Assembly: GCA_945878135.1 (NCBI GenBank)
Contig: CAMDUL010000017.1
Location: 1 to 58,145, forward strand
DNA: 58,145 nt
Direction: 5' to 3'
DNA from: Chthoniobacter flavus
Lineage (GTDB): Bacteria > Verrucomicrobiota > Verrucomicrobiia > Chthoniobacterales > JACTMZ01
Positions 1-58,145 of the stretch are shown here, one piece after another. Numbering within the stretch: the first letter of the stretch is position 1; each line of letters begins with the position of its first letter. The translations under genes and the position numbers were made by a program. The notes under the pieces are model-generated. The model worked only from the letters and a program-made list of their open reading frames with translations. It was not told the origin of the DNA and ran no database searches.

Positions 1-284
1 GCGGTGATTTGGTGGCGGGCGCCAGCCGGGATGAGGATGGCGTCGCCGGGACCCACGGCACGGGTTTCACCGTCGATTTCCATTTGCGCGGTTCCCTCGA
101 GGAGGAAGTAGAATTCTTCGAAGAGCTTGTGGTAGTGGCGGTCGGTGGACTGGCCGGGGGTCATGCTGGCTTCGGCCAGGCTCTGTTTTTCGACGGGGGC
201 GTTGGTGCGGTCGAGGATACTGCGGATGGTCGAGCCGTCCTTCGTGGTGAAGGGGCTTTGATTTTCGAGTTGCTGGACTATCAT
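1..284 (-). CDS. Cupin-domain protein, partial (C-terminus outside window)
   Basis: This frame reads leftward from an ATG at 284 and is still open at base 1, so only the first 94 codons are present. The translation has a small-cupin pattern: a His-rich HYHK turn near residue 47, then an FYFLLEG strand, a GPGDAILIPAG segment and a final HQI. These match the two conserved cupin motifs (metal-binding His residues and the PGD..xxPxGxxH turn). Small cupins of this kind are usually metal-dependent sugar isomerase-like or sensor domains. The substrate cannot be told from the sequence. Its start lies only 12 bp from the divergent SDR gene. Confidence 0.8.
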   Translation of the reverse strand, partial: MIVQQLENQSPFTTKDGSTIRSILDRTNAPVEKQSLAEASMTPGQSTDRHYHKLFEEFYFLLEGTAQMEIDGETRAVGPGDAILIPAGARHQIT

Positions 285-296
285 AGGGGCGAAGAT

Positions 297-1094
297 ATGC
301 GATTTTTCGAAGGTTGCACCGCTCTAATCACCGGCGCCTCGTCCGGGCTGGGGGAGGAATTCGCCCGGCAGTTGGCGCCGGTGGCCGAAAAACTGGTGCT
401 CGTGGCGCGGCGCGGTGAGCACCTTGATGCACTGAAGGCGGATTTGGAGACCCGGCATGCGAATGTGCGGGTTTTTGTTTACGTGATGGACCTCACGCGG
501 GAGAACCAAACGCGCGACTTTGTCGAATGGTTGGAGCGCGAAAAAATCCGCATCAATTTTCTGGTCAACAATGCGGGTATGGGTGACCGCGGGCCTTTCG
601 CCACGGGGGACTGGACCAAGATTCACGACATGCTCGAACTGAATATCGTGGCCTTGACGCGCCTGACGCATCATCTGCTACCGATGCTGCTCGAGGGCGG
701 GCGCGGGGCCGTTTTGAATGTGAGTTCGATCGCGGGGTTGATTCCTCTGCCGCATATGTCGGTCTATGCCGCAACGAAAGCTTACGTGAACAGTTTCAGC
801 GACGGACTGCGCATGGAACTGCGCGACACGGGAATTTCGGTTACGGCAGTGCTGCCCGGTCCGGTCGAGACGGAATTCGGTCAGGTCGCCTCGCGCGGCA
901 CCGGCGAACCCGAATGGAAAACGCCGGACGACTTGACCTTGCCGGCGGCTGAGGTGGTGCGCTCGGCATTGTCCGCGGTTGCGGCCGACAAAGCCCGCGT
1001 GATTCCCGGATGGAAGCTGGTCTTGCTCATGGGTATTGCCGTGGCTCTCCCGCTGGGAATCTTGCGCGCCATTTTGCAAAGGAAGGCCCGCTGA
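297..1094 (+). CDS. Short-chain dehydrogenase/reductase (SDR)
   Basis: The 265-residue product is a classical SDR. It has the Rossmann glycine motif TGASSGLG at residues 12-19, the NNAG motif near 91, and the catalytic Ser144, Tyr157 and Lys161 (YAATK). A hydrophobic C-terminal segment (LVLLMGIAVALPLGIL) suggests membrane association, as in the DltE/YqjQ-type subgroup. The frame is open well upstream, but homology begins at the ATG at 297, preceded by a purine-rich stretch (aggggcgaag). It is divergent from the cupin gene with a 12-bp gap. An NAD(P)-dependent oxidoreductase role is well supported; the substrate is unknown. Confidence 0.9.
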   Translation: MRFFEGCTALITGASSGLGEEFARQLAPVAEKLVLVARRGEHLDALKADLETRHANVRVFVYVMDLTRENQTRDFVEWLEREKIRINFLVNNAGMGDRGPFATGDWTKIHDMLELNIVALTRLTHHLLPMLLEGGRGAVLNVSSIAGLIPLPHMSVYAATKAYVNSFSDGLRMELRDTGISVTAVLPGPVETEFGQVASRGTGEPEWKTPDDLTLPAAEVVRSALSAVAADKARVIPGWKLVLLMGIAVALPLGILRAILQRKAR

Positions 1095-1141
1095 GGCCTG
1101 CCCCTCATCTGAAAGCGCCGCCCGCGCGTAAATCCCTTGTC

Positions 1142-2179
1142 GTGAATCCTGCCAAGTCCCGAAACATCCCGGTCGATCCCGCCGCAATGGCGCGGTTCAA
1201 GAAGACGTTCGAGCTGATCAATACGCATCTCTACAGCGTGGAAGAACGCATCCGGGCCCAGGCGAGGGCCTTCGATCCCGCAGTGGAAGGTTACGTGGAC
1301 TATGTTTGTGGATCCCCGGGCAAGAGGCTGCGTCCGGCCTTGGCCCTGCTGGCCGGCGGGGCCACGGGAAAAATCACCTCCAGTCACGTTGATCTGGCCG
1401 TGATCATCGAGCTGATCCATGTCGCCACGCTGGTGCATGACGACATCATGGATGGCGCCGACCTGCGCCGGGAGCGGCCGACGGTCAATGCCAAGTGGGG
1501 CAATGCGATCAGCGTCCTGCTCGGCGATGCGCTGCTGGCCCATGCCATGCGGCTGGCCACCAATTTTTCCGAAACCGAAGTTGTGCGGCGCATTGCCGAT
1601 GCGGCGGCGGAAGTTTGCACGGGGGAAATTATTCAGACGCAGCGGCGTTTCGATCTCAAGCTGTCGGTGGCGGATTATTACAAAATCGTCGAGATGAAAA
1701 CGGGGGCGTTGTTCGCGGCGGCGGCGGAGTTGGGGGCGTTTTTGAGCGAGACGACACCGGAGCGGATCGGGGCGCTCAAGCAATTCGGGTTGAAGCTCGG
1801 GACGGCTTACCAGGTCTACGATGATTGCCTCGATCTGGTGGGTGACGAGGAGGAGATCGGCAAGACGTTGGGGAGCGATTTGCGCAAGGGGAAGCTGACC
1901 TTGCCGTTGATTTTCCTGCTGCAGTCGGCGCGGCGCAGCGGCGACCACGAGAAAGTAAGCGCGTTGTTGCTGGGGGGCGAAGAGGTGGAGGCGGAGCAGA
2001 TTGTGACCATGCTGGCCGAGCGCGGGGCGTTGCAGCAGACGGCGGCCGCGGCGGCGCAGTTGGTCGAAGAGGCATTGGAGGAGTTGAAGGCGTTGGACGA
2101 CAACCGGTTCACGTCCGGTCTGCGCGGGGTGGCGGAGTATTTGCAGGCTTTGATCAAGCGGGCGGTCGGAGAGGCTTGA
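1142..2179 (+). CDS. Polyprenyl diphosphate synthase (long-chain, trans)
   Basis: This trans-isoprenyl diphosphate synthase condenses isopentenyl diphosphate units onto an allylic primer to make a long chain for quinones or lipid carriers. Both aspartate-rich motifs are present: the first, DDIMD (HDDIMDGAD), at about residues 100-104, and the second, DDCLD (YDDCLD), at about 227-231. The GKRLRPAL substrate-binding stretch is near 60. From the GTG at 1142 the protein is about 345 residues. An ATG at 1187 would give 330 and is an equally plausible start, since neither has a clear ribosome-binding site. Length and motifs resemble octaprenyl/heptaprenyl (IspB-like) synthases rather than short-chain IspA. 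Chain length is inferred. Confidence 0.88.
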   Translation: MNPAKSRNIPVDPAAMARFKKTFELINTHLYSVEERIRAQARAFDPAVEGYVDYVCGSPGKRLRPALALLAGGATGKITSSHVDLAVIIELIHVATLVHDDIMDGADLRRERPTVNAKWGNAISVLLGDALLAHAMRLATNFSETEVVRRIADAAAEVCTGEIIQTQRRFDLKLSVADYYKIVEMKTGALFAAAAELGAFLSETTPERIGALKQFGLKLGTAYQVYDDCLDLVGDEEEIGKTLGSDLRKGKLTLPLIFLLQSARRSGDHEKVSALLLGGEEVEAEQIVTMLAERGALQQTAAAAAQLVEEALEELKALDDNRFTSGLRGVAEYLQALIKRAVGEA

Positions 2180-2201
2180 CGGCGGGAGGCGGGGCTGGCG
2201 C

Positions 2202-2933
2202 GTGTCATGGGGAGACGCTTATGCTCCCCGCGTGGCGACCCCCAAGATCAAGGACTGGCCGGAGGAGGAGCGGCCGCGGGAGAAGTTGATGCACCGCGGG
2301 GCGGACGCGTTGAGCGATGCGGAGTTGCTGGCCATTTTTCTGCGCACCGGGATACCGGGGCGCACGGCGATCGATGTGGGCGAGGAGATGATCAAGGCGG
2401 CGGGAGGTTCGCTGGCCCGGATGGCGCCGATGACGGTGAAGGAATTGCGCAAACTGGCCAAGGGCGTGGGCTTGGCCAAGGCGTGCGAAATGGCGGCCGC
2501 TTTCGAGCTGGGGAAGCGTCTGGCGCGGCAGACGGCGCAAAGCGAGCCTTTGGGGACGCCGGAGAAAATTCACGCTTTCATGGGCCCGCTCCTGCAGAAT
2601 CTGCCGCGGGAATCGCTGCGCGTCGTGCTGCTCGATACACGGCATCGCTTGCTCCACGCCGAGGAGGTTTCCCTCGGGACGATCAACGAAAGTCTGGCTC
2701 ATCCCCGCGAAATCCTCCGTCCGGCCATCAGCCACGGGGCATATGCCTTCGTGCTGGTGCACAACCATCCGTCGGGCGACCCGACGCCGAGCGAGGCCGA
2801 TCGTGCACTGACCCGCCGCATCCGCGAAGCGGCGGATTTGGTGCAGATCCACCTCCTCGATCATGTCATTGTCGGCCGCGAGCGCCCCGGCGCACCGCCT
2901 TACTTCAGTTTCAAAGAGCACGGGCTTTTATGA
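2202..2933 (+). CDS. radC: RadC family JAB/MPN-domain protein
   Basis: RadC-family protein with an N-terminal helix-hairpin-helix region (LSDAELLAIFLRTG, then a KGVGLAKA loop) and a C-terminal JAB1/MPN metalloprotease-like domain. The zinc signature HNHPSGDPTPSEAD fits the JAMM pattern HxHPSGx(n)SxxD. The family is historically named for DNA repair, but its biochemical role is unresolved. The frame opens at a GTG at 2202. A second GTG at 2232 would begin the protein just before KIKDWPEEERPRE, where family members usually start, so it may be the true start. The stop codon abuts an inverted-repeat element. Confidence 0.93.
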   Translation: MSWGDAYAPRVATPKIKDWPEEERPREKLMHRGADALSDAELLAIFLRTGIPGRTAIDVGEEMIKAAGGSLARMAPMTVKELRKLAKGVGLAKACEMAAAFELGKRLARQTAQSEPLGTPEKIHAFMGPLLQNLPRESLRVVLLDTRHRLLHAEEVSLGTINESLAHPREILRPAISHGAYAFVLVHNHPSGDPTPSEADRALTRRIREAADLVQIHLLDHVIVGRERPGAPPYFSFKEHGLL

Positions 2934-3036
2934 GTTGAGGGTTGAGGGTTGAAAGTTGAGGGGGGAGCAGAGGATGATGCATAAACGGAGTGGCGGCCTG
3001 CCTTTTCACCCAGCCCTCATCCCTCGACTCTCGACT
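2933..3036. repeat. Imperfect long inverted repeat (type E)
   Basis: The left arm at 2933-2955 is built from tandem copies of the word gttgagg. The right arm at 3014-3036 (ccctcgactctcgact) is its imperfect reverse complement. The element fills the gap between radC and lpxA and begins on the last base of the radC stop codon. Confidence 0.6.
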
Positions 3037-3041
3037 TCTCC

Positions 3042-3845
3042 ATGAACATCCACCCTACCGCGATCGTGGCCGACGGGGCCAAGTTGGCTGATGGCGTGAC
3101 CGTCGGGCCGTTTTCGATCATCGGTCCGGAGGTGGAGATCGGGAGCGGTTGCACCATCGGGGCGCATGTGATTCTGGAACACCGTGTGGTGATCGGAGAG
3201 GGAACGAAAGTCGGGCACGGGACGATTCTCGGAGGCAATCCCCAAGCGCTGGGCTTCGATCAAGCGCGCCGTGACACCGGCGTGCGCATCGGGAAAAACA
3301 ACACGATCCGCGAGTATGTGACGATCAACCGCGCCACCGCGGAGAACAGCGACACGGTGGTGGGCGACGGCAATTTTCTCATGACCGGATGCCATCTGGC
3401 CCACGATTGCCGGATCGGCAACGGGGTGATCTTGGCCAACACGGTGCTGATGGCCGGCCATGTGGAGGTGGATGACGGGGCTTTCCTCGGTGGCGGCTCG
3501 GTGTTTCACCAGTTCATCCGCATCGGCCGGCTGTCCATGGTGCGGGGCGGTTGCCGGTTCAGCAAAGATATCCCGCCCTATTGCGTGGGGGCCGGGACCA
3601 ACCTGGCCATGGGTCTCAATTCCATTGGTTTGCGGCGGGCGGGCCTGTCCGCCGAGGCGCGAATGCAATTGAAGCGGGCCTTCCGGCTGCTTTATCTGTC
3701 CAACTTCAATGTGACCCAGGCGCTCGACGAGGCGGCCAAGGAAAATTGGGGTCCGGAGGCGACGTTATTTTTCGACTTCGTGCGCGGGGCGAAGAAGAAG
3801 GGGATTTGCGATTACTCGGGGAAAGAACTCGGGGCGGACGAGTGA
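3042..3845 (+). CDS. lpxA: Acyl-ACP--UDP-N-acetylglucosamine O-acyltransferase
   Basis: LpxA catalyses the first step of lipid A synthesis, transferring a 3-hydroxyacyl chain from ACP to UDP-GlcNAc in the cytoplasm. The first ~190 residues are a left-handed beta-helix of hexapeptide repeats (IHPTAIV, GVTVGPFSIIG, IGSGCTIGAHV, ...). The catalytic histidine sits in HLAHDC (His121). The C-terminal helical region (LYLSNFNVTQALDEA) is typical of the family. The length of 267 residues is standard. No lpxB or lpxD lies next to it, unlike the proteobacterial cluster. It supports a Gram-negative envelope with lipid A. Confidence 0.97.
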   Translation: MNIHPTAIVADGAKLADGVTVGPFSIIGPEVEIGSGCTIGAHVILEHRVVIGEGTKVGHGTILGGNPQALGFDQARRDTGVRIGKNNTIREYVTINRATAENSDTVVGDGNFLMTGCHLAHDCRIGNGVILANTVLMAGHVEVDDGAFLGGGSVFHQFIRIGRLSMVRGGCRFSKDIPPYCVGAGTNLAMGLNSIGLRRAGLSAEARMQLKRAFRLLYLSNFNVTQALDEAAKENWGPEATLFFDFVRGAKKKGICDYSGKELGADE

Positions 3846-3854
3846 AAGTCCGTC

Positions 3855-4142
3855 TCAATCGCGCATCAGCGTGATGGTTTTCTCGTAGACCTCGTAGACA
3901 ATTTTCCTTCGTTCCGCGTATTCGCAGCGGATGACGCGTTTTCCGTTGGCCGGGATGTAGCGGAAGATCACGCGGAACGGGCCGACGCGCAGGCGGCAGA
4001 AGCCGTCGAGGCGTTCTTCGAGTTGCTTGATGTCGCCTTGTTCGGAGGCCAATTGGCGCAGGGCGCGGCGGAGCATTTTTCGTCCGTCGGGCGCTTGGCT
4101 GCCGACGAAGGTCGAGACTTGTTCACTCAGCTCAATCTTCAT
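3855..4142 (-). CDS. RelE/ParE-type toxin of a type II toxin-antitoxin pair
   Basis: The 95-residue basic protein has the RelE/ParE fold signature: an N-terminal helical hairpin (RRALRQLASEQGDIKQLEERLDG), then beta strands CRLRVGPFRVIFRY and KRVIRCEYAERR, then KIVYEVYEKT. The R-x-GPFRVIFR strand is typical of RelE-family mRNA interferases. I take the ATG at 4142 as start, overlapping the antitoxin stop by 11 nt. That overlap indicates translational coupling with the antitoxin made first. The RelE versus ParE target (ribosome versus gyrase) cannot be decided here. It converges on lpxA with a 9-bp gap. Confidence 0.85.
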   Translation of the reverse strand: MKIELSEQVSTFVGSQAPDGRKMLRRALRQLASEQGDIKQLEERLDGFCRLRVGPFRVIFRYIPANGKRVIRCEYAERRKIVYEVYEKTITLMRD

Positions 4143-4392
4143 CGCCGGGTTCGTCGAGGATGGAGAGAGGGTAGTATTTCGTTTTTCCGGCTTCCGCATC
4201 GCGGATGGCCTTCATGGCTTCGGGGTTGGCAAGGATTTCCATGGTTTCGAGGAGGGCTTCGAAACGCTCGGGGGAGAGCAGGTAGCCGACGACTTTGTCG
4301 CGGCGGGTGATGATGACCGGTTGCTCGGCGGCTTCGCGGACCACGGCGGGGAACTTGGCTTGGGCTTCGGTGATGGAATACGTAGTTGCCAT
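4132..4392 (-). CDS. Phd/YefM-type antitoxin
   Basis: The 86-residue protein opens with MATTYSITEAQAKFPAVVREA and continues PVIITRRDKVVGYLLSPERFEALLE. This is the Phd/YefM pattern of an N-terminal DNA-binding dimer (SxTEAxxxF..ll..a, then a repeat strand with xVgyllS). The acidic C-terminal tail (ILDEPGDED) would bind and neutralise the toxin encoded just downstream. It is the first gene of a two-gene operon on the minus strand and is expected to autoregulate at its own promoter. Confidence 0.88.
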   Translation of the reverse strand: MATTYSITEAQAKFPAVVREAAEQPVIITRRDKVVGYLLSPERFEALLETMEILANPEAMKAIRDAEAGKTKYYPLSILDEPGDED

Positions 4393-4406
4393 ACCAAAAT
4401 ACGTAG
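4379..4406 (-). promoter_or_regulatory. Possible antitoxin operator (direct repeats)
   Basis: The heptamer tacgtag occurs at 4379-4385 and again at 4400-4406. The centre-to-centre distance is 21 bp, two DNA turns, and the pair straddles the antitoxin start codon at 4392. Placement fits autoregulation by the Phd-like protein; binding is inferred. Confidence 0.35.
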
Positions 4407-4475
4407 CACGGGGTGGAATGGGAGGCAACAGGGGCAAGTGGCTTCCTGTCTTCCCGGTGCCAAAAGGAACAGGAT

Positions 4476-4500
4476 CCGACGGACATAGTCCGCCGCTACA
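4476..4500. repeat. Dispersed hairpin repeat, type C, single arm
   Basis: This 25-nt word (ccgacggacatagtccgccg and onward) contains a small hairpin GGAC-ATA-GTCC and ends in ccgccgctaca. It matches the reverse complement of 31102-31126 at 23 of 25 positions, and the two differences are paired in the hairpin. It lies in the spacer between gyrA and the toxin-antitoxin pair. Confidence 0.65.
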
Positions 4501-4514
4501 AACGGCTGAAAACC

Positions 4515-4535
4515 CCGCCGGGCTACGCCCGGCGG
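4515..4535 (-). terminator. Hairpin terminator candidate for gyrA
   Basis: A perfect 9-bp stem (ccgccgggc / gcccggcgg) with a TAC loop ends one base before the gyrA stop codon. Read on the minus strand, the stem is followed by GGGGTTTT. The T-run is short, so termination strength is uncertain. Confidence 0.55.
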
Positions 4536-7106
4536 TTATCCGACGTTCTCGGCGGCTTCCTCTTGGCTCTCGCTCACGACCGGGGCCATGGCTTGGAGGT
4601 GTTCGCCGTCGCCGAGGCCGATGAGGCGGACGCCTTGGGCGTTGCGACCGGTCATGCGGATCTCGCTCACGCGGGTGCGGACGCTTTGTCCGCTGCTGGT
4701 GATGAGCATGATTTCGTCGTTCTCGCGGACGCTGAGGGCGCTGACCACCTCGCCGGTCTTGTCGGTGACCTTCATGGTGATGATGCCTTTGCCGCCGCGT
4801 TTCTGCAGCCGGTATTCGTCGAATTCGGTGCGCTTGCCCACGCCATTGGCGCCGGCCACCAGCAGGGTGGCGTCGGCCTGCACCAGCGCGGCGCCGATGA
4901 CGAAATCCTTTTTGTCCGGACGGATGCCCCACACGCCGGTGGCGGTGCGGCCCATGTCGCGGATGTCTTCCTCGCTGAAACGGATGCTCATGCCGTCCTT
5001 GGTGATGAGGACGATTTCGTTGTGTCCGTCGGTCATCAACGCGGCGATGAGTTCGTCGCCGTCCTCGATATTGATGGCGATGATGCCGCCCTTGCGGATG
5101 TTGCGGTAGGAAGAGAGGTTGCTCTTCTTGATCACGCCCGTCTTGGTGGCGAAGAGGATGTGCTGATTTTCATCCCACGTCTCGTCCTTGCCGGCGCCGG
5201 TTTTGGACTGGATGCGCATGACCGCGGCGATTTCTTCGCCGGGTTTGAATTCGAGAAGATTGGCGATGGACCGGCCTTTGGCCGCGCGGCCCATCTCGGG
5301 GATGTTGTAGGCTTTCTCCACGTAGCAGCGTCCTTTTTTGGTGAAGAAGACGAGGTAGTCGTGGGTGCTGGCGGTGAAGAGGTGTTCGACGAAGTCGTCT
5401 TCCTCGTTCTCGGTCGTGGCTTCGCGGGTTTGCATCCCGATGACGCCTTTGCCGCCGCGTTTCTGGGCGCGGTAGTTGCTGACCGCGGTGCGTTTGATGA
5501 ACCCGCGGTGGGTCACGGTGATGATGCAGCCTTCGTTGGTGATGAGATCCTCGATGTTGATCTCGCCTTCGTCGGGGACGATGTCGGTGAGGCGCGGGCC
5601 GGCGTATTTGGTCTTAATCTCGCGCAGCTCGGTCTTGATGATGTCGAGGACGCGTTCCTCGCGGGCGAGGATGTCCATGAGGTCCTCGATGGTGGAGAGA
5701 AGCTCTTTGTATTCGCCGAGGACTTTGTCGCTTTCCAAGCCGGTCAGCTGGTAGAGGCGGAGTTCGAGGATGTCGTCGACCTGCTGTTCGCTGAGGAGGT
5801 ATTCGCCGTCGGTCAGGCGTGCTTCGCTGCGGATCTTGACCCCGAATTTCTCGACCTGCTTGCGGGTGAATTCGAAGGCGAGGAGTTTGACTTTGGCTTC
5901 CTCTCGGTTTTTCGATCCGCGGATGATGCGGATGAACTCGTCGAGGTTGGCCAGGGCGATGAGGAAGGCCTCGAGTTTTTCCGCGCGGACCTCGGCTTCG
6001 CCGAGAAGGTGGGAGGTGCGGCGCAGGACAACTTCGCGGCGGTGCTCGATGTAGCAGAAGATGGCTTCCTTGAGCGAAAGGAGCTTCGGCTTCCCGTGGT
6101 CGATGGCCAGCATCGTGATGGGGAACGAGCTTTCCAGCGCGGTGTGCTTGTAGAGGTTGTTGATGACAACCTTCGGATTGGCATCGCGCTTGAGTTCGAC
6201 GACGACGCGCGTTTTTTCGTCCGACTCGTCGCGGATCGCGCTGATGTCGGTGATCGTCTTCTGGTTGACGAGATCCGCAATACGCTCGACCAGGGTGGCC
6301 CGGTTGACGTTGTAGGGGATCTCGGTGATGACGATCTGTTCGCGGTTGCCTTTGAGTTCCTCGACGCCGGCTTTGCCGCGGACTTTGACCGAGCCGCGTC
6401 CGGTTTCGAGGTATTGGCGGATACCGCCCACGCCGCAAAGCTGGCAGCCCGTCGGGAAGTCGGGGCCTTTGACGTATTTCATCAGCCCGTCGAGCGTGAT
6501 GTCGGGCTTGTCGATCTGCGCGCAGATCGCGTCGATGACTTCGCCGAGGTTGTGCGGCGGCATGTTGGTCGCCATGCCGACGGCGATGCCGGTGCCGCCG
6601 TTGACAAGAAGGTTGGGGAAAGCGGCGGGGAAGACGACGGGCTCGGTCAGGCGTTCGTCATAGTTCGGGACGAAATCGACGGTCGATTTGTCCATGTCGG
6701 CCATGAGGGCCGTGCCGAGATGGGTGAGGCGCGCCTCGGTGTAACGCATGGCGGCCGGCGGATCGCCTTCGACCGAGCCGAAGTTGCCCTGTCCGTCGAC
6801 GAGCGTTTCGCGCATGGCCCAGCTTTGCGCCATGTGGACGAGGGTCGGGTAGATGACCGCTTCACCGTGCGGGTGATAGTTGCCGCTGGTGTCGCCGCAA
6901 ATTTTGGCGCACTTGATTTGTTGGCGTCCGGGAAAAAGCCGCAGGTCGTGCATCGCGTAGAGGATGCGGCGCTGGGCGGGCTTGAGTCCGTCGCGCGCAT
7001 CGGGCAAGGCGCGGGAAATGATGACGGACATGGAGTAGTCGAGGAAGGAGCGTGACATCTCCTCCGCGACATCGATCGGTTCGACTTTTTCGTTTTGTGT
7101 ATACAC
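4536..7106 (-). CDS. gyrA: DNA gyrase subunit A
   Basis: The 856-residue type IIA topoisomerase A subunit introduces negative supercoils together with GyrB. The catalytic tyrosine is Tyr122 (MRYTEARL). The N-terminal winged-helix/tower domain runs to about residue 500. The C-terminal beta-pinwheel carries two GyrA-box-like motifs, QKRGGKG, at 548-554 and 768-774 (canonical QRRGGKG); the first identifies gyrase rather than topoisomerase IV. In the quinolone region the E. coli Ser83 and Asp87 positions are Ala83 and Pro87 (HGEAVIYP). The start is the ATG at 7106. gyrB is not adjacent. A hairpin follows the stop codon. Confidence 0.96.
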   Translation of the reverse strand: MYTQNEKVEPIDVAEEMSRSFLDYSMSVIISRALPDARDGLKPAQRRILYAMHDLRLFPGRQQIKCAKICGDTSGNYHPHGEAVIYPTLVHMAQSWAMRETLVDGQGNFGSVEGDPPAAMRYTEARLTHLGTALMADMDKSTVDFVPNYDERLTEPVVFPAAFPNLLVNGGTGIAVGMATNMPPHNLGEVIDAICAQIDKPDITLDGLMKYVKGPDFPTGCQLCGVGGIRQYLETGRGSVKVRGKAGVEELKGNREQIVITEIPYNVNRATLVERIADLVNQKTITDISAIRDESDEKTRVVVELKRDANPKVVINNLYKHTALESSFPITMLAIDHGKPKLLSLKEAIFCYIEHRREVVLRRTSHLLGEAEVRAEKLEAFLIALANLDEFIRIIRGSKNREEAKVKLLAFEFTRKQVEKFGVKIRSEARLTDGEYLLSEQQVDDILELRLYQLTGLESDKVLGEYKELLSTIEDLMDILAREERVLDIIKTELREIKTKYAGPRLTDIVPDEGEINIEDLITNEGCIITVTHRGFIKRTAVSNYRAQKRGGKGVIGMQTREATTENEEDDFVEHLFTASTHDYLVFFTKKGRCYVEKAYNIPEMGRAAKGRSIANLLEFKPGEEIAAVMRIQSKTGAGKDETWDENQHILFATKTGVIKKSNLSSYRNIRKGGIIAINIEDGDELIAALMTDGHNEIVLITKDGMSIRFSEEDIRDMGRTATGVWGIRPDKKDFVIGAALVQADATLLVAGANGVGKRTEFDEYRLQKRGGKGIITMKVTDKTGEVVSALSVRENDEIMLITSSGQSVRTRVSEIRMTGRNAQGVRLIGLGDGEHLQAMAPVVSESQEEAAENVG

Positions 7107-7223
7107 GGGAAATGGTGGTTGCGGGGACGCCGTGGGGCCGGCTGGGACCTGCCTGAATTCTGTTCTTTCCGCGGTGGCGAGACCAGCGAAAACACCGCCT
7201 TTTCGGGGCGTTTTTCGGGACTG

Positions 7224-7637
7224 TTATTGCGGGCTCTGCACGGCCGAGCGGCCGGCCCGGATCTCGCCGTCCGGCGCGGTGAGGACGAGGGCATCACCAT
7301 CGATGGACCACGAGGAGACTGCGGCGAGCAGCGCGAGGAATTTTTGCTCTTGTTGCATGACTCCGGGCTCGCAGGCGCGGCGCGTGCTGCGCAGGGGGCC
7401 GATTCGGACTGTGCTGCCGTCGATGGTGCAGGCGCCGCCGAAGCGGTTGCAGGAGGCGTCGCCGGCGATGTTTCCTTCGCTATCGAATTCGAAGGTAATG
7501 GAGTGGTTGGCGAGAGGGGTTTGCCCGGCGAAGGTGGTGACTTGCCATGCGCTGCCGGGGAGGGTGACGGGGGCCCGGTTGGTTTCCATGGCAAGGGCGG
7601 TCGAGGCGGTCAGGAGGAGGGGGAGGAGGAATTTCAT
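7224..7637 (-). CDS. META-domain (HslJ-like) exported protein
   Basis: The 137-residue protein starts with a signal peptide (MKFLLPLLLTASTALA) and no lipobox. The mature part reads as one META domain: GSAWQVTTFAG, then ITFEFDSEGNIAGDASCNRF with the typical GxxxCNxF turn, then GPLRSTRRAC and a final LVLTAPDG strand. META/HslJ proteins are small periplasmic or outer-membrane-associated proteins linked to heat or novobiocin resistance in E. coli, with unknown biochemistry. It lies between RNase HIII and gyrA on the same strand, with 39-bp and 117-bp gaps, and may be co-transcribed with rnhC. Confidence 0.8.
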   Translation of the reverse strand: MKFLLPLLLTASTALAMETNRAPVTLPGSAWQVTTFAGQTPLANHSITFEFDSEGNIAGDASCNRFGGACTIDGSTVRIGPLRSTRRACEPGVMQQEQKFLALLAAVSSWSIDGDALVLTAPDGEIRAGRSAVQSPQ

Positions 7638-7676
7638 GCGTTGAAGTTTTCGGTGGGCAGTTTTCAGCAGGAAGAA

Positions 7677-8591
7677 TCAAGCCAGTGCTTGTTGGGCGGT
7701 TTTGAAGTGGAGCTTGGCGGTGGCGCGGAGGGCGTCGGGGCCGTGCTGGTGGACGAGGGCGCGGGCGGCTTCGAGGACGGCGCCCGAGGCGCCTTTGGGG
7801 AATTTGGCGCCCCATGTTTTTTCGGCGTCGGCCAACCAATTGATGAATTTTTCGCGGGCGAGAATCGAAGCGGCAGCCACGGCGTAGTCGCTTTCCGCCT
7901 TGGTCTGCTGGCGCAGTTCGATCTTGCGCCCCTTTTCCATCAGCGCGCGTTGCAGCACGATGGGGTTGGCGAATTGGTCGCTCAAGGCCGCGGGGCAATC
8001 GGGCTTTCGCTCGCACAGGTTTTCAATGACCCGCGCATGGCCCCAAGCGAGGAGGCGGTTGAGGTTGCCGATCTTTTCGTAGAGCGGATTGTATTTCTCC
8101 GGCGAGACAACAATCACCTCGCTGACCAGTCCCGGCGTGGCGCGAATAACATCGGCAAATTTGCGGATCTGGGCGTCGGATCCGATCGATTTGCTGTCGC
8201 GGATGCCGGCTTCGAGCAAGTGGCGGGCGATGGGTTCGTTCGTGTAGGCGCCGGCGATGACGAGCGGACCGAAAAAGTCGCCCTTGCCGCTCTCGTCGAT
8301 GCCAAAATGCGGGGCGAAACGTTCGGGGTGGTGCAGTTCCTCGTAGCCGAGCCGTGCTTCGCCGAGCACCTCGGGCTCGAGGGTGAATTGGACGAAGTTT
8401 TCTGTCTCCTTGCCTTGGACCACGGCTTTGGGGCCTTTTTCGTAGACCGCGATGGTCAGTCCGGGCTTCTGCGCGAAGTAGAGGGTGTAGGGCCGCGGTT
8501 CGAACTTGAACCCTTGGTCCGTCAGGATGCCGCGCAGCTTGTCCGCCTGTTCGGCGGTCAAGGCGACAGTGTGGGAGCGAAGCGGCGGCAT
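7677..8591 (-). CDS. rnhC: Ribonuclease HIII
   Basis: RNase HIII degrades the RNA strand of RNA-DNA hybrids. The N-terminal ~80 residues form the TBP-like substrate-binding domain typical of HIII. The catalytic domain starts at GIDESGKGDFFG (Asp99, Glu100, Gly-Lys-Gly), which separates HIII from HII. Further acidic residues lie in RDSKSIGSD and in AESDYAVAAASILAREKF. The length of 304 residues is normal. The ATG at 8591 is divergent from mutY, with an 89-bp spacer. Confidence 0.95.
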   Translation of the reverse strand: MPPLRSHTVALTAEQADKLRGILTDQGFKFEPRPYTLYFAQKPGLTIAVYEKGPKAVVQGKETENFVQFTLEPEVLGEARLGYEELHHPERFAPHFGIDESGKGDFFGPLVIAGAYTNEPIARHLLEAGIRDSKSIGSDAQIRKFADVIRATPGLVSEVIVVSPEKYNPLYEKIGNLNRLLAWGHARVIENLCERKPDCPAALSDQFANPIVLQRALMEKGRKIELRQQTKAESDYAVAAASILAREKFINWLADAEKTWGAKFPKGASGAVLEAARALVHQHGPDALRATAKLHFKTAQQALA

Positions 8592-8680
8592 CGGGTGATC
8601 CGAAGGGTGTAATCGTTGGATCTAACATCGTCGAGAAGGTTGGGCTTCGTCTGCACGGCCCGCTTTGGTCTGATGTCCGC

Positions 8681-9676
8681 GTGAACGGCAAAGAGTTCCG
8701 CCAACGCCTGTGCGCCTGGTTCCGGCGGCACGGACGCGACCTGCCGTGGCGGCGGACGCGGGATCCTTACGCGATCGTGGTCAGCGAAATGATGCTGCAG
8801 CAGACGACGGTCGCGGCGGTCGTTCCCTATTTCGAGAGATGGATGAAGCGGTTTCCCTCGGTGCATGAACTTGCCGCCGCCGATGAGTCCGAAGTGTTGG
8901 CCCTGTGGCAGGGGCTCGGCTACTACCGCCGCGCGCGGAATTTGCACGCGGCCGCGACGAAAGTCGGGGGGGGATTGGACGGGGTGTTTCCGAGGGATTA
9001 CGATGGACTGCGTGATTTGCCCGGGGTCGGGGACTACACGGCACAAGCGGTGCGTGCTTTTGCTTTCGACGAGTCGGTTCCGGTGCTCGATGCCAATGTG
9101 ATCCGGGTGGTGGCTCGGTTGTTCGACATCCGAACGCCGGTTGATACGGCGAAGGGTTTGGCCAAAGTGCGTGGCAAGCTGGAGGAACTGCTGCCGGCCA
9201 AAGGCGGACATGAATTTGCCTCCGCCCTGATGGAACTCGGGGCGCTGGTTTGCCGCGCGGGGCGGCCGGATTGTTTGCTCTGTCCGGTCAAGGAGTTCTG
9301 CGCGGCGAAGCATCCCGAGAAACTGCCGGTCAAAGCGCCGAAGGCGCCGATCAAGGAACGGACCGAGCGGGCGGCGTGGATCTCGGATGGCGAGACCGTC
9401 CTTCTCCAGCAGTCCACCGCCCGGCGCTGGGTCGGATTGTGGCGTTTGCCGCCGTTGGATGGCGAACCGCTGGCCGGTCCGGCGGCGGAGCTGACCTACA
9501 GTATCGTGCGGGAACGGGTAACCTTGCGGATCCACCGCACGGCCAAGCGGGCCCTGATGGCGTCCGCGGAACCACGCAGGGCGTTTTCTCTTAGGGAGCT
9601 GGAAAGCATAGCCATTCCGTCCCCGCACCGCCGGGCGATTGCCAAAGTTTTAAAAGACAGATTTGACCACGGATAA
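8681..9676 (+). CDS. mutY: A/G-specific adenine glycosylase
   Basis: MutY removes adenine mispaired with 8-oxoguanine. Catalytic Glu36 (SEMMLQQT) and Asp137 (PVLDANV) of the HhH-GPD domain are present, with the hairpin LPGVGDYTA at 113-121. The [4Fe-4S] cluster ligands are Cys191, Cys198, Cys201 and Cys207, in exact C-x6-C-x2-C-x5-C spacing. A NUDIX-like 8-oxoG-recognition domain follows from about 225 (WISDGETVLLQQS...WVGLWRLPP). It starts with GTG at 8681. The final codons and stop fall within an inverted-repeat element that begins at 9667. Confidence 0.95.
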   Translation: MNGKEFRQRLCAWFRRHGRDLPWRRTRDPYAIVVSEMMLQQTTVAAVVPYFERWMKRFPSVHELAAADESEVLALWQGLGYYRRARNLHAAATKVGGGLDGVFPRDYDGLRDLPGVGDYTAQAVRAFAFDESVPVLDANVIRVVARLFDIRTPVDTAKGLAKVRGKLEELLPAKGGHEFASALMELGALVCRAGRPDCLLCPVKEFCAAKHPEKLPVKAPKAPIKERTERAAWISDGETVLLQQSTARRWVGLWRLPPLDGEPLAGPAAELTYSIVRERVTLRIHRTAKRALMASAEPRRAFSLRELESIAIPSPHRRAIAKVLKDRFDHG

Positions 9677-9751
9677 CACAGATGACACTGATTTACGGAG
9701 GACGTTCGGGACACCGTTTCTGATCATCCGTGCTATCCGTGCCATCCGTGG
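9667..9751. repeat. Imperfect inverted repeat (type B)
   Basis: The left arm at 9667-9692 begins ccacggataacacagatgac. The right arm at 9723-9751 ends ccgtgccatccgtgg and is its imperfect complement. Each arm is built from repeats of the word cacggat. The element overlaps the mutY stop codon and ends 13 bp before trpB. A half copy starts right after the trpB stop. Confidence 0.65.
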
Positions 9752-9764
9752 TTAAAATTCCCTC

Positions 9765-10975
9765 ATGAGCGCCACCATCACCAGCCAACCCGACGCCACC
9801 GGCCACTTCGGTCCGTATGGCGGAATCTTCGTGCCCGAGACGCTGATGACGGCGCTCGAGGAATTGACACACGCTTACGAGGCAGCGCGGAAGGATCCGG
9901 AATTCCGGCGGGAATTGAACCAGCTTCTGGCCGAGTTTGTCGGACGTCCGACGCCGCTTTATCTGGCCGAACGCCTCACCGCGCAGCTGGGTGGAGCGAA
10001 AATTTATCTCAAGCGCGAGGACTTGGTCCATACCGGCGCGCACAAGATCAACAACGCGATGGGTCAGATCATTCTCGCCCGCCGCATGGGGAAGAAGCGC
10101 GTCATTGCCGAAACGGCGCCGGTCAGCACGGCGTGGCCACGGCAACGGCGGCTGCGCGCTTCGGCATGGAATGCGTGGTCTACATGGGCGAGGTGGACAT
10201 GAAGCGCCAGGCGCTCAATGTCACCCGCATGAAATTCCTCGGCGCCAAAGTCGTGCCGGTCACGGCTGGCCAAGCCACACTCAAGGAAGCGGTCAACGAA
10301 GCGATGCGCGATTGGGTGACCAATGTGCGTTCGACCCACTACATTCTCGGCACGGCTTACGGCGCGCATCCGTATCCCATGATGGTGCGCAACTTCCACC
10401 GCGTGATCGGCGAGGAGTCGCGCCGCCAGATTCTCGAACGCGAGGAGCGCCTGCCCGATTTGCTCGTGGCATGTGTCGGCGGCGGGAGCAATGCGATTGG
10501 ACTTTTCTATCCGTTCCTCGAGGACAAAAACGTCCGCATGGTCGGCGTCGAAGCCGGCGGCGAGGGGATCAAGCCCGGACGCCATGCCGCGCGCTTCCAA
10601 GGAGGCAAGCTCGGCGTGCTGCAAGGGTGCAAAACATTCCTGCTGGCCAATAACGATGGACAGATCGAATTGACCCATTCGGTCTCCGCCGGCCTCGACT
10701 ACGCCGCGGTCGGACCCGAGCACAGTTTCCTGCGCGACGCGGGTCGCGTGGAATACGATTTCGCCACCGACGACGAAGCGCTCGAAGCTTTCAAGACATT
10801 GTCGAAAGTGGAAGGCATCATTCCCGCGCTGGAAAGCGCCCATGGCGTGGCCCACGCAATCAAAGTCGCCCCGAAAATGTCCAGGGATCAGATCATCCTC
10901 GTGAACCTCTCCGGCCGCGGGGACAAAGACGTCCAGCAGGCGGCGGAGTTTGTTTTCGGGAGAGTGGGAATTTAG
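9765..10975 (+). pseudogene. trpB: Tryptophan synthase beta chain, frameshifted
   Basis: TrpB converts indole and serine to tryptophan using PLP. The first part (9765 to about 10115) encodes [12 protein letters not shown], the PLP lysine motif [10 protein letters not shown] and KKRVIAET. The frame then shifts: the expected [15 protein letters not shown] continues only in the next frame, entered at about 10117. The remainder ([20 protein letters not shown] ... GGGSNAIG ... [11 protein letters not shown]) runs intact to a stop at 10975. Restoring one G at 10115-10116 (acggcgcc to acgggcgcc) rebuilds a full beta chain of about 403 residues. Either this is a real disrupting deletion or a base-calling error in a GGG run. 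No trpA is adjacent. Confidence 0.93.
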
Positions 10976-10998
10976 CCACGGATAGCGGAGGATAAATG
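10976..10998. repeat. Half copy of type B repeat
   Basis: The stretch begins ccacggatagcggaggat directly after the trpB stop codon and resembles the left arm of the element upstream of trpB. No clear second arm was found. Confidence 0.4.
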
Positions 10999-11058
10999 GC
11001 CAGGATCCGATAAGGCCCGCTGACACGGGACTTGTCAAAATGTATTCGGATGCTGTTG

Positions 11059-11080
11059 TTCGCCGGTGTCAGCCGGCGAA
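11059..11080. other. Perfect hairpin in trpB-polB spacer
   Basis: An 8-bp stem (ttcgccgg / ccggcgaa) encloses a 6-nt loop. It is followed on the plus strand by aaaac rather than a T-run, so it is not a classical intrinsic terminator. It could slow RNA decay or be another hairpin repeat. Confidence 0.4.
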
Positions 11081-11108
11081 AAACATCCTCTGATACCTTC
11101 TTTTATCT

Positions 11109-13298
11109 GTGGCTAAAACGTCTTCGCTCTCCTCCGTCGAACACGATCCCGTTCTTTTCGGTGCGGATGCGAGCGAGGGCATCATCGCTGTCGAGTTTGT
11201 CGCGCCTGACCGCATCCATATTTACCGGCGGGCGGGGAACAAGACGGTCTCCGAGGAAGTGGCGCACAAGCCTTTCGCTTGGGCCACGGAGCCGTTGCCG
11301 GGCGATGCGCGGGAGTTGGCGGGCAAGAACGCGTTCCGGTTTACTGTTGCTTTCGATGGCGCGGCGGAGTTTTCCAAAGCAAAAGCCACTTACAAAAGGG
11401 AGCTCTTCGCGCTGAATGACCTTGCGCATCAATATTTGCTGCAGAGCGGGCGAACGCTGTTCAAAGGGATGGCCTTCGAAGACCTGCGGCGGATGCAGGT
11501 CGATATTGAAACTTTCACCCCAGCGCACGGCGCCATGTCCGACGCGGGCAAAGATCCGCTTTTGGCCATCGCGCTGAGCGATAGTTCGGGGTGGGAGGAC
11601 ATCCTGGTTGTCGAGGATCCCGGCGACGAGGCGCAGGAAAGGGCTGTCTTGGAAAAATTCGTCACGCTGGTGCGCGAGCGTGATCCGGATGTGATCGAGG
11701 GGCACAACATTTTCAAATTCGACCTGGCCTATCTCGAAACGCGGGCGCGGAAGCTGAAGATGAAACTCGAGCTTGGGCGTGACGGCAGCGCATTGCGCTC
11801 GCATCCCTCGCGTTTGCAAATCGCCGAGCGGCTCATCCAATACCGCAAGTTCGAGATTCATGGACGGCACATCGTCGACACGCTGTTTCTCGTCCAATTC
11901 CACGATGTCGGGACGCGGGAATTGGAGAGCTTCGGACTCAAAGCGGCAGCGCGGCATTTCGGCGTAGCCGAAGATGACCGGGTGGAGTTGGGCGCGCGCG
12001 AAATCACCGAAGCGCACGCGAAGAAGCGGAAGACTTTCGTTCAATACGCCCTGCAAGACGTGCGCGAGACGCGGGGGTTGTCCGCCGCCTTGAGTCCGGC
12101 GTGGTTCACCCAGACGACAATTTTTCCCTACAACTACCAGGATGTGGTCATCCGCGGGAATGCGACGAAGATCAATAGTCTGTTTCTGCGGGAATACTTG
12201 CGTCAGGGTCAGTCGGTTCCGTGTTTGTCCGAGGTGCAGAGGTTCGAGGGCGGATACACGGATATCTTTTTCACCGGGGTGGCGCGCGACGTGTGGCATT
12301 GCGACATCGCATCCTTGTATCCGTCGGTCATGCTGGCTTTTGGGATTTTCCCGGATTCCGATACGCTCGGCGTTTTCGGCGACATGCTCGCGCGGTTGCG
12401 GAAGTTCCGGCTGGACGCGAAGGCGGCCATGCGTTCGGCCGAGGGGGCGCAGAAGGCGCACCTCGATGCGCTGCAGGGGACTTTCAAAATTCTGATCAAT
12501 AGCTTTTATGGGTATCTCGGATTCGCGCAGGGGAACTTCGCCGATTTCGAGGCGGCGGCCGCGGTCACGGCGAAAGGACGCGAGTTGTTGCGGGGGATGG
12601 TGGATTGGCTGCGTCAGCGCGGGGCAGATGTCATCGAAATCGACACGGATGGCATCTACTTCACGCCGCCGAAGGATGCGACTTGGGATGGGCTTTATCG
12701 CGAACTGGCGGCGACTTTGCCCGCGGGAATCGAGGTGGAATTCGATGCGCGGTATGCCGCGATGTTCAGCTACAAGGCGAAGAATTACGCGCTGCTTTCG
12801 GCGGACGGAAAATTATCGATCAAGGGCGCGGCTTTGAAATCGCGCGGATTGGAAAAATTCCAGCGCGTCTTTATCGAGCGCGCGGTGCGGGCATTGCTCG
12901 AGGGCGAGCCGGAGGTGATCCCGTCCATGCACGCGGAGTTCGCCAAGGCGCTAAGGGAAAGGAGGTGGGAACCGGAGATGTTTGCCAAGACCGAGGCGCT
13001 GCAGGACTCGCTCGAGGCTTACCAAAAGAAGATTGCCGCTTCATCGCGCAACCGCTCGGCGGCTTTCGAGATTGCCCTGCGCAGCGGACGCAAGATGCAG
13101 GCCGGCGATCGCGTGTCTTATTACATCACGGGGACGAAAAAGACGGTAAAGGCTTATGAGAGCGCGAAGCTGGTTGATGATTGGGACCCAAAGAACCGCG
13201 ATGAGAACACCCCTTACTATCTGGCCAAGCTCGACGAGTTGGCGGGCAAGTTCGAGGCGTTCGTCCCTGCCAGCGCGGGCGGGGACCGGTTGTTGTAG
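11109..13298 (+). CDS. Family B DNA polymerase with 3'-5' exonuclease
   Basis: The 729-residue protein has all core family B motifs. Exo I is VDIETF (Asp132, Glu134), Exo II is GHNIFKFD (Asn200-Asp205), and Exo III is YALQD (Tyr313, Asp317). Polymerase motif A is CDIASLYPS (Asp399), motif B is KILINSFYG (460-467), and motif C is IDTDGIYF (Asp512, Asp514). Motif C has DTDG where most members have DTDS. All catalytic acids are present, so both activities are expected. It is shorter than E. coli Pol II (about 780). The start is GTG at 11109. Its cellular role, whether repair, bypass or element-borne replication, is not shown by the neighbours. Confidence 0.9.
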   Translation: MAKTSSLSSVEHDPVLFGADASEGIIAVEFVAPDRIHIYRRAGNKTVSEEVAHKPFAWATEPLPGDARELAGKNAFRFTVAFDGAAEFSKAKATYKRELFALNDLAHQYLLQSGRTLFKGMAFEDLRRMQVDIETFTPAHGAMSDAGKDPLLAIALSDSSGWEDILVVEDPGDEAQERAVLEKFVTLVRERDPDVIEGHNIFKFDLAYLETRARKLKMKLELGRDGSALRSHPSRLQIAERLIQYRKFEIHGRHIVDTLFLVQFHDVGTRELESFGLKAAARHFGVAEDDRVELGAREITEAHAKKRKTFVQYALQDVRETRGLSAALSPAWFTQTTIFPYNYQDVVIRGNATKINSLFLREYLRQGQSVPCLSEVQRFEGGYTDIFFTGVARDVWHCDIASLYPSVMLAFGIFPDSDTLGVFGDMLARLRKFRLDAKAAMRSAEGAQKAHLDALQGTFKILINSFYGYLGFAQGNFADFEAAAAVTAKGRELLRGMVDWLRQRGADVIEIDTDGIYFTPPKDATWDGLYRELAATLPAGIEVEFDARYAAMFSYKAKNYALLSADGKLSIKGAALKSRGLEKFQRVFIERAVRALLEGEPEVIPSMHAEFAKALRERRWEPEMFAKTEALQDSLEAYQKKIAASSRNRSAAFEIALRSGRKMQAGDRVSYYITGTKKTVKAYESAKLVDDWDPKNRDENTPYYLAKLDELAGKFEAFVPASAGGDRLL

Positions 13299-13355
13299 CG
13301 GGGATCGGGAAACCGCAGGGGACGCAGAGGACGCGGAGGGGAAATGTCTTTTCTT

Positions 13356-13434
13356 GGAGGGCGAGCGTCCTCGCGAGCCGCGGAGCTGATTGGAGCAACG
13401 CGTGTGCAGCGGCGGCCGAGGACGGCCGCCCTCC
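13356..13434. repeat. Inverted pair of hairpin arms (type F)
   Basis: The left arm, 13356-13380 (ggagggcgagcgtcctcg...), and the right arm, 13410-13434, are inverted relatives with 20 of 25 matching positions. The right arm contains a perfect 8-bp hairpin, ggcggccg-agga-cggccgcc, at 13411-13430. The left arm has a weaker internal hairpin. The element lies between the convergent polymerase and toxin genes and could end transcription from either side. Confidence 0.6.
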
Positions 13435-13441
13435 GTGAATG

Positions 13442-13792
13442 CTAACGTCCGCGCAGGATGCGCTGGATTTCGTCGTGGTTACCCATGGCAAAAAAGTTCA
13501 GCTCGCAACGCGCGGCATCTGCGGTGAAGAGGAGGCGCGTGTGTAGTCCGCAACGGCACTCGAATATCCCGGGGCCGAGCTTGCGCAGTCCGCTTCCGCG
13601 GTGACGATGCGGTTCGCCCCATGCGGCGAGCACGGAGCTCAAAGCTTCGCCGACCGCGGCGCGTTCCGACGGCGTGAGATCGCGCAGGTCTTTGACCAAG
13701 CGATCAGTGAGCCTGATCTGCCAAGAGCTGCTCGATGTCGCCTTCGAAGCGGTGGAGGCGTCCGGCCTTGCGGTCTTTTTCGATCTCGTCAT
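13442..13792 (-). CDS. RelE-like toxin of second toxin-antitoxin pair (start uncertain)
   Basis: The conserved part reads WQIRLTDRLVKDLRDLTPSERAAV ... RHRGSGLRKLGPGIFECRCG-LHTRLLFTADA ... NHDEIQRILRG. This is a RelE-superfamily toxin layout with two helices followed by antiparallel strands. The start is a puzzle. Family similarity begins about nine codons before the antitoxin stop, yet no ATG, GTG or TTG lies just before it. The ATG at 13792 would overlap the antitoxin gene by 89 nt. A TTG at 13699, four bases past the antitoxin stop, would drop the first strand. The paired antitoxin and overlap support the toxin role. Confidence 0.72.
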   Translation of the reverse strand: MTRSKKTARPDASTASKATSSSSWQIRLTDRLVKDLRDLTPSERAAVGEALSSVLAAWGEPHRHRGSGLRKLGPGIFECRCGLHTRLLFTADAARCELNFFAMGNHDEIQRILRGR

Positions 13793-13991
13793 GAGCTTTG
13801 GCCGCGGTCCGACGCAAATCCTCCGCGGTCGCCCCGTATTCGCGGAGCGCGTAGTCAGCCGATTCCACAACCACCGGGCGCAGGGCTACTACATGGTCTC
13901 CGTAGAGGATTCCCACATCCTCTCCCTCCACGGCGGCTTTGAGCCATGAGGTCAGATTGGCGCGGGCTTTGGTCGGGCTGAGCGTGGTCAT
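13704..13991 (-). CDS. Phd/YefM-like antitoxin of second pair
   Basis: The 95-residue protein begins MTTLSPTKARANLTSWLKAA and continues GEDVGILYGDHVVALRPV, the Phd/YefM N-terminal fold (short strand, two helices, then a repeat strand). A longer charged C-terminal helix (EDLRRTAAKAHDEIEKDRKAG...) would wrap the toxin. The start ATG at 13991 has no room for a ribosome-binding site downstream of the predicted promoter, which suggests a leaderless message. It is the first gene of the pair. Confidence 0.82.
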   Translation of the reverse strand: MTTLSPTKARANLTSWLKAAVEGEDVGILYGDHVVALRPVVVESADYALREYGATAEDLRRTAAKAHDEIEKDRKAGRLHRFEGDIEQLLADQAH

Positions 13992-13997
13992 GGGACG

Positions 13998-14026
13998 CAA
14001 ATACGACGATTTAGCGTCGTTGTCAA
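13998..14026 (-). promoter_or_regulatory. Sigma-70-type promoter with operator palindrome in spacer
   Basis: Read on the minus strand there is a perfect -35 box TTGACA (14026-14021), a 17-bp spacer, and a -10 box TATTTG (14003-13998). The palindrome ACGACG-N6-CGTCGT at 14003-14020 fills the spacer, where a repressor would block polymerase. The -10 box ends 6 nt before the antitoxin ATG, so the predicted transcript starts at or next to the start codon. Confidence 0.65.
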
Positions 14027-14034
14027 GACGCATA

Positions 14035-14059
14035 CGGCGACCGAGGACGTCCGCCTTCC
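14035..14059. repeat. Single arm of type F hairpin repeat
   Basis: The reverse complement of this stretch (ggaaggcggacgtcctcgg...) matches the type F right arm at 13410-13434 in 22 of 25 positions. No inverted partner is nearby, so it is a solitary arm. Confidence 0.5.
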
Positions 14060-14062
14060 AAG

Positions 14063-14386
14063 TCAAGGAACCTCGATCGCTTCGCACTTTTCCCGCCATC
14101 CGTCGAAGCGCCACTTGTTTGGAAAATCGCGGCACTGCTGGGGTTTGACCGGTTGGATGGTGCAGGTGTTGATGCCTTCCAGGAAGATGCATGAGCCGTC
14201 CGGGTTGGATTTCAGCATGAGACCCGACCGGCTGGGGCGGAGCTCGGTGTGGCGGGCGATGAATTGGTCCGCGCTCAGGCCGAGAAAGTCCGCGATGGCG
14301 GCGATCTCGTCTTCGTCGATGCGGACGAAACCCGGCCAGCGGCAGCAGTTGCCGCAGCGTTGGCAAAGGTAGCGCTCAGCGGTCAT
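14063..14386 (-). CDS. YkgJ-family cysteine-cluster protein
   Basis: The 107-residue cytoplasmic protein has the YkgJ/zinc- or iron-chelating pattern. CQRCGNCCRW lies at residues 8-17, a C in GSCIFLEG at about 65, then CTIQPVKPQQCRDFP with Cys residues near 74 and 85. The CxxCxxCC plus C..C arrangement is assumed to bind a metal or Fe-S cluster; biochemical function is unknown. The ATG at 14386 lies 34 nt after the DUF805 gene on the same strand, so the two may be co-transcribed. Confidence 0.85.
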   Translation of the reverse strand: MTAERYLCQRCGNCCRWPGFVRIDEDEIAAIADFLGLSADQFIARHTELRPSRSGLMLKSNPDGSCIFLEGINTCTIQPVKPQQCRDFPNKWRFDGWREKCEAIEVP

Positions 14387-14420
14387 CCGGGCGGATTGGG
14401 CACGGCGCCGATCCGCCGGC

Positions 14421-14783
14421 TCATGTGCCCTTGGGATTCGGTCCGTATTGGTTGTCGCCGGGCTGGCTGTCCATGACGAAGAAGATGATCAGGACGATGA
14501 GACCGATGAGCGGGATGAAGCCGATGAGCATCCACCAGCCGGTGCGTCCGGTGTCGTGGAGGCGGCGGACGGCGAGGGCGAGGCCGGGAAGAAAGACGGC
14601 CAGGCCGTAGAGCATGCTGACCGGTCCGTATCCGCCCTGGCCGGCGAGGCCGAGGACGTTGTCGATAATGTTGGCCAGGATGGCCGCGATGACGTTGAAA
14701 ACGACAAACATCCAGTAGGCTTTGCGGCGGCTGCGGCCGGTGAAGGTGACATAGTTTTTCCAGGCGTCGAGATACCAGTTCAT
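14421..14783 (-). CDS. DUF805 inner-membrane protein
   Basis: The 120-residue protein begins MNWYLDAWKNYVTFTGRSRR and has the DUF805 signature: FxGRxxRxxYW near the N-terminus, LPGLALAVRRLHDTGRTGWW in the middle, and three to four hydrophobic segments. The C-terminus ends in a soluble GDNQYGPNPKG tail, also typical. Function is unknown; related E. coli proteins are YhaH and YhaI. The frame is open upstream, but the ATG at 14783 is the conserved start. Confidence 0.88.
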   Translation of the reverse strand: MNWYLDAWKNYVTFTGRSRRKAYWMFVVFNVIAAILANIIDNVLGLAGQGGYGPVSMLYGLAVFLPGLALAVRRLHDTGRTGWWMLIGFIPLIGLIVLIIFFVMDSQPGDNQYGPNPKGT

Positions 14784-14899
14784 GAGGGTGACCTTTCTTG
14801 TTCGGGGTGGTTGTGGTTGGGAACGACGATTCGGGTGTAGGCCCGCGACGGGCAGGTGGGAAGGAGAAAAAGGCGACGGCGGCCGCCGCGGCGGCGATG

Positions 14900-15493
14900 C
14901 TACCGGAAATGGCGGTCGAGCCACTCGCGGGCGAGGGTGAATTCGGTCTGCTCGAGGCGGTGGCCGGTGTTGCGCCATTCGAGGGTCATGTTGGCGCCGG
15001 CGTGCTCGAGACGGACGGCGAGGCGCTGGGTGCTGTCCTGCGGGATCATGTTGTCGTCGCGGCCGGCGAGGAGGAGGACCGGTGTTTGGTCGAGTTGCGG
15101 CGGTTGCGGCGGCTCGAGGGGCAGCATGGCGCGGAAGAGGATGGCACCGGAGAGAGCGTGCGGGCGGAGAAGGAGCATCGCGGCGGCGATGTTGGCGCCG
15201 TTGGAGTAGCCGACGGCGATGATTTTCCCGAGGTTTTGCCGGGCGGACTGGTCTGCAACGAAGTCGGCCAGTTCGTGGGTGCGGCGGATGATGTCGTCCT
15301 CGTCGAAGACTCCGGGGGCGAGCCGGCGGAAGAAACGGGGTTGGCCGTTTTCGAGGACTTGTCCGCGCGGGCTGAGCAGGGCGGCACCGGGGCGGAGGAG
15401 GTGTCCGAGCGGAATCAGATCATTCTCGTCGCCTCCGGTGCCGTGGAGGAGGAGCAGCGCGGGGGAGGTGCCGGGGTGGAAGCGGGAGAGCAT
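14900..15493 (-). CDS. Alpha/beta-hydrolase, phospholipase/carboxylesterase family
   Basis: The 197-residue esterase has the oxyanion region LLLHGTGGDENDL at 14-26, nucleophile Ser97 in GYSNGA, acid Asp146 in AGRDDNMIP, and His178 in NTGHRL. The order and spacing match the YpfH/acyl-protein thioesterase-like carboxylesterases. No signal peptide is seen, so it is probably cytoplasmic. The substrate is unknown. It is downstream of dxs but separated by a 122-bp inverted-repeat spacer, so it may have its own transcript. Confidence 0.86.
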   Translation of the reverse strand: MLSRFHPGTSPALLLLHGTGGDENDLIPLGHLLRPGAALLSPRGQVLENGQPRFFRRLAPGVFDEDDIIRRTHELADFVADQSARQNLGKIIAVGYSNGANIAAAMLLLRPHALSGAILFRAMLPLEPPQPPQLDQTPVLLLAGRDDNMIPQDSTQRLAVRLEHAGANMTLEWRNTGHRLEQTEFTLAREWLDRHFR

Positions 15494-15500
15494 GAAGAAG

Positions 15501-15606
15501 TGTTCAGTTTTCGGTGTTCAGTGTTTGGTGAAATCGGTGGGGAACGGACGTCGCCGGGAACGGCGACGCCACAGGACTGAAAACTGAACCACTGAACACC
15601 GAAAAC
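15501..15606. repeat. Inverted repeat with nested tip hairpin (type A, copy 1)
   Basis: Perfect 17-bp arms lie at 15507-15523 (gttttcggtgttcagtg) and 15590-15606. Between them is a perfect 8-bp hairpin, cgtcgccg-ggaa-cggcgacg, at 15549-15568. The word ttcagttttc recurs inside. Similar elements lie at 23411-23506 and 38946-39028. Confidence 0.7.
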
Positions 15607-15615
15607 TCCGCCGCC

Positions 15616-17532
15616 TTACGCGGCTGGCGATGATTTGGCCATGGCGGGCTCTTGCTTCAACTCGGCGAGGATTTTCTTCACCGCGGCGGCAGCGGTGACC
15701 CCGTGTTGTTCCCGGAGGAGGTCGACCTTACCGTGGTCGACGAATTGATCGGGCCAGCCGATGCGGACAACCGGGGTGGTGATGCGGGCTTCGCCCAGGG
15801 CTTCCATGACGGCGGCGCCGTAGCCGTGGTGGAGGACATGGTCCTCGAAGGTGCAGACGACTTCGGCCGCGCGGGCGAAAAACTCCAGTGTCTGGGTGTC
15901 GAGCGGCTTGATCCAGCGGGCGTTGATGACCGCGGCGTCGATGCCCCGGGCGGCAAGGAGGTCGGCGGTTTGTTCGGCCATTTCGACCATGTTGCCCAGC
16001 CCGAGCAGCAGAACCCGGCGGCCGTGGCGGAGGACTTCGCTTTGTCCGATTTCGAGAATCTGCGGGTGCTCCTTCGGCTTGGCCCCGGTGCCGGCGCCGC
16101 GCGGATAGCGGATGGCGATGGGGCCTTTGCGGTAGTTGGCCATGGTCCAGAGCATGTCAGTGAACTCTTCTTCGTCCTTGGGCTGCATGAAGACGAAGTT
16201 GGGCACGTGGCGGAGATAACCGATGTCGAATAGTCCGTGGTGGGTCGGGCCGTCATCCCCGCTCAGGCCGGCGCGGTCCATGCAGAGGGCGACATTGAGA
16301 TTCTGCAGGGCGATGTCGTGGATGAGCATGTCATAAGCGCGCTGCATGAAGGTGCTGTAGATGGTGAGAAAGGGTTTGAATCCCTGCGTGGCGAGGCCGC
16401 TGGCGAAAAGCGCGGCGTGTTCCTCGGCGATGCCGACGTCATGGTAACGGTCTGGATGGCGCTTCTCGAAAATGCTCAATCCGGTCCCGCCTGCCATGGC
16501 CGCGGTGATGGCGACGATGCGGTTGTTGTGGTCGGCGAAGTCGGCGAGTTTGGTGCCGAGGATCTGGGAATAGGTGGGTGCGGCGGCGGGTTCGGTTTCG
16601 CCGGTGTCGGGTTTGAATTTGCCGAGGCCGTGGAATTTGTCCGGCTGTTGCATGGCCGGCGGGTAGCCTTTGCCCTTGGTGGTGAGGATGTGGAGGAGGA
16701 CGGGTTCGTTCTGCGTCTTGAGGAATTCGAAGGTGCGCTCGAGGAGGGCGGTGTCGTGGCCGTCGATCGGCCCGTAGTAGCGGAAGCCGAGGTCTTCGAA
16801 GATGACGCTGGGCAGGAGCATGTGCTTCACGCCGGTCTCGACCTTGTGGGCGAGGGCGAGGGCGCCCCGGCCGCCGACCGCCTGGATGAATTTGGCGGCC
16901 TGCTCGTGGAGGTGGGCGTAGGCGGGATTGGTCGTGATTTTGCTCAGGTAGCTGGCCACGGCGCCGACGTTTTTCGAGATGGACCATTCGTTGTCGTTGA
17001 GGACGACGATGAAGCGCTTGGTTGTTTCGGCCACATTGTTGAGGGCTTCGAAGCTGACGCCGCAGGTGAAGGCGGCATCGCCGGCCACGACGACGACGTG
17101 CTCGTCGGAGCCGCGGAGATCGCGCGCGGCGGCCATACCGAGTCCGGCCGAGAGGGCGGTGCCGGCATGGCCCGCCCCGTAGCAATCGTGCTCGCTTTCG
17201 GTGCGGAGCAGGAAGCCGTTCAAGCCGCCGTGCTGCCGGATGGTATCGAGGTCGCGGCGGCGACCGGTCAACATTTTGTGCACGTATCCTTGGTGGCTGA
17301 CGTCGAAGAGGATCTTGTCCTTGGGCGAATCGAACGCGCGGTGCAGGGCGACGGTGAGTTCGACCACGCCGAGGTTGGGGCCGAGGTGGCCGCCGGTCTT
17401 GGAAACGGCCCGGACCAACTCGTCGCGGATTTCCTGCGCGAGGAACGGAAGGTCCTCCTCGGGCACGGCGCGGACATCGGCGGGCCCGTCGATCCTGTCG
17501 AGGGCGGAGGGCTTAGTTTTCTTCGTCGTCAT
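15616..17532 (-). CDS. dxs: 1-deoxy-D-xylulose-5-phosphate synthase
   Basis: DXS makes DXP from pyruvate and glyceraldehyde 3-phosphate, entering the MEP isoprenoid pathway, with TPP as cofactor. Landmarks are KTGGHLGPNLGVVELTVALH, LNDNEWSISKNVGA, GPIDGHD, the catalytic Glu in VGIAEEHAALFASG, and DRAGLSGDDGPTHHGLFD. The length of 638 residues is standard. Two canonical blocks are altered: the TPP motif reads GDAAFTCG rather than GDGAxTxG, and DVGHQAYPHK reads DVSHQGYVHK. The start overlaps xseB by 20 nt, giving a coupled xseB-dxs arrangement. It is probably the supplier of precursor to the polyprenyl synthase at 1142. Confidence 0.93.
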   Translation of the reverse strand: MTTKKTKPSALDRIDGPADVRAVPEEDLPFLAQEIRDELVRAVSKTGGHLGPNLGVVELTVALHRAFDSPKDKILFDVSHQGYVHKMLTGRRRDLDTIRQHGGLNGFLLRTESEHDCYGAGHAGTALSAGLGMAAARDLRGSDEHVVVVAGDAAFTCGVSFEALNNVAETTKRFIVVLNDNEWSISKNVGAVASYLSKITTNPAYAHLHEQAAKFIQAVGGRGALALAHKVETGVKHMLLPSVIFEDLGFRYYGPIDGHDTALLERTFEFLKTQNEPVLLHILTTKGKGYPPAMQQPDKFHGLGKFKPDTGETEPAAAPTYSQILGTKLADFADHNNRIVAITAAMAGGTGLSIFEKRHPDRYHDVGIAEEHAALFASGLATQGFKPFLTIYSTFMQRAYDMLIHDIALQNLNVALCMDRAGLSGDDGPTHHGLFDIGYLRHVPNFVFMQPKDEEEFTDMLWTMANYRKGPIAIRYPRGAGTGAKPKEHPQILEIGQSEVLRHGRRVLLLGLGNMVEMAEQTADLLAARGIDAAVINARWIKPLDTQTLEFFARAAEVVCTFEDHVLHHGYGAAVMEALGEARITTPVVRIGWPDQFVDHGKVDLLREQHGVTAAAAVKKILAELKQEPAMAKSSPAA

Positions 17533-17767
17533 GGAAAGACTCCAGGGTCACGCTACCGTCCGCTTTCTCGGCGATGAGGCGCACTTTTTGTTCCGCCGCC
17601 TCGAGTTTCTCCCCGCAGTAGCGGGCGAGGGCCACACCTTCCTCGTAACGGGCCAGCATCTCCTCGAGCGGGAGCCGGTCCTCCTCGAGTTTGGCCACGA
17701 TGGCGTCGAGGCGCTGCATGGCGTCCTCGAAGCTTTGCGGATCGTCGGTTTTTTTGCGGGCGGCCAT
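17513..17767 (-). CDS. xseB: Exodeoxyribonuclease VII small subunit
   Basis: The 84-residue acidic helical protein contains the XseB pattern SFEDAMQRLDAIVAKLEEDRLPLEEMLARYEEGVALARYC and onward, a two-helix hairpin. With XseA it forms exonuclease VII, which degrades single-stranded DNA. xseA is not in the window. The ATG at 17767 lies 5 nt after the GT-C gene, and the 3' end overlaps dxs by 20 nt. In proteobacteria xseB also sits beside dxs, but usually with ispA between them. Confidence 0.92.
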   Translation of the reverse strand: MAARKKTDDPQSFEDAMQRLDAIVAKLEEDRLPLEEMLARYEEGVALARYCGEKLEAAEQKVRLIAEKADGSVTLESFHDDEEN

Positions 17768-17772
17768 CGCGG

Positions 17773-19497
17773 TTATTCGGAGGGGGTCCAGCGGTCGCGG
17801 TTCGAATAAAAAACGCACTCGTTGTCGATCGGCAGCGGGGTGAAGAACTGGAGCGGGAAGCGGCTGAGGTCGGCAGTGCGCATGATGAAGGTGGCCCATT
17901 CGCGGTAGTCGCCCTTGGCGATGCCCGAAATCCACGGACGGTCACCGGAAACGGGCGTAAGGTAGAGGCCATTGACCGGCCCGCCGAGATATTTGTAGTC
18001 GTGGATGGTGATGAACTGCTTGACGGTGGCGGGCAGGAGCAGGGACACGCGCCCGCCATACCATGCGGTGGCCCAAGGCATGTCGCTGCAGAGCACTTCG
18101 TCCGGTTCGATCCAGTTGGAAACGGAGTTGATGAAAGTCGGGACGTAGGGCGGCCAGTTGACGCGTTGGGGCGGCGCGGTCAGCAGTTGGATCGCCATGG
18201 GCAGGCCCGTGACGGCGAAAACGACGGCGATGAAGACGGGGCGCGCGGCGGGGAGCCGCAGGTCGATGCGGTTCCACAGCACGAGGAGGAAAGCCATGCC
18301 GTAGGCGGCGAAAAGCGGGAGGAAGAGCATGTGGAGCTGGTTGGCCGAGACCGCGCCGCGCGGGATGAAGAAAGCCATGCCGAAGGCGGCGAAGCTCCAC
18401 ATGAGGACGATGGCCCAACGCATCATGTTCGTCTCGCGCCGCTTGAAGACGTGGAGCAGGGAAAAGAAAAAAGCGGCTGCGGGGATGCTGTAGCCGAAGT
18501 AGCCGAAGAGGTTCTCGAACTGCGAGGTGAGGCCGCTGCGGAGCTTCGCGCGAACGGCGCCGAACGCGGTCAGGTCGGGTTCGAGCGTGCTCATGAACCC
18601 GAGTTCGCTCGCGCCCGCCCCGTCGAGGATGGCGAAGATGCCCAAACCCAGGGGGTTGCCGCAGACGAGGTAATTGCGGACCAGCCACGGGGTGACCACG
18701 CCGAGGTAGAGGAAGAAGACGAGGAGTCCGCTGATGGCCCGCGGTTTGAACCACGCGAAGACGAAGGAGAGGAACCCGAGGAAGATCCACGCGGCCATCG
18801 GCTGGGCCAGGGTCATGAGGCCGAGGAGCAGGGAGATGCCGGCGAGCAGCAGGAGCATGCGGCCGGTGCGCCCGGCTTCGCGGTCGAGGAGCGCCGCGTG
18901 GAGCAGCAACAATGCCACCGTGAAGAGGAAGAGCATGAGCATCTGGGGCAGCCCCGAGACGGAGAACCGCCAGAGCATGTCGCAGATCAGCGCGAGGCCG
19001 ACGGCCAGCCAGGCGAGCTTGGCGTCGAAGAGCGAGCGGACGAGGAAAAAGAGGACGAAAAGGGAGGCGAGGAAAAGAACGATTCCGGCCGCCGCTATGA
19101 CACGGTCGCCGACATAGACGAGGTCCGTAGGTTGCATCGGCCACCAGCGTTTGACCGGGCGCAGGATCGCGGCGTTGAGCAGCGGGTTGAGGGGGAAATT
19201 GTAGATGTCGGGGAACGGCCCGGACGGCAGGCTCTCCTCGTGGTTGAGGAATTGCCACATGGCCAGCGGGCGGATGTAGAGGGTGGAGTAGCCGGCCCCG
19301 GCGGCGATCTGGCGGCCGAGTTGCGCCTGGTCCATCGCCGTCTCGCTGTCCAGTCCGCGGAAGTTGAAGAAAAGGTAGAGCGAGGCCAGTCCGGCGACGG
19401 CGGCGAGCAAGACGGCAATGAGGATGGCTTTCTTGAGAAAACCCTCTTCCAGCGCGTGGACGACTTCCTGGATTTTGACCGACTCGTCGTGGATCAT
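17773..19497 (-). CDS. GT-C-fold polytopic membrane protein (putative glycosyltransferase), paralogue 2
   Basis: The 574-residue protein has an N-terminal transmembrane helix, an exposed loop DQAQLGRQIAAGAGYSTLYIRPLA, then about ten hydrophobic segments and a soluble C-terminal domain (RVNWPPYVPTF ... DMPWATAWYGGRVSLLLP ... WISGIAKGDYREWATFIMR). The early acidic DxAQ loop and topology resemble GT-C transferases such as the PMT/ArnT superfamily, which use polyprenyl-phosphate sugars on the outer face of the membrane. Family membership is inferred, and the donor and acceptor are unknown. It is collinear with the paralogue upstream, 57 nt apart. Confidence 0.68.
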   Translation of the reverse strand: MIHDESVKIQEVVHALEEGFLKKAILIAVLLAAVAGLASLYLFFNFRGLDSETAMDQAQLGRQIAAGAGYSTLYIRPLAMWQFLNHEESLPSGPFPDIYNFPLNPLLNAAILRPVKRWWPMQPTDLVYVGDRVIAAAGIVLFLASLFVLFFLVRSLFDAKLAWLAVGLALICDMLWRFSVSGLPQMLMLFLFTVALLLLHAALLDREAGRTGRMLLLLAGISLLLGLMTLAQPMAAWIFLGFLSFVFAWFKPRAISGLLVFFLYLGVVTPWLVRNYLVCGNPLGLGIFAILDGAGASELGFMSTLEPDLTAFGAVRAKLRSGLTSQFENLFGYFGYSIPAAAFFFSLLHVFKRRETNMMRWAIVLMWSFAAFGMAFFIPRGAVSANQLHMLFLPLFAAYGMAFLLVLWNRIDLRLPAARPVFIAVVFAVTGLPMAIQLLTAPPQRVNWPPYVPTFINSVSNWIEPDEVLCSDMPWATAWYGGRVSLLLPATVKQFITIHDYKYLGGPVNGLYLTPVSGDRPWISGIAKGDYREWATFIMRTADLSRFPLQFFTPLPIDNECVFYSNRDRWTPSE

Positions 19498-19554
19498 GGT
19501 TGCAGTCTGTTGGTTTTATCCACGGCGGGAGGTGGCGTCCATGGCGAAGAAGCT

Positions 19555-21273
19555 TCAGCGCCAGCGCGGGCGGTCGGCGAAGAAAATGGCTTCCCCGTCG
19601 ATGGGGAGGTTGATGGCGGAGGTCAGCATCCATGCGCGGAGGTCCTCGGGTTTGATTTCGCGGAGCACGAAGCGCGCCCATTCGCGGTAGCGGCCGTTGA
19701 CGATGGCCCCGTAGGCGCGCTCGTTCCCGCTGAAGGGGGTGAGGTAGATCCCGACGAGGGGTTGGCGGAGGAAGCCCTCGCTGGCGATGAGCTCGAATTG
19801 CTCGATGCTTTCGGGCAGCAGCAGGGAGGTTCTCCCGGCATACCAGGCGCTGGCCCAGGGGATGTCCGCGGCCATGGCCTCGCCGGGCTCGAGCCACTCG
19901 GCGAAGCGGGCCACGAGCGGCGGGAGGTAGGGGGGCCAGTTCACCCGCTTGGGGGTGGCCAGCATGGTGGACAGGAGCGGGATGGCGACCACCGCGTAGA
20001 GCAGGACGAGAAAGACGGTGCGCAGGAGGGGTTGTTCGAGTTCGAGGCGCGACCACAGCACGAGGAGGAAGGCCAGGCCGTAGAAGGTCATGACCGGGAG
20101 GAAAAGAATATGCAGCTGGTTGATGGAAACGGAGGCGCCTGTGCCGAAAACAGCCATGCCGGCGACGGCGCCGATCCACATGAGCAGGACGGCCCAGCGG
20201 AACTGCGCTGCTTCCCAGCGGACGAAGATGTGGAGGAAGACGGCGAGAAAGAAGGCGGCCGCGATGAAGTTACCGCCGATGGCGCTGGCGAATCCTTCGA
20301 ATTGGGCCGCGAGGTTTTCCGCCGTGTTGGCCAGGAGGTCGGACCAGCGGAGACGAAGGAAGGGTTCGAAGTCCGCCGACCAGGCCAGCGCATCGGTGCC
20401 GTGCGTGCGGTAGAGTTCGTAGAACGGAACCCCGAAGGGGTGGCGGACGGCGCGCCAGTTGAGCCAGGCCCATGGGAGCAGGGGAGCGACGAAGATGGCC
20501 GGGGTGATCAGGGCAACCGGCCAGTGCGGGCGGATCATGACCGTGGCGAAAAGCCAGAACGCGGGGAAGATCCACAGGATGAGACCGTGTCCGAGGGCGG
20601 CGAGGGACAGCAGGCCGGCGGCGAAGCCCGTCCAGAGCTGGGCGCGCCGGGTTTTTCCCGCATCCTGTGCGCCGAGCGCCGCGAGCAGGGCCAGCAGGGA
20701 GGCGTTGAAAAAGAAAAGCAGGGCCATCTGCGGCAGACCGGAGAAGCTGAAGCGCCAGAAGAGGTCCATCACGGCGATCAAGCCGGTTCCGAGCAGGGCG
20801 AGTTGCGCGTCGAAGAGGCGGCGTCCGATTAAAAAGATGAGAACCAGTGAGCCCGCGAAAAAAAGGAATCCGCCGGCCGCGATGGCGCGTTCGCCCGGCG
20901 CGACAACAGTCCCCGGAGCCAGGCCGGGCGTTACGCCCGTGGCTCGCAGGATGACGGCGTTGAGGGCCGGTCCGAGGGGCGCCTGGTTGGCCTCTGGCAG
21001 CGGGGTGCGGATCTGGCCGGTGCGCGTCAGCATGAGATGGAGGGCCAGCGGCCGGGCGTAGAGCGTGCTGTAACCCTGGCCCGACGCGAGTTGGCGGCCG
21101 ATCTGCGCCTGATCCATGGCATCGGGATCGTTGAAGCCGTTGAATTTGACCGTGAACCAAGCTGCGGCCACGGCGGTGAACACCGCGGTCAGGAGCAGGC
21201 GGCGGACCCACACCGCGATGGAGCCCTGCTCGAAGGTGTGGATGAACCACTGGATGCCGGTTTCGAGAGCCAT
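19555..21273 (-). CDS. GT-C-fold polytopic membrane protein (putative glycosyltransferase), paralogue 1
   Basis: The 572-residue protein is clearly paralogous to its downstream neighbour. Shared blocks include DAMDQAQIGRQLASGQGYSTLYARPLAL, FWRFSFSGLPQM, RVNWPPYLPPLV and PWASAWYAGRTSLLLPESIEQF. It has a similar run of about ten membrane helices and a C-terminal soluble domain. The first loop holds the acidic residues expected of a GT-C active site. The tandem arrangement indicates gene duplication. Its ATG at 21273 follows the NtrC-like gene by 4 nt, so both are likely on one message. Confidence 0.68.
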   Translation of the reverse strand: MALETGIQWFIHTFEQGSIAVWVRRLLLTAVFTAVAAAWFTVKFNGFNDPDAMDQAQIGRQLASGQGYSTLYARPLALHLMLTRTGQIRTPLPEANQAPLGPALNAVILRATGVTPGLAPGTVVAPGERAIAAGGFLFFAGSLVLIFLIGRRLFDAQLALLGTGLIAVMDLFWRFSFSGLPQMALLFFFNASLLALLAALGAQDAGKTRRAQLWTGFAAGLLSLAALGHGLILWIFPAFWLFATVMIRPHWPVALITPAIFVAPLLPWAWLNWRAVRHPFGVPFYELYRTHGTDALAWSADFEPFLRLRWSDLLANTAENLAAQFEGFASAIGGNFIAAAFFLAVFLHIFVRWEAAQFRWAVLLMWIGAVAGMAVFGTGASVSINQLHILFLPVMTFYGLAFLLVLWSRLELEQPLLRTVFLVLLYAVVAIPLLSTMLATPKRVNWPPYLPPLVARFAEWLEPGEAMAADIPWASAWYAGRTSLLLPESIEQFELIASEGFLRQPLVGIYLTPFSGNERAYGAIVNGRYREWARFVLREIKPEDLRAWMLTSAINLPIDGEAIFFADRPRWR

Positions 21274-21277
21274 GGGT

Positions 21278-22633
<1,356 letters not shown>

Positions 22634-22754
22634 GGCGGGCCGGCGGCAGGTGTGACAATTTTTCTCTAATGGTGGCGCGTTATTGGCAACACGCAAGTTG
22701 ACCGACCGCCCGTTTCTTCTTGCCTTGGTCGGAGGATGGACTACTGCTGCGGCC

Positions 22755-23375
22755 ATGAAATCTGTCTCTCCGCTGCGTCAGCTTCTCTTCTTTTGTGCCC
22801 TTGCCCTGCTGGGCCTGACCGGTTGCGAGACAACCAAAGTCGGCGGCAACAATTCCTTCGCCTTCGATCCGCCGGTGCGTCAGCCGCAAAACCCGGCCAA
22901 CGTCAAAGTCAAGCTGAGCACCGGGGCCCAGCGCCTCTACGTGGTCGAGGGTAACAACGTGCTTCTTGCCACGCCGGTCTCCGTCGGCAAGTCCTCCTCG
23001 CCCACCCCGCAGGGCAATTACACCATCTACTCCAAGCAAGCCAACCGCCGCCGCATCAGCAATCCGGGCTCGGGCTATCCCATGACCTACTGGATGGAAT
23101 TCAAGCCCGCTTACGGTATGCACTGGGGCTTCGTCAAACCGTATCCCAGCACCATGGGCTGCGTGCGCATGCCGCTCAAAGCCGCGCAAAAGACTTTCAA
23201 TCTGGTCCGTTCCGGCACCCCGATCAACATCTCTCCCAGCCAGCCGTGGGATGCGACCGTGGGCAAATCCCTCCCGCGACTCGACGACTCGGCCCTGCCC
23301 GATCCGCCGATGTCCTACATGATGAGCCCGCAGGTTTTCGCCGATGCGCGGCAGGGCAAGTTGTGGCGGTTTTAG
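22755..23375 (+). CDS. L,D-transpeptidase (YkuD) lipoprotein
   Basis: The 206-residue lipoprotein has the lipobox LTGC (Cys24) after a hydrophobic signal peptide starting at the ATG at 22755. The YkuD domain spans about residues 48-150. It includes GKSSSPTPQGNYTI, His123 in MHWGF and the catalytic block STMGCVRMP with Cys136, where most families have SHGC. The enzyme would form 3-3 crosslinks in peptidoglycan or anchor proteins from the outer-membrane side of the periplasm. It is divergent from the NtrC-like gene, with a 121-bp spacer. Confidence 0.9.
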   Translation: MKSVSPLRQLLFFCALALLGLTGCETTKVGGNNSFAFDPPVRQPQNPANVKVKLSTGAQRLYVVEGNNVLLATPVSVGKSSSPTPQGNYTIYSKQANRRRISNPGSGYPMTYWMEFKPAYGMHWGFVKPYPSTMGCVRMPLKAAQKTFNLVRSGTPINISPSQPWDATVGKSLPRLDDSALPDPPMSYMMSPQVFADARQGKLWRF

Positions 23376-23410
23376 CCGCGCCTCAGGCGCGGAGTTGGCG
23401 GTGGTCCGTG

Positions 23411-23506
23411 ATTCAGTTTTCAGTCCGAGGGGCTTCGTTCGGTAACGCGGGGACGTGCCAGGTTGTCGCCACGCTCTGACCGCTGAAAACTGTAAACTGG
23501 AAACTC
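23411..23506. repeat. Inverted repeat (type A, copy 2)
   Basis: The arms are cagttttcag at 23414-23423 and its exact complement ctgaaaactg at 23483-23492, with looser pairing outside. The word set is the same as at 15501-15606 and 38946-39028. The element lies between two convergent genes. Confidence 0.55.
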
Positions 23507-23511
23507 TCTTT

Positions 23512-25218
23512 TTATTCCCCGATCAAGCACGGGGTGAGGAGGTAGAGATTGGTTCCGCCGGAGGTGGCGACGAGGGTGGCGCACTCCTTCCATGGTTGTG
23601 GCGATTGCGGCCAGCGCTTTTTTTCGCGTTCGCCCCACAAAAGATACTGCACCTGAAGGCGTCGGGCGGCATCGCGCCATGCGGGCGCACCGTTCATCAG
23701 AGTGTCGAGTTCGCGTTGGACCGGTCCGTAATCGAGTCCCTGGCCGAAGAGATGCCCGTCGTGACCCATGACCACGGGTTGTCCGAGGAGCATGGCCGGA
23801 TGGTCGAATTGCGGCGCGCAAGCAAGGCGCGCGTTGACCGGCATGCTGCGAAGCATGACCTGCAGACCGGCCAGTTCGGTCCGGTCGGCCAATTTGTAGC
23901 CGTGCCGGGCATCGAGCCCGGTGATCAGCGCCAGCGCACCCGAGGTGAAAAGCAAAAGGCAGGCGGCTGCTTGCAACCAGACCGGGCGCGGCGCGAGGAG
24001 TTTGCCCCAGAGCAACGGGGCCAGGGCAAGGTAGCCCCAGATCATGAGCTTGGTGTTGTCCCAGGGCCACGGCGCGAGCAGGAAGGCGAAAGAGAAGAGC
24101 AAAGTGCCCGCCGCCACCCCGTAGAAAACGCGCCCGGTGCGGTCGGCGCCGCCGCGGCGGAACAAGACGATCCCCAGCACCGCGACCAGCGGCAGAAAAA
24201 TGCCGAAGTTCCAAAGCCAGAACCACAGTCCGCCGTCCTCCTGCATCCAGCCCGGATCGAAGCGGAAGGCGGATCCTGCGGTGAATCCCGCCGTGACCAT
24301 GCGGGCCAACCATGTCGCGGGTATGACACTGATCAACCCGACCACGAGGAACGGCCGCTGCAGGCCGCGAGACCAGGCGGTCGCGAAGCAGGCGGCGAGG
24401 AGGACGCTCAGGAAAAGGAAGGCCGGCGCGTTGAAAAAGGGCATGGCGGCGTAGAGGGCAACCTGAGCCATGAGCGGCAAGCGCGGTCCGTCCGTCCCGG
24501 ACAACTGCGTGCGCCACACTGTCATGAGCACGAGGCCTGCCGGCAGGGAGAAGAGGATCCCCCGCTGGGTCACCAGCATGGTGAGGAAGAGATTCTTCCA
24601 CTGCGTCTCGCTTTGCATGATGTCCATCGTCCCGTTTTGCACCAGAGCCCAGGCGCCGAGGCCGCCGGCGAAGAGAAAAGCGGCCAGGGCGAAACCGCGT
24701 CCCCACCGCCAGAGCGCGGCCGCCGCGGCCGCGGCACCAAGCAATCCGGTCCACCGCAGTCCCTCGTAAACCGGCAGGCCGGCCGTGCGCAGGACCGCAT
24801 TCCACAAGTCCATGCCCGGGTGATAAGCGAAAGCCGCGCCGGCGAGGAAAGGATTGTCCGGCCAGAACGCGCCGCCATTGGCCCAGCGGACAATGAGGTT
24901 CAGGTGCAGGGCGGTGTCGCCGAGATTGTGCGGCGAGAGGACTTTGAGCTCGTTGCCTTGTTCATAGATGACCCAGACAAAAGCCCGGAAAGATGCGAGG
25001 GCGAAGACGGTGAAGAGGAGGGTGTCGGCCTGGGTGATTTTTTGCCGCGGGGCGTATGCCCGTTGCGCCGTCACGGCTCCGGCCAAGGCGCCCAGCGCGA
25101 GGGCGATCCATGCCCCGCGCGGATCAAGGCGCCCGCCCAAGGTGGCCAATCCGGCCGCGCTGACGGTGGCCACCGCGGTGAGAACGAGACTGCCGCAGAG
25201 GATCCGCCAACCGGTCAT
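23512..25218 (-). CDS. Polytopic membrane protein, possible GT-C-like
   Basis: The 568-residue protein has roughly 12 hydrophobic segments. The N-terminal half contains an exposed loop (LSPHNLGDTALHLNLIVRWANGG, then WPDNPFLAGAAFAYHPG), and the C-terminus has a short soluble segment (VNARLACAPQFDHPAMLLGQPVVMGHDGHL). The pattern of a first long loop with acidic and His residues between helices 2 and 4 resembles GT-C glycosyltransferase-like proteins, but no diagnostic motif is clear. Its start overlaps the stop of the Agl23-like gene by 4 nt, so the two are translationally coupled and probably act in one pathway. Confidence 0.6.
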   Translation of the reverse strand: MTGWRILCGSLVLTAVATVSAAGLATLGGRLDPRGAWIALALGALAGAVTAQRAYAPRQKITQADTLLFTVFALASFRAFVWVIYEQGNELKVLSPHNLGDTALHLNLIVRWANGGAFWPDNPFLAGAAFAYHPGMDLWNAVLRTAGLPVYEGLRWTGLLGAAAAAAALWRWGRGFALAAFLFAGGLGAWALVQNGTMDIMQSETQWKNLFLTMLVTQRGILFSLPAGLVLMTVWRTQLSGTDGPRLPLMAQVALYAAMPFFNAPAFLFLSVLLAACFATAWSRGLQRPFLVVGLISVIPATWLARMVTAGFTAGSAFRFDPGWMQEDGGLWFWLWNFGIFLPLVAVLGIVLFRRGGADRTGRVFYGVAAGTLLFSFAFLLAPWPWDNTKLMIWGYLALAPLLWGKLLAPRPVWLQAAACLLLFTSGALALITGLDARHGYKLADRTELAGLQVMLRSMPVNARLACAPQFDHPAMLLGQPVVMGHDGHLFGQGLDYGPVQRELDTLMNGAPAWRDAARRLQVQYLLWGEREKKRWPQSPQPWKECATLVATSGGTNLYLLTPCLIGE

Positions 25219-26747
25219 GGTTCCCCCCTCCGCGCCCGGCGCCCGGCCGGCCAGGCGCGCATGGCCTCGGCCAAGTCGGTGGTGAGGAACACCACGCAGT
25301 CATCGACGCCGGAGCGCAATCGGAAGCGCATTTCCTCGTAGCCCTCGCCGAGCCTCATCCTCAACGCGTCCGCTTTCTCCCCCTCGATGACGTGGAATTC
25401 CACCTCGGGCAGTGGCCCGGGACCCGCGCCGCGATGGTAACCGATATTGGGAAAAGCCCCCAGGATCCACGGCAAGGGATAGTAGCTTTCGAGGTAGATG
25501 GCCCCCTTGGTTTGATAGCGGCGCGGGTCTGCGTCGGCCAGGGCGAGCAGCGGATCGGTGAAGGTGGCGGCCGAACGGAAGGTCTGCACGTAGACGTAAG
25601 GCTCGTGGTCGGTCTCGAAGCGGAAAAAATTCAAGCGGATGGCCTGCGCGAGGGAAACAGTCAGCGCGAGGGCCGCGACAATGTTCGTCCAGCGCCGCCC
25701 CGCCGCTGTCACCGCCGCGCCGAAAAAAAGAAACCATGGCCACATGATGGCCGCGATGCACCACGGGGTTTTGTAGGGCACGAGCGAATAAGCGAGGAGC
25801 ACGCCGCCGCCGAGGATGGCCAGCAGGCGGGGCACAGCCGGACCGGGCCACGCGTAGCGCACCGACCAGACGAGACCGATGAGTGCCGGCCACTCGTAGC
25901 GGGCGAGCAGGGCGAGCCAGTAGTAATTGACGAAGGGCAGCAGATCGTGGGTCTCCTTCTCGTGCCCGTTGCCGGCCGCGCCGGTCTTGGTCCATTCGCC
26001 CAGCGCGTGGAAAGGTCCGAGGAGGCCCGGTGGATTGAGGAAATTTCCCGAGTAAAAAAAGACGAGGAGAAATGCGGCCACCGCGCCGGCCGTCCAAGCG
26101 TCCTGCTTGCTCCACCCTCGCTCTCCGGCCCGTTCCGCCGGCGGCCGCACCGGCGAGATTTTCCCCCAGAGCGCGAAGACGCCGGCGGCCAGGGCGAGAG
26201 AGCCGCCATGGATGATATACGTTTCCTTGTTGAGGATCATGCCGGTGAGCCCGAGTACCGCGGCCCACAGGCCGGCCCGGTCCCGCTCCCGCCACAGGGC
26301 GATAGCGCCCCAGGTGAAGAGCATGGCGAAGAGGACGAACCACGATTCGTGGATCGAGTAACGTCCGTAAAAAAGCCCGGCCGGAGAAACCGCGAAGGCC
26401 AGCGCGGCCCAACGCACGGCGGTGCGTCCGAACCAGCGCCCGAAAAGAAAAATGACCGGCACGGCGAGGACACTGGCCAGCACGGCGGGCAACCGCAGGG
26501 CCCAAAGGTTGCGTCCGAGCAATTCCTGCGAGAGAAAGACGGTGTAAAAATGCCAGGGTCCGTGAAAATTTTCCGGCGTGTAGCGGAACGTCCCCGTCTC
26601 GCGCATCTGGTCGGCGAACCATCCGTTGACCCCCTCGTCGAAATGCGGGGCCCGCAGGTCGAGCAGAACGAGGCGCAAAAGCGCGGCCAGCGCCATGATC
26701 GCGATGAGGTCCCAAGGCCAGCGGCGGATGTATTCCGGCAATCGCAT
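25215..26747 (-). CDS. Agl23-like (TIGR03663) membrane protein
   Basis: The 510-residue protein has about ten membrane segments and the characteristic first-loop block LRAPHFDEGVNGWFADQM followed by YTPENFHGPWHFY. This matches the TIGR03663 family, called flippase activity-associated protein Agl23, within the PMT/ArnT-like clan. Later blocks GRYSIHESWF and ILNKETY fit. In archaea the family is linked to lipid-linked glycan handling; in bacteria its function is unproven. It overlaps the downstream membrane-protein gene by 4 nt and is divergent, 14 bp away, from a polyprenyl-phosphate-sugar-type GT2. Confidence 0.8.
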   Translation of the reverse strand: MRLPEYIRRWPWDLIAIMALAALLRLVLLDLRAPHFDEGVNGWFADQMRETGTFRYTPENFHGPWHFYTVFLSQELLGRNLWALRLPAVLASVLAVPVIFLFGRWFGRTAVRWAALAFAVSPAGLFYGRYSIHESWFVLFAMLFTWGAIALWRERDRAGLWAAVLGLTGMILNKETYIIHGGSLALAAGVFALWGKISPVRPPAERAGERGWSKQDAWTAGAVAAFLLVFFYSGNFLNPPGLLGPFHALGEWTKTGAAGNGHEKETHDLLPFVNYYWLALLARYEWPALIGLVWSVRYAWPGPAVPRLLAILGGGVLLAYSLVPYKTPWCIAAIMWPWFLFFGAAVTAAGRRWTNIVAALALTVSLAQAIRLNFFRFETDHEPYVYVQTFRSAATFTDPLLALADADPRRYQTKGAIYLESYYPLPWILGAFPNIGYHRGAGPGPLPEVEFHVIEGEKADALRMRLGEGYEEMRFRLRSGVDDCVVFLTTDLAEAMRAWPAGRRARRGEP

Positions 26748-26761
26748 GAACCCCCGATTCT

Positions 26762-27496
26762 ATGCCAGAAATAGCGGTCCGTGACGTCTCAATTGTGGTC
26801 CCGGCCTACGCCGAGGAGCAGCGGATCGGCCGTGCCGTCGCCGGACTGCGGCGCCTCGCCGCCGGCTTTCCCCGGCTCGGCGAAATCTTGTTGGTCGTCG
26901 AACCCTCCGGCGACCGCACGGTGGAAGCGGCGCGCGAGGCCGCCGCGGGCGACCCGCTGGTCACCATCATCGAAAACCCGGACCACCGGGGCAAAGGTTT
27001 CTCCGTGCGGACCGGCATGCGGCGGGCGGGGGGTGAGATTGTCTTTTTCATGGACGCCGACCTGAGCGTGCCGCTCGGGCACGTGGCCCCTTTCGTCGCG
27101 CATCTCGATGCGCATCCGGAGACCGCCGCGGTCATTGGAAACCGGCGTCATCCCCGCAGTGTCATAACACGCCGCCAGCATCCGCTGCGCGAGCGGGCCG
27201 GGCGGATCTTCAACCACGCGGTGCGCGCGCTCGGCTTGAGTGCCAGCAAGGACACGCAATGCGGATTCAAAGCTTTCCGCCGCGAGGCGGCGCAGCGGAT
27301 TTTCTCGCGGGCACGGATCGACGGTTTCGCTTTCGACGCGGAGATCCTGCTCCTCGCCGAAAAACTCGGACTGCGTGTCGACGAGCTGCCCGTCGAGTGG
27401 ATCAACGACAAGCACACCAAGTTCCGTCCGATCCGCGACGGCTGGCGCAGCGTGCGGGATCTTTGGCGGCTGCGGGGGATGCACCGGCGCTTGTAG
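26762..27496 (+). CDS. GT2 glycosyltransferase, dolichyl-phosphate glucosyltransferase-like
   Basis: The 244-residue GT-A fold enzyme begins VSIVVPAYAEEQRIG, has the nucleotide-sugar region DHRGKGFSVRTGM, and the metal-binding DxD as FMDADLSVPL. The block SKDTQCGFKAFRREAA and the later EILLLAEKLGLRVDELPVEW are typical of ALG5/DPM-type transferases, which charge a polyprenyl phosphate with a sugar from UDP- or GDP-sugar. No transmembrane tail is present. It is divergent from the Agl23-like gene and may make the lipid-linked sugar those GT-C proteins use. That link is inference. Confidence 0.85.
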   Translation: MPEIAVRDVSIVVPAYAEEQRIGRAVAGLRRLAAGFPRLGEILLVVEPSGDRTVEAAREAAAGDPLVTIIENPDHRGKGFSVRTGMRRAGGEIVFFMDADLSVPLGHVAPFVAHLDAHPETAAVIGNRRHPRSVITRRQHPLRERAGRIFNHAVRALGLSASKDTQCGFKAFRREAAQRIFSRARIDGFAFDAEILLLAEKLGLRVDELPVEWINDKHTKFRPIRDGWRSVRDLWRLRGMHRRL

Positions 27497-27503
27497 AGCG
27501 CTG

Positions 27504-28844
27504 CTATAGCGAGACCGGTTTTGCCGTTGCGGCGTCTTCGTCCGCCTGCACGCGGAAAGTGAGCAGCGCGGCGAGAAGGAAACAAAGGCCGCCGAAGGCA
27601 ACGGCGCCAACGGGATCGTTGCCGAGGAACTGTTTGACGAAAAGTCCGAGGCCGAGCGAGGCGACAACCTGAGGGATGACGATGAAGAAATTGAAGATGC
27701 CCATGAAGAGCCCCATTTTCTTCGGATCAACGGCGCCGGAGAGCATGGCATAAGGCATGGACAGAATCGACGCCCAGGCGATGCCCACGCCGGTCATGGA
27801 AAGGAGCAGGAGCTTCGGATCGGTGAAGAGCATGACGGACCCGAGTCCGGCGGCGCCGCAGAGCAGGCAGAGGATATGGATGGCTTTGGCGCTGTAGCGT
27901 CGGGCCAGAGCCATGATGACAAAGGAGAAGACGAAACAGACGCCGTTGTAAGCGGCGAAGCAAAGACCGGCCCAGGCCACGCCTTCGCTGAAGAGTTTGC
28001 GTTGCGCGTCGGTGCCGTCGGCCAAACCGCCGTAGAAATGGACGCCGACGCTGACCGAGAAATAAATCCACATGGCGAAGAGTCCGAGCCAGGTGAAGAA
28101 CTGGACGGCGGCCAGCTGTTTCATCACGGCGGGCATTGCGCCGATCCCGGCGAAAATTTCGCGCACCCCGCGCCAGAATCCCCTGGTTTCTTCTTTCTCG
28201 CGGAGGAACGCCTCCATGTCCTCCGGCGGGTATTCCGGGGTGGTCAGGATGGTTACAAGAACGGCGAGGAGGAACGCACCGGCGCCGATATAGAAAGCGA
28301 GTTTGATCGCGGCGGGGATGTGTCCCTCGGCGGCTTCCATCGACATGCCGAAGTTGTTGCTCAGGATCCACGGCAGGGCCGAGGCGATGACGGCGCCGAG
28401 TCCGATGAACACACTTTGCATGGCGAAGCCCTGCTTGCGTTGCTCCTCGGGAAGCTTGTCGGCCACGAAGGCGCGGAACGGCTCCATGGTGACATTGATC
28501 GAGGCATCGAGGATCCAGAGCAGGCCGACGGCCATCCAGAGGACGGACGAGTTGGGCATGACGATCAAGGCGGCCGAGGCGATGAGCGCGCCGACCAGGA
28601 AATACGGGCGGCGGCGTCCGAGACGATTCCACGTGCGGTCGCTGAGGTAGCCGATGATGGGTTGGACGATGAGTCCCGTGAGCGGAGCGGCGATCCAGAG
28701 GAGGGAAAGCTGCTCGGGCTTGGCTCCGAGGAACGTGTAGATGGCCGACATGTTGGCCATTTGCAGGCCCCAGCCGAATTGGATCCCGAGGAATCCGAAA
28801 GACATGTTCCAGATCTGCCAGAAAGAGAGGGGCGGTTTGTGCAT
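27504..28844 (-). CDS. MFS sugar transporter (SLC45/GPH-like)
   Basis: The 446-residue, 12-helix transporter has the loop 2-3 motif GYLSDRTWNRLGRRRPYFLVG, typical of the GPH/SLC45 branch that moves disaccharides or other sugars with cations. WNMSFGFLGIQFGWGLQMAN at the N-terminus is also characteristic of the SLC45-like bacterial members. The central loop has YPPEDMEAFLREKEE. It converges on the GT2 gene with 7 bp between stops and diverges from transaldolase. Sugar transport is likely; the substrate is unknown. Confidence 0.83.
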   Translation of the reverse strand: MHKPPLSFWQIWNMSFGFLGIQFGWGLQMANMSAIYTFLGAKPEQLSLLWIAAPLTGLIVQPIIGYLSDRTWNRLGRRRPYFLVGALIASAALIVMPNSSVLWMAVGLLWILDASINVTMEPFRAFVADKLPEEQRKQGFAMQSVFIGLGAVIASALPWILSNNFGMSMEAAEGHIPAAIKLAFYIGAGAFLLAVLVTILTTPEYPPEDMEAFLREKEETRGFWRGVREIFAGIGAMPAVMKQLAAVQFFTWLGLFAMWIYFSVSVGVHFYGGLADGTDAQRKLFSEGVAWAGLCFAAYNGVCFVFSFVIMALARRYSAKAIHILCLLCGAAGLGSVMLFTDPKLLLLSMTGVGIAWASILSMPYAMLSGAVDPKKMGLFMGIFNFFIVIPQVVASLGLGLFVKQFLGNDPVGAVAFGGLCFLLAALLTFRVQADEDAATAKPVSL

Positions 28845-28953
28845 GGTCGGGGTGGGTTGGTCCGAGGCCTAAACAAAAACGCACCCCGCGGCAAGGGCGG
28901 GTCGCGGCGTTTGCCATCCTGCGACGAAGGTCCTAGGCTCTGTTCCCAGCGCC

Positions 28954-29910
28954 ATGAACCGACTCGAGCAACTCAAGCAATTCACCACGGTCGTCGCCGA
29001 CACGGGAGATTTCGAAAGCATCCGCCAATTTTCCCCGCAGGACGCCACGACCAACCCTTCACTCATCTACAAGGCGGTCACGCAAGCCGACTACGCGCCG
29101 CTGCTCGATCAAGCGGTGGCGGAGCGCCGGGGTGCGGACATGCCGCGCGGGGAACTGATCTGCGACATCATCGACGACCTGCTGACCATTTTCGGCGAGA
29201 AAATCCTGCAAATCGTGCCCGGGCGCGTCTCGACCGAGGTGGATGCGCGGCTGTCCTTCGACACCCCGGCCACCGTCGAGAAAGCGCGCAAGCTGATCGG
29301 TCTGTACGCGCGCCGCGGTGTGGCGAAGGAACGCGTGCTGATCAAAATTGCCTCCACTTGGGAAGGTATCCGCGCGGCCGAGGAGCTGCACAAGGATGGC
29401 ATCAATTGCAACCTCACCCTGCTTTTCTCCCTGCCGCAGGCCATCGCCTGCGCGGAGGCCCGGGTCCGCCTCATCTCCCCGTTCGTCGGACGCATCTACG
29501 ACTGGTACAAGGCGAAGACCGGAAAGGAATACACCGGTGCGGACGATCCCGGCGTGCAGTCGGTGCGGACGATCTACAACTACTTCAAAAAATTCGGCTA
29601 CGAGACGCAGGTCATGGGCGCGAGCTTCCGCAACACCTCGCAGATTCTGGAGTTGGCCGGCTGCGATTTGCTGACCATCAGTCCGGAGTTGCTCGGCGAG
29701 TTGCAGGCGTCCGACGGCCCGGTGACGCGCCAGCTTTCGGCCGGGGAAGCCAAAGCATCCGGGGTGCAGAAAATCCCCATGGATGAAAAAACTTTCCGCT
29801 GGATGCTCAACGAGGACGCCATGGGCACGGAAAAGCTGGCCGAAGGCATCCGCAAGTTCACCGAGGACATCATCAAGCTCGAAGGCTTGATTGCGCGGAA
29901 ACTCTCCTGA
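28954..29910 (+). CDS. tal: Transaldolase
   Basis: Transaldolase of the non-oxidative pentose phosphate pathway transfers a dihydroxyacetone unit through a Schiff base. The catalytic Lys131 is in [12 protein letters not shown]. Other blocks are [12 protein letters not shown] near the N-terminus, [31 protein letters not shown], and [14 protein letters not shown]. The length of 318 residues and the first block identify the TalA/TalB (class 1) subfamily. The ATG at 28954 has a 109-bp divergent spacer with the transporter. Confidence 0.97.
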
Positions 29911-29932
29911 ATATTTCCCCGATCTGCACTCC

Positions 29933-30427
29933 ATGAAATCCATCCCCGTCCTCCTCGCCGCCGCGCTGCTCGCCGGTTGCGCCTCCTCCGGAACCAAAGT
30001 CGCCGCGCCTTACCTCGCGGTGCTGCAGCAGAAGGGCATCGACCCGGGAACTTACGCGCGGATCAGCCACGGCCGCGTGCTGACTTACGACGACATTTAC
30101 GAACTGGTCACCGAGGGTGTGCCGGGGGACAAAATCGTGGATTATCTCAAGGCCACACGCGCGCCTTATGTCTTCACCCCGGCGCAGATCAACCGTCTGG
30201 CCGCGGCGGGGGCCGGCCCGGCTTTGACCGCTTTCCTGCGCAATCCGCCGACCAAACCGAACACCGACGGCTTCGACAATCCGACCACGCAGGCGTTCCT
30301 CAACAGTCCATACTGGCGCGATCCGTATTACATGGAGCCCGGTCCGGTCCCGTTCTTGTTGCCGGACAGCTGGAACACCGGTCCTTTGCCGATGGCCGGC
30401 GGGGTCGGACGGCGGATGGTGCCGTGA
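29933..30427 (+). CDS. Small lipoprotein of unknown function
   Basis: The 164-residue protein begins with a lipoprotein signal peptide (MKSIPVLLAAALLAGCASSG, lipid Cys16). The mature part has a helical section (YLAVLQQKGIDPGTYARISH, then LTYDDIYELVTEGVPGDKIVDYLKATR), then a Pro/Asn-rich tail. The gene is 22 nt downstream of transaldolase and may share its transcript. I do not recognise the family. The segment with VTEGVPGDKIVDYL resembles short repeat motifs in other verrucomicrobial lipoproteins, but I cannot confirm this. Confidence 0.72.
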   Translation: MKSIPVLLAAALLAGCASSGTKVAAPYLAVLQQKGIDPGTYARISHGRVLTYDDIYELVTEGVPGDKIVDYLKATRAPYVFTPAQINRLAAAGAGPALTAFLRNPPTKPNTDGFDNPTTQAFLNSPYWRDPYYMEPGPVPFLLPDSWNTGPLPMAGGVGRRMVP

Positions 30428-30440
30428 GGGGCATGGTGGC

Positions 30441-30487
30441 CATCGGCATCCTGCCGATGACGTCGCATGGTCGAGGGCAGGATGCCC
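30441..30487. repeat. Inverted pair of hairpin arms (type G)
   Basis: Exact 11-bp arms lie at 30445-30455 (ggcatcctgcc) and 30476-30486. Each arm also folds on itself: catcggca-tcc-tgccgatg on the left and gggca-tcc-tgccc (in inverse) on the right. One stem pair swaps from C-G to G-C between arms. The element lies between convergent genes. Confidence 0.55.
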
Positions 30488-30493
30488 GTGGAG

Positions 30494-31093
30494 CTACTGC
30501 TGACCCGCGCCGGATCGTTCGACCGCGGCTTGGAACTTTTTCACCTTCGGCCGCGTGACCGCGAGATTGTAAGGATGCATCGGATTCTCGCGGTAGAAAT
30601 CCTGATGGTAGTCCTCGGCGGGGTAGAATTTCTCCAGCGGGACGATCTCGGTGACGATCGGTGAGGAGAATCCGGCCTGCGCGCGGGATTTGGACGCTTC
30701 CGCGATTGTTTTCTCCTCGTCGTTCGCGGTCAGGATGATCGAACGGTATTGCGTGCCCACGTCGGCCCCTTGGCGGTTGAGTGTGGTCGGGTCGTGCGCG
30801 TCCCAGAACAGATCGATGATCTTTTGGTAGGAAATTTTCCCGGGGTCGTATTCGATTTGCACGACTTCGGCATGGCCGGTTTTGCCGGTGCCGATCTGCT
30901 CGTAGGTCGGATTCTCGGTTTGTCCGCCGGCGTAGCCGGAGGTGACGGAAAGAACGCCGGGCAGGCGCTCGTAAGCGGCTTCGACGCACCAGAAGCATCC
31001 GCCGCCGAGGGTGGCTTTTTCGGTTTTCATGGGTTCGGATGCGGCGTGGAGGGATGAGACAAGGAGAAGAGCGATCGCGGCATAAATTTTCAT
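30494..31093 (-). CDS. msrA: Peptide methionine-S-sulfoxide reductase MsrA, exported
   Basis: MsrA reduces the S-epimer of methionine sulfoxide. The active-site block GGCFWC holds catalytic Cys33. The substrate motif GYAGGQTENPTYEQI and the block EVVQIEYDPGKISYQKIIDLFWDAHDPT are standard. An N-terminal signal peptide (MKIYAAIALLLVSSLHA) places it in the periplasm, unlike cytoplasmic E. coli MsrA. It lies 87 bp downstream of the exported MsrB gene, suggesting a paired repair function for envelope proteins. Confidence 0.95.
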   Translation of the reverse strand: MKIYAAIALLLVSSLHAASEPMKTEKATLGGGCFWCVEAAYERLPGVLSVTSGYAGGQTENPTYEQIGTGKTGHAEVVQIEYDPGKISYQKIIDLFWDAHDPTTLNRQGADVGTQYRSIILTANDEEKTIAEASKSRAQAGFSSPIVTEIVPLEKFYPAEDYHQDFYRENPMHPYNLAVTRPKVKKFQAAVERSGAGQQ

Positions 31094-31101
31094 GTTTGTG
31101 T

Positions 31102-31167
31102 TGTAGCGGCGGTCTATGACCGTCGGTGCTTTAGAGAAGAAATGTTCCGGAGGTCATAGACCGCCGC
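31102..31167. repeat. Inverted pair of hairpin arms (type C, copy 2)
   Basis: Perfect 16-bp arms lie at 31106-31121 (gcggcggtctatgacc) and 31152-31167, separated by 30 nt. Each arm contains a GGTC-ATA-GACC mini-hairpin. Its outer word is shared, inverted, with 4476-4500. The element lies between msrB and msrA. Confidence 0.7.
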
Positions 31168-31179
31168 AAGCGTGAGATA

Positions 31180-31698
31180 TCATTTATCCGGCACGAATTT
31201 GAGGGAGACGGAGTTGACGCAGTAGCGCCGCCCGGTGGGTGCCGGACCGTCGGGAAAGACGTGCCCGAGATGGGAATCGCAGCGGGCGCAAAGAATTTCT
31301 TCCCGCGTCATGCCGTGGCTGCGGTCGACCTCGGTGACGACGTTTTCCGGCGCGACGGGTTGGAAGAAGCTGGGCCATCCGGTGCCGGAATCGAACTTGG
31401 CGTCCGAGCGGAAGAGGGGCAGGTCGCAGCACACGCAATAGTAGATGCCGTCCTGCTTGTGGTCGTGGAACGCACCGCAGAAGGGACGCTCGGTGCCTTT
31501 GCCGCGGGTCACTTCATAGACTTCCCCGTCGCCCAGCTGCGCGCGCCATTCGGCGTCGGTCTTGGTCACTTTTTCCATGGTTTGTGCGGGGAGATCCTGT
31601 CCGTCTTTGCCCACCAAGACAACGCTCACGGTGGAAGTTCCGGATTCCGCCGCAAGCGCGGCGGTGGCGAGCAGAAGAGCAAGAAGCAGGGCGGGCAT
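31180..31698 (-). CDS. msrB: Peptide methionine-R-sulfoxide reductase MsrB, exported
   Basis: MsrB reduces the R-epimer of methionine sulfoxide. Catalytic Cys160 lies in RYCVNSVSL. The zinc site uses Cys88/Cys91 (CVCC) and Cys137/Cys140 (CARC). [18 protein letters not shown] and [10 protein letters not shown] are family blocks. A signal peptide ([17 protein letters not shown]) indicates export. It is upstream of msrA on the same strand, but with a palindromic element between them, so co-transcription is likely but not proven. Confidence 0.94.
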
Positions 31699-31735
31699 GG
31701 GGGCAATATCCGGCGGACGGGGTGGATTGTCAAAA

Positions 31736-31798
31736 AGTAGAAGCGGCGTCCCCGCCGCTTAACCCCGGACGACAAGCGGCGGGGACGCCGCTTCTACT
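31736..31798. repeat. Inverted repeat with perfect 25-bp arms (type D, copy 1)
   Basis: The arms at 31736-31760 and 31774-31798 are perfect complements (agtagaagcggcgtcc...), with a 13-nt loop. Each arm also contains the hairpin AAGCGGCG-TCCC-CGCCGCTT. The same 25-nt arm sequence recurs at 56222-56282. It lies in the 207-bp spacer upstream of msrB. Confidence 0.8.
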
Positions 31799-31905
31799 CT
31801 TCCGAACCGCCGCCGCGAAGGCTTCACTGAACATTGAGCCCGGTTCCTTCGCGGAAGTCTCCTGATTGTTCCGTTCGCGGACAAATTCCTGCTGCACAGT
31901 TACAA

Positions 31906-33972
31906 TTACGACTGCTCCGCCGCGTGGCGTTTGCGGCGCCGGGCTGCTTCGGCCAGGAATTCCTCCTGGGCATCCCAAGCCTCGCCTTCGCGCGGGGCGG
32001 GGAGATACGTGCCGTCGGGCTGGAGGATGCGCGTCTTGACGTTGTCTTTGCGGAAGGTGTCGATGATTTCCTGGACGTGGGCCTTCGTGCCCGGGGTGTC
32101 GACGGGGAAGACGGCTTCGACGCGGTGGAAAAAGTTGCGCTCCATCCAATCGGCGCTGCCGATGAAATAGCGCGGGTCGCCGGCGTTTTCGAAACGGTAG
32201 ATGCGGCTGTGTTCGAGGAAGCGTCCGACGATGCTGCGCACCGTGATGTTCTCGCTCACCCCGGGCAGACCGGGGCGCAGGGCGCAGATGCCGCGGACGA
32301 GAAGTTCGACTTTGACCCCGGCGCGCGAGGCGCGGTAGAGGGCCGCGATGATGTCCTCCTGCACGAGGGCGTTGAGCTTGGCGTAAATGCCGGCGGGCCG
32401 GCCGGCGCGGGCGTTTTCGATTTCGCGGTCGATGAGGCCGAGGATTTCCTTGTGCAGGTGCCAGGGTGCGACAAGGAGTTTGTGCGGCGGCGGCAATTGG
32501 GAGACGCCGGTGACGGTGTTGAAAATGTTGGCCACGTCCTCGGTGATATCCGGCCGCGCGGTAAAATAGCTCAGGTCGGTGTAGAGGCGCGCGGTGGACG
32601 GATGGTAGTTGCCCGTGCCGAGGTGAACGTAGCGGCGGATGCCGTCGTATTCCTTGCGCACGACCATGGCCATCTTGGCGTGGGTTTTCAGTCCGGCCAT
32701 CCCGTAGACCACATCGACGCCGGCCTCCCGCAATTGGCGGGCCCATTTGATGTTGGCCGCCTCGTCGAAGCGGGCTTTGAGTTCGATGGCCACCACGACC
32801 TGTTTGCCTTGGCGCGAGGCTTGCACGAGCAGGGGGATGAGCGGCGAGTCGGAGCTGGTGCGGTAAAGGGTCTGCTTGATGGCCAGCACCTGCGGGTCCT
32901 CGGCGGCCTGGCCGATGAAGTCGAGCACGGTCTGGAAACTGTCATAAGGGTGGTGCAGCAGGATGTCGCCCTTGCGGATGTGGAAGAAAATGTCGTGCTC
33001 CTCGCCGAGGCCGACCACCGTGACCGGGGTGAAGCGTTTGTATTTGAGGTCGGGCCGGTCGAGTTCCGTGGCGACGGGCATGAGCCGCACCAGGTTGAGC
33101 GGCCAATCGACGCGGTAGACGTCCTCTTTATCCAGACTGAAAATATCGCAGAGCCGGTCGGTCAGGGCCTCGGGCGCGTCCTGCACCTCGAGGCGGACGG
33201 CGTTGCCGCGGTTGAGCTTGCGCAGTTCGTCCTCGATGGCGCGCAGGAGGTTGCGGGCTTCTTCCTCGTCGACGTAGAGATTGCTGTTGCGCGTGATGCG
33301 GAACATGTGGGCCCCGCGCACTTTCACGCCGTGGAAGAGGCGTCCCACGTGCGCCTGCACGAGGTTGCCGAGAAAGATGAAGTCCTGCCCGTCCCGCTTG
33401 CCCGGGAAGGGGAGAAGGCGCGGGAGGATGCGCGGGATCTGCACCACGGCAAGGTCGGTGCCGAGATTTTCGCCTTCCAGTTCGACGATGAGATTGAGGC
33501 TCTTGTTGAGGAGTTGGGGGAAAGGGTGAGCCGGGTCGATGGCCAGCGGGGTGAGCACGGGAAAAACCTCGCGCTCGAAGTAGTCGTCGAAATGGGCGCG
33601 CACGGCCGGATCGACGTCGGGGTAGCGGTGGAAGCGGACACCTTTGTCCGCCAGCTGCGGTTGGATTTCCTCGCGCCAGCAGGCGTATTGCCCGGCGACC
33701 AGTTCCCGCACGCGCTTGGCGATGGCGGCGAGCTGTTGCGCGGCAGTCAGGCCGTCGGGTCCGGTGGCCTGCGAACCGGCTTGCACGACCTGCTTGAGTC
33801 CGGCCACGCGCACCTCGAAAAACTCGTCGAGGTTGGAGGAGACGATGGCGAGGAATTTGAGACGCTCGAGGAGCGGGACGGCGGGATCTTTCGCCTGTTC
33901 GAGGACGCGCTGGTTGAATTCGAGCCAGCTCAGTTCGCGGTTGATGAAAAATTGGGGATCTTCCAGATCCAT
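31906..33972 (-). CDS. ppk1: Polyphosphate kinase 1
   Basis: PPK1 polymerises the ATP gamma-phosphate into polyphosphate at the inner membrane. The 688-residue protein begins DLEDPQFFINRELSWLEFNQRVLEQA (N domain), followed by the H domain and two phospholipase D-like C domains. The autophosphorylated histidine is His431 in LKTHAKMAMV. GTGNYHPSTARLYTDLSYFT and RYFIGSADWMERN are later conserved blocks. The frame continues upstream, but the ATG at 33972 fits the family start. It is divergent from the HtrA-like protease, with a 94-bp spacer. Confidence 0.96.
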   Translation of the reverse strand: MDLEDPQFFINRELSWLEFNQRVLEQAKDPAVPLLERLKFLAIVSSNLDEFFEVRVAGLKQVVQAGSQATGPDGLTAAQQLAAIAKRVRELVAGQYACWREEIQPQLADKGVRFHRYPDVDPAVRAHFDDYFEREVFPVLTPLAIDPAHPFPQLLNKSLNLIVELEGENLGTDLAVVQIPRILPRLLPFPGKRDGQDFIFLGNLVQAHVGRLFHGVKVRGAHMFRITRNSNLYVDEEEARNLLRAIEDELRKLNRGNAVRLEVQDAPEALTDRLCDIFSLDKEDVYRVDWPLNLVRLMPVATELDRPDLKYKRFTPVTVVGLGEEHDIFFHIRKGDILLHHPYDSFQTVLDFIGQAAEDPQVLAIKQTLYRTSSDSPLIPLLVQASRQGKQVVVAIELKARFDEAANIKWARQLREAGVDVVYGMAGLKTHAKMAMVVRKEYDGIRRYVHLGTGNYHPSTARLYTDLSYFTARPDITEDVANIFNTVTGVSQLPPPHKLLVAPWHLHKEILGLIDREIENARAGRPAGIYAKLNALVQEDIIAALYRASRAGVKVELLVRGICALRPGLPGVSENITVRSIVGRFLEHSRIYRFENAGDPRYFIGSADWMERNFFHRVEAVFPVDTPGTKAHVQEIIDTFRKDNVKTRILQPDGTYLPAPREGEAWDAQEEFLAEAARRRKRHAAEQS

Positions 33973-34066
33973 GGCAGCCGGCCAGTTTCCCGCCCCCGCC
34001 GCCTGAAAACAAGAGAAAGGCGAGGTGCCCGTTGCCGGACAGGGAGGCTGTGTTAGGGTGGAGGTC

Positions 34067-35485
34067 GTGAAAAACTCCTTCATCACGCTCTTGGGCTGCC
34101 TCCTCCTGACGTCCCCGTCGGCCACCGCGCGCGAAGCCGGTTCCCTCCGCGCCTTGGGCGACGCTTTCGCCGGCGTCTACGAAAAGGTCGCCCCGAGCGT
34201 CGTGGTGCTCGAGGTATCGAGGGACGATGCGGGCCAGGCAGCCGATGCCTTTGCCTGGCAATTCCTCTTCCGCGACGAGGATGCGCCGCGCGGGCCGCGG
34301 GCCGAGGAAAGCGAGGGCTCGGGTTTTGTCATTCGCGCGGACGGATACATCCTGACCAATGCCCATGTCGTCGAGGGCGCGGATCCGGACAAGGGCGTGG
34401 TCGCGCGGCGGCAGGATGGCACGCGTCTTCCGCTCAAGGTGGTGGGCGTCGACGACAAAACCGATCTGGCCGTGCTCAAGGCGGAGGCGGCGGGACTCCC
34501 GCCCGTCGAGTGGGGCGACAGCGACGCGATCCGCGTCGGCGAATTCGTCTGCGGCATCGGCGCGCCGTTCGAGCTGGATTTCACGCTGACCGCCGGGGTG
34601 ATCAGCGCGAAGGGGCGGAGCAACCTGACCAGCACGGTTTACGAGGATTACCTCCAGACCGACGCCGCCATCAATCCGGGCAACAGCGGCGGTCCGCTTT
34701 GCGATCTCGACGGGCGCGTCATCGGCGTGAACACGCTGATCAACGGGCTCAGCCGCGGCTTGAGCTTCGCCATTCCCTCGCGTCTGGCCCGCATGGTGAG
34801 CGATGAACTCATCGCCAACGGCCGTGTGGTCCGTCCGTGGTTGGGGATCCGCATCGAAACATTGTCGGAGGAGCCGGATCTGCAGCGCATGCTGGGCCGC
34901 GAACAGGGTGTGGTGGTGCGCACGATCGAGCCCGGCGCGCCGGCCGCCCGCAGCGAATTGCAACCGGCCGACGTCGTGGTCGAAGTCGACGGGGAACCCG
35001 TGGCCAGTGCGCGGGAATTGCAGCAAGCCATCCTGCGCAAAAAGGTCGGCCAAACCGTGAATCTCAAAGTCTGGCGCCGCGGCGCGGGCGGAAGCAATTT
35101 CACGACGGTCAATGTCATCACCGAAGAGTTGCCGCAGAATCCCCTCGTGGCGGCACGGGGGATGCGCGGAAACCGTGTGCCTTCCGAAGGCAGTCCGACG
35201 CAAGGCAGTCTGCCGCTCGGTTTGGATGTCGAGGACCTCTCGGACGAAGTGGCCCGCGCCCTGAGCATCGAGTCGGGCGGGGTGATCGTGACCAATGTGG
35301 AAGACGGCAGCGAGGCGGAGACGGCCGGGGTGCGTCGGCGTGATGTCATAACCGCCGTCGGTCCCGTCGCCGTGCAGAACGAGGCGGCTTTCGACAAGGC
35401 GCTGGCCGAATGGCCGGAAGGCGAACCTGCCGTCCTTCATTTGGAGCGCGACGGCAAGAAAACCTACGCGATTCTCAAGCGCTGA
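34067..35485 (+). CDS. HtrA/DegP-type periplasmic serine protease
   Basis: The 472-residue protein has a signal peptide after the GTG at 34067 (VKNSFITLLGCLLLTSPSATA). The trypsin-like domain holds His100 (ILTNAHVV), Asp133 (DDKTDLAVL) and Ser207 (NPGNSGGPL). Two PDZ domains follow, at about residues 240-350 (RPWLGIRIETLSEEPDLQ..., ADVVVEVDG) and 370-472 (LGLDVEDLSDEVARAL..., RRDVITAVG). This is the DegP/DegQ layout of a quality-control protease and chaperone for envelope proteins. It converges on the LpxL-WaaF fusion gene. Confidence 0.93.
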   Translation: MKNSFITLLGCLLLTSPSATAREAGSLRALGDAFAGVYEKVAPSVVVLEVSRDDAGQAADAFAWQFLFRDEDAPRGPRAEESEGSGFVIRADGYILTNAHVVEGADPDKGVVARRQDGTRLPLKVVGVDDKTDLAVLKAEAAGLPPVEWGDSDAIRVGEFVCGIGAPFELDFTLTAGVISAKGRSNLTSTVYEDYLQTDAAINPGNSGGPLCDLDGRVIGVNTLINGLSRGLSFAIPSRLARMVSDELIANGRVVRPWLGIRIETLSEEPDLQRMLGREQGVVVRTIEPGAPAARSELQPADVVVEVDGEPVASARELQQAILRKKVGQTVNLKVWRRGAGGSNFTTVNVITEELPQNPLVAARGMRGNRVPSEGSPTQGSLPLGLDVEDLSDEVARALSIESGGVIVTNVEDGSEAETAGVRRRDVITAVGPVAVQNEAAFDKALAEWPEGEPAVLHLERDGKKTYAILKR

Positions 35486-35509
35486 GCGCCCCGGCGAAGT
35501 TGGCGGCTA

Positions 35510-37408
35510 TCATGCCGCGTCCAACACCGCGCGCAGGGCTCCGGCCGCTTCAGCCGGTTCGATGCGTGTCATACAGCGGAAGTCGATCGGGCATTCGCGC
35601 CGGAAACACGGGCTGCATTCGACCTTGTGACGCAGAATGGCGTGGAAGTCCCCGAGCGGGGCGGTCAGGTCCGGCTCGGTCGAACCGAACACCGCCACGG
35701 TCGGCACGCCGAGGAAGGCCGCCAGGTGCATGGTGCCGGTGTCATTGGTCAACAGCGCGTCGCAGCCGGCCAGTTCGTCCATCAATGCGTCGAGGTTGGT
35801 CTGCCCGATGCGGTTGGTCACGGCGAAGGGGCACTCCCGGACGATGACCTCGCCCGCGGGGGCGTCGCCCGCCACCCCGAAAAGAACCCAGTCGGCCGGG
35901 GTGCTTTCTTGGAACATACGCATGGCGGCGGCGAAGCGTTCGGCCGGCCAGCGTTTGGCCGGACCGTATTCCGCGCCCGGGCAGACGCCGATTTTCGGCC
36001 GGTCGCCCGCGGGCCTGCGCCGCGGGGCGCGGGCGAAGGATGGAAGACCTTCGCTCTCCGGTGCGCCGCAATGGAAAACGAGGCGCATGAAGCGGTTGGC
36101 GTGGTGTCCGCCGGATTCGGCTGCGAACGAGGGTTGCTGGTCGAGCAACCAGGAACGCCAATGTCCCGGATAGCCGACGACACGCGGAACACCGAGGGCG
36201 CGTGCTTCGAGGGCGGAACGCAGGGAGTTGGGAAAAAGGATGGCCGCGTCGAAAGTCCGGCCCAGCCTCCGCGCGAGGGCGCGGGGGGTTTCCCCGGGCT
36301 CGATGGGAATAACCTCGTCGACCGCGGCGACGCGGCGCCAGAGCGGGGCGAGTTTGGCCGGACAAAGGATGGCGAGTTGCAGGTCGGGGCGGCCTTCTTT
36401 GCAGGCTTCGACCGCGGGGATGCTCATGACCGCGTCGCCGAGCCAGTTGCTCGACCTTATGACAAGGCGGAAGGGATCGAGTGCCGAGACCGGAATTTCC
36501 GGAGGAAGATGGTAACCGCGCTTGAGCCGTCGCCCGCCGAGGAAACGGGGCATGGGGGTTTTCCAACGGTTGTGCACCCAGAACCAGTCGGGCGGACCGG
36601 CGGCGATTTGCTTTTCGAGCGTGACGTTGAGCAACCGGGTGAGCTCGGCGACGGACCGGCCGGCGGGGGCGAGGGGAGGTTCGATGACACAGCGCCAGCG
36701 CGCCGTGCCGATGGTGTTGATCGAAACGGAAATGACCGGTGCATCGGTGCGGCTGGCCAGCGTGGCGGCCAGCGGCGAGGTCGAGGCGAGTTTGCCGAAG
36801 AGCGGCGTCCAGATGCCCGCGTCCCCCGCGTGCTGATCGATGAGGATGGCCAGCACGCCGCCGCGGCGGATCATTTCGGCCGCCCCGACGTAGCCGTCAC
36901 GGCGGCTGAAGGTTTCCATGCCGAGACGTCGGCGGTCCCGGTCGATCAGGCGGTTGATGTATTTGTTGCGCTGCGGCTGGAAAACAACGCCGACAGGGTA
37001 TTCGCGGATGTGGCCGATGAGCTGGGCGTAAAGCTCCCAGTTGCCGATGTGGTTGATGGCCATGACCACACCTCGTCCGCGGGCCAAAGTTTCCCGGAGG
37101 AGATCGAGGCCGTGCATTTCCACGCGGGTCTGCACGTCCTTCTCGGCCATGCGGGCGAGGCGGGGGGCGCTGAGGATGTTGGCCCCGAGCTGGCCGAAAT
37201 GCCGGCGCACCGTGCGGCGGATTTCGTCGGGCGGCATGGTCCGCCCGAAGGCGATCTCCACATTGCGCCGCGCCAAGCGGCGGTAGCGGGGGAGCAGAAC
37301 CCAGGCGGCCAGTCCCAAAAGCCAGCCGAGACGGAAAACGAGTCCGAGTGGCAGGCGCCCGAGAACCGCGAGCAGGGCGAGCACGAGCAGATACAGGGCG
37401 TAATCCAT
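35510..37408 (-). CDS. LpxL-type acyltransferase fused to WaaF-type heptosyltransferase
   Basis: The 632-residue protein has two envelope-glycolipid domains in one frame. Residues 1-300 form an HtrB/LpxL-like lysophospholipid/lipid A acyltransferase with an N-terminal membrane helix and the HX4E active-site block NHIGNWE (His120, Glu125). Residues about 315-632 form a GT9 ADP-heptose LPS heptosyltransferase II-like domain with RSSNWLGDAVMSIPAV, GAEYGPAKRWP and LLTNDTGTMHLAAFLGVPTVAVFGSTEP. The junction is short (LPPEIPVSALDPFRLV). Fusion would put late acylation and inner-core heptose transfer in one inner-membrane-bound polypeptide. The acyl acceptor and sugar are inferred from family. Confidence 0.88.
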   Translation of the reverse strand: MDYALYLLVLALLAVLGRLPLGLVFRLGWLLGLAAWVLLPRYRRLARRNVEIAFGRTMPPDEIRRTVRRHFGQLGANILSAPRLARMAEKDVQTRVEMHGLDLLRETLARGRGVVMAINHIGNWELYAQLIGHIREYPVGVVFQPQRNKYINRLIDRDRRRLGMETFSRRDGYVGAAEMIRRGGVLAILIDQHAGDAGIWTPLFGKLASTSPLAATLASRTDAPVISVSINTIGTARWRCVIEPPLAPAGRSVAELTRLLNVTLEKQIAAGPPDWFWVHNRWKTPMPRFLGGRRLKRGYHLPPEIPVSALDPFRLVIRSSNWLGDAVMSIPAVEACKEGRPDLQLAILCPAKLAPLWRRVAAVDEVIPIEPGETPRALARRLGRTFDAAILFPNSLRSALEARALGVPRVVGYPGHWRSWLLDQQPSFAAESGGHHANRFMRLVFHCGAPESEGLPSFARAPRRRPAGDRPKIGVCPGAEYGPAKRWPAERFAAAMRMFQESTPADWVLFGVAGDAPAGEVIVRECPFAVTNRIGQTNLDALMDELAGCDALLTNDTGTMHLAAFLGVPTVAVFGSTEPDLTAPLGDFHAILRHKVECSPCFRRECPIDFRCMTRIEPAEAAGALRAVLDAA

Positions 37409-37503
37409 GGAAAGGCAGGGGAAAATTAGCGGGCCGGGCGCGCTGGCGGAAGGTTTTCGTCCGTCTCTCTTTCGGCGTGCAGCCGGCGCCCGGCGGAGGC
37501 TTA

Positions 37504-37866
37504 ATGAAGCCGGTGAAAGAACCGAAAGTTTACCGCGACCCGGACCGCACGAAAATCCTCTGGTTGGGAATCCTCGTGGCCGTGGTCGTGCTGGCGGCCA
37601 TCGTGCTGGCCACCATGTCGCTCAACCGGACGATGAAAAGCACGGGAGCATTCACCGGAAAAATCATCGCCAAGGAATTCACGCCGGAACCGGCGCAGGA
37701 GATCACGGTGGGTCAGGGCGGTCTGCACAGCACGCGGGTGGAGGGGGAATACAAGCTGCAGGTCGAGACGCCCGACGGCGCCAAGGTTTTCAACGTGTGG
37801 GTCGACCGGACGGTTTACGAGGAGTCCGAGGTCGGTGACGACTATTACGTGATCCCGTCGCCATGA
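37504..37866 (+). CDS. Small single-pass membrane protein, unknown function
   Basis: The 120-residue protein has a short basic N-terminus (MKPVKEPKVYRDPDRTK), one transmembrane helix (ILWLGILVAVVVLAAIVLA) and an exported or cytoplasmic beta-rich tail (STGAFTGKIIAKEFTPEP ... KVFNVWVDRTVYEESEVGDDYYVIP). The frame extends upstream, but the ATG at 37504 fits the hydropathy. It stands before the MoxR/Bat operon, 82 bp upstream, and diverges from the fusion gene. I do not recognise the family. Confidence 0.7.
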   Translation: MKPVKEPKVYRDPDRTKILWLGILVAVVVLAAIVLATMSLNRTMKSTGAFTGKIIAKEFTPEPAQEITVGQGGLHSTRVEGEYKLQVETPDGAKVFNVWVDRTVYEESEVGDDYYVIPSP

Positions 37867-37948
37867 GGGTGCGGCGGAAATCGAACATCCGGCGCGTCGT
37901 GCTGTCTCATGTGAAAGCGGCGCTTTTCGCCCCCGGCCCGAAATTTTT

Positions 37949-38938
37949 ATGAGTCAGACAACGCAAGCATTGAACGAACGTGTGCGGCAAAGCAGCCAAT
38001 GGGTGCAGCCGCTTTTTTCCGAAGTGGGCAAGGTGGTCGTCGGCCAAAAGGGATTGGTCGAGCGCCTCATCATGGGCCTGCTGACCAACGGCCACGTCCT
38101 GCTCGAGGGCGTGCCCGGGTTGGCCAAGACGCTGACCGTGCGCACCTTGGCCTCGTGTTTGCACACGGGGTTCGCGCGGCTGCAGTTCACGCCCGACCTG
38201 CTGCCGGCCGACCTGGTCGGCACGCTCATCTACAATCCGCGCGACGGTGAATTCAGCACGAAGCTCGGGCCCATTTTTTCCAACCTTATCCTCGCCGACG
38301 AAATCAACCGCGCCCCGGCCAAAGTGCAGAGTGCCCTGCTCGAAGCCATGCAGGAACGCCAGGTCACCATCGGCGACAAGACCTACAAACTGCCCGACCC
38401 CTTCCTCGTGCTGGCCACGCAGAACCCGCTCGAACAGGAAGGCACCTACCAGCTCCCCGAGGCGCAACTCGACCGTTTCATGTTCAAGGTCCACGTCGGT
38501 TACCCGACCCGGACCGAAGAGCGGTCCATTCTCGACGCCATGTCGACTTCCGCGCCGAAACTCGAGGTCAACGCGCTGGTCAATGCAGAGGACATCGTCG
38601 CCTCGCGCGGACTGGTCAACGAAATCTACGTCGACGATCGTGTCAAAGACTACGTCGTCGACCTCGTCTGGGCCAGCCGCCAACCGGAAAGCTACGGGCT
38701 CAAGCTCGATGGCATGATCCGTTACGGTGCCTCGCCGCGCGCCACGATCTACCTCACGCTCGCCGCCAAAGCCCATGCCTTCCTCAACGGACGCGGCTAT
38801 GTCACACCGCAGGACGTTAAAACCGTCGGCCCCGACGTGCTCCGCCACCGCATCGCCGTGAGCTACGAGGCCGAAGCCGAGGAAATGACCAGCGAGCATA
38901 TCATCGAGCAGATCTTCGCCGGCCTGCCGGTGCCGTAG
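37949..38938 (+). CDS. MoxR-family AAA+ ATPase
   Basis: The 329-residue AAA+ chaperone has Walker A GVPGLAKT near 52, Walker B LILADEINRAP near 115, sensor 1 ATQNPLEQEGTYQLPEAQLDRF and a C-terminal lid helix. MoxR proteins assist maturation of metal enzymes or complexes and are nearly always paired with VWA-domain proteins. It is first in the operon with DUF58, DUF4381-like, BatA, BatB/C, BatD and BatE genes. A 99-bp spacer holding an inverted repeat separates it from the DUF58 gene. Confidence 0.95.
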   Translation: MSQTTQALNERVRQSSQWVQPLFSEVGKVVVGQKGLVERLIMGLLTNGHVLLEGVPGLAKTLTVRTLASCLHTGFARLQFTPDLLPADLVGTLIYNPRDGEFSTKLGPIFSNLILADEINRAPAKVQSALLEAMQERQVTIGDKTYKLPDPFLVLATQNPLEQEGTYQLPEAQLDRFMFKVHVGYPTRTEERSILDAMSTSAPKLEVNALVNAEDIVASRGLVNEIYVDDRVKDYVVDLVWASRQPESYGLKLDGMIRYGASPRATIYLTLAAKAHAFLNGRGYVTPQDVKTVGPDVLRHRIAVSYEAEAEEMTSEHIIEQIFAGLPVP

Positions 38939-38945
38939 ACAAAGT

Positions 38946-39028
38946 GTTCAGTTTTCAGCGGTTCAGTGTCCGGTCGGCCATGACGGGGCGGGGCACTTTC
39001 TCCAAACTGAAAACTGAAGACTGAAAAC
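38946..39028. repeat. Inverted repeat inside the MoxR/Bat operon (type A, copy 3)
   Basis: Exact 12-bp arms lie at 38947-38958 (ttcagttttcag) and 39007-39018, with further pairing to 39028. It lies between the moxR and DUF58 genes within a single-direction operon, so it is transcribed and could fold in the mRNA. Confidence 0.6.
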
Positions 39029-39037
39029 TTTCCTCTT

Positions 39038-39925
39038 ATGCAGGACACCCGCGAGATCCTCAAAAAAATCCGGCGCCTCGAATTGCGCACGCGGCGGCTG
39101 GTCGACTCGATGTTCGCCGGCTCCTACCACAGCGTGTTCAAGGGGCGGGGGATGAATTTCGAGGAGGTGCGGGAATACACCCCGGGCGACGAAATTCGTT
39201 CGATCGACTGGAACGTGACGGCCCGGATGAACGCGCCGTTCGTCAAAAAATTCACCGAGGAGCGCGAGCTGACCGTCATGCTGGTGGTCGATGTCAGCGC
39301 GTCCGGAAATTTCGGCAGCGTCACCTCGAGCAAACGCGAACTGGCCGCCGAGGTCGCCTCGATCCTCGCCTTCAGCGCCATCCAGAACAACGACAAGGTC
39401 GGTCTCCTCCTCTTCACCGACGAGGTCGAGCTTTTCATCCATCCGAAAAAAGGCCGGCTCCATACCCTGCGGCTCATCCGTGAGATGCTCTACTTCAAAC
39501 CGCGGCACCGCGGCACAAACCTCACCGCCGCGCTCGAATACCTCAACAAGGTGGTGACGCGCCGCGCCGTGGTTTTTCTCATCTCCGACTTCATGGACGA
39601 GGGCTATTCGCGTCCGCTCGCCGTGGCCGCGCGGCGGCATGACCTCGTGGCCATTCCGGTGGTCGATCCCGGCGAGGAAGACCTGCCCGATGTCGGCATC
39701 GTCACCCTGGAGGATCCCGAGACGGGCGAGCAGATCGACATCAACACCTCGAGCCGTGCCCTGCGCGGTGCCTACCTCGCGCTCGAGGACAAGCGCAAGA
39801 AATCGATCGACCAGGAATTCCGCAAACTGGGCGTCGATATGATCCCGCTGCGCACCAATGAAGATTACCTGCACGTGCTGCGCGCCTTTTTCGACCGGCG
39901 CGAGCAGCGTCAATTGAGCGCCTGA
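39038..39925 (+). CDS. DUF58 domain protein of the Bat operon
   Basis: The 295-residue protein opens with LRTRRLVDSMFAGSYHSVFKGRGMNFEEVREYTPGDEIRSIDWNVTAR in sense, the classical DUF58 block. A VWA-like region follows (VMLVVDVSASGNFGS), where the D-x-S-x-S MIDAS triad is mostly present. The region RRAVVFLISDFMDEGY continues the fold. The protein is probably cytoplasmic, with no membrane segment, and acts with MoxR. It ends 1 nt before the next gene. Function in envelope stress or complex assembly is inferred from the operon. Confidence 0.92.
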   Translation: MQDTREILKKIRRLELRTRRLVDSMFAGSYHSVFKGRGMNFEEVREYTPGDEIRSIDWNVTARMNAPFVKKFTEERELTVMLVVDVSASGNFGSVTSSKRELAAEVASILAFSAIQNNDKVGLLLFTDEVELFIHPKKGRLHTLRLIREMLYFKPRHRGTNLTAALEYLNKVVTRRAVVFLISDFMDEGYSRPLAVAARRHDLVAIPVVDPGEEDLPDVGIVTLEDPETGEQIDINTSSRALRGAYLALEDKRKKSIDQEFRKLGVDMIPLRTNEDYLHVLRAFFDRREQRQLSA

Positions 39926-39926
39926 C

Positions 39927-40448
39927 ATGCCTCCCGCCGACCCCAACACCGACCTGCTGCCCCACGAGATCGCGGGGCCCGTGTGGTATCTGCCTTATCC
40001 GTTGCCGGTCATGATCGCTTTCGGCCTGCTCGCCCTGCTCCTTCTCGCGCTGGCCGTTTGGGCTTTCGTCGCCTGGCGGCGCCGGGTCAACCGGCGTCCG
40101 CTGACCGCACGCGAAAAAGCCCTGTCCGCCCTGGCCGCGGCGCGGGGTCGTGCCGACCAAGCCGCTCCTTACGAATTCAGCATCGAGGTGTGCGACATCC
40201 TGCGCGGCTTCCTCGGCACCGAGCACCACCTGCCGGCCACCACCCAGACGTCCTACGAGTTTCTGCAGACCGCGCGCGGCAGCGGGGTGTTCGACGAGGC
40301 GCGGTTGGGCGGGCTGACCCGGTTTCTCGACAAGGCGGACGCCATCAAATTCGCCCGCGCGGACGCCACCGCGGCCGACAACAACGAACTGACCGGATTG
40401 GCCGAGGAACTGGTCAAGGAGGGGCAAAAGCATGCCGTCGCTGCCTGA
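39927..40448 (+). CDS. DUF4381-like membrane protein of the Bat operon
   Basis: The 173-residue protein begins with a polar stretch (PNTDLLPHEIAGPVWYLPYP), then one transmembrane helix (VMIAFGLLALLLLALAVWAFVAW). A cytoplasmic helical domain follows (TAREKALSALAAARGRADQAAPYEFSIEVCDILRGFL...). This is the DUF4381 layout found between DUF58 and BatA genes. It overlaps batA by 17 nt, indicating translational coupling. Confidence 0.8.
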   Translation: MPPADPNTDLLPHEIAGPVWYLPYPLPVMIAFGLLALLLLALAVWAFVAWRRRVNRRPLTAREKALSALAAARGRADQAAPYEFSIEVCDILRGFLGTEHHLPATTQTSYEFLQTARGSGVFDEARLGGLTRFLDKADAIKFARADATAADNNELTGLAEELVKEGQKHAVAA

Positions 40449-41454
40449 CTTTTCCGGGTTGTCTTTCGCGCAGCCGCAGTTTCTCTGGCTGCTCTTGCTC
40501 GTGCCGTTCCTCGCGTGGCTCAAGGGCAAGTTCGGCGGCACGCCGGGTGTGCTTTTTTCCACCACCAAGACCGTGGCCAAAATCGGCGGACGCCGCCGCT
40601 CGCGCGCCGGGGATTTTCTCACCGGCCTGCTTTACCTCGCGCTCATCAGTCTCATCGTCGCGCTGGCCCGTCCGCAGGAGGGCAAGACGATCACGCGCAC
40701 GCAGGCCAGCGGGGTGGATATCATGCTGGTCATCGACGTCTCGCGTTCCATGCTGGCCGAGGATTTCACCATCGGCGGACAACGGGCCAACCGGCTCGAA
40801 GCGGTCAAGCAGGTGACCGAAACGTTCATCCGCGAACGTCCCAACGACCGCATCGGCATCGTCGCCTTCGCCGGCCGGCCGTATCTGGTCAGTCCGCTCA
40901 CCCTCGACCACGATTGGTTGCGCCAGAATCTCGAGCGCACCCGCATCGGCCTGGTCGAAGACGGCACGGCGATCGGTTCCGCGTTGGCCGCGGCCTCGAA
41001 CCGCCTGAAAGACAAGGAGTCCAAATCCAAACTCGTCGTCCTGCTGACCGACGGCGACAACAACATGGGCCGGGTCAGCCCGGCCACCGCGGCCGAAGCC
41101 GCGCAGGCCCTGGGCATCAAGGTCTACACCATCGGATCGGGCAGCCGCGGAAATGCGCCGTATCCGGTGGGTGACGCCTTCGGACGGACCGTCTACCGCC
41201 AGATCCCGGTGGAATTCGACGAGGAAATCCTCAAGCAGATCGCGGCCACCACCGGCGGATCCTATTTCCGCGCCACGGACACGCAGTCGCTGCAGGGGAT
41301 TTTCAGCGAGATCGACGAATTGGAAAAATCCGAGGTCGAGATCCAGAAAGTGGAGCAATACAAAGACCTTTTCCCGTGGTTCGTGCTGGCCGGAGCCGTC
41401 TTGCTCGCGGCCGAAACCGTGCTTGGTCAAACAATATGGAGACGTCTGCCCTGA
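40432..41454 (+). CDS. batA: BatA-like VWA-domain membrane protein
   Basis: The 340-residue protein has two N-terminal transmembrane helices (FLWLLLLVPFLAWL; GDFLTGLLYLALISLIVALA), then a von Willebrand A domain with a complete MIDAS start, VIDVSRSM. The supporting Thr and Asp residues are in KSKLVVLLTDGDNNMG. A final helix (WFVLAGAVLLAAETVL) anchors the C-terminus. It is typical Bacteroides aerotolerance protein BatA. The last 19 nt overlap the next gene. Confidence 0.93.
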   Translation: MPSLPDFSGLSFAQPQFLWLLLLVPFLAWLKGKFGGTPGVLFSTTKTVAKIGGRRRSRAGDFLTGLLYLALISLIVALARPQEGKTITRTQASGVDIMLVIDVSRSMLAEDFTIGGQRANRLEAVKQVTETFIRERPNDRIGIVAFAGRPYLVSPLTLDHDWLRQNLERTRIGLVEDGTAIGSALAAASNRLKDKESKSKLVVLLTDGDNNMGRVSPATAAEAAQALGIKVYTIGSGSRGNAPYPVGDAFGRTVYRQIPVEFDEEILKQIAATTGGSYFRATDTQSLQGIFSEIDELEKSEVEIQKVEQYKDLFPWFVLAGAVLLAAETVLGQTIWRRLP

Positions 41455-43790
41455 GTTTCGGACAGCCCTGGGTGCTGAACTTCCTCTGGCTCCTTGTGCC
41501 GGTCGCCGCCCTCTTCTGGTGGGCCGAGCGACGGCGCCGGGCCCTCATCGGGCGGATCGTCGCGCCGAAGTTGCGCGCCATCCTGGCGGGGAACACCAGT
41601 CCTTTCCGCCGGATTTTCCGGGGCGCCTGCGTCGTCGCCGCCCTCGCCCTGCTCGTGGTGGCCTTGGCCGAGCCGCGGCTTGGCTATGACACTCTCGAGG
41701 TTCCCCACCGCGGGCGCGACGTGGTCATTGCCATGGACGTCTCGCGTTCCATGATGGCCACCGATGTGGCGCCGACCCGGCTGCAGCGGGCCAAGCTGCT
41801 GGCCGAGGACCTGGTCTCGGAGCTGGGGGGCGATCGCATCGGTCTGGTCGCCTTTGCGGGCTCCGCCTTCCTCCAGGCGCCGCTGACCCTCGACCACGGC
41901 GCGGTGCTGTCCGCCCTCGACGAACTCGACACCGACCTCATACCCAAGGGGGGCACCAACCTCGCCGCGGCCATCCGCGCGAGCGGGGAAGCTTTCACCA
42001 AGGCCGAGGGATTTTCCCGTGCCATCATCATCATTTCGGACGGCGAGGAACTCGATGCCGATGGTCTGGCCGCCGCGCGCGACGCGGCGGCCGATGGTGT
42101 CCGTATTTTCACCGTCGGTGTCGGTTCCGCCGAGGGATCGGAAATCCCCCTTGCTCCGGGCGAATTCGTGCGCGACCCGTCGGGCAAGGTGGTGCAATCG
42201 AAGCTCGATGCCGCGCGCATGAAAGAAATCGCGGAAGCCACCGGCGGGTTCTACACGCCGCTCGACGAGCAGGCGGCGCGGTTGCTCGCCGCGGAAGGAA
42301 TCGGCAAGATGGCGGAGTCGGAGATCGACACGGAGAGCTCGCGCCGTCCCATCGAGCGTTACCAGTTGCCCCTCGGTGCTGCCATCGCGCTGCTCGTGCT
42401 GCAAGCGCTGGTCGGTGAACGCCGGCGCGTGCCGTTCGGTGCGGCCGCCGCGCTGTGGCTGGCGGCCGCGGCGCCGTCACAAGCCTCGGGGATTGCCGCT
42501 TATGAACAGGGCAATTACGAGCAGGCCCGGCAGGAATTCGAAAACCGTCTCAAGATGGAACCGGAGGCTCCGAATCTGCAACTCAACGCCGGGGCCGCGG
42601 CCTACCGCCTGAAAGACTACGGCAAGGCCTCGCAGTATTTTTCCAAAGCCATGCTGGCCGAAGATCCCGCCTTGCGCTCGGCCGCGGAATTCAACCTCGG
42701 CAACACGCTCTTCCGTCAGGGCGAGGGCCAGGAGGACAAGGAAAAAAAGGTGTCCGACTGGAAAGACGCCATCGCGCAATACGAAGCCGCGCTCAAGACG
42801 AGGCCCGACTACTCCGAGGCCTGGGAGAACAAGGAACGGGTCGAGCAACTTCTCGAGGAGTTGGAGAAAGAGCAGAAGCAGGACAAAAAACAGGACCAGA
42901 AAAAGGATCAGCAAAAACAGGACCAGCAGCAGAAAGATCAACAGCAGCAGGGGGGCGAGCAGGACCAGAAACAAGACCAACAGCAGGGTGACAAGGACCA
43001 GCCGCAGCAGCAGGGTGGTGGCGGCAAGGATCAGGAGAAAAAAGACCAGCAGGGCGGACAAGAGCAGAAAGAGCCTTCAGGAGACGGAGGCAAGGACCAG
43101 AAGGATCAGCAGGGGCAGTCGAAAGACGAGCAAAAGCAGGACGGCCAAGGCGGGGAGCAGAAGCAGGACCAGCAAGGGGGCGGCCAGGACAAAGAACAGC
43201 AGGACGGACAGCAGGGCGAGAAAGACGAAAAGCAGCAGGGAGGACAGGGCGAACAAAAACAGGACCAAAAAGGTGGCGGGCAACCGGAAGATCAGCAGCA
43301 AAAAGGCGCAGGGGAAAAGCCGGACGAACAAAAGCAGGACGGCCAAGGCGGGGAGCAGAAGCAGGATCAACCGGGCGGTCAGGACGAGAAGAAACAGGAC
43401 GGAGAGCAGGGCGAGAAAGATGAACAGCAGCAGAGCGGACAAGGCCAACAACCGCAGGATCGCGGCGAAAGCGGCGAAGAGAAAAGCGAGCAGGGATCAC
43501 CTTCCGGTCCCGGCGATCGCGAGCAAAAGCAGGGCGCCGGAAAACCGGGTGATGCGCCCGCGCCGGCCCCGACGCCGTCCGGTCCGAAGAAGGAAGGCGA
43601 ATTGCGCGGCACCGCAGGCCAGCAGGATGAGAAGGGCGAGGAAGCGATGGGCTACTCCGACGCACCCAACGAAGACGGCAGCATGAGCGAGGGACAGGCC
43701 CGCTCCCTCCTGCGCGCCTTGCAGGGCGAGGAGGAAAAGGTCGATCTTCTCGAACGTCGGGCCTTTCAGGATGTCTCAAGGGATTGGTAG
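41436..43790 (+). CDS. BatB-BatC-like fusion: VWA, TPR and long Q/K/D/G-rich tail
   Basis: The 784-residue protein joins a BatB-like VWA domain (two N-terminal helices, MIDAS AMDVSRSM, ISDGEELD) with a membrane helix near 315-335 and a TPR region at about 345-470 (AYEQGNYEQARQEFENRLKMEP and onward), as in BatC. Residues about 475-738 are an extreme low-complexity stretch of Gln, Lys, Asp, Gly and Glu. A conserved end (ARSLLRALQGEEEKVDLLERR) follows, as in BatC proteins. DNA in the tail shows near-identical direct repeats, for example 43126-43168 and 43324-43366. The ATG at 41436 overlaps batA by 19 nt. Confidence 0.9.
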   Translation: METSALSFGQPWVLNFLWLLVPVAALFWWAERRRRALIGRIVAPKLRAILAGNTSPFRRIFRGACVVAALALLVVALAEPRLGYDTLEVPHRGRDVVIAMDVSRSMMATDVAPTRLQRAKLLAEDLVSELGGDRIGLVAFAGSAFLQAPLTLDHGAVLSALDELDTDLIPKGGTNLAAAIRASGEAFTKAEGFSRAIIIISDGEELDADGLAAARDAAADGVRIFTVGVGSAEGSEIPLAPGEFVRDPSGKVVQSKLDAARMKEIAEATGGFYTPLDEQAARLLAAEGIGKMAESEIDTESSRRPIERYQLPLGAAIALLVLQALVGERRRVPFGAAAALWLAAAAPSQASGIAAYEQGNYEQARQEFENRLKMEPEAPNLQLNAGAAAYRLKDYGKASQYFSKAMLAEDPALRSAAEFNLGNTLFRQGEGQEDKEKKVSDWKDAIAQYEAALKTRPDYSEAWENKERVEQLLEELEKEQKQDKKQDQKKDQQKQDQQQKDQQQQGGEQDQKQDQQQGDKDQPQQQGGGGKDQEKKDQQGGQEQKEPSGDGGKDQKDQQGQSKDEQKQDGQGGEQKQDQQGGGQDKEQQDGQQGEKDEKQQGGQGEQKQDQKGGGQPEDQQQKGAGEKPDEQKQDGQGGEQKQDQPGGQDEKKQDGEQGEKDEQQQSGQGQQPQDRGESGEEKSEQGSPSGPGDREQKQGAGKPGDAPAPAPTPSGPKKEGELRGTAGQQDEKGEEAMGYSDAPNEDGSMSEGQARSLLRALQGEEEKVDLLERRAFQDVSRDW

Positions 43791-43791
43791 G

Positions 43792-45756
43792 ATGTCCGGA
43801 ATGATCAACTTCTCGCGCCGCCTCACGATCTGGGCCGCCGTGCTCTTCGCTCTCGGCGCGTTCTCCGCCGTGGCGGAAGTCACGACGATGCTGAGTTCGA
43901 ACACCGCGCGCGTCGGCGAGCCGGTCATGCTCATCTACCGGTTTGTCAACACGGAGCAACCGCGCGACATGCCGCGGCCCCGCATCGCGGTGCCCGGGCT
44001 CGACATCCGTTTCAACGGCGTCAGTTCGCAAAGCCGCCAGTCTTTTGTCTTCGGCGGACAAGGCACGCAGCGCGACGCGGCCACGGTCTACGAATTCCGC
44101 TACACCGTCATCCCGAACCAGCCCGGACGCTTCACCATCCCGGGTTTCGCGGTCAGCGCCGGCGGACGACAGATCCGCACGCAAGCCGCGCAGTTGGCCG
44201 TGACCGGACCGGGCGGGGCGATGCCGCCCGCGCAGCCGCCGCCGGTGCGCCAGGTCATCCCGCCGCCCTTCTCGCCCGGCCAGCCGCAGCAACTTCCACC
44301 GTCTCAGCAACAGCAACGGGTGCGTCCGCCGGCCCAAACCCCGCAGCAACCTGCGCAGGGCCGCACGCCGCCGCTCACGCCCGACGGGGAACCGGCGCCT
44401 TATTTCGGCGAGATCATCATCGGCAGCAAATCCGCCTTCGCGGGCGAAGTCGTGCCGGTCGAATTCCGCTTCCACTACCGCGCCGACATCGCGTTCGACA
44501 ACCTGCAGCCTCCGAGCTTCGGGGGTGACGGCTTCACCGCCGCGCCACTGACCGAGCCTGAGCAGACCGAGCAGATCGTCGGCGACATCACTTACAATGT
44601 GGTCACCTTCCGCAGCGCGATCACTCCGGTCAAACCCGGCGAGATCGAAATCCCCGCCGCGGTGATGGAAGGACGCATGGTCTCGCAGGGTTCGATGCCC
44701 GGCATGGATCCTTTTTTCGACCAGTTCTTCCGCAACTTCCCCATGCCCGGCATCGGGCGGGCCGAAACCATCCAGGCCCGCACCGAACCGCGGACCTTGC
44801 AGGTCCAGGCCCTGCCGCGCGAAGGGCGTCCGGCCAACTTCAGCGGAGCCATCGGTCAATTCAGCCTCGATGCCTCGGCCACGCCCGACCAAGCGGCGTC
44901 CGGCGAACCGGTCACCCTCAATCTCACCGTCGAGGGTCGCGGAAATTTCCAGGCCATCTCCGCTCCGGTGCTGACCGGTGAGGACGGTTGGCGGGTTTAC
45001 TCGCCGAAGGACACCTTCACGGCCGCCGATGCCATCGGCTACGGCGGCACCAAGACTTTCGAGATCAGCATGGTCGCGCGGCGCGACCAGACGGCCACGC
45101 CGGGGGCGGAGTTTTCTTACTTCGATCCGCAGAAGAAAAAATATTTCACCCTCAAGGCGGGGCCGCAGGCTGTGACGGCCGCGGGAGGAGGGGCGGGCGC
45201 CGACGAACCCTCGGCCGCCGCGCAGGCGGGGGCGGACGGCGGATCTTCCGCGGCCCCTGCGATGCCCGAGGACATAGCAGCGCCGGCACCGGCCTTGGCC
45301 GGCGGCAGCCAAAGTTTTGTCCCGCGCCTGCTCCAGCCTTCCTTCCACTGGGCCAACCTCTTGGTCCTCGCCGCATTGATTCTCTCGATACCTTTTCTCC
45401 TCTGGCAGCGGCGCCGCGCGCGCAAGAGAGCGCTCACCGCGGAAACTGAAGCCGTCCTGCGCGAGGCGAAATCGGCCTACCACAAGGCGTCCGCCCCCGC
45501 CGATTTCTACACCGCCGCCGCGCAATTCGTGCAGGCGCGGCTCGCTCTGCTCGACGGCAAGCCCGTCGCGCTTGTGGATACCGGCGAAGCGCTGGCCCGC
45601 CGCGTGCCGGATGGAGCCGAACGCCGCGACCTGCAATCTCTGCTCGCCCGCCGCGACGAACTCAAATACGGAGGAAGTGCCGCCGATGCGCTCGATCCCG
45701 CCGAGCGGCGGCGTCTGGCTGCGGTGCTGGACAAATTCGCCTCGAATCATGGTTAA
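43792..45756 (+). CDS. batD: BatD-like protein
   Basis: The roughly 654-residue protein has a signal peptide (near FSRRLTIWAAVLFALGAFSAVAE). Beta-sandwich repeats follow, each opening like AEVTTMLSSNTARVGEPVMLIYRF, FAGEVVPVEFRFHY and QAASGEPVTLNLTVEGRGNF. A Pro/Gln-rich linker (VIPPPFSPGQPQQLPP...) lies after the first domain. A late transmembrane helix (WANLLVLAALILSIPFLLW) and a cytoplasmic tail end it. This is the BatD (oxygen-tolerance) architecture. I start at the ATG at 43792, one base after the previous stop; 43801 is possible. Confidence 0.9.
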   Translation: MSGMINFSRRLTIWAAVLFALGAFSAVAEVTTMLSSNTARVGEPVMLIYRFVNTEQPRDMPRPRIAVPGLDIRFNGVSSQSRQSFVFGGQGTQRDAATVYEFRYTVIPNQPGRFTIPGFAVSAGGRQIRTQAAQLAVTGPGGAMPPAQPPPVRQVIPPPFSPGQPQQLPPSQQQQRVRPPAQTPQQPAQGRTPPLTPDGEPAPYFGEIIIGSKSAFAGEVVPVEFRFHYRADIAFDNLQPPSFGGDGFTAAPLTEPEQTEQIVGDITYNVVTFRSAITPVKPGEIEIPAAVMEGRMVSQGSMPGMDPFFDQFFRNFPMPGIGRAETIQARTEPRTLQVQALPREGRPANFSGAIGQFSLDASATPDQAASGEPVTLNLTVEGRGNFQAISAPVLTGEDGWRVYSPKDTFTAADAIGYGGTKTFEISMVARRDQTATPGAEFSYFDPQKKKYFTLKAGPQAVTAAGGGAGADEPSAAAQAGADGGSSAAPAMPEDIAAPAPALAGGSQSFVPRLLQPSFHWANLLVLAALILSIPFLLWQRRRARKRALTAETEAVLREAKSAYHKASAPADFYTAAAQFVQARLALLDGKPVALVDTGEALARRVPDGAERRDLQSLLARRDELKYGGSAADALDPAERRRLAAVLDKFASNHG

Positions 45757-46513
45757 AATTTTTCTCACTCTTCTTCTCTTCGCGTCGGTTCCGTCCGTGT
45801 TCCCGTCCGAACCCGGCGGCACCGCGGATTCTTTCGAGGCGGGTTTGACCGCCTACGCCGAGGGCGACTACGAGGCGGCGCGTCGTGCTTACCAGCAACT
45901 CGTGAACGAGGGATCGCTCGATCCCGCCGTTTTCCTCAACCTCGGACATGCCGATTACCGCGCGGGTCGTGTCGTGCCGGCCGCCATCAATTACCGCCGC
46001 GCCTTGGCCCTCGATCCCTCGAATACCGCCGCGCGCAGCAGTCTCGAGCACGTGCTCGGTGAACTCGGCGTGCCCGCCCCGGGGCTCGGTTTCGCGGAAA
46101 TCATCGGCCGCTACATTCCCTTCGATCTCCTCGTGCTCATTGGCAGCCTGTTTTTCTGGGCCGGCTTGCTTCTGGTTGTCTTCGCCCTTTTCTCCGCCGT
46201 GCGCCGCCGCGGCCTCGCTTTCCTCGGCGTCCTCCTCGCCTTGCTCGGCGCCACGGCGGTCGCCGTTTCTTGGGCCGGTGACTCGCGCATCGCCCTGGCC
46301 CGCACGGCCATGGTGATCGACACCACCGAAGCCCTCAGCGCGCCGAGCGCCAACTCGCAGAAGCTGGCCGACCTGGCCAAGACGCAAGTGGTCCGCATCA
46401 TCGCCTCCCGCGACGACTGGTCCCTCGTGCGGTTGCCGGTCGGCGTGGACGGATGGGTCAAGAGCGACAAGCTCGAACCCGTCTTCCCCGGCGCCTTGGC
46501 CGAGGCGCCCTGA
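45749..46513 (+). CDS. BatE-like TPR and SH3 membrane protein
   Basis: The 254-residue protein has a signal peptide (VKIFLTLLLFASVPSVFPS) and a TPR pair (TAYAEGDYEAARRAYQQLVNEG; NLGHADYRAGRVVPAAINYRRALALDP). Two membrane helices follow (FDLLVLIGSLFFWAGLLLVVFALF; GLAFLGVLLALLGATAVAVSW), then a bacterial SH3-like domain (VVRIIASRDDWSLVRLPVGVDGWVKSD). This is the BatE layout. It overlaps batD by 8 nt. Confidence 0.88.
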   Translation: MVKIFLTLLLFASVPSVFPSEPGGTADSFEAGLTAYAEGDYEAARRAYQQLVNEGSLDPAVFLNLGHADYRAGRVVPAAINYRRALALDPSNTAARSSLEHVLGELGVPAPGLGFAEIIGRYIPFDLLVLIGSLFFWAGLLLVVFALFSAVRRRGLAFLGVLLALLGATAVAVSWAGDSRIALARTAMVIDTTEALSAPSANSQKLADLAKTQVVRIIASRDDWSLVRLPVGVDGWVKSDKLEPVFPGALAEAP

Positions 46514-46515
46514 GC

Positions 46516-47301
46516 ATGAGGTTGGCTCTTTTGCTGGGCGCCGCCGCGTTTCTGCCATTCATGTCGCAAGCCGGGTGGCGGGAGGAAGTGGTCCGGCCGG
46601 GTGCGGGTCCTTTTCCCGCGCCGCCCGATCTGACCGCGCGTTATGTTTTCGGCTGGAGCGGGATCGAGGCGGCGGAGGCGGAGGTGAAGCTGTGGCGCGG
46701 GGCGGAGGGGAATTTCACCGGCACGGTGAGCGGCGGGACCAAAGGCATGGCGCGCACGCTTTACAAACTTGATGCCGACTACCGCACCGAGGTCGCGGGT
46801 CCGGATTTCCTTTCGCGGCAATTCACCCTGACCGAGCGCTACCGGTCTTATCGTGTCGAGGAGAAGGCTGATTTTCGTCCGGGCGGCGTGCGTGCCTGGC
46901 GCGAGTCGGACAAAAAAGGCGCCAAGCCGCCGAAGTGGAAAAATTTCTATGTGCCGGGCCTGCGCGACATGGCGGGTGCATTGCTCCTGGCCCGCAGCCA
47001 GCCCTTGGACCAAGGCGACCGGATTTCGCTCGCCGTTTTTCCCGGCGACTGGATGTATCTCGCGCGACTCAAGGTGGAGGGGCGGGAGAAACTCCGCTCG
47101 CGCGGCGAAGATCGAAAGGCCATCCGCCTCGCCCTCGAAATCGACCGCATTGAGAAAGACTACTCCCTGAGCCCCCACAAAAAATTCCAGCAAGGCACAA
47201 TCTGGGTCAGCGATGACGACCTGCGCATCCCGCTCCGCATCGAAGTCAAAGTCTTCGTCGGCCATGTCTTCGCCGAGTTGACGGAAGTGAATCGGCTGTA
47301 A
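46516..47301 (+). CDS. DUF3108 exported protein
   Basis: The 261-residue protein has a signal peptide (MRLALLLGAAAFLPFMSQA). The mature part fits DUF3108: ARYVFGWSGIEAAEAEVKLW near the start, then RTLYKLDADYRTE, and the closing block DDDLRIPLRIEVKVFVGHVFAELTEV. The family is periplasmic and of unknown function. The ATG at 46516 is 2 nt after batE, so it is the last gene of the operon, before a strong hairpin. Confidence 0.86.
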   Translation: MRLALLLGAAAFLPFMSQAGWREEVVRPGAGPFPAPPDLTARYVFGWSGIEAAEAEVKLWRGAEGNFTGTVSGGTKGMARTLYKLDADYRTEVAGPDFLSRQFTLTERYRSYRVEEKADFRPGGVRAWRESDKKGAKPPKWKNFYVPGLRDMAGALLLARSQPLDQGDRISLAVFPGDWMYLARLKVEGREKLRSRGEDRKAIRLALEIDRIEKDYSLSPHKKFQQGTIWVSDDDLRIPLRIEVKVFVGHVFAELTEVNRL

Positions 47302-47306
47302 AAACG

Positions 47307-47332
47307 ACGCGCCCCGGTTTCCCGGGGCGCGT
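47307..47332. terminator. Bidirectional intrinsic terminator
   Basis: A perfect 11-bp GC-rich stem (acgcgccccgg / ccggggcgcgt) has a TTTC loop and sits between convergent genes. Read on the minus strand it is followed by a T5 run (plus strand aaaaa at 47300-47304), so it best serves the Cys-rich peptide gene. The plus-strand T-run is poor. Confidence 0.75.
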
Positions 47333-47355
47333 GTGATTCTGACGAGGCGGTCAGT

Positions 47356-47487
47356 TTAGCAGCAGCCGGCACTGCAGTCGCAGGGGCAGCATTTGCCGCC
47401 GCAGTCGGTGCAGGTGCAGGCGGGCTTGGCCGTGGCCGTGAAGGCCAAGGCGACGACCGCCAGAAGTGCGAAGATGAATTTTTTCAT
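47356..47487 (-). CDS. Tiny exported Cys-rich peptide
   Basis: The 43-residue product begins with a clear signal peptide (MKKFIFALLAVVALAFTATA). The mature part of about 23 residues has nine cysteines: C24, C26, C29, C33, C34, C36, C38, C42 and C43 (PACTCTDCGGKCCPC...). That density suggests metal binding, as in metallothioneins, or a disulfide-rich secreted peptide. The start is preceded by a purine-rich site (cggag). A terminator follows. It lies beside a second exported Cys-rich gene on the same strand. Function is unknown. Confidence 0.72.
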   Translation of the reverse strand: MKKFIFALLAVVALAFTATAKPACTCTDCGGKCCPCDCSAGCC

Positions 47488-47563
47488 TTTTTGAATCTCC
47501 GTTGAAGTTTCGTTCCAATTTTCCTTCCGCCAACAAGGACGGAAGCCGATGCCGGGTGAGCCC

Positions 47564-47878
47564 TCAGGCTCGCGGCGGGGGAACAGGCGGACGCGAGGTC
47601 CGCACGGAGCAGGTGTCGTCGGTGAGGCGCACACCGGGTGAGCTGCCGGGGGCGAAGATGACGAGAGTTTGTCCGGCGGCAGGGATGATCACAGAGGCTG
47701 TGGCCGGTGTCTGACAGGAGAGGGGCGGACAAGGGCAAGCCGTGGCGCAGCAGTCCGGGTCGGTTTGGCAGCAGGCCGAAGCGCAGGTTTGGGCCGCGGG
47801 AACAGGCTGCACGGTGGCGTGGGCCAGCGGGGCGGCGGCCAAGGAGGCGAGCAGTGCTAAAAGGGCGACTGCTTTCAT
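47564..47878 (-). CDS. Exported Cys-rich protein
   Basis: The 104-residue protein has a signal peptide (MKAVALLALLASLAAAPLAHA) followed by a cysteine cluster, CASACCQTDPDCCATACPCPP, then a plain beta-like tail (ASVIIPAAGQTLVIFAPGSSPG) and a Pro/Arg end. The cluster resembles in composition that of the 43-residue peptide encoded 76 bp downstream. The two may act together in metal handling or at the cell surface; this is inference. A close sigma-70-like promoter precedes the ATG at 47878. Confidence 0.65.
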   Translation of the reverse strand: MKAVALLALLASLAAAPLAHATVQPVPAAQTCASACCQTDPDCCATACPCPPLSCQTPATASVIIPAAGQTLVIFAPGSSPGVRLTDDTCSVRTSRPPVPPPRA

Positions 47879-47886
47879 CTGTTGCA

Positions 47887-47914
47887 AAGATACTGTGGAG
47901 GAGGGCGCTGTCAA
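47887..47914 (-). promoter_or_regulatory. Sigma-70-type promoter for Cys-rich gene, near leaderless
   Basis: Minus-strand TTGACA (47914-47909), a 16-bp spacer and TATCTT (47892-47887) precede the ATG at 47878 by 8 nt. The expected transcript start falls within about three bases of the start codon, so the message would be almost leaderless. Confidence 0.45.
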
Positions 47915-48026
47915 TGGGGGGGGAGGACGCCCGTCGCCGGGGATTCGCACCCAGGCGGACAGGCTCGCGACGCGACAGCGGCGGCGTCTGCATCGTGCCG
48001 GGGTTCGTGTCGCCAAGTCGAGCGGG

Positions 48027-49304
48027 TCAGGCGAGGAAGAGCCAGGCGACCAAGGCCAGCAGGGGCGCGAGGATGAGGAAGGTGTAACGGATGATGTAGT
48101 CGAAGAACGAAGGGGTGCGGACTTTGGCGTGTTCGCAGATGGATTTGACCATGAAATTGGGTCCGTTGCCGATGTAGGTCGCGGCGCCGAAGAAGACGGC
48201 GCCGAGCGAGATGGCGGCGAGGGTGGCGGCGTGCTCCGCGGCGAAGAGGGCGACGTCGGCTTCGCTTTTGAGGCTGAGGGCCTGCTGTCCGAGAGCGGCG
48301 GCGAGCAGAGTGAGATAGGTCGGGGCGTTGTCGAGGCAGGAGGAGAGAAGCCCGGTCACGGCATAGAATTCGACGGGCGTCGAGATGCCGAGTTGGTCCG
48401 CATGGATCTGCAGGTAGTCAAGCGCGGGCACCATGGTGCCGAAGATGCCGAAGAAAAGCCACGCGACCTCTTTGATGGGGTGAAAGCTGAAATGGTTCGA
48501 GTCGTGCACCGGTCGGGGTGTGAGGGCCCACGAACCGGCGGCGGCGCCGGCCATGAGGAGTTCGCGCCACGGCGAGGGGAAAAAGACGGCGGCGAGAATC
48601 ATGGCGATGAAGAAAAAGTTGCGCTGGCCGTCAACCGCGAACTTTTCGTAGCCGGTTTCGAGTTCCCGGACGACTTCCGGCGCGCGGGCGAAGTTGATGC
48701 GGTCGAGGAGGTAAAAAACCGCGAGCAAGCCTCCGAGGAGAAAGGCCCATGCGGGCCAGAGGTGCGCGACCGACCAGAAAAACGGCACGCCGCGCAGGAA
48801 GCCGAGAAAAAGCGGCGGGTCGCCGATCGGGGTGAGCGCGCCGCCGGCGTTGCTCACGATGAAAATGAAGAAGACGACGTGGAACGCGGTGACGCGGTAT
48901 TTGTTCATGCGGATCCACGGGCGGATCATGAGCATGGAGGCGCCGGTGGTGCCGATGAAGTTGGCCAGCAGCGCGCCCGTCGCCAGGAAGAGCGTGTTGC
49001 GCAGCGGGGTGGATTCGCCGCGCACGCGGATGTGGATGCCGCCGGCCACGATGTAGAGGGAGCCGATCAGCGCGATGAAGCTGATGTATTCGTGCGCGAC
49101 CTCGAGCATGTGCGCGCCATCGCGGAGGAAGATGACGTAGTAACCGGCGGTGAAGAGTCCGAGCCCGACAGCCAGCTTGGCGTAATGTTTTTCCCACCAC
49201 GGCGCATGGAGGAAGGGCATCAAGGCGATGGCCAGGAGCATGACGACGAACGGGATGATCATCCACGGACTGGGAGCGTTCGTGGCGCTGGCGAGGAGGA
49301 GCAT
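48027..49304 (-). CDS. NhaD-like sodium:proton antiporter
   Basis: The 425-residue protein has about 11 hydrophobic segments. The paired signature blocks of the ArsB/NhaD ion-transporter superfamily are present: LANFIGTTGASMLMIRP, FIVSNAGGALTPIGDPPLFLG, and the later SSCLDNAPTYLTLLAAALG with GNGPNFMVKSICEH. The discontinuous-helix motifs (TPIGDPP; DNAPTY) carry the Asp residues expected for ion binding. It is divergent from the mrp operon, with a 209-bp spacer. Na+/H+ exchange is likely from family and context; an organic-anion role is the main alternative. Confidence 0.82.
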   Translation of the reverse strand: MLLLASATNAPSPWMIIPFVVMLLAIALMPFLHAPWWEKHYAKLAVGLGLFTAGYYVIFLRDGAHMLEVAHEYISFIALIGSLYIVAGGIHIRVRGESTPLRNTLFLATGALLANFIGTTGASMLMIRPWIRMNKYRVTAFHVVFFIFIVSNAGGALTPIGDPPLFLGFLRGVPFFWSVAHLWPAWAFLLGGLLAVFYLLDRINFARAPEVVRELETGYEKFAVDGQRNFFFIAMILAAVFFPSPWRELLMAGAAAGSWALTPRPVHDSNHFSFHPIKEVAWLFFGIFGTMVPALDYLQIHADQLGISTPVEFYAVTGLLSSCLDNAPTYLTLLAAALGQQALSLKSEADVALFAAEHAATLAAISLGAVFFGAATYIGNGPNFMVKSICEHAKVRTPSFFDYIIRYTFLILAPLLALVAWLFLA

Positions 49305-49364
49305 GCGGAAGGCGTTCGTTTGAGGCGGGCGCGGGGCGGGGGCAAGTCAAATTCGGGCAAGGGT

Positions 49365-49390
49365 GCGGCGGTCACAGACGCGCGCCGCTA
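49365..49390. repeat. Diverged copy of type C repeat
   Basis: The stretch gcggcggtcacagacgcgcg, ending ccgcta, resembles the type C word (ggtcatagaccgccgctaca) at 31152-31167 and 4476-4500. A gcggcg/cgccgc pair is preserved. It lies upstream of mrpA in the divergent spacer. Confidence 0.4.
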
Positions 49391-49513
49391 CAACATGTGG
49401 GGGAACGACCGGCACCGGGGACGGGGCCGCTACATCCAATGCAGTGGTCCGGTGGTCCTTGACTTGCCGCGGCGGTTCCCGCCCAATTCGCGGGTTCCGG
49501 TTCGGACCAATCC

Positions 49514-51844
49514 ATGGAGAACTTGCCCATCATCATTCTGGCGTCGGTCTTTGTCGCGGCGTTCCTTGCGCCGGCGTTGCACCGTGTGCTCGGGGATCGT
49601 TGCGGACTGGTGCTCAGCCTCGTGCCGCTGGCGGGGGCGTGGGTCTATGCGGAGATGGTTCCGCGGATCATGGCGGGGCAGCCTTTTGTTTATCGTCACG
49701 CCTGGGTGCCGTCGCTGGGCATCTCTTTGGATTTCCGCATCGACGGACTGAGCCTTCTTTTCCTCCTGCTCATCAGCGTGATCGGGGTGTTTGTCACCTG
49801 GTATGCGGCGGGGTATCTGGCGGGGAAGAAGGACCTCGGGCGTTTCTATCTTTATCTCTTCGGGTTCATGGGCTCGATGCTGGGGGTGGTCAGCGCGGAT
49901 CACCTCGTGCTGCTTTTTGTTTTTTGGGAGCTGACCAGCATCTCGTCCTATCTGCTCATCGGCTACTACCACAATGAAGCGAAGTCGCGGGCGGCGGCTT
50001 TGCAGGCCTTGCTCGTCACGGGGGCGGGCGGGCTGTGCCTGCTCGCCGGGGTGATCCTGCTCGGGCGGATGGCGGGGACGTTCCTCATTTCGGAATTGCT
50101 GGCCATGGACGCGGCGGCGTTGGTCGCGCAGCCGGGTTTTACCACGGTGCTCATCTTGATTTTGCTCGGGGCTTTCACCAAGTCCGCGCAGTTCCCGTTC
50201 CATTTCTGGCTGCCCAACGCGATGACCGCGCCGGCGCCGGTCAGTGCGTATTTGCATTCGGCCACCATGGTCAAGGCGGGCGTATTCTTGCTGGCGCGCC
50301 TCTTTCCGTTGTTGTCGGCCAGTCCCTTGTGGTTCCCGATCGTCGCGCCGGTCGGGGCGGTGACCATGATCACCGGCGTTGTCATGGCGCTCGGGCAGAA
50401 CGACCTGAAGAAGATACTCGCTTACACCACGGTCGGGGTGCTGGGCACACTGACCATGTTGCTCGGGATCGGGACCGAGCTGGCGGTGAAGGCGGCCATG
50501 GCCTACCTCCTGGCCCACGCCATCTACAAGGCGGCGCTCTTTATGACATCAGGCACGATCGATCATGAGACGGGAGTGCGTGATCCGGATTTGCTCGGCG
50601 GGTTGCGCCGTGCCATGCCGTTCACCGCGGCGGCGGCTTTGGTCGGCGGACTTTCCATGGCGGGCGTGCCGCTGCTGCTGGGATTTGTCAGCAAGGAGTA
50701 TTTTTACAAAGCGCTGCTCGATGCGCAGGGTGCCGGCGTGCTCTGGGAAGTCCTCGGGGTCGGCGCCAGCGTGGTCATGGTGGCGGCGGCCATCACCGCG
50801 GGAATCAAACCTTTCTGGGGCAAGCTGCTCCCCACACCGAAGCATGCGCACGAGGCCCCGTGGACCATGTGGCTGGGTCCGGTGCTGCTCGGCGTGGCCG
50901 GGATCAAGACGGGGTTGTTTCCGTCCTATGCTGGAGCCGGTCTGGTCGGTCCGGCGGCGGCGGCCGTGCTGGGCGACGGGGGATTTGTGGCGGACTTGAA
51001 ACTTTGGCATGGCTGGACCACGGCGCTCGGGTTGAGCGCGGTAACGGTGCTCCTCGGACTGGGGCTCTACGCGCTGTTGCCGCGGATCCGCGCGGCGCGG
51101 GGGATTTTCGGCGGTTTGGCGCGGTTGGGTCCGGAGCACGGCTATGACAATCTTCTTTCCGGTCTGCTCGCCTTCGCCCGCTGGCAGACGTCCGTCCTGC
51201 AAAACGGCTACTTGCGCAATTACATCCTGACCGTGGTCATGTTCACCGTGGTGCTGGTCGGCTGGATGCTGCCCGGCGTGGTGCCGTCGCCCGATTGGGA
51301 CACGATGGTGCGTCCGCATGTGCTGACGGTGACCGTTTGCCTGCTCATCATGGCCGGGGCGATCTTCGCCTGTCTGACCAGTTCGCGTTTCACCGCGATC
51401 CTCGCGCTGGGTGTGGTCGGCGTGGGCATTGCCATGCTTTATTTCATGTTCAGCGCGCCGGATCTGGCCATGACGCAGGTGCTGGTCGAGACGCTCACCC
51501 TTGTTCTCTTCGTGCTGGCCTTCTACCGGTTGCCGGTCTTCGGAAATTATTCCAAGAAATCCGTCAAGATACGCGACGCGATCCTTGCCGCGGTGTTCGG
51601 CACGGTGATGGCCATGGTCGTGCTGGTCGAGCAGTCGTCGCGCGCGGCGGACAACGCGGTCTCGCGCTTCATGGGCGAGAACAGCCTGGCGCTGGCCAAC
51701 GGGCGCAATGTGGTCAACGTGATCCTCGTCGATTTCCGCGCGCTGGACACCTTGGGCGAGATCACGGTGCTGGCCATCGCGGCACTCGGGGTGTTCGCCA
51801 TGCTGCGGCTGCGTCCGGGCCGCGGCGGAAAGGAGGACCGGTGA
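49514..51844 (+). CDS. mrpA: Mrp Na+/H+ antiporter subunit A
   Basis: The 776-residue, roughly 20-helix protein is homologous to complex I Nuo[18 protein letters not shown], the proton-channel helix blocks [40 protein letters not shown] (in sense) and the later [14 protein letters not shown] are conserved. The extended C-terminal part ([31 protein letters not shown]) includes the MbhE/MrpB-like domain typical of group 1 MrpA. It is the first gene of the seven-gene operon. Its stop overlaps mrpB by 4 nt. Confidence 0.95.
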
Positions 51845-52263
51845 ACAGCATCATTCTCGCCACGGTCAGCCGCTTGCTCACCGGCTTGCTCCTCGTCTTC
51901 TCGGTGTTCCTCTTGCTGCGCGGGCACAACTTGCCGGGCGGCGGATTTTCCGGCGGCCTGGTCGCGGCCAGTGCCTTCGTTCTTGCTTCGTTCGCCAGCG
52001 GTTTTCCCGCGGCGCGGCGGCTGCTCGTCGTTCCCCCGCGCGTCATCATGGGCTTCGGTTTGGTCGTGGCTCTTGTTGCCGGTCTGGCCGGCAATGTGGC
52101 GGGTTATCCTTTTCTTACCGGCTTGTGGGACACGACGCTGTTCCCGGTGGTGGGCAAGCTGGGCACGCCCTTGTTTTTCGATGTGGGGGTTTATTTTGCC
52201 GTGCTCGGCGTGACGACGCTGATTGTTTTCAGCCTCGGCGAGGATTCGGAGGAGGAGGACTGA
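51841..52263 (+). CDS. mrpB: Mrp Na+/H+ antiporter subunit B
   Basis: The 140-residue membrane protein ([40 protein letters not shown]) has the MnhB/MrpB GHNxPGGGFxGG motif, four helices and an acidic tail. It starts at a GTG overlapping the mrpA stop (GTGA). It is a standalone MrpB beside a full-length MrpA, as in canonical seven-subunit Mrp systems. Confidence 0.94.
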
Positions 52264-52264
52264 G

Positions 52265-52615
52265 ATGGAATTTCTCCTGGCCATCACCATAGGCGTCCTT
52301 TACGCGGCGTCCTTCTACTTGTTGCTCCGCCGCGGCGTGGTGCGCGTTGTGCTCGGCGTCGCGCTGCTCAGCCAGGCGGTCAATCTGCTCATTTTCACCG
52401 CCGGCGGATTGCGCGAGGGGGCGGTGCCGTTCATCGCCGAAGGCGGGAAAGTGTTGGGCGCGGCGAGTGCGGATCCTTTGCCGCAGGCGCTCATTCTCAC
52501 CGCGATCGTCATCAGTTTCGGCGTGCTGGCCTTCACCCTCGCCATGGTCCACCGGGCGGATCAGGCCACGGGCACGGACGATGTGGATGATTTGAAAGGA
52601 ACGGACGCGACATGA
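52265..52615 (+). CDS. mrpC: Mrp Na+/H+ antiporter subunit C
   Basis: The 116-residue protein has three helices and is NuoK-like ([64 protein letters not shown]). The [14 protein letters not shown] block is diagnostic for MrpC/MnhC. The start is one nt after the mrpB stop. The stop overlaps mrpD (ATGA). Confidence 0.95.
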
Positions 52616-54126
52616 ATGCGGTGACGCTCGCCCTTCTCACCCCGCTGGTCACGGCGGTGTTGTGCCTGCTCTTTCTGCGGTCTTTGCCGCTGCAACGCTT
52701 CTTCGGCGTCGCGGGGATGGTTGTCCTGCTCGGGGTGTCGTTCCGTCTGATGGCCGAGGTTGGGGGCGGCCACATCGAAGTGGTGCGTTTCGGCAATTGG
52801 CCCGCGCCCTTCGGCATCGTGCTGGTGGTGGACCTGCTCGCGGCCATCATGGTGCTGGTCTCGGCCATCATCGGCCTGGCCGTGGCAGTCTATTCGCTGG
52901 CTGATGTCGATGCGCGGCGCGTGCGGTATGGTTACTACGCGTTTTTGCATTTCATGATGTTCGGGGTCTGCGGCGCGTTCCTCACCGGTGACATTTTCAA
53001 CATGTTCGTCTGGTTCGAGGTCATGCTGATCAGTTCGTTTGTCCTCATGTGCCTCGGCGGGGAGAAGCCGCAGATGGAGGGTGCGGTGAAATACGTGGTG
53101 CTGAATCTGATTTCCTCCAGCTTCTTCCTCGCGGCCTGCGGTATCCTTTACGGTCAGACGGGCACGCTGAACATGGCGGATCTCGCGGTGACGGCGAGGG
53201 AGATGCGGCCGGAATTGCTGACCATGACGGCCATGCTTTTCCTTGTCGCTTTTGGATTGAAGGCGGCGATTTTCCCGCTGTTTTTCTGGCTACCGGCGTC
53301 CTACCACACGCCGCCGGTCGCGGTGTCGGCGGTGTTCGCCGGGTTGCTGACCAAGGTGGGCGTCTATGCACTGATGCGCGTGTTCACCCTGATTTTCACC
53401 AACGACATCCTGCTGACCCACGGGCTCCTCCTCGGTCTGGCCGGATTCACCATGGTGACCGGCGTGCTGGGGGCCATGGTGCAATTCGATTTCCGGCGCC
53501 TGCTCTCCTTCCACATCGTCAGCCAGATCGGCTACATGGTGCTGGGGTTGGCGCTCTTCACGCCGCTGGCCATCGCGGGGACGGTGTTTTATCTCTTCCA
53601 CCACATCGTGGTGAAAGCGAACCTGTTTCTGGTCAGCGGCATCACGCAGCGCTACGGCGGATCCTTCGACCTGAAAAAACTCGGCGGTTTCTACGCGGCG
53701 GCACCGCTGGTTGCGCTTTTATTTTTCATTCCGGCCATGTCGCTCGGCGGAATTCCCCCGCTCTCCGGATTTTTCGCCAAGTTTGCCATCGTCAAAGCGG
53801 GCTTGGTCGACGAGACCATCTTCGGCGCGTGGGCGCCGTTCCTTTCCGCGGTGGCCTTGGCGGTCGGATTGCTCACCCTTTTTTCCATGACCAAAATCTG
53901 GGCCGAAGTGTTCTGGAAGCCGGCGCCGGAGGGCCATGCGCCGCACCGCAGCAATGTGCCCCGCGGCGAGCGGTGGTTGCTTCTCGCCCCGGTGGCGGCC
54001 TTGGCCGGGCTGACCCTGACCATCGGACTGTTCCCGCAATTCTTCTTCGATTTCGCGGTGCGCTCGGCCGAGCAGTTGCTGCATCCGGAGATTTACATCA
54101 ATGCGGTCTTGGGGGGGACAACCTGA
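52612..54126 (+). CDS. mrpD: Mrp Na+/H+ antiporter subunit D
   Basis: The 504-residue, NuoN/L-like subunit has about 14 helices. Conserved blocks are [45 protein letters not shown] in sense, [17 protein letters not shown] and [17 protein letters not shown]. Membrane Lys and Glu residues expected for proton transfer are in the Glu of WFEVML and the Lys of GLKAAIFP. It overlaps mrpC by 4 nt. Confidence 0.95.
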
Positions 54127-54127
54127 G

Positions 54128-54601
54128 ATGTATCCCGCGATCAATCTTGTCCTCACGTTCGTCTGGTGCGGCCTGCTCGGCGGCATCACGCTGGCCAACC
54201 TGGTTTCCGGGTTCGTGGTCAGCTACCTGCTCCTCTGGCTGGTGACGCGGGGCCAGCGCGGCCATGACGGCTATTTCGGAAAACTGCCGCGGCTTATCGG
54301 TTTCGTCGGCTATTACTTGTGGGAATTGCTCAAGTCGAACGCCATCATCGCCTACGATGTGCTGACCCCGACGCACCACATGAAGCCCGGAGTGATCGGT
54401 ATCCCGATCAAAGCGGAGACCGACCTTGAGATCACCGTGTTGGCCAATCTCATCACCATGACACCAGGCACGTTGAGTCTCGACATTTCGCCCGACCGCA
54501 AGACGCTTTACGTCCACGCCATGTATATCCGCGATCCGGAGGCACTGCGCCGCGATATCCAGGAAAATTTCGAACCCCGCGTGCTCGCCTTGCTGCGTTA
54601 G
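54128..54601 (+). CDS. mrpE: Mrp Na+/H+ antiporter subunit E
   Basis: The 157-residue subunit begins with two membrane helices, then a cytoplasmic domain. The MrpE pattern is VVSYLLLWLVTRG, YLWELLKSNAIIAYDVLTP, then IKAETDLEITVLANLITMTPGTLSLDIS, and VHAMYI. It starts 1 nt after the mrpD stop. Confidence 0.94.
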   Translation: MYPAINLVLTFVWCGLLGGITLANLVSGFVVSYLLLWLVTRGQRGHDGYFGKLPRLIGFVGYYLWELLKSNAIIAYDVLTPTHHMKPGVIGIPIKAETDLEITVLANLITMTPGTLSLDISPDRKTLYVHAMYIRDPEALRRDIQENFEPRVLALLR

Positions 54602-54606
54602 ATTCC

Positions 54607-54888
54607 ATGGAAGCTTCTCCCATCCTGATCAGCGCTGCCTGGCTCGCCGGCGGGATTCTCTCCGTCGGCATGGTCCTGGCTTTCATCCGCGTGGTGGCCG
54701 GCCCGACCCTGGCCGACCGCGTGGTGGCCATGGATGCGCTGGCCACCATGATCATCGGGGCCTTGGTCTTGATTTCCATCATCACCGGCACGGCCCTGCT
54801 GCTCGACATCGCGCTGGCCATCGCGCTGGTCGTTTTCCTCGGCACGATCGCCTTGGCCACGACGATCGAAAGGGGGGTTTTCAAATGA
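54607..54888 (+). CDS. mrpF: Mrp Na+/H+ antiporter subunit F
   Basis: The 93-residue protein has three transmembrane helices and the MrpF block FIRVVAGPTLADRVVAMDALATM. An Asp in the central helix (DIALAIALVVFLGTIALA) is typical. Its stop overlaps mrpG by 4 nt. Confidence 0.94.
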   Translation: MEASPILISAAWLAGGILSVGMVLAFIRVVAGPTLADRVVAMDALATMIIGALVLISIITGTALLLDIALAIALVVFLGTIALATTIERGVFK

Positions 54889-55268
54889 GCTGGTTTCTCG
54901 GCGGGCTTCTCCTGGCGGGCGCGTTCCTCATGTTTCTCACCGGCCTCGGTTTGGTGCGTATGCCGGACATTTTCTGCCGCATGCATGCGGCGACGAAAAG
55001 CGCGTCGCTCGGGGTGGCCCTGCTGCTGTTGGCTTCCGCTCTGTTTTTCCAGGAGACGATGGTTGTGACAAAGGCCCTGGTCACGATCGGGTTCATCTTC
55101 CTGACTGCACCGGTGGCGGCGAGCCTGCTCGGACGCGCGGCCTACGCGCAACGCACGTCTTTGTGGGAGCACTCGGTCATGGACGAGGGACGCGACCACA
55201 TCGCGCTCCGGCCGGCCCCCGAAGCCGATCAGGTCGCGCGCAGCAGCCAGAAGAGGAAGCCCGCGTAA
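54885..55268 (+). CDS. mrpG: Mrp Na+/H+ antiporter subunit G
   Basis: The 127-residue subunit has three helices and the diagnostic block GLVRMPDIFCRMHAATKSASLGVALLLL. The last ~20 residues (RPAPEADQVARSSQKRKPA) are a polar tail. Its 3' end overlaps the convergent exchanger gene by 40 nt. It closes the mrpA-G operon. Confidence 0.94.
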   Translation: MSWFLGGLLLAGAFLMFLTGLGLVRMPDIFCRMHAATKSASLGVALLLLASALFFQETMVVTKALVTIGFIFLTAPVAASLLGRAAYAQRTSLWEHSVMDEGRDHIALRPAPEADQVARSSQKRKPA

Positions 55269-56179
55269 CCCAGCAGCAGACAAGCGCCCGCGGGACGCGT
55301 GATGCGTTGCTGGTAGTAGGCCATGGGCCAGAGAAGGAGGGAGAAGCCGGCCATGACAGCGAGGTCGACCGCGTCGATCCCGGTGGCCTGCAGCGGATGA
55401 ACGATGGCGGTGATGCCGAGGATTCCGACAAGATTGAAAATGTTCGACCCGACGATGTTTCCGACGGCGATGTCGGATTCCTTTTTCACCGCCGCAAGCA
55501 GCGAGGTGGCCAATTCCGGAAGACTTGTGCCGATCGCCACGATGGTGAGGCCGATGAGCGCCTCGCTCCAACCGTAGTTGCGGGCGATGATGACGGCCCC
55601 GTCGACGAGGAAGCGCGCGCCGAAGACCAGGAGAGCGAGTCCGCCGATGACCATGATGATGTCGACAGCCAGCCCGCGCTTGGAAATTTTCACTTCCTCG
55701 CCGAATTCGGTGCCGAGGGCGTCCGCGGGTTGGCGGCGCGCGAGGGCGATGCTGAAGGCGATGTAGGCCACGAGGATCAGGCAGAAAATGATCCCCTCCG
55801 TCCGCCCGATGTTTCCGTCGGCCATCAAGACGAGCGACAGCGCGGTGATGCCGATCATGATGGGGATATCGATGCGCACGATTTGCGAGTTGGTGGTGAT
55901 CGGCGTGATCAACGCGCACAGGCCGAGGATGAGCCCGATGTTGCAAATGTTGGACCCGACCACGTTGCCGACGCTGATATCGCTCTGCCCGGCGAGAGCG
56001 GCGCGGAGGCTGACCATCAATTCGGGCGAACTCGTGCCGAAGGCGACGACGGTGAGTCCGACGACCAGCGGGGAGAGTCCGAGGCGCAGGGCGAGGGAAG
56101 AGCTGCCGCGGACGAGGCCCTCGGCGCCGAAGTAGAGGAGCACGAGCCCGGCGAGGAGATAGATGATGGCAAGGCTCAT
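55229..56179 (-). CDS. CaCA-family calcium/sodium:proton exchanger (YrbG-like)
   Basis: The 316-residue exchanger has ten helices and two inverted alpha-repeats. The first is VVAFGTSSPELMVSLRAALAGQ with GNVVGSNICNIGLILGL, and the second is VAIGTSLPELATSLLAAV with GNIVGSNIFNLVGILG. The Glu residues in the two GTSxPEL blocks bind the cation. The ATG at 56179 follows hydropathy; upstream frame is repeat DNA. The gene converges on mrpG with a 40-nt overlap and diverges from the CbiX-like gene. Confidence 0.93.
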   Translation of the reverse strand: MSLAIIYLLAGLVLLYFGAEGLVRGSSSLALRLGLSPLVVGLTVVAFGTSSPELMVSLRAALAGQSDISVGNVVGSNICNIGLILGLCALITPITTNSQIVRIDIPIMIGITALSLVLMADGNIGRTEGIIFCLILVAYIAFSIALARRQPADALGTEFGEEVKISKRGLAVDIIMVIGGLALLVFGARFLVDGAVIIARNYGWSEALIGLTIVAIGTSLPELATSLLAAVKKESDIAVGNIVGSNIFNLVGILGITAIVHPLQATGIDAVDLAVMAGFSLLLWPMAYYQQRITRPAGACLLLGYAGFLFWLLRAT

Positions 56180-56221
56180 GGGTGAAGCGGGAGTGTTTAT
56201 ACGGGTGCCGAGGGGTAATAA

Positions 56222-56282
56222 AGTAGAAGCGGCGTCCCCGCCGCTTTTTTGATGGTTAAGCGGCGGGGACGCCGCTTCTACT
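56222..56282. repeat. Inverted repeat with perfect 25-bp arms (type D, copy 2)
   Basis: The arms at 56222-56246 and 56258-56282 are perfect complements and identical in sequence to the arms at 31736-31798. Only the loop differs (11 nt here, 13 nt there). The arm hairpin AAGCGGCG-TCCC-CGCCGCTT is kept. It fills most of the divergent spacer and ends 8 bp before the chelatase start. Confidence 0.8.
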
Positions 56283-56290
56283 CTCATGAA

Positions 56291-57136
56291 ATGAAGGCTC
56301 CTTTTGCTCCGAAACCCGAGGCGGCGTTGCTCGTGCTGGCGCACGGGTCGAGCGTCAATGCCACGTCGAGCCGTCCGACGAGGGAGTTGGCCGAGAGGTT
56401 GCGGGAGTCGGGGCTTTTCGGAGAGGTGGCTTGCGGGTTTTGGAAAGAAGAGCCGGGATTGCGCGAGGCGTTGGATTCTTTAACCAAGCCGGAAGTTTTC
56501 ATCGTGCCGAATTTCACGGTGGAGGGATATTTTGTGCGCAATGTCATCCCAAAGGAGCTCGCGCTGACCGGTCCGGTGACGCGGCGGGAGAACGGGCAGG
56601 TCTTGCGGCTGTGTTTGCCGGTGGGTGGTCATCCGCGCATGACCGAGGTGCTTTTGCATTGTGCGCGCAGGGTGGCACCGGGGGTCGATTATGCAAAGGC
56701 GGCGCTACTCGTGCTCGGGCACGGGACGCCGCTCGACACGCGGAGTTCGGAGGCGGTCGAGGCACAGGTGGCGGCGATCCGGGCGCGCGGCATTTTTGCC
56801 GAGGTGCGCGGGGCGTTCATGGAGACGCCGCCGAAGATCGAAGACTGGCGTGAGATCACGGCGTGCCAAGACGTGATCGCGGTCCCGTTTTTCATCGCGG
56901 ACGGTTTGCACAGTGACGAGGACATTCCGGAGTTGCTGGGGATTCCGGGTGGCGGCGGGGCGGAGGAGCGGGAGCGGAGGAATCCCTATCTGCTCGAGGG
57001 GCGGCGGCTTTATTATTCGCGCGCGGTGGGGACGGATCCGGGGATGGCCGAGGTGATCCTCGACCAGGTGCATTCGTGGGAATTGTGCGCCAAGGGGATC
57101 CCGCGAAACGGGGAGACAGCGACGGTCACGGTGTGA
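56291..57136 (+). CDS. Two-domain CbiX/SirB-like sirohydrochlorin chelatase
   Basis: The 281-residue protein has two CbiX-like halves. The first is ALLVLAHGSSVNATSSRPTRELAERL with His18, and the second is ALLVLGHGTPLDTRSSEAVEAQV. Each His starts a metal-insertion site in SirB/CbiX. Further blocks are PNFTVEGYFVRNVIP and VIAVPFFIADGLHSDEDIP. The family inserts Co2+ or Fe2+ into sirohydrochlorin. Neighbours give no tetrapyrrole pathway. The ATG at 56291 follows a repeat element. Confidence 0.85.
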   Translation: MKAPFAPKPEAALLVLAHGSSVNATSSRPTRELAERLRESGLFGEVACGFWKEEPGLREALDSLTKPEVFIVPNFTVEGYFVRNVIPKELALTGPVTRRENGQVLRLCLPVGGHPRMTEVLLHCARRVAPGVDYAKAALLVLGHGTPLDTRSSEAVEAQVAAIRARGIFAEVRGAFMETPPKIEDWREITACQDVIAVPFFIADGLHSDEDIPELLGIPGGGGAEERERRNPYLLEGRRLYYSRAVGTDPGMAEVILDQVHSWELCAKGIPRNGETATVTV

Positions 57137-57148
57137 TAAGACACATCC

Positions 57149-57529
57149 ATGGTTACCAAGCTGCTCCATACCCGTTACCGCGTGAATGACCTTGAGAAGA
57201 CGGTCAGTTTTTACAAGGACGTGCTCGGTCTGAGGGAAATCCGTCGGCATAAATCGCCGCGCGGATCCGAGTTGGTCTTTTTGGAAACACCGGGCAGCGA
57301 GGAACTGATCGAGATTTGTTCGTATCCGGCGAGCGGACCGGTGGTGGTCGGTCCCGATCTGACCCATCTCGCCTTCGAGGTCGAGGACTTGGAGCAATTT
57401 GCCAAGGATGCGGCGGCCAAGGGTTATCCGCTTTCCGATGGTCCGACCACATCCTCGACCGGAACGGTCTTCGCCTTCATCGATGCACCGGAGGGCTACG
57501 AGATCGAGCTGATCCAAGCGCCGAAATAA
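57149..57529 (+). CDS. Glyoxalase I-like VOC-domain protein
   Basis: The 126-residue vicinal-oxygen-chelate protein resembles lactoylglutathione lyase. It has a metal set of His7, Glu55 (LIEICS), His73 (LTHLAFEV) and Glu120 (YEIELIQ). The blocks LEKTVSFYKDVLGLREIRR and GPDLTHLAFEVEDLEQF fit gloA-type enzymes, which detoxify methylglyoxal. It is 12 nt downstream of the chelatase gene and 10 nt upstream of brnT, so it may share a transcript. Confidence 0.85.
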   Translation: MVTKLLHTRYRVNDLEKTVSFYKDVLGLREIRRHKSPRGSELVFLETPGSEELIEICSYPASGPVVVGPDLTHLAFEVEDLEQFAKDAAAKGYPLSDGPTTSSTGTVFAFIDAPEGYEIELIQAPK

Positions 57530-57539
57530 GCGCGCTCTT

Positions 57540-57806
57540 ATGGAATTCGATTGGCTCGAGGCACCTTTCGACCTCAAGGCGTTGACGCCGCGGGCCATCG
57601 AGGAATCCTTCGAAGACCCGTTCAGCCTGCGGCTGCTCCCGGATTACGAAAGCGGCGAGGCGCGGTATTTCAATCTCGGACGGTCGGCTGAGGGGCGGGG
57701 GATTTTCAGCGTGTTTTGGACCGATGGAAAAACCCTGCGCGTCATCGCGGCACGGGCCATGACCAAGGACGAAGAAAAATTCTTCGAAAGGAAAAATGCC
57801 GAATAA
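57540..57806 (+). CDS. BrnT-family toxin
   Basis: The 88-residue protein fits the BrnT ribonuclease toxin: MEFDWLEAPFDLKALTP at the start, EESFEDPFSLRLLPDYESGEARYFNLGRSAEGRGIFSVFW in the middle, and RVIAARAMTKDEEKFFERK at the end. The last block, with Arg and Lys-Glu residues, is the BrnT signature for catalysis. The stop overlaps the antitoxin start by 11 nt. The order toxin then antitoxin is normal for BrnTA. Confidence 0.82.
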   Translation: MEFDWLEAPFDLKALTPRAIEESFEDPFSLRLLPDYESGEARYFNLGRSAEGRGIFSVFWTDGKTLRVIAARAMTKDEEKFFERKNAE

Positions 57807-58083
57807 CCACGAAAAAGAATTGCGTACACTGCACGCGTGGTCCGAGGTGCCGTCTTTCGAGGACGAGGCGGCGGAGGCGTCATTCTGGCTGGGGCACGGG
57901 TTGGATCCGAAGCTGATGAACGCGTCGATTCCGAAAAGCGATGCGCGCGAGTCGGCCACGGTGACTTTGCGCTTCGACCCGCGAATGCTGGCGCGGATCA
58001 AACGCGTGGCGCGGTCGCGGTATTTGAATTATCAGAGCATGATCAAGCAGTGGTTGGCGGAGAGGTTGGAAAAAGAGGGGTGA
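57796..58083 (+). CDS. BrnA-like ribbon-helix-helix antitoxin
   Basis: The 95-residue protein has an acidic N-terminus (LHAWSEVPSFEDEAAEASFW) and a C-terminal ribbon-helix-helix: ESATVTLRFDPRMLARIKRVARSRYLNYQSMIKQWLAERLEKE. This is the BrnA/CopG layout, expected to bind the toxin and autoregulate. It overlaps brnT by 11 nt and ends just before a strong terminator. Confidence 0.82.
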   Translation: MPNNHEKELRTLHAWSEVPSFEDEAAEASFWLGHGLDPKLMNASIPKSDARESATVTLRFDPRMLARIKRVARSRYLNYQSMIKQWLAERLEKEG

Positions 58084-58114
58084 AACTTGAGTGTGAGGCC
58101 TGAGTGACAGGTGG

Positions 58115-58142
58115 ATCGCGCCGTCCCGGCGCGATTCTTTTT
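58115..58142 (+). terminator. Rho-independent terminator after BrnTA
   Basis: A perfect 8-bp stem (atcgcgcc / ggcgcgat) has a 5-nt loop (gtccc) and is followed by tcttttt on the plus strand. It ends the chelatase-glyoxalase-BrnTA run. Confidence 0.85.
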
Positions 58143-58145
58143 GGG

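What the first reader, a model, noticed from the sequence alone, without database searches (positions are those of the whole stretch)
2933..56282. At least seven kinds of REPIN/BIME-like palindromic elements share the spacers of one 58-kb window
Types A to G have different words, yet most share one design: two inverted arms, often each with its own hairpin. Type C is at 4476, 31102 and 49365; type D at 31736 and 56222; type A at 15501, 23411 and 38946; type F at 13356 and 14035; type G at 30441; type B at 9667 and 10976; type E at 2933. Paired inverted hairpin words are the definition of REPINs, which are usually mobilised by RAYT transposases, none of which lies here. Several distinct families side by side in so short a stretch is unusual and hints at either several active mobilisers or a structural role for spacer hairpins.
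Basis: partly seen in the sequence, partly recalled or inferred. Interest (0 to 1): 0.78.

Follow-up and report, generated by a model that had tools for sequence, protein, structure and literature searches.

The report
REPINs and heptad-armed foldback elements
The gene gaps of this bacterium hold two different kinds of small inverted repeat: ordinary hairpin repeats, one of which has a matching transposase gene elsewhere in the genome, and a less familiar kind with arms built from repeated 7- or 9-base words, found between genes that overlap in some relatives.

Summary
The repeats are real and at the stated places; all seven word types recur genome-wide above a reversed-pattern control. The window is a whole contig of a 2.64-Mb MAG whose nearest named relatives are Chthoniobacterales. 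They are not one design. C, D, F and G are tagged hairpin REPs, many paired: REPINs. The genome does have a RAYT, on another contig, flanked by C words, and the C2 spacer is empty in three relatives. That part is known biology; several REP families per genome are in print (PMC3733652). A, B and E differ: inverted arms of 7-nt (A, E) or 9-nt (B) direct repeats, no tag, interiors unrelated between copies, outer ends facing gene boundaries. For E and B some relatives have empty sites where the two genes overlap at ATGA, so these look like insertions. No A, B or E word lies next to any of 16 Y1-transposase hits from 11 same-genus genomes. Best reading: foldback-like non-autonomous elements moved by an unidentified enzyme. 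Whether their hairpins preserve translational coupling is open; evidence is mixed. Families do not cluster beyond chance.

The parts
4476..4500 (-). C1: single REP word of family C (GTAG tag + hairpin)
   Evidence: 0 mismatches
31101..31168 (.). C2: REPIN of family C, head-to-head pair (31102-31126 + and about 31147-31168 -)
   Evidence: same element in L206; 10-28 nt without it in L200, L201, L204; a G-type REPIN in L203; 61-nt stretch without it in L202; L205 no data
49365..49395 (.). C3: decayed C-like palindrome
   Evidence: not among the 100 of 107 places listed
31736..31798 (.). D1: REPIN of family D (GTAG + AAGCGGCG/TCCC/CGCCGCTT), arms 31736-31760 and 31774-31798
   Evidence: a different REPIN (J words) in the same spacer of L206, none seen by eye in L200, L201, L202, L204
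56222..56282 (.). D2: REPIN of family D, arms 56222-56246 and 56258-56282
13356..13434 (.). F1: pair of F words (GGAG tag), 13356-13379 + and 13411-13434 -
14036..14059 (-). F2: single F word (1 mismatch)
30441..30490 (.). G: inverted pair of GGCATCCTGCC hairpins, 30441-30456 - and 30475-30490 +
   Evidence: GTGG-tagged G-type REPIN in the C2 spacer of L203
2934..3041 (.). E element filling the whole radC-lpxA spacer: left arm 2934-2962 (GTTGAGG heptads), right arm about 3010-3035; lpxA ATG at 3042
9667..9751 (.). B1 element between a mutY-like (HhH-GPD) gene and a trpB-like (PALP) gene: left arm 9667-9694 (CCACGGATNN nonads), right arm 9723-9751; the in-frame stop of the upstream gene lies inside the left arm
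10976..11117 (.). B2: arms 10976-10996 and about 11102-11117, more decayed
   Evidence: by eye
15500..15609 (.). A1 element: arms about 15500-15530 and 15574-15609 (AGTTTTC heptads), between an alpha/beta-hydrolase gene and dxs
15546..15572 (.). REP-like palindrome (GTGG + CGTCGCC/GTTCCC/GGCGACG) between the arms of A1
   Evidence: by eye
23405..23505 (.). A2 element in a convergent spacer (L,D-transpeptidase gene and 23512-25218)
38943..39030 (.). A3 element filling the moxR-DUF58 spacer; heptad arms 38943-38970 and 39003-39030
   Evidence: period-7 or -8 inverted arms in the 7 relatives read

Best explanation
Two kinds of small mobile element share the spacers. (1) C, D, F and G are tagged hairpin REPs, many paired as REPINs; C is, or was, moved by the RAYT on contig C29 whose flanks carry C words (association shown, activity inferred); D, F and G are probably moved, or were, by related RAYTs (inferred). 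(2) A, B and E are short foldback-like insertions: inverted arms made of 7-nt (A, E) or 9-nt (B) direct repeats around an interior that differs from locus to locus. They entered gene junctions, including overlapping stop/start pairs (empty sites seen for E and B, not for A), probably moved in trans by an unidentified enzyme that recognises the arms (inferred). In several copies the arms can fold into a hairpin that reaches from the end of one gene to a few nt before the next start codon, which may make such insertions tolerable to the host (hypothesis).
For: REP part: genome-wide excess; among 100 of 107 C words, 25 head-to-head pairs at 44-64 nt, 9 tail-to-tail pairs all at 39 nt, 32 unpaired; RAYT L002 with HLH and YVRTNPV motifs, NF047646 over its cut-off, C words on both sides, and a second C-flanked Y1 gene in G002 (L319); C2 filled in the window and L206, empty in L200, L201, L204, a G-type REPIN in L203. 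Foldback part: local lag-7, lag-14 and lag-9 self-matches in 6, 5 and 3 of 240 spacers against 0.3, 0.1 and 0.15 in shuffles (3 of the 6 lag-7 spacers lie in the window; lag 6 also 3 against 0.35); outer end nearer the gene boundary it faces in 39 of 50 A, E and B arms, p=9e-5 (15 of 21, 13 of 15, 11 of 14); outer boundary is a START in 28 of 35 A and B arms against 22 of 58 C and D arms, Fisher p=9.5e-5, E 8 of 15; interiors unrelated, 1 of 36 pairs at p<0.05; radC and lpxA overlap at ATGA without E in G003, G004, G008 and the C18 copy of G000, and E is present in G000 (window), G001, G002, G005, G006, G010, decayed in G007 (the upstream gene is radC by tblastn); mutY-like and trpB-like genes overlap at ATGA in G008, B1 is present in G000, G010 and G004; E left arm 90-100% identical among five genomes while fourfold sites of radC are 57-84% identical.
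Against: No enzyme for A, B, E was found. C copy number does not follow the RAYT: C words G004 119, G000 107, G005 70, G010 14, G002 11, G006 8, G001 5, G003 1, G009 1, G007 0, G008 0, while a C-flanked Y1 gene was found only in G000 and G002 (incomplete MAGs). No Y1 gene directly flanked by D, F or G words was found; the nearest is a D pair about 1 kb from the Y1 gene of L313. A3 has no empty site among 7 relatives, and A1 and A2 were not recovered in relatives. Many A, B and E copies are single arms. The conserved part is uneven: E interior 52-78%, right arm 38-82%; A3 left arm 45-91% between distinct lineages of A-word genomes. The hairpin is not strictly kept: z -0.5 and -1.8 for E in G001 and G002, -1.1 for A3 in L202, -1.4 and -1.3 for B1 in G010 and G004 (both typed without the part of the left arm inside the upstream gene); covariation is slight (2 of 14 and 2 of 34 pairs). 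The MAG holds two radC-lpxA regions (C17 and C18), so one contig may be foreign to it.
Confidence: 0.7

Rival explanations
1. All seven types are REPINs; A, B and E are divergent REPINs whose RAYTs are missing from these assemblies.
For: Paired inverted repeats forming a hairpin are the REPIN layout (PMC3116915, passages read); the MAGs are fragmented and several C words lie within 70 nt of contig ends.
Against: Arms of A, B and E lack a tag and a hairpin per arm and are built of 7- or 9-nt direct repeats; no A, B or E word directly flanks any of 16 Y1 hits (one A word lies about 0.7 kb from the Y1 gene of L319); A and B face start codons more often than C and D.
Confidence: 0.13
2. A, B and E are terminal-repeat families of TIR-flanked Y1 transposases (TIRYTs) such as L001.
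For: L001, L313 and L316 have GGGGTCA inverted ends (GGGGWSAS class of PMC3733652), and two of the three contain a doubled heptamer, (TTGACAT)2 and (TTCTTGC)2.
Against: A, B and E lack GGGGTCA, and none of these ends carries their words; the L001 end has no further copy in the loci held.
Confidence: 0.15
3. A, B and E are cis-acting regulatory or translational elements kept by selection, not mobile DNA.
For: 17 of 28 A and B arms that face a START lie within 30 nt of it; the E left arm and an AGGATGAT stretch are nearly invariant in six genomes, and from that ATG a short frame ends in a TGA overlapping the lpxA ATG in G000 and G002 or runs in frame into lpxA in G001 and G005, though it stops early in G006 and G010.
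Against: Empty orthologous junctions, different words in the same spacer of relatives, and a copy in a convergent spacer.
Confidence: 0.13
4. Chance or compositional words of a G+C-rich genome.
For: Half of the F and G hits lie inside called genes; E has 7 control hits against 35.
Against: Control counts are 0 to 3 for the other six types; inverted pairs recur.
Confidence: 0.02

Closest known systems
GTAG-tagged REPs and REPINs with RAYTs (PMC3733652, PMC3116915)
   Same: C, D: GTAG tag, short hairpin, head-to-head and (C) tail-to-tail pairs, mostly in spacers; C: Y1 gene flanked by the same words, site empty in relatives. Coexisting REP families are reported for Opitutus terrae and others (PMC3733652, section 5).
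   Different: F has GGAG and G a GTGG-like tag; no directly flanked RAYT found for D, F, G; A, B and E do not fit.
TIRYT transposases with GGGGWSAS terminal repeats (PMC3733652, section 16)
   Same: L001, L313 and L316 match this class; two of their ends include a doubled heptamer.
   Different: Their terminal words are not A, B or E.
Foldback elements of eukaryotes (recalled, no call)
   Same: Inverted arms built of short direct repeats around a variable middle.
   Different: Here about 100 nt, in bacterial gene junctions, no enzyme known.
Heptamer STRR repeats of cyanobacteria (recalled) and small dispersed repeats (named in a passage of PMC3116915)
   Same: 7-nt direct repeats in spacers (recalled).
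   Different: Inverted two-arm layout, orientation towards gene boundaries.

Membership tests
REPIN / GTAG REP (types C, D) | GTAG-type tag followed by a short hairpin | tested here: met
REPIN / GTAG REP (types C, D) | inverted pairs at a preferred distance | tested here: met
   C: 25 HH and 9 TT pairs among 100 of 107 words; D1 and D2 pairs in the window; D distances genome-wide not tabulated
REPIN / GTAG REP (type C) | RAYT gene with the same words in its flanks | tested here: met
   L002 and L319; NF047646 was run on L002 only
REPIN / GTAG REP (types D, F, G) | RAYT gene with the same words in its flanks | tested here: not met
   16 Y1 loci of 11 incomplete genomes: no F or G word, one D pair about 1 kb from the Y1 gene of L313
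REPIN / GTAG REP (type C) | insertion polymorphism between relatives | tested here: met
   C2 spacer
REPIN / GTAG REP (types F, G) | GTAG-type tag | tested here: inconclusive
   F: GGAG; G: GTGG in L203, unclear in the window
REPIN / GTAG REP (types A, B, E) | tag and hairpin in each arm | tested here: not met
   arms are 7- or 9-nt direct repeats
REPIN / GTAG REP (types A, B, E) | cognate RAYT | tested here: not met
   no B or E word in the 16 Y1 loci, one A word about 0.7 kb from the gene of L319; genomes incomplete
Foldback-like element (types A, B, E) | inverted arms of short direct repeats with variable interior | tested here: met
   two-armed copies; many copies are single arms
Foldback-like element (types B, E) | empty orthologous sites | tested here: met
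   B rests on one genome, G008
Foldback-like element (type A) | empty orthologous sites | tested here: inconclusive
   A3 filled in the 7 relatives read; A1 and A2 spacers not recovered in relatives
Foldback-like element | transposase acting on the arms | not testable with these tools
   needs complete genomes or biochemistry

The most novel reading that the evidence does not exclude
A class of bacterial foldback elements with heptad or nonad arms inserts at overlapping stop/start junctions; its hairpin closes the new gap so that the stop codon and the next start codon stay close enough for termination-reinitiation, and the words can be exchanged in place (A words in L200 against AGTTTTA-type words in L202 at moxR-DUF58, although moxR is 98% identical; other inverted words at radC-lpxA in G013) while the layout stays.
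Probability: 0.18. Interest if true: 0.75.

Novelty: new variant of a known kind. Interest (0 to 1): 0.5.

Why it matters
It separates ordinary REPINs from a second kind of tiny insertion in Verrucomicrobiota for which the searches made here found no description, and shows such insertions at junctions where genes overlap in relatives. Published reporters lose translational coupling when about 20 nt separate the genes (PMC10666635, abstract), so a 100-nt insertion that can fold back on itself is a natural test of how gene pairs survive mobile DNA.

Tried and rejected
Rfam: no match in the window at gathering score. tRNA-linked repeats: no tRNA. Plasmid relatives of D1: none. Global autocorrelation of spacers was too weak to use; a local lag test was used instead. 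First gene calls were wrong on strand in several places and were retrained. Clustering of families beyond chance: not supported. C copy number following the RAYT: not supported. A words phylum-wide: 105 of 115 genomes have a match; strongest excess G122 (50 vs 1), G000 (27 vs 3), G061 (25 vs 4), G117 (19 vs 2), G037 (17 vs 1), G063 (15 vs 0), many others have low counts; no loci outside the genus were read, so whether those are elements is open. Literature: searches listed no paper on heptad-armed spacer elements in Verrucomicrobiota (two of these searches returned nothing at all); the library lacks most subscription journals. When checking the draft, a word scan of the 16 Y1 loci showed an A word and a D pair at about 0.7 and 1 kb from two Y1 genes, which I had missed by eye; the statements on flanks were narrowed.

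Papers: PMC3733652 abstract, sections 5 and 16 and passages; PMC3116915 passages; PMC10666635 abstract; PMC8266576 abstract; PMC6728339 search listing only.
Full report
Where it is. The window is the whole contig C17 (58,145 bp) of a 56-contig, 2.64-Mb MAG, 90.7% complete, G+C 63.5%. The best seven matches of its polyphosphate kinase in named genomes are Verrucomicrobia/Chthoniobacterales MAGs at 84-92% identity (L200-L206); the next match has 55%.

The observation. Genome-wide counts exceed the reversed-pattern control for every type: C 107/0, D 34/0, A 27/3, B 24/1, E 35/7, F 14/2, G 22/0. In an unbiased word count over 458 kb (window plus 20 stretches) words of C and D lead the list of over-represented 12-mers; A, B, E, F and G are low-copy there. 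Half of the F and G hits lie inside called genes and may be chance.

Two designs. C, D, F and G are a tag (GTAG, GTAG, GGAG, GTGG-like) plus a hairpin. C words pair head-to-head at 44-64 nt (25 pairs) or tail-to-tail at exactly 39 nt (9 pairs) among 100 of 107 places. A, B and E have arms of direct repeats of period 7 (AGTTTTC; GTTGAGG) or 9 (ATCCGTGNN). A local lag test on 240 spacers finds lags 7, 14 and 9 in 6, 5 and 3 spacers against 0.3, 0.1 and 0.15 in shuffles, and lag 6 in 3 against 0.35; 3 of the 6 lag-7 spacers are in the window, and two others show a further heptad word (GTCACTC). In relatives 6 of 69 spacers have lag 7 against 0.05, but 4 of the 6 are orthologues of A3; AACGAAGG arms appear in the G spacer of three relatives.

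Mobilisers. PF01797 finds two Y1 transposases in the genome. L002 (159 aa, contig C29) passes NF047646, REP-associated tyrosine transposase, at 105.2 bits against a cut-off of 80, has HLH and YVRTNPV motifs, and C words on both flanks. L001 (361 aa; 55.8 bits, below the cut-off) has GGGGTCAC inverted ends and fits the TIRYT class of PMC3733652. In the genus 6 of 11 genomes have 16 hits. Flanks were printed for 13 of the 16 (two of these genes fill their locus, and two loci are cut by contig ends), and all 16 loci, 49.9 kb, were scanned for the words: C words flank L002 and L319 (G002); J words flank L321 and L323 and occur once in L312 and L320; an A word lies about 0.7 kb from the gene of L319 and a D pair about 1 kb from that of L313; no B, E, F or G word occurs. 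One A and one D place in 50 kb is about what their genome-wide density would give. L313 and L316 also have GGGGTCA ends. Against a simple story, C is most abundant in G004 (119) and abundant in G005 (70), where no Y1 gene was found, and scarce in G002 (11), where a C-flanked one was.

Orthologous spacers. Synteny with L200-L206 holds for most genes from 28,954 to 43,790. C2 is shared with L206, including its interior; L200, L201 and L204 have 10-28 nt there, L202 a 61-nt stretch without it, L203 a G-type REPIN. In the D1 spacer L206 has a J-type REPIN. In the G spacer L206 has B arms, L200, L201 and L203 have AACGAAGG arms, L202 neither; the window has an additional open frame there. The A3 spacer (moxR-DUF58) has inverted arms in all seven; in L202 and L203 the words differ (AGTTTTA/ACTTAAA type), although moxR of L202 is 98% identical to that of L200 (fourfold sites 75%).

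Insertions at overlapping genes. At radC-lpxA the C18 copy of G000, G003, G004 and G008 have the two genes overlapping at ATGA; G000 (window), G001, G002, G005, G006 and G010 have the E element between the radC stop and the lpxA ATG; G007 has a decayed one, G009 a short unrelated spacer. Genomes of other families (G026, G016, G012) also overlap at ATGA, and G013 has other inverted words there; the upstream gene is radC-like in all eight checked (46-95% identity) and in G013 (53%). Between the mutY-like and trpB-like genes G008 overlaps at ATGA, whereas G000, G010 and G004 hold B; the upstream stop then lies inside the arm. A1 and A2 spacers were not recovered in relatives.

Position and conservation. 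Of 50 A, E and B arms in called spacers 39 have their outer end nearer to the boundary it faces (p=9e-5), and A and B face a START in 28 of 35 cases against 22 of 58 for C and D; E in 8 of 15. C and D spacers come from 30 of 107 and 30 of 34 hits. The E left arm is 90-100% identical between five genomes while fourfold sites of radC are 57-84% identical; the interior (52-78%) and right arm (38-82%) are not so conserved. At A3, among the six genomes with A words and leaving out the close pair L200/L201, the right arm is 71-93% identical, the left 45-91%, the interior 44-61%, fourfold sites of moxR 52-65%. So arms are constrained or refreshed, unevenly.

Does the hairpin matter? Single-strand folding against 200 block shuffles gives z of -2.7 to -8.4 for 4 of 6 E orthologues but -0.5 and -1.8 for G001 and G002; -2.1 to -6.4 for 7 of 8 A3 orthologues and -1.1 for L202; -4.8, -1.4 and -1.3 for B1 in G000, G010 and G004, the last two typed without part of the left arm. 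Covariation is slight. In G000 the helix of E starts at the first base after the radC stop and ends 6 nt before the lpxA ATG. Since published reporters lose coupling at about 20 nt (PMC10666635 abstract), a closing hairpin could rescue it; this is a hypothesis with mixed support. Alternatively the conserved AGGATGAT of E is a ribosome landing site: from it a short frame ends on the lpxA start (G000, G002) or runs into lpxA (G001, G005), but stops early in G006 and G010.

Clustering. The window has more families than any of 172 other, overlapping 58-kb windows (7 against at most 5), but the patterns came from this window, and C, the largest family, is at its expected number; different families lie within 400 bp of each other 11 times against 6 to 16 expected, depending on the number of spacers assumed. 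The edge-complementarity test, which uses no pattern, found A1 and A3 in the window and no A-type spacer in the other 400 kb, so some real local excess of two-armed elements is not excluded. A structural role of clustering is not supported.

Caveat. Contig C18 of the same MAG carries a second radC-lpxA region, 93-95% identical in DNA to that of G004. One of the two contigs may be foreign to the genome, so 'own genome' statements across contigs carry that doubt.

Verdict. REPIN part: known kind, new members. Heptad/nonad part: real, with empty sites for B and E, enzyme unknown, a new variant of the small foldback/MITE kind as far as the searches made here show.

Noticed in passing
G000:C18 (L019, L308) and window 2202-3845: Contig C18 of the same MAG carries a second radC-lpxA region, 93-95% identical in DNA to that of species G004 and lacking the E element: a foreign contig in the bin or a recent transfer.
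   Followed up: partly
window 9765-10975: The trpB-like gene reads as two overlapping frames in the window; by tblastn positions the two parts lie in one frame in G010, G004 and G008, so a broken gene or an assembly error.
   Followed up: no
window 42874-43459: Gln/Lys/Asp-rich repetitive coding stretch in a gene of the moxR-DUF58 neighbourhood (direct repeats D1 and D2).
   Followed up: no
window 13313-13343: Nonad word GACGCAGAG, another period-9 type beside F1.
   Followed up: no
L321, L323 (genomes G010, G002): Y1 genes flanked by J words GTGGATCGCG; by eye D, F, J and the REP inside A1 share a GTCCC-like core with different stems, perhaps one superfamily with exchanged stems.
   Followed up: partly
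G000:C40 6853-11815: Three near-identical B-type stretches (CATCAGTGACATCGGTGAAA.CCGTGGT) on one 12-kb contig.
   Followed up: no
genome G122, contig C2 7614-7774: A more distant genome of the phylum with 50 A-word hits (control 1), some in regularly spaced direct arrays.
   Followed up: no
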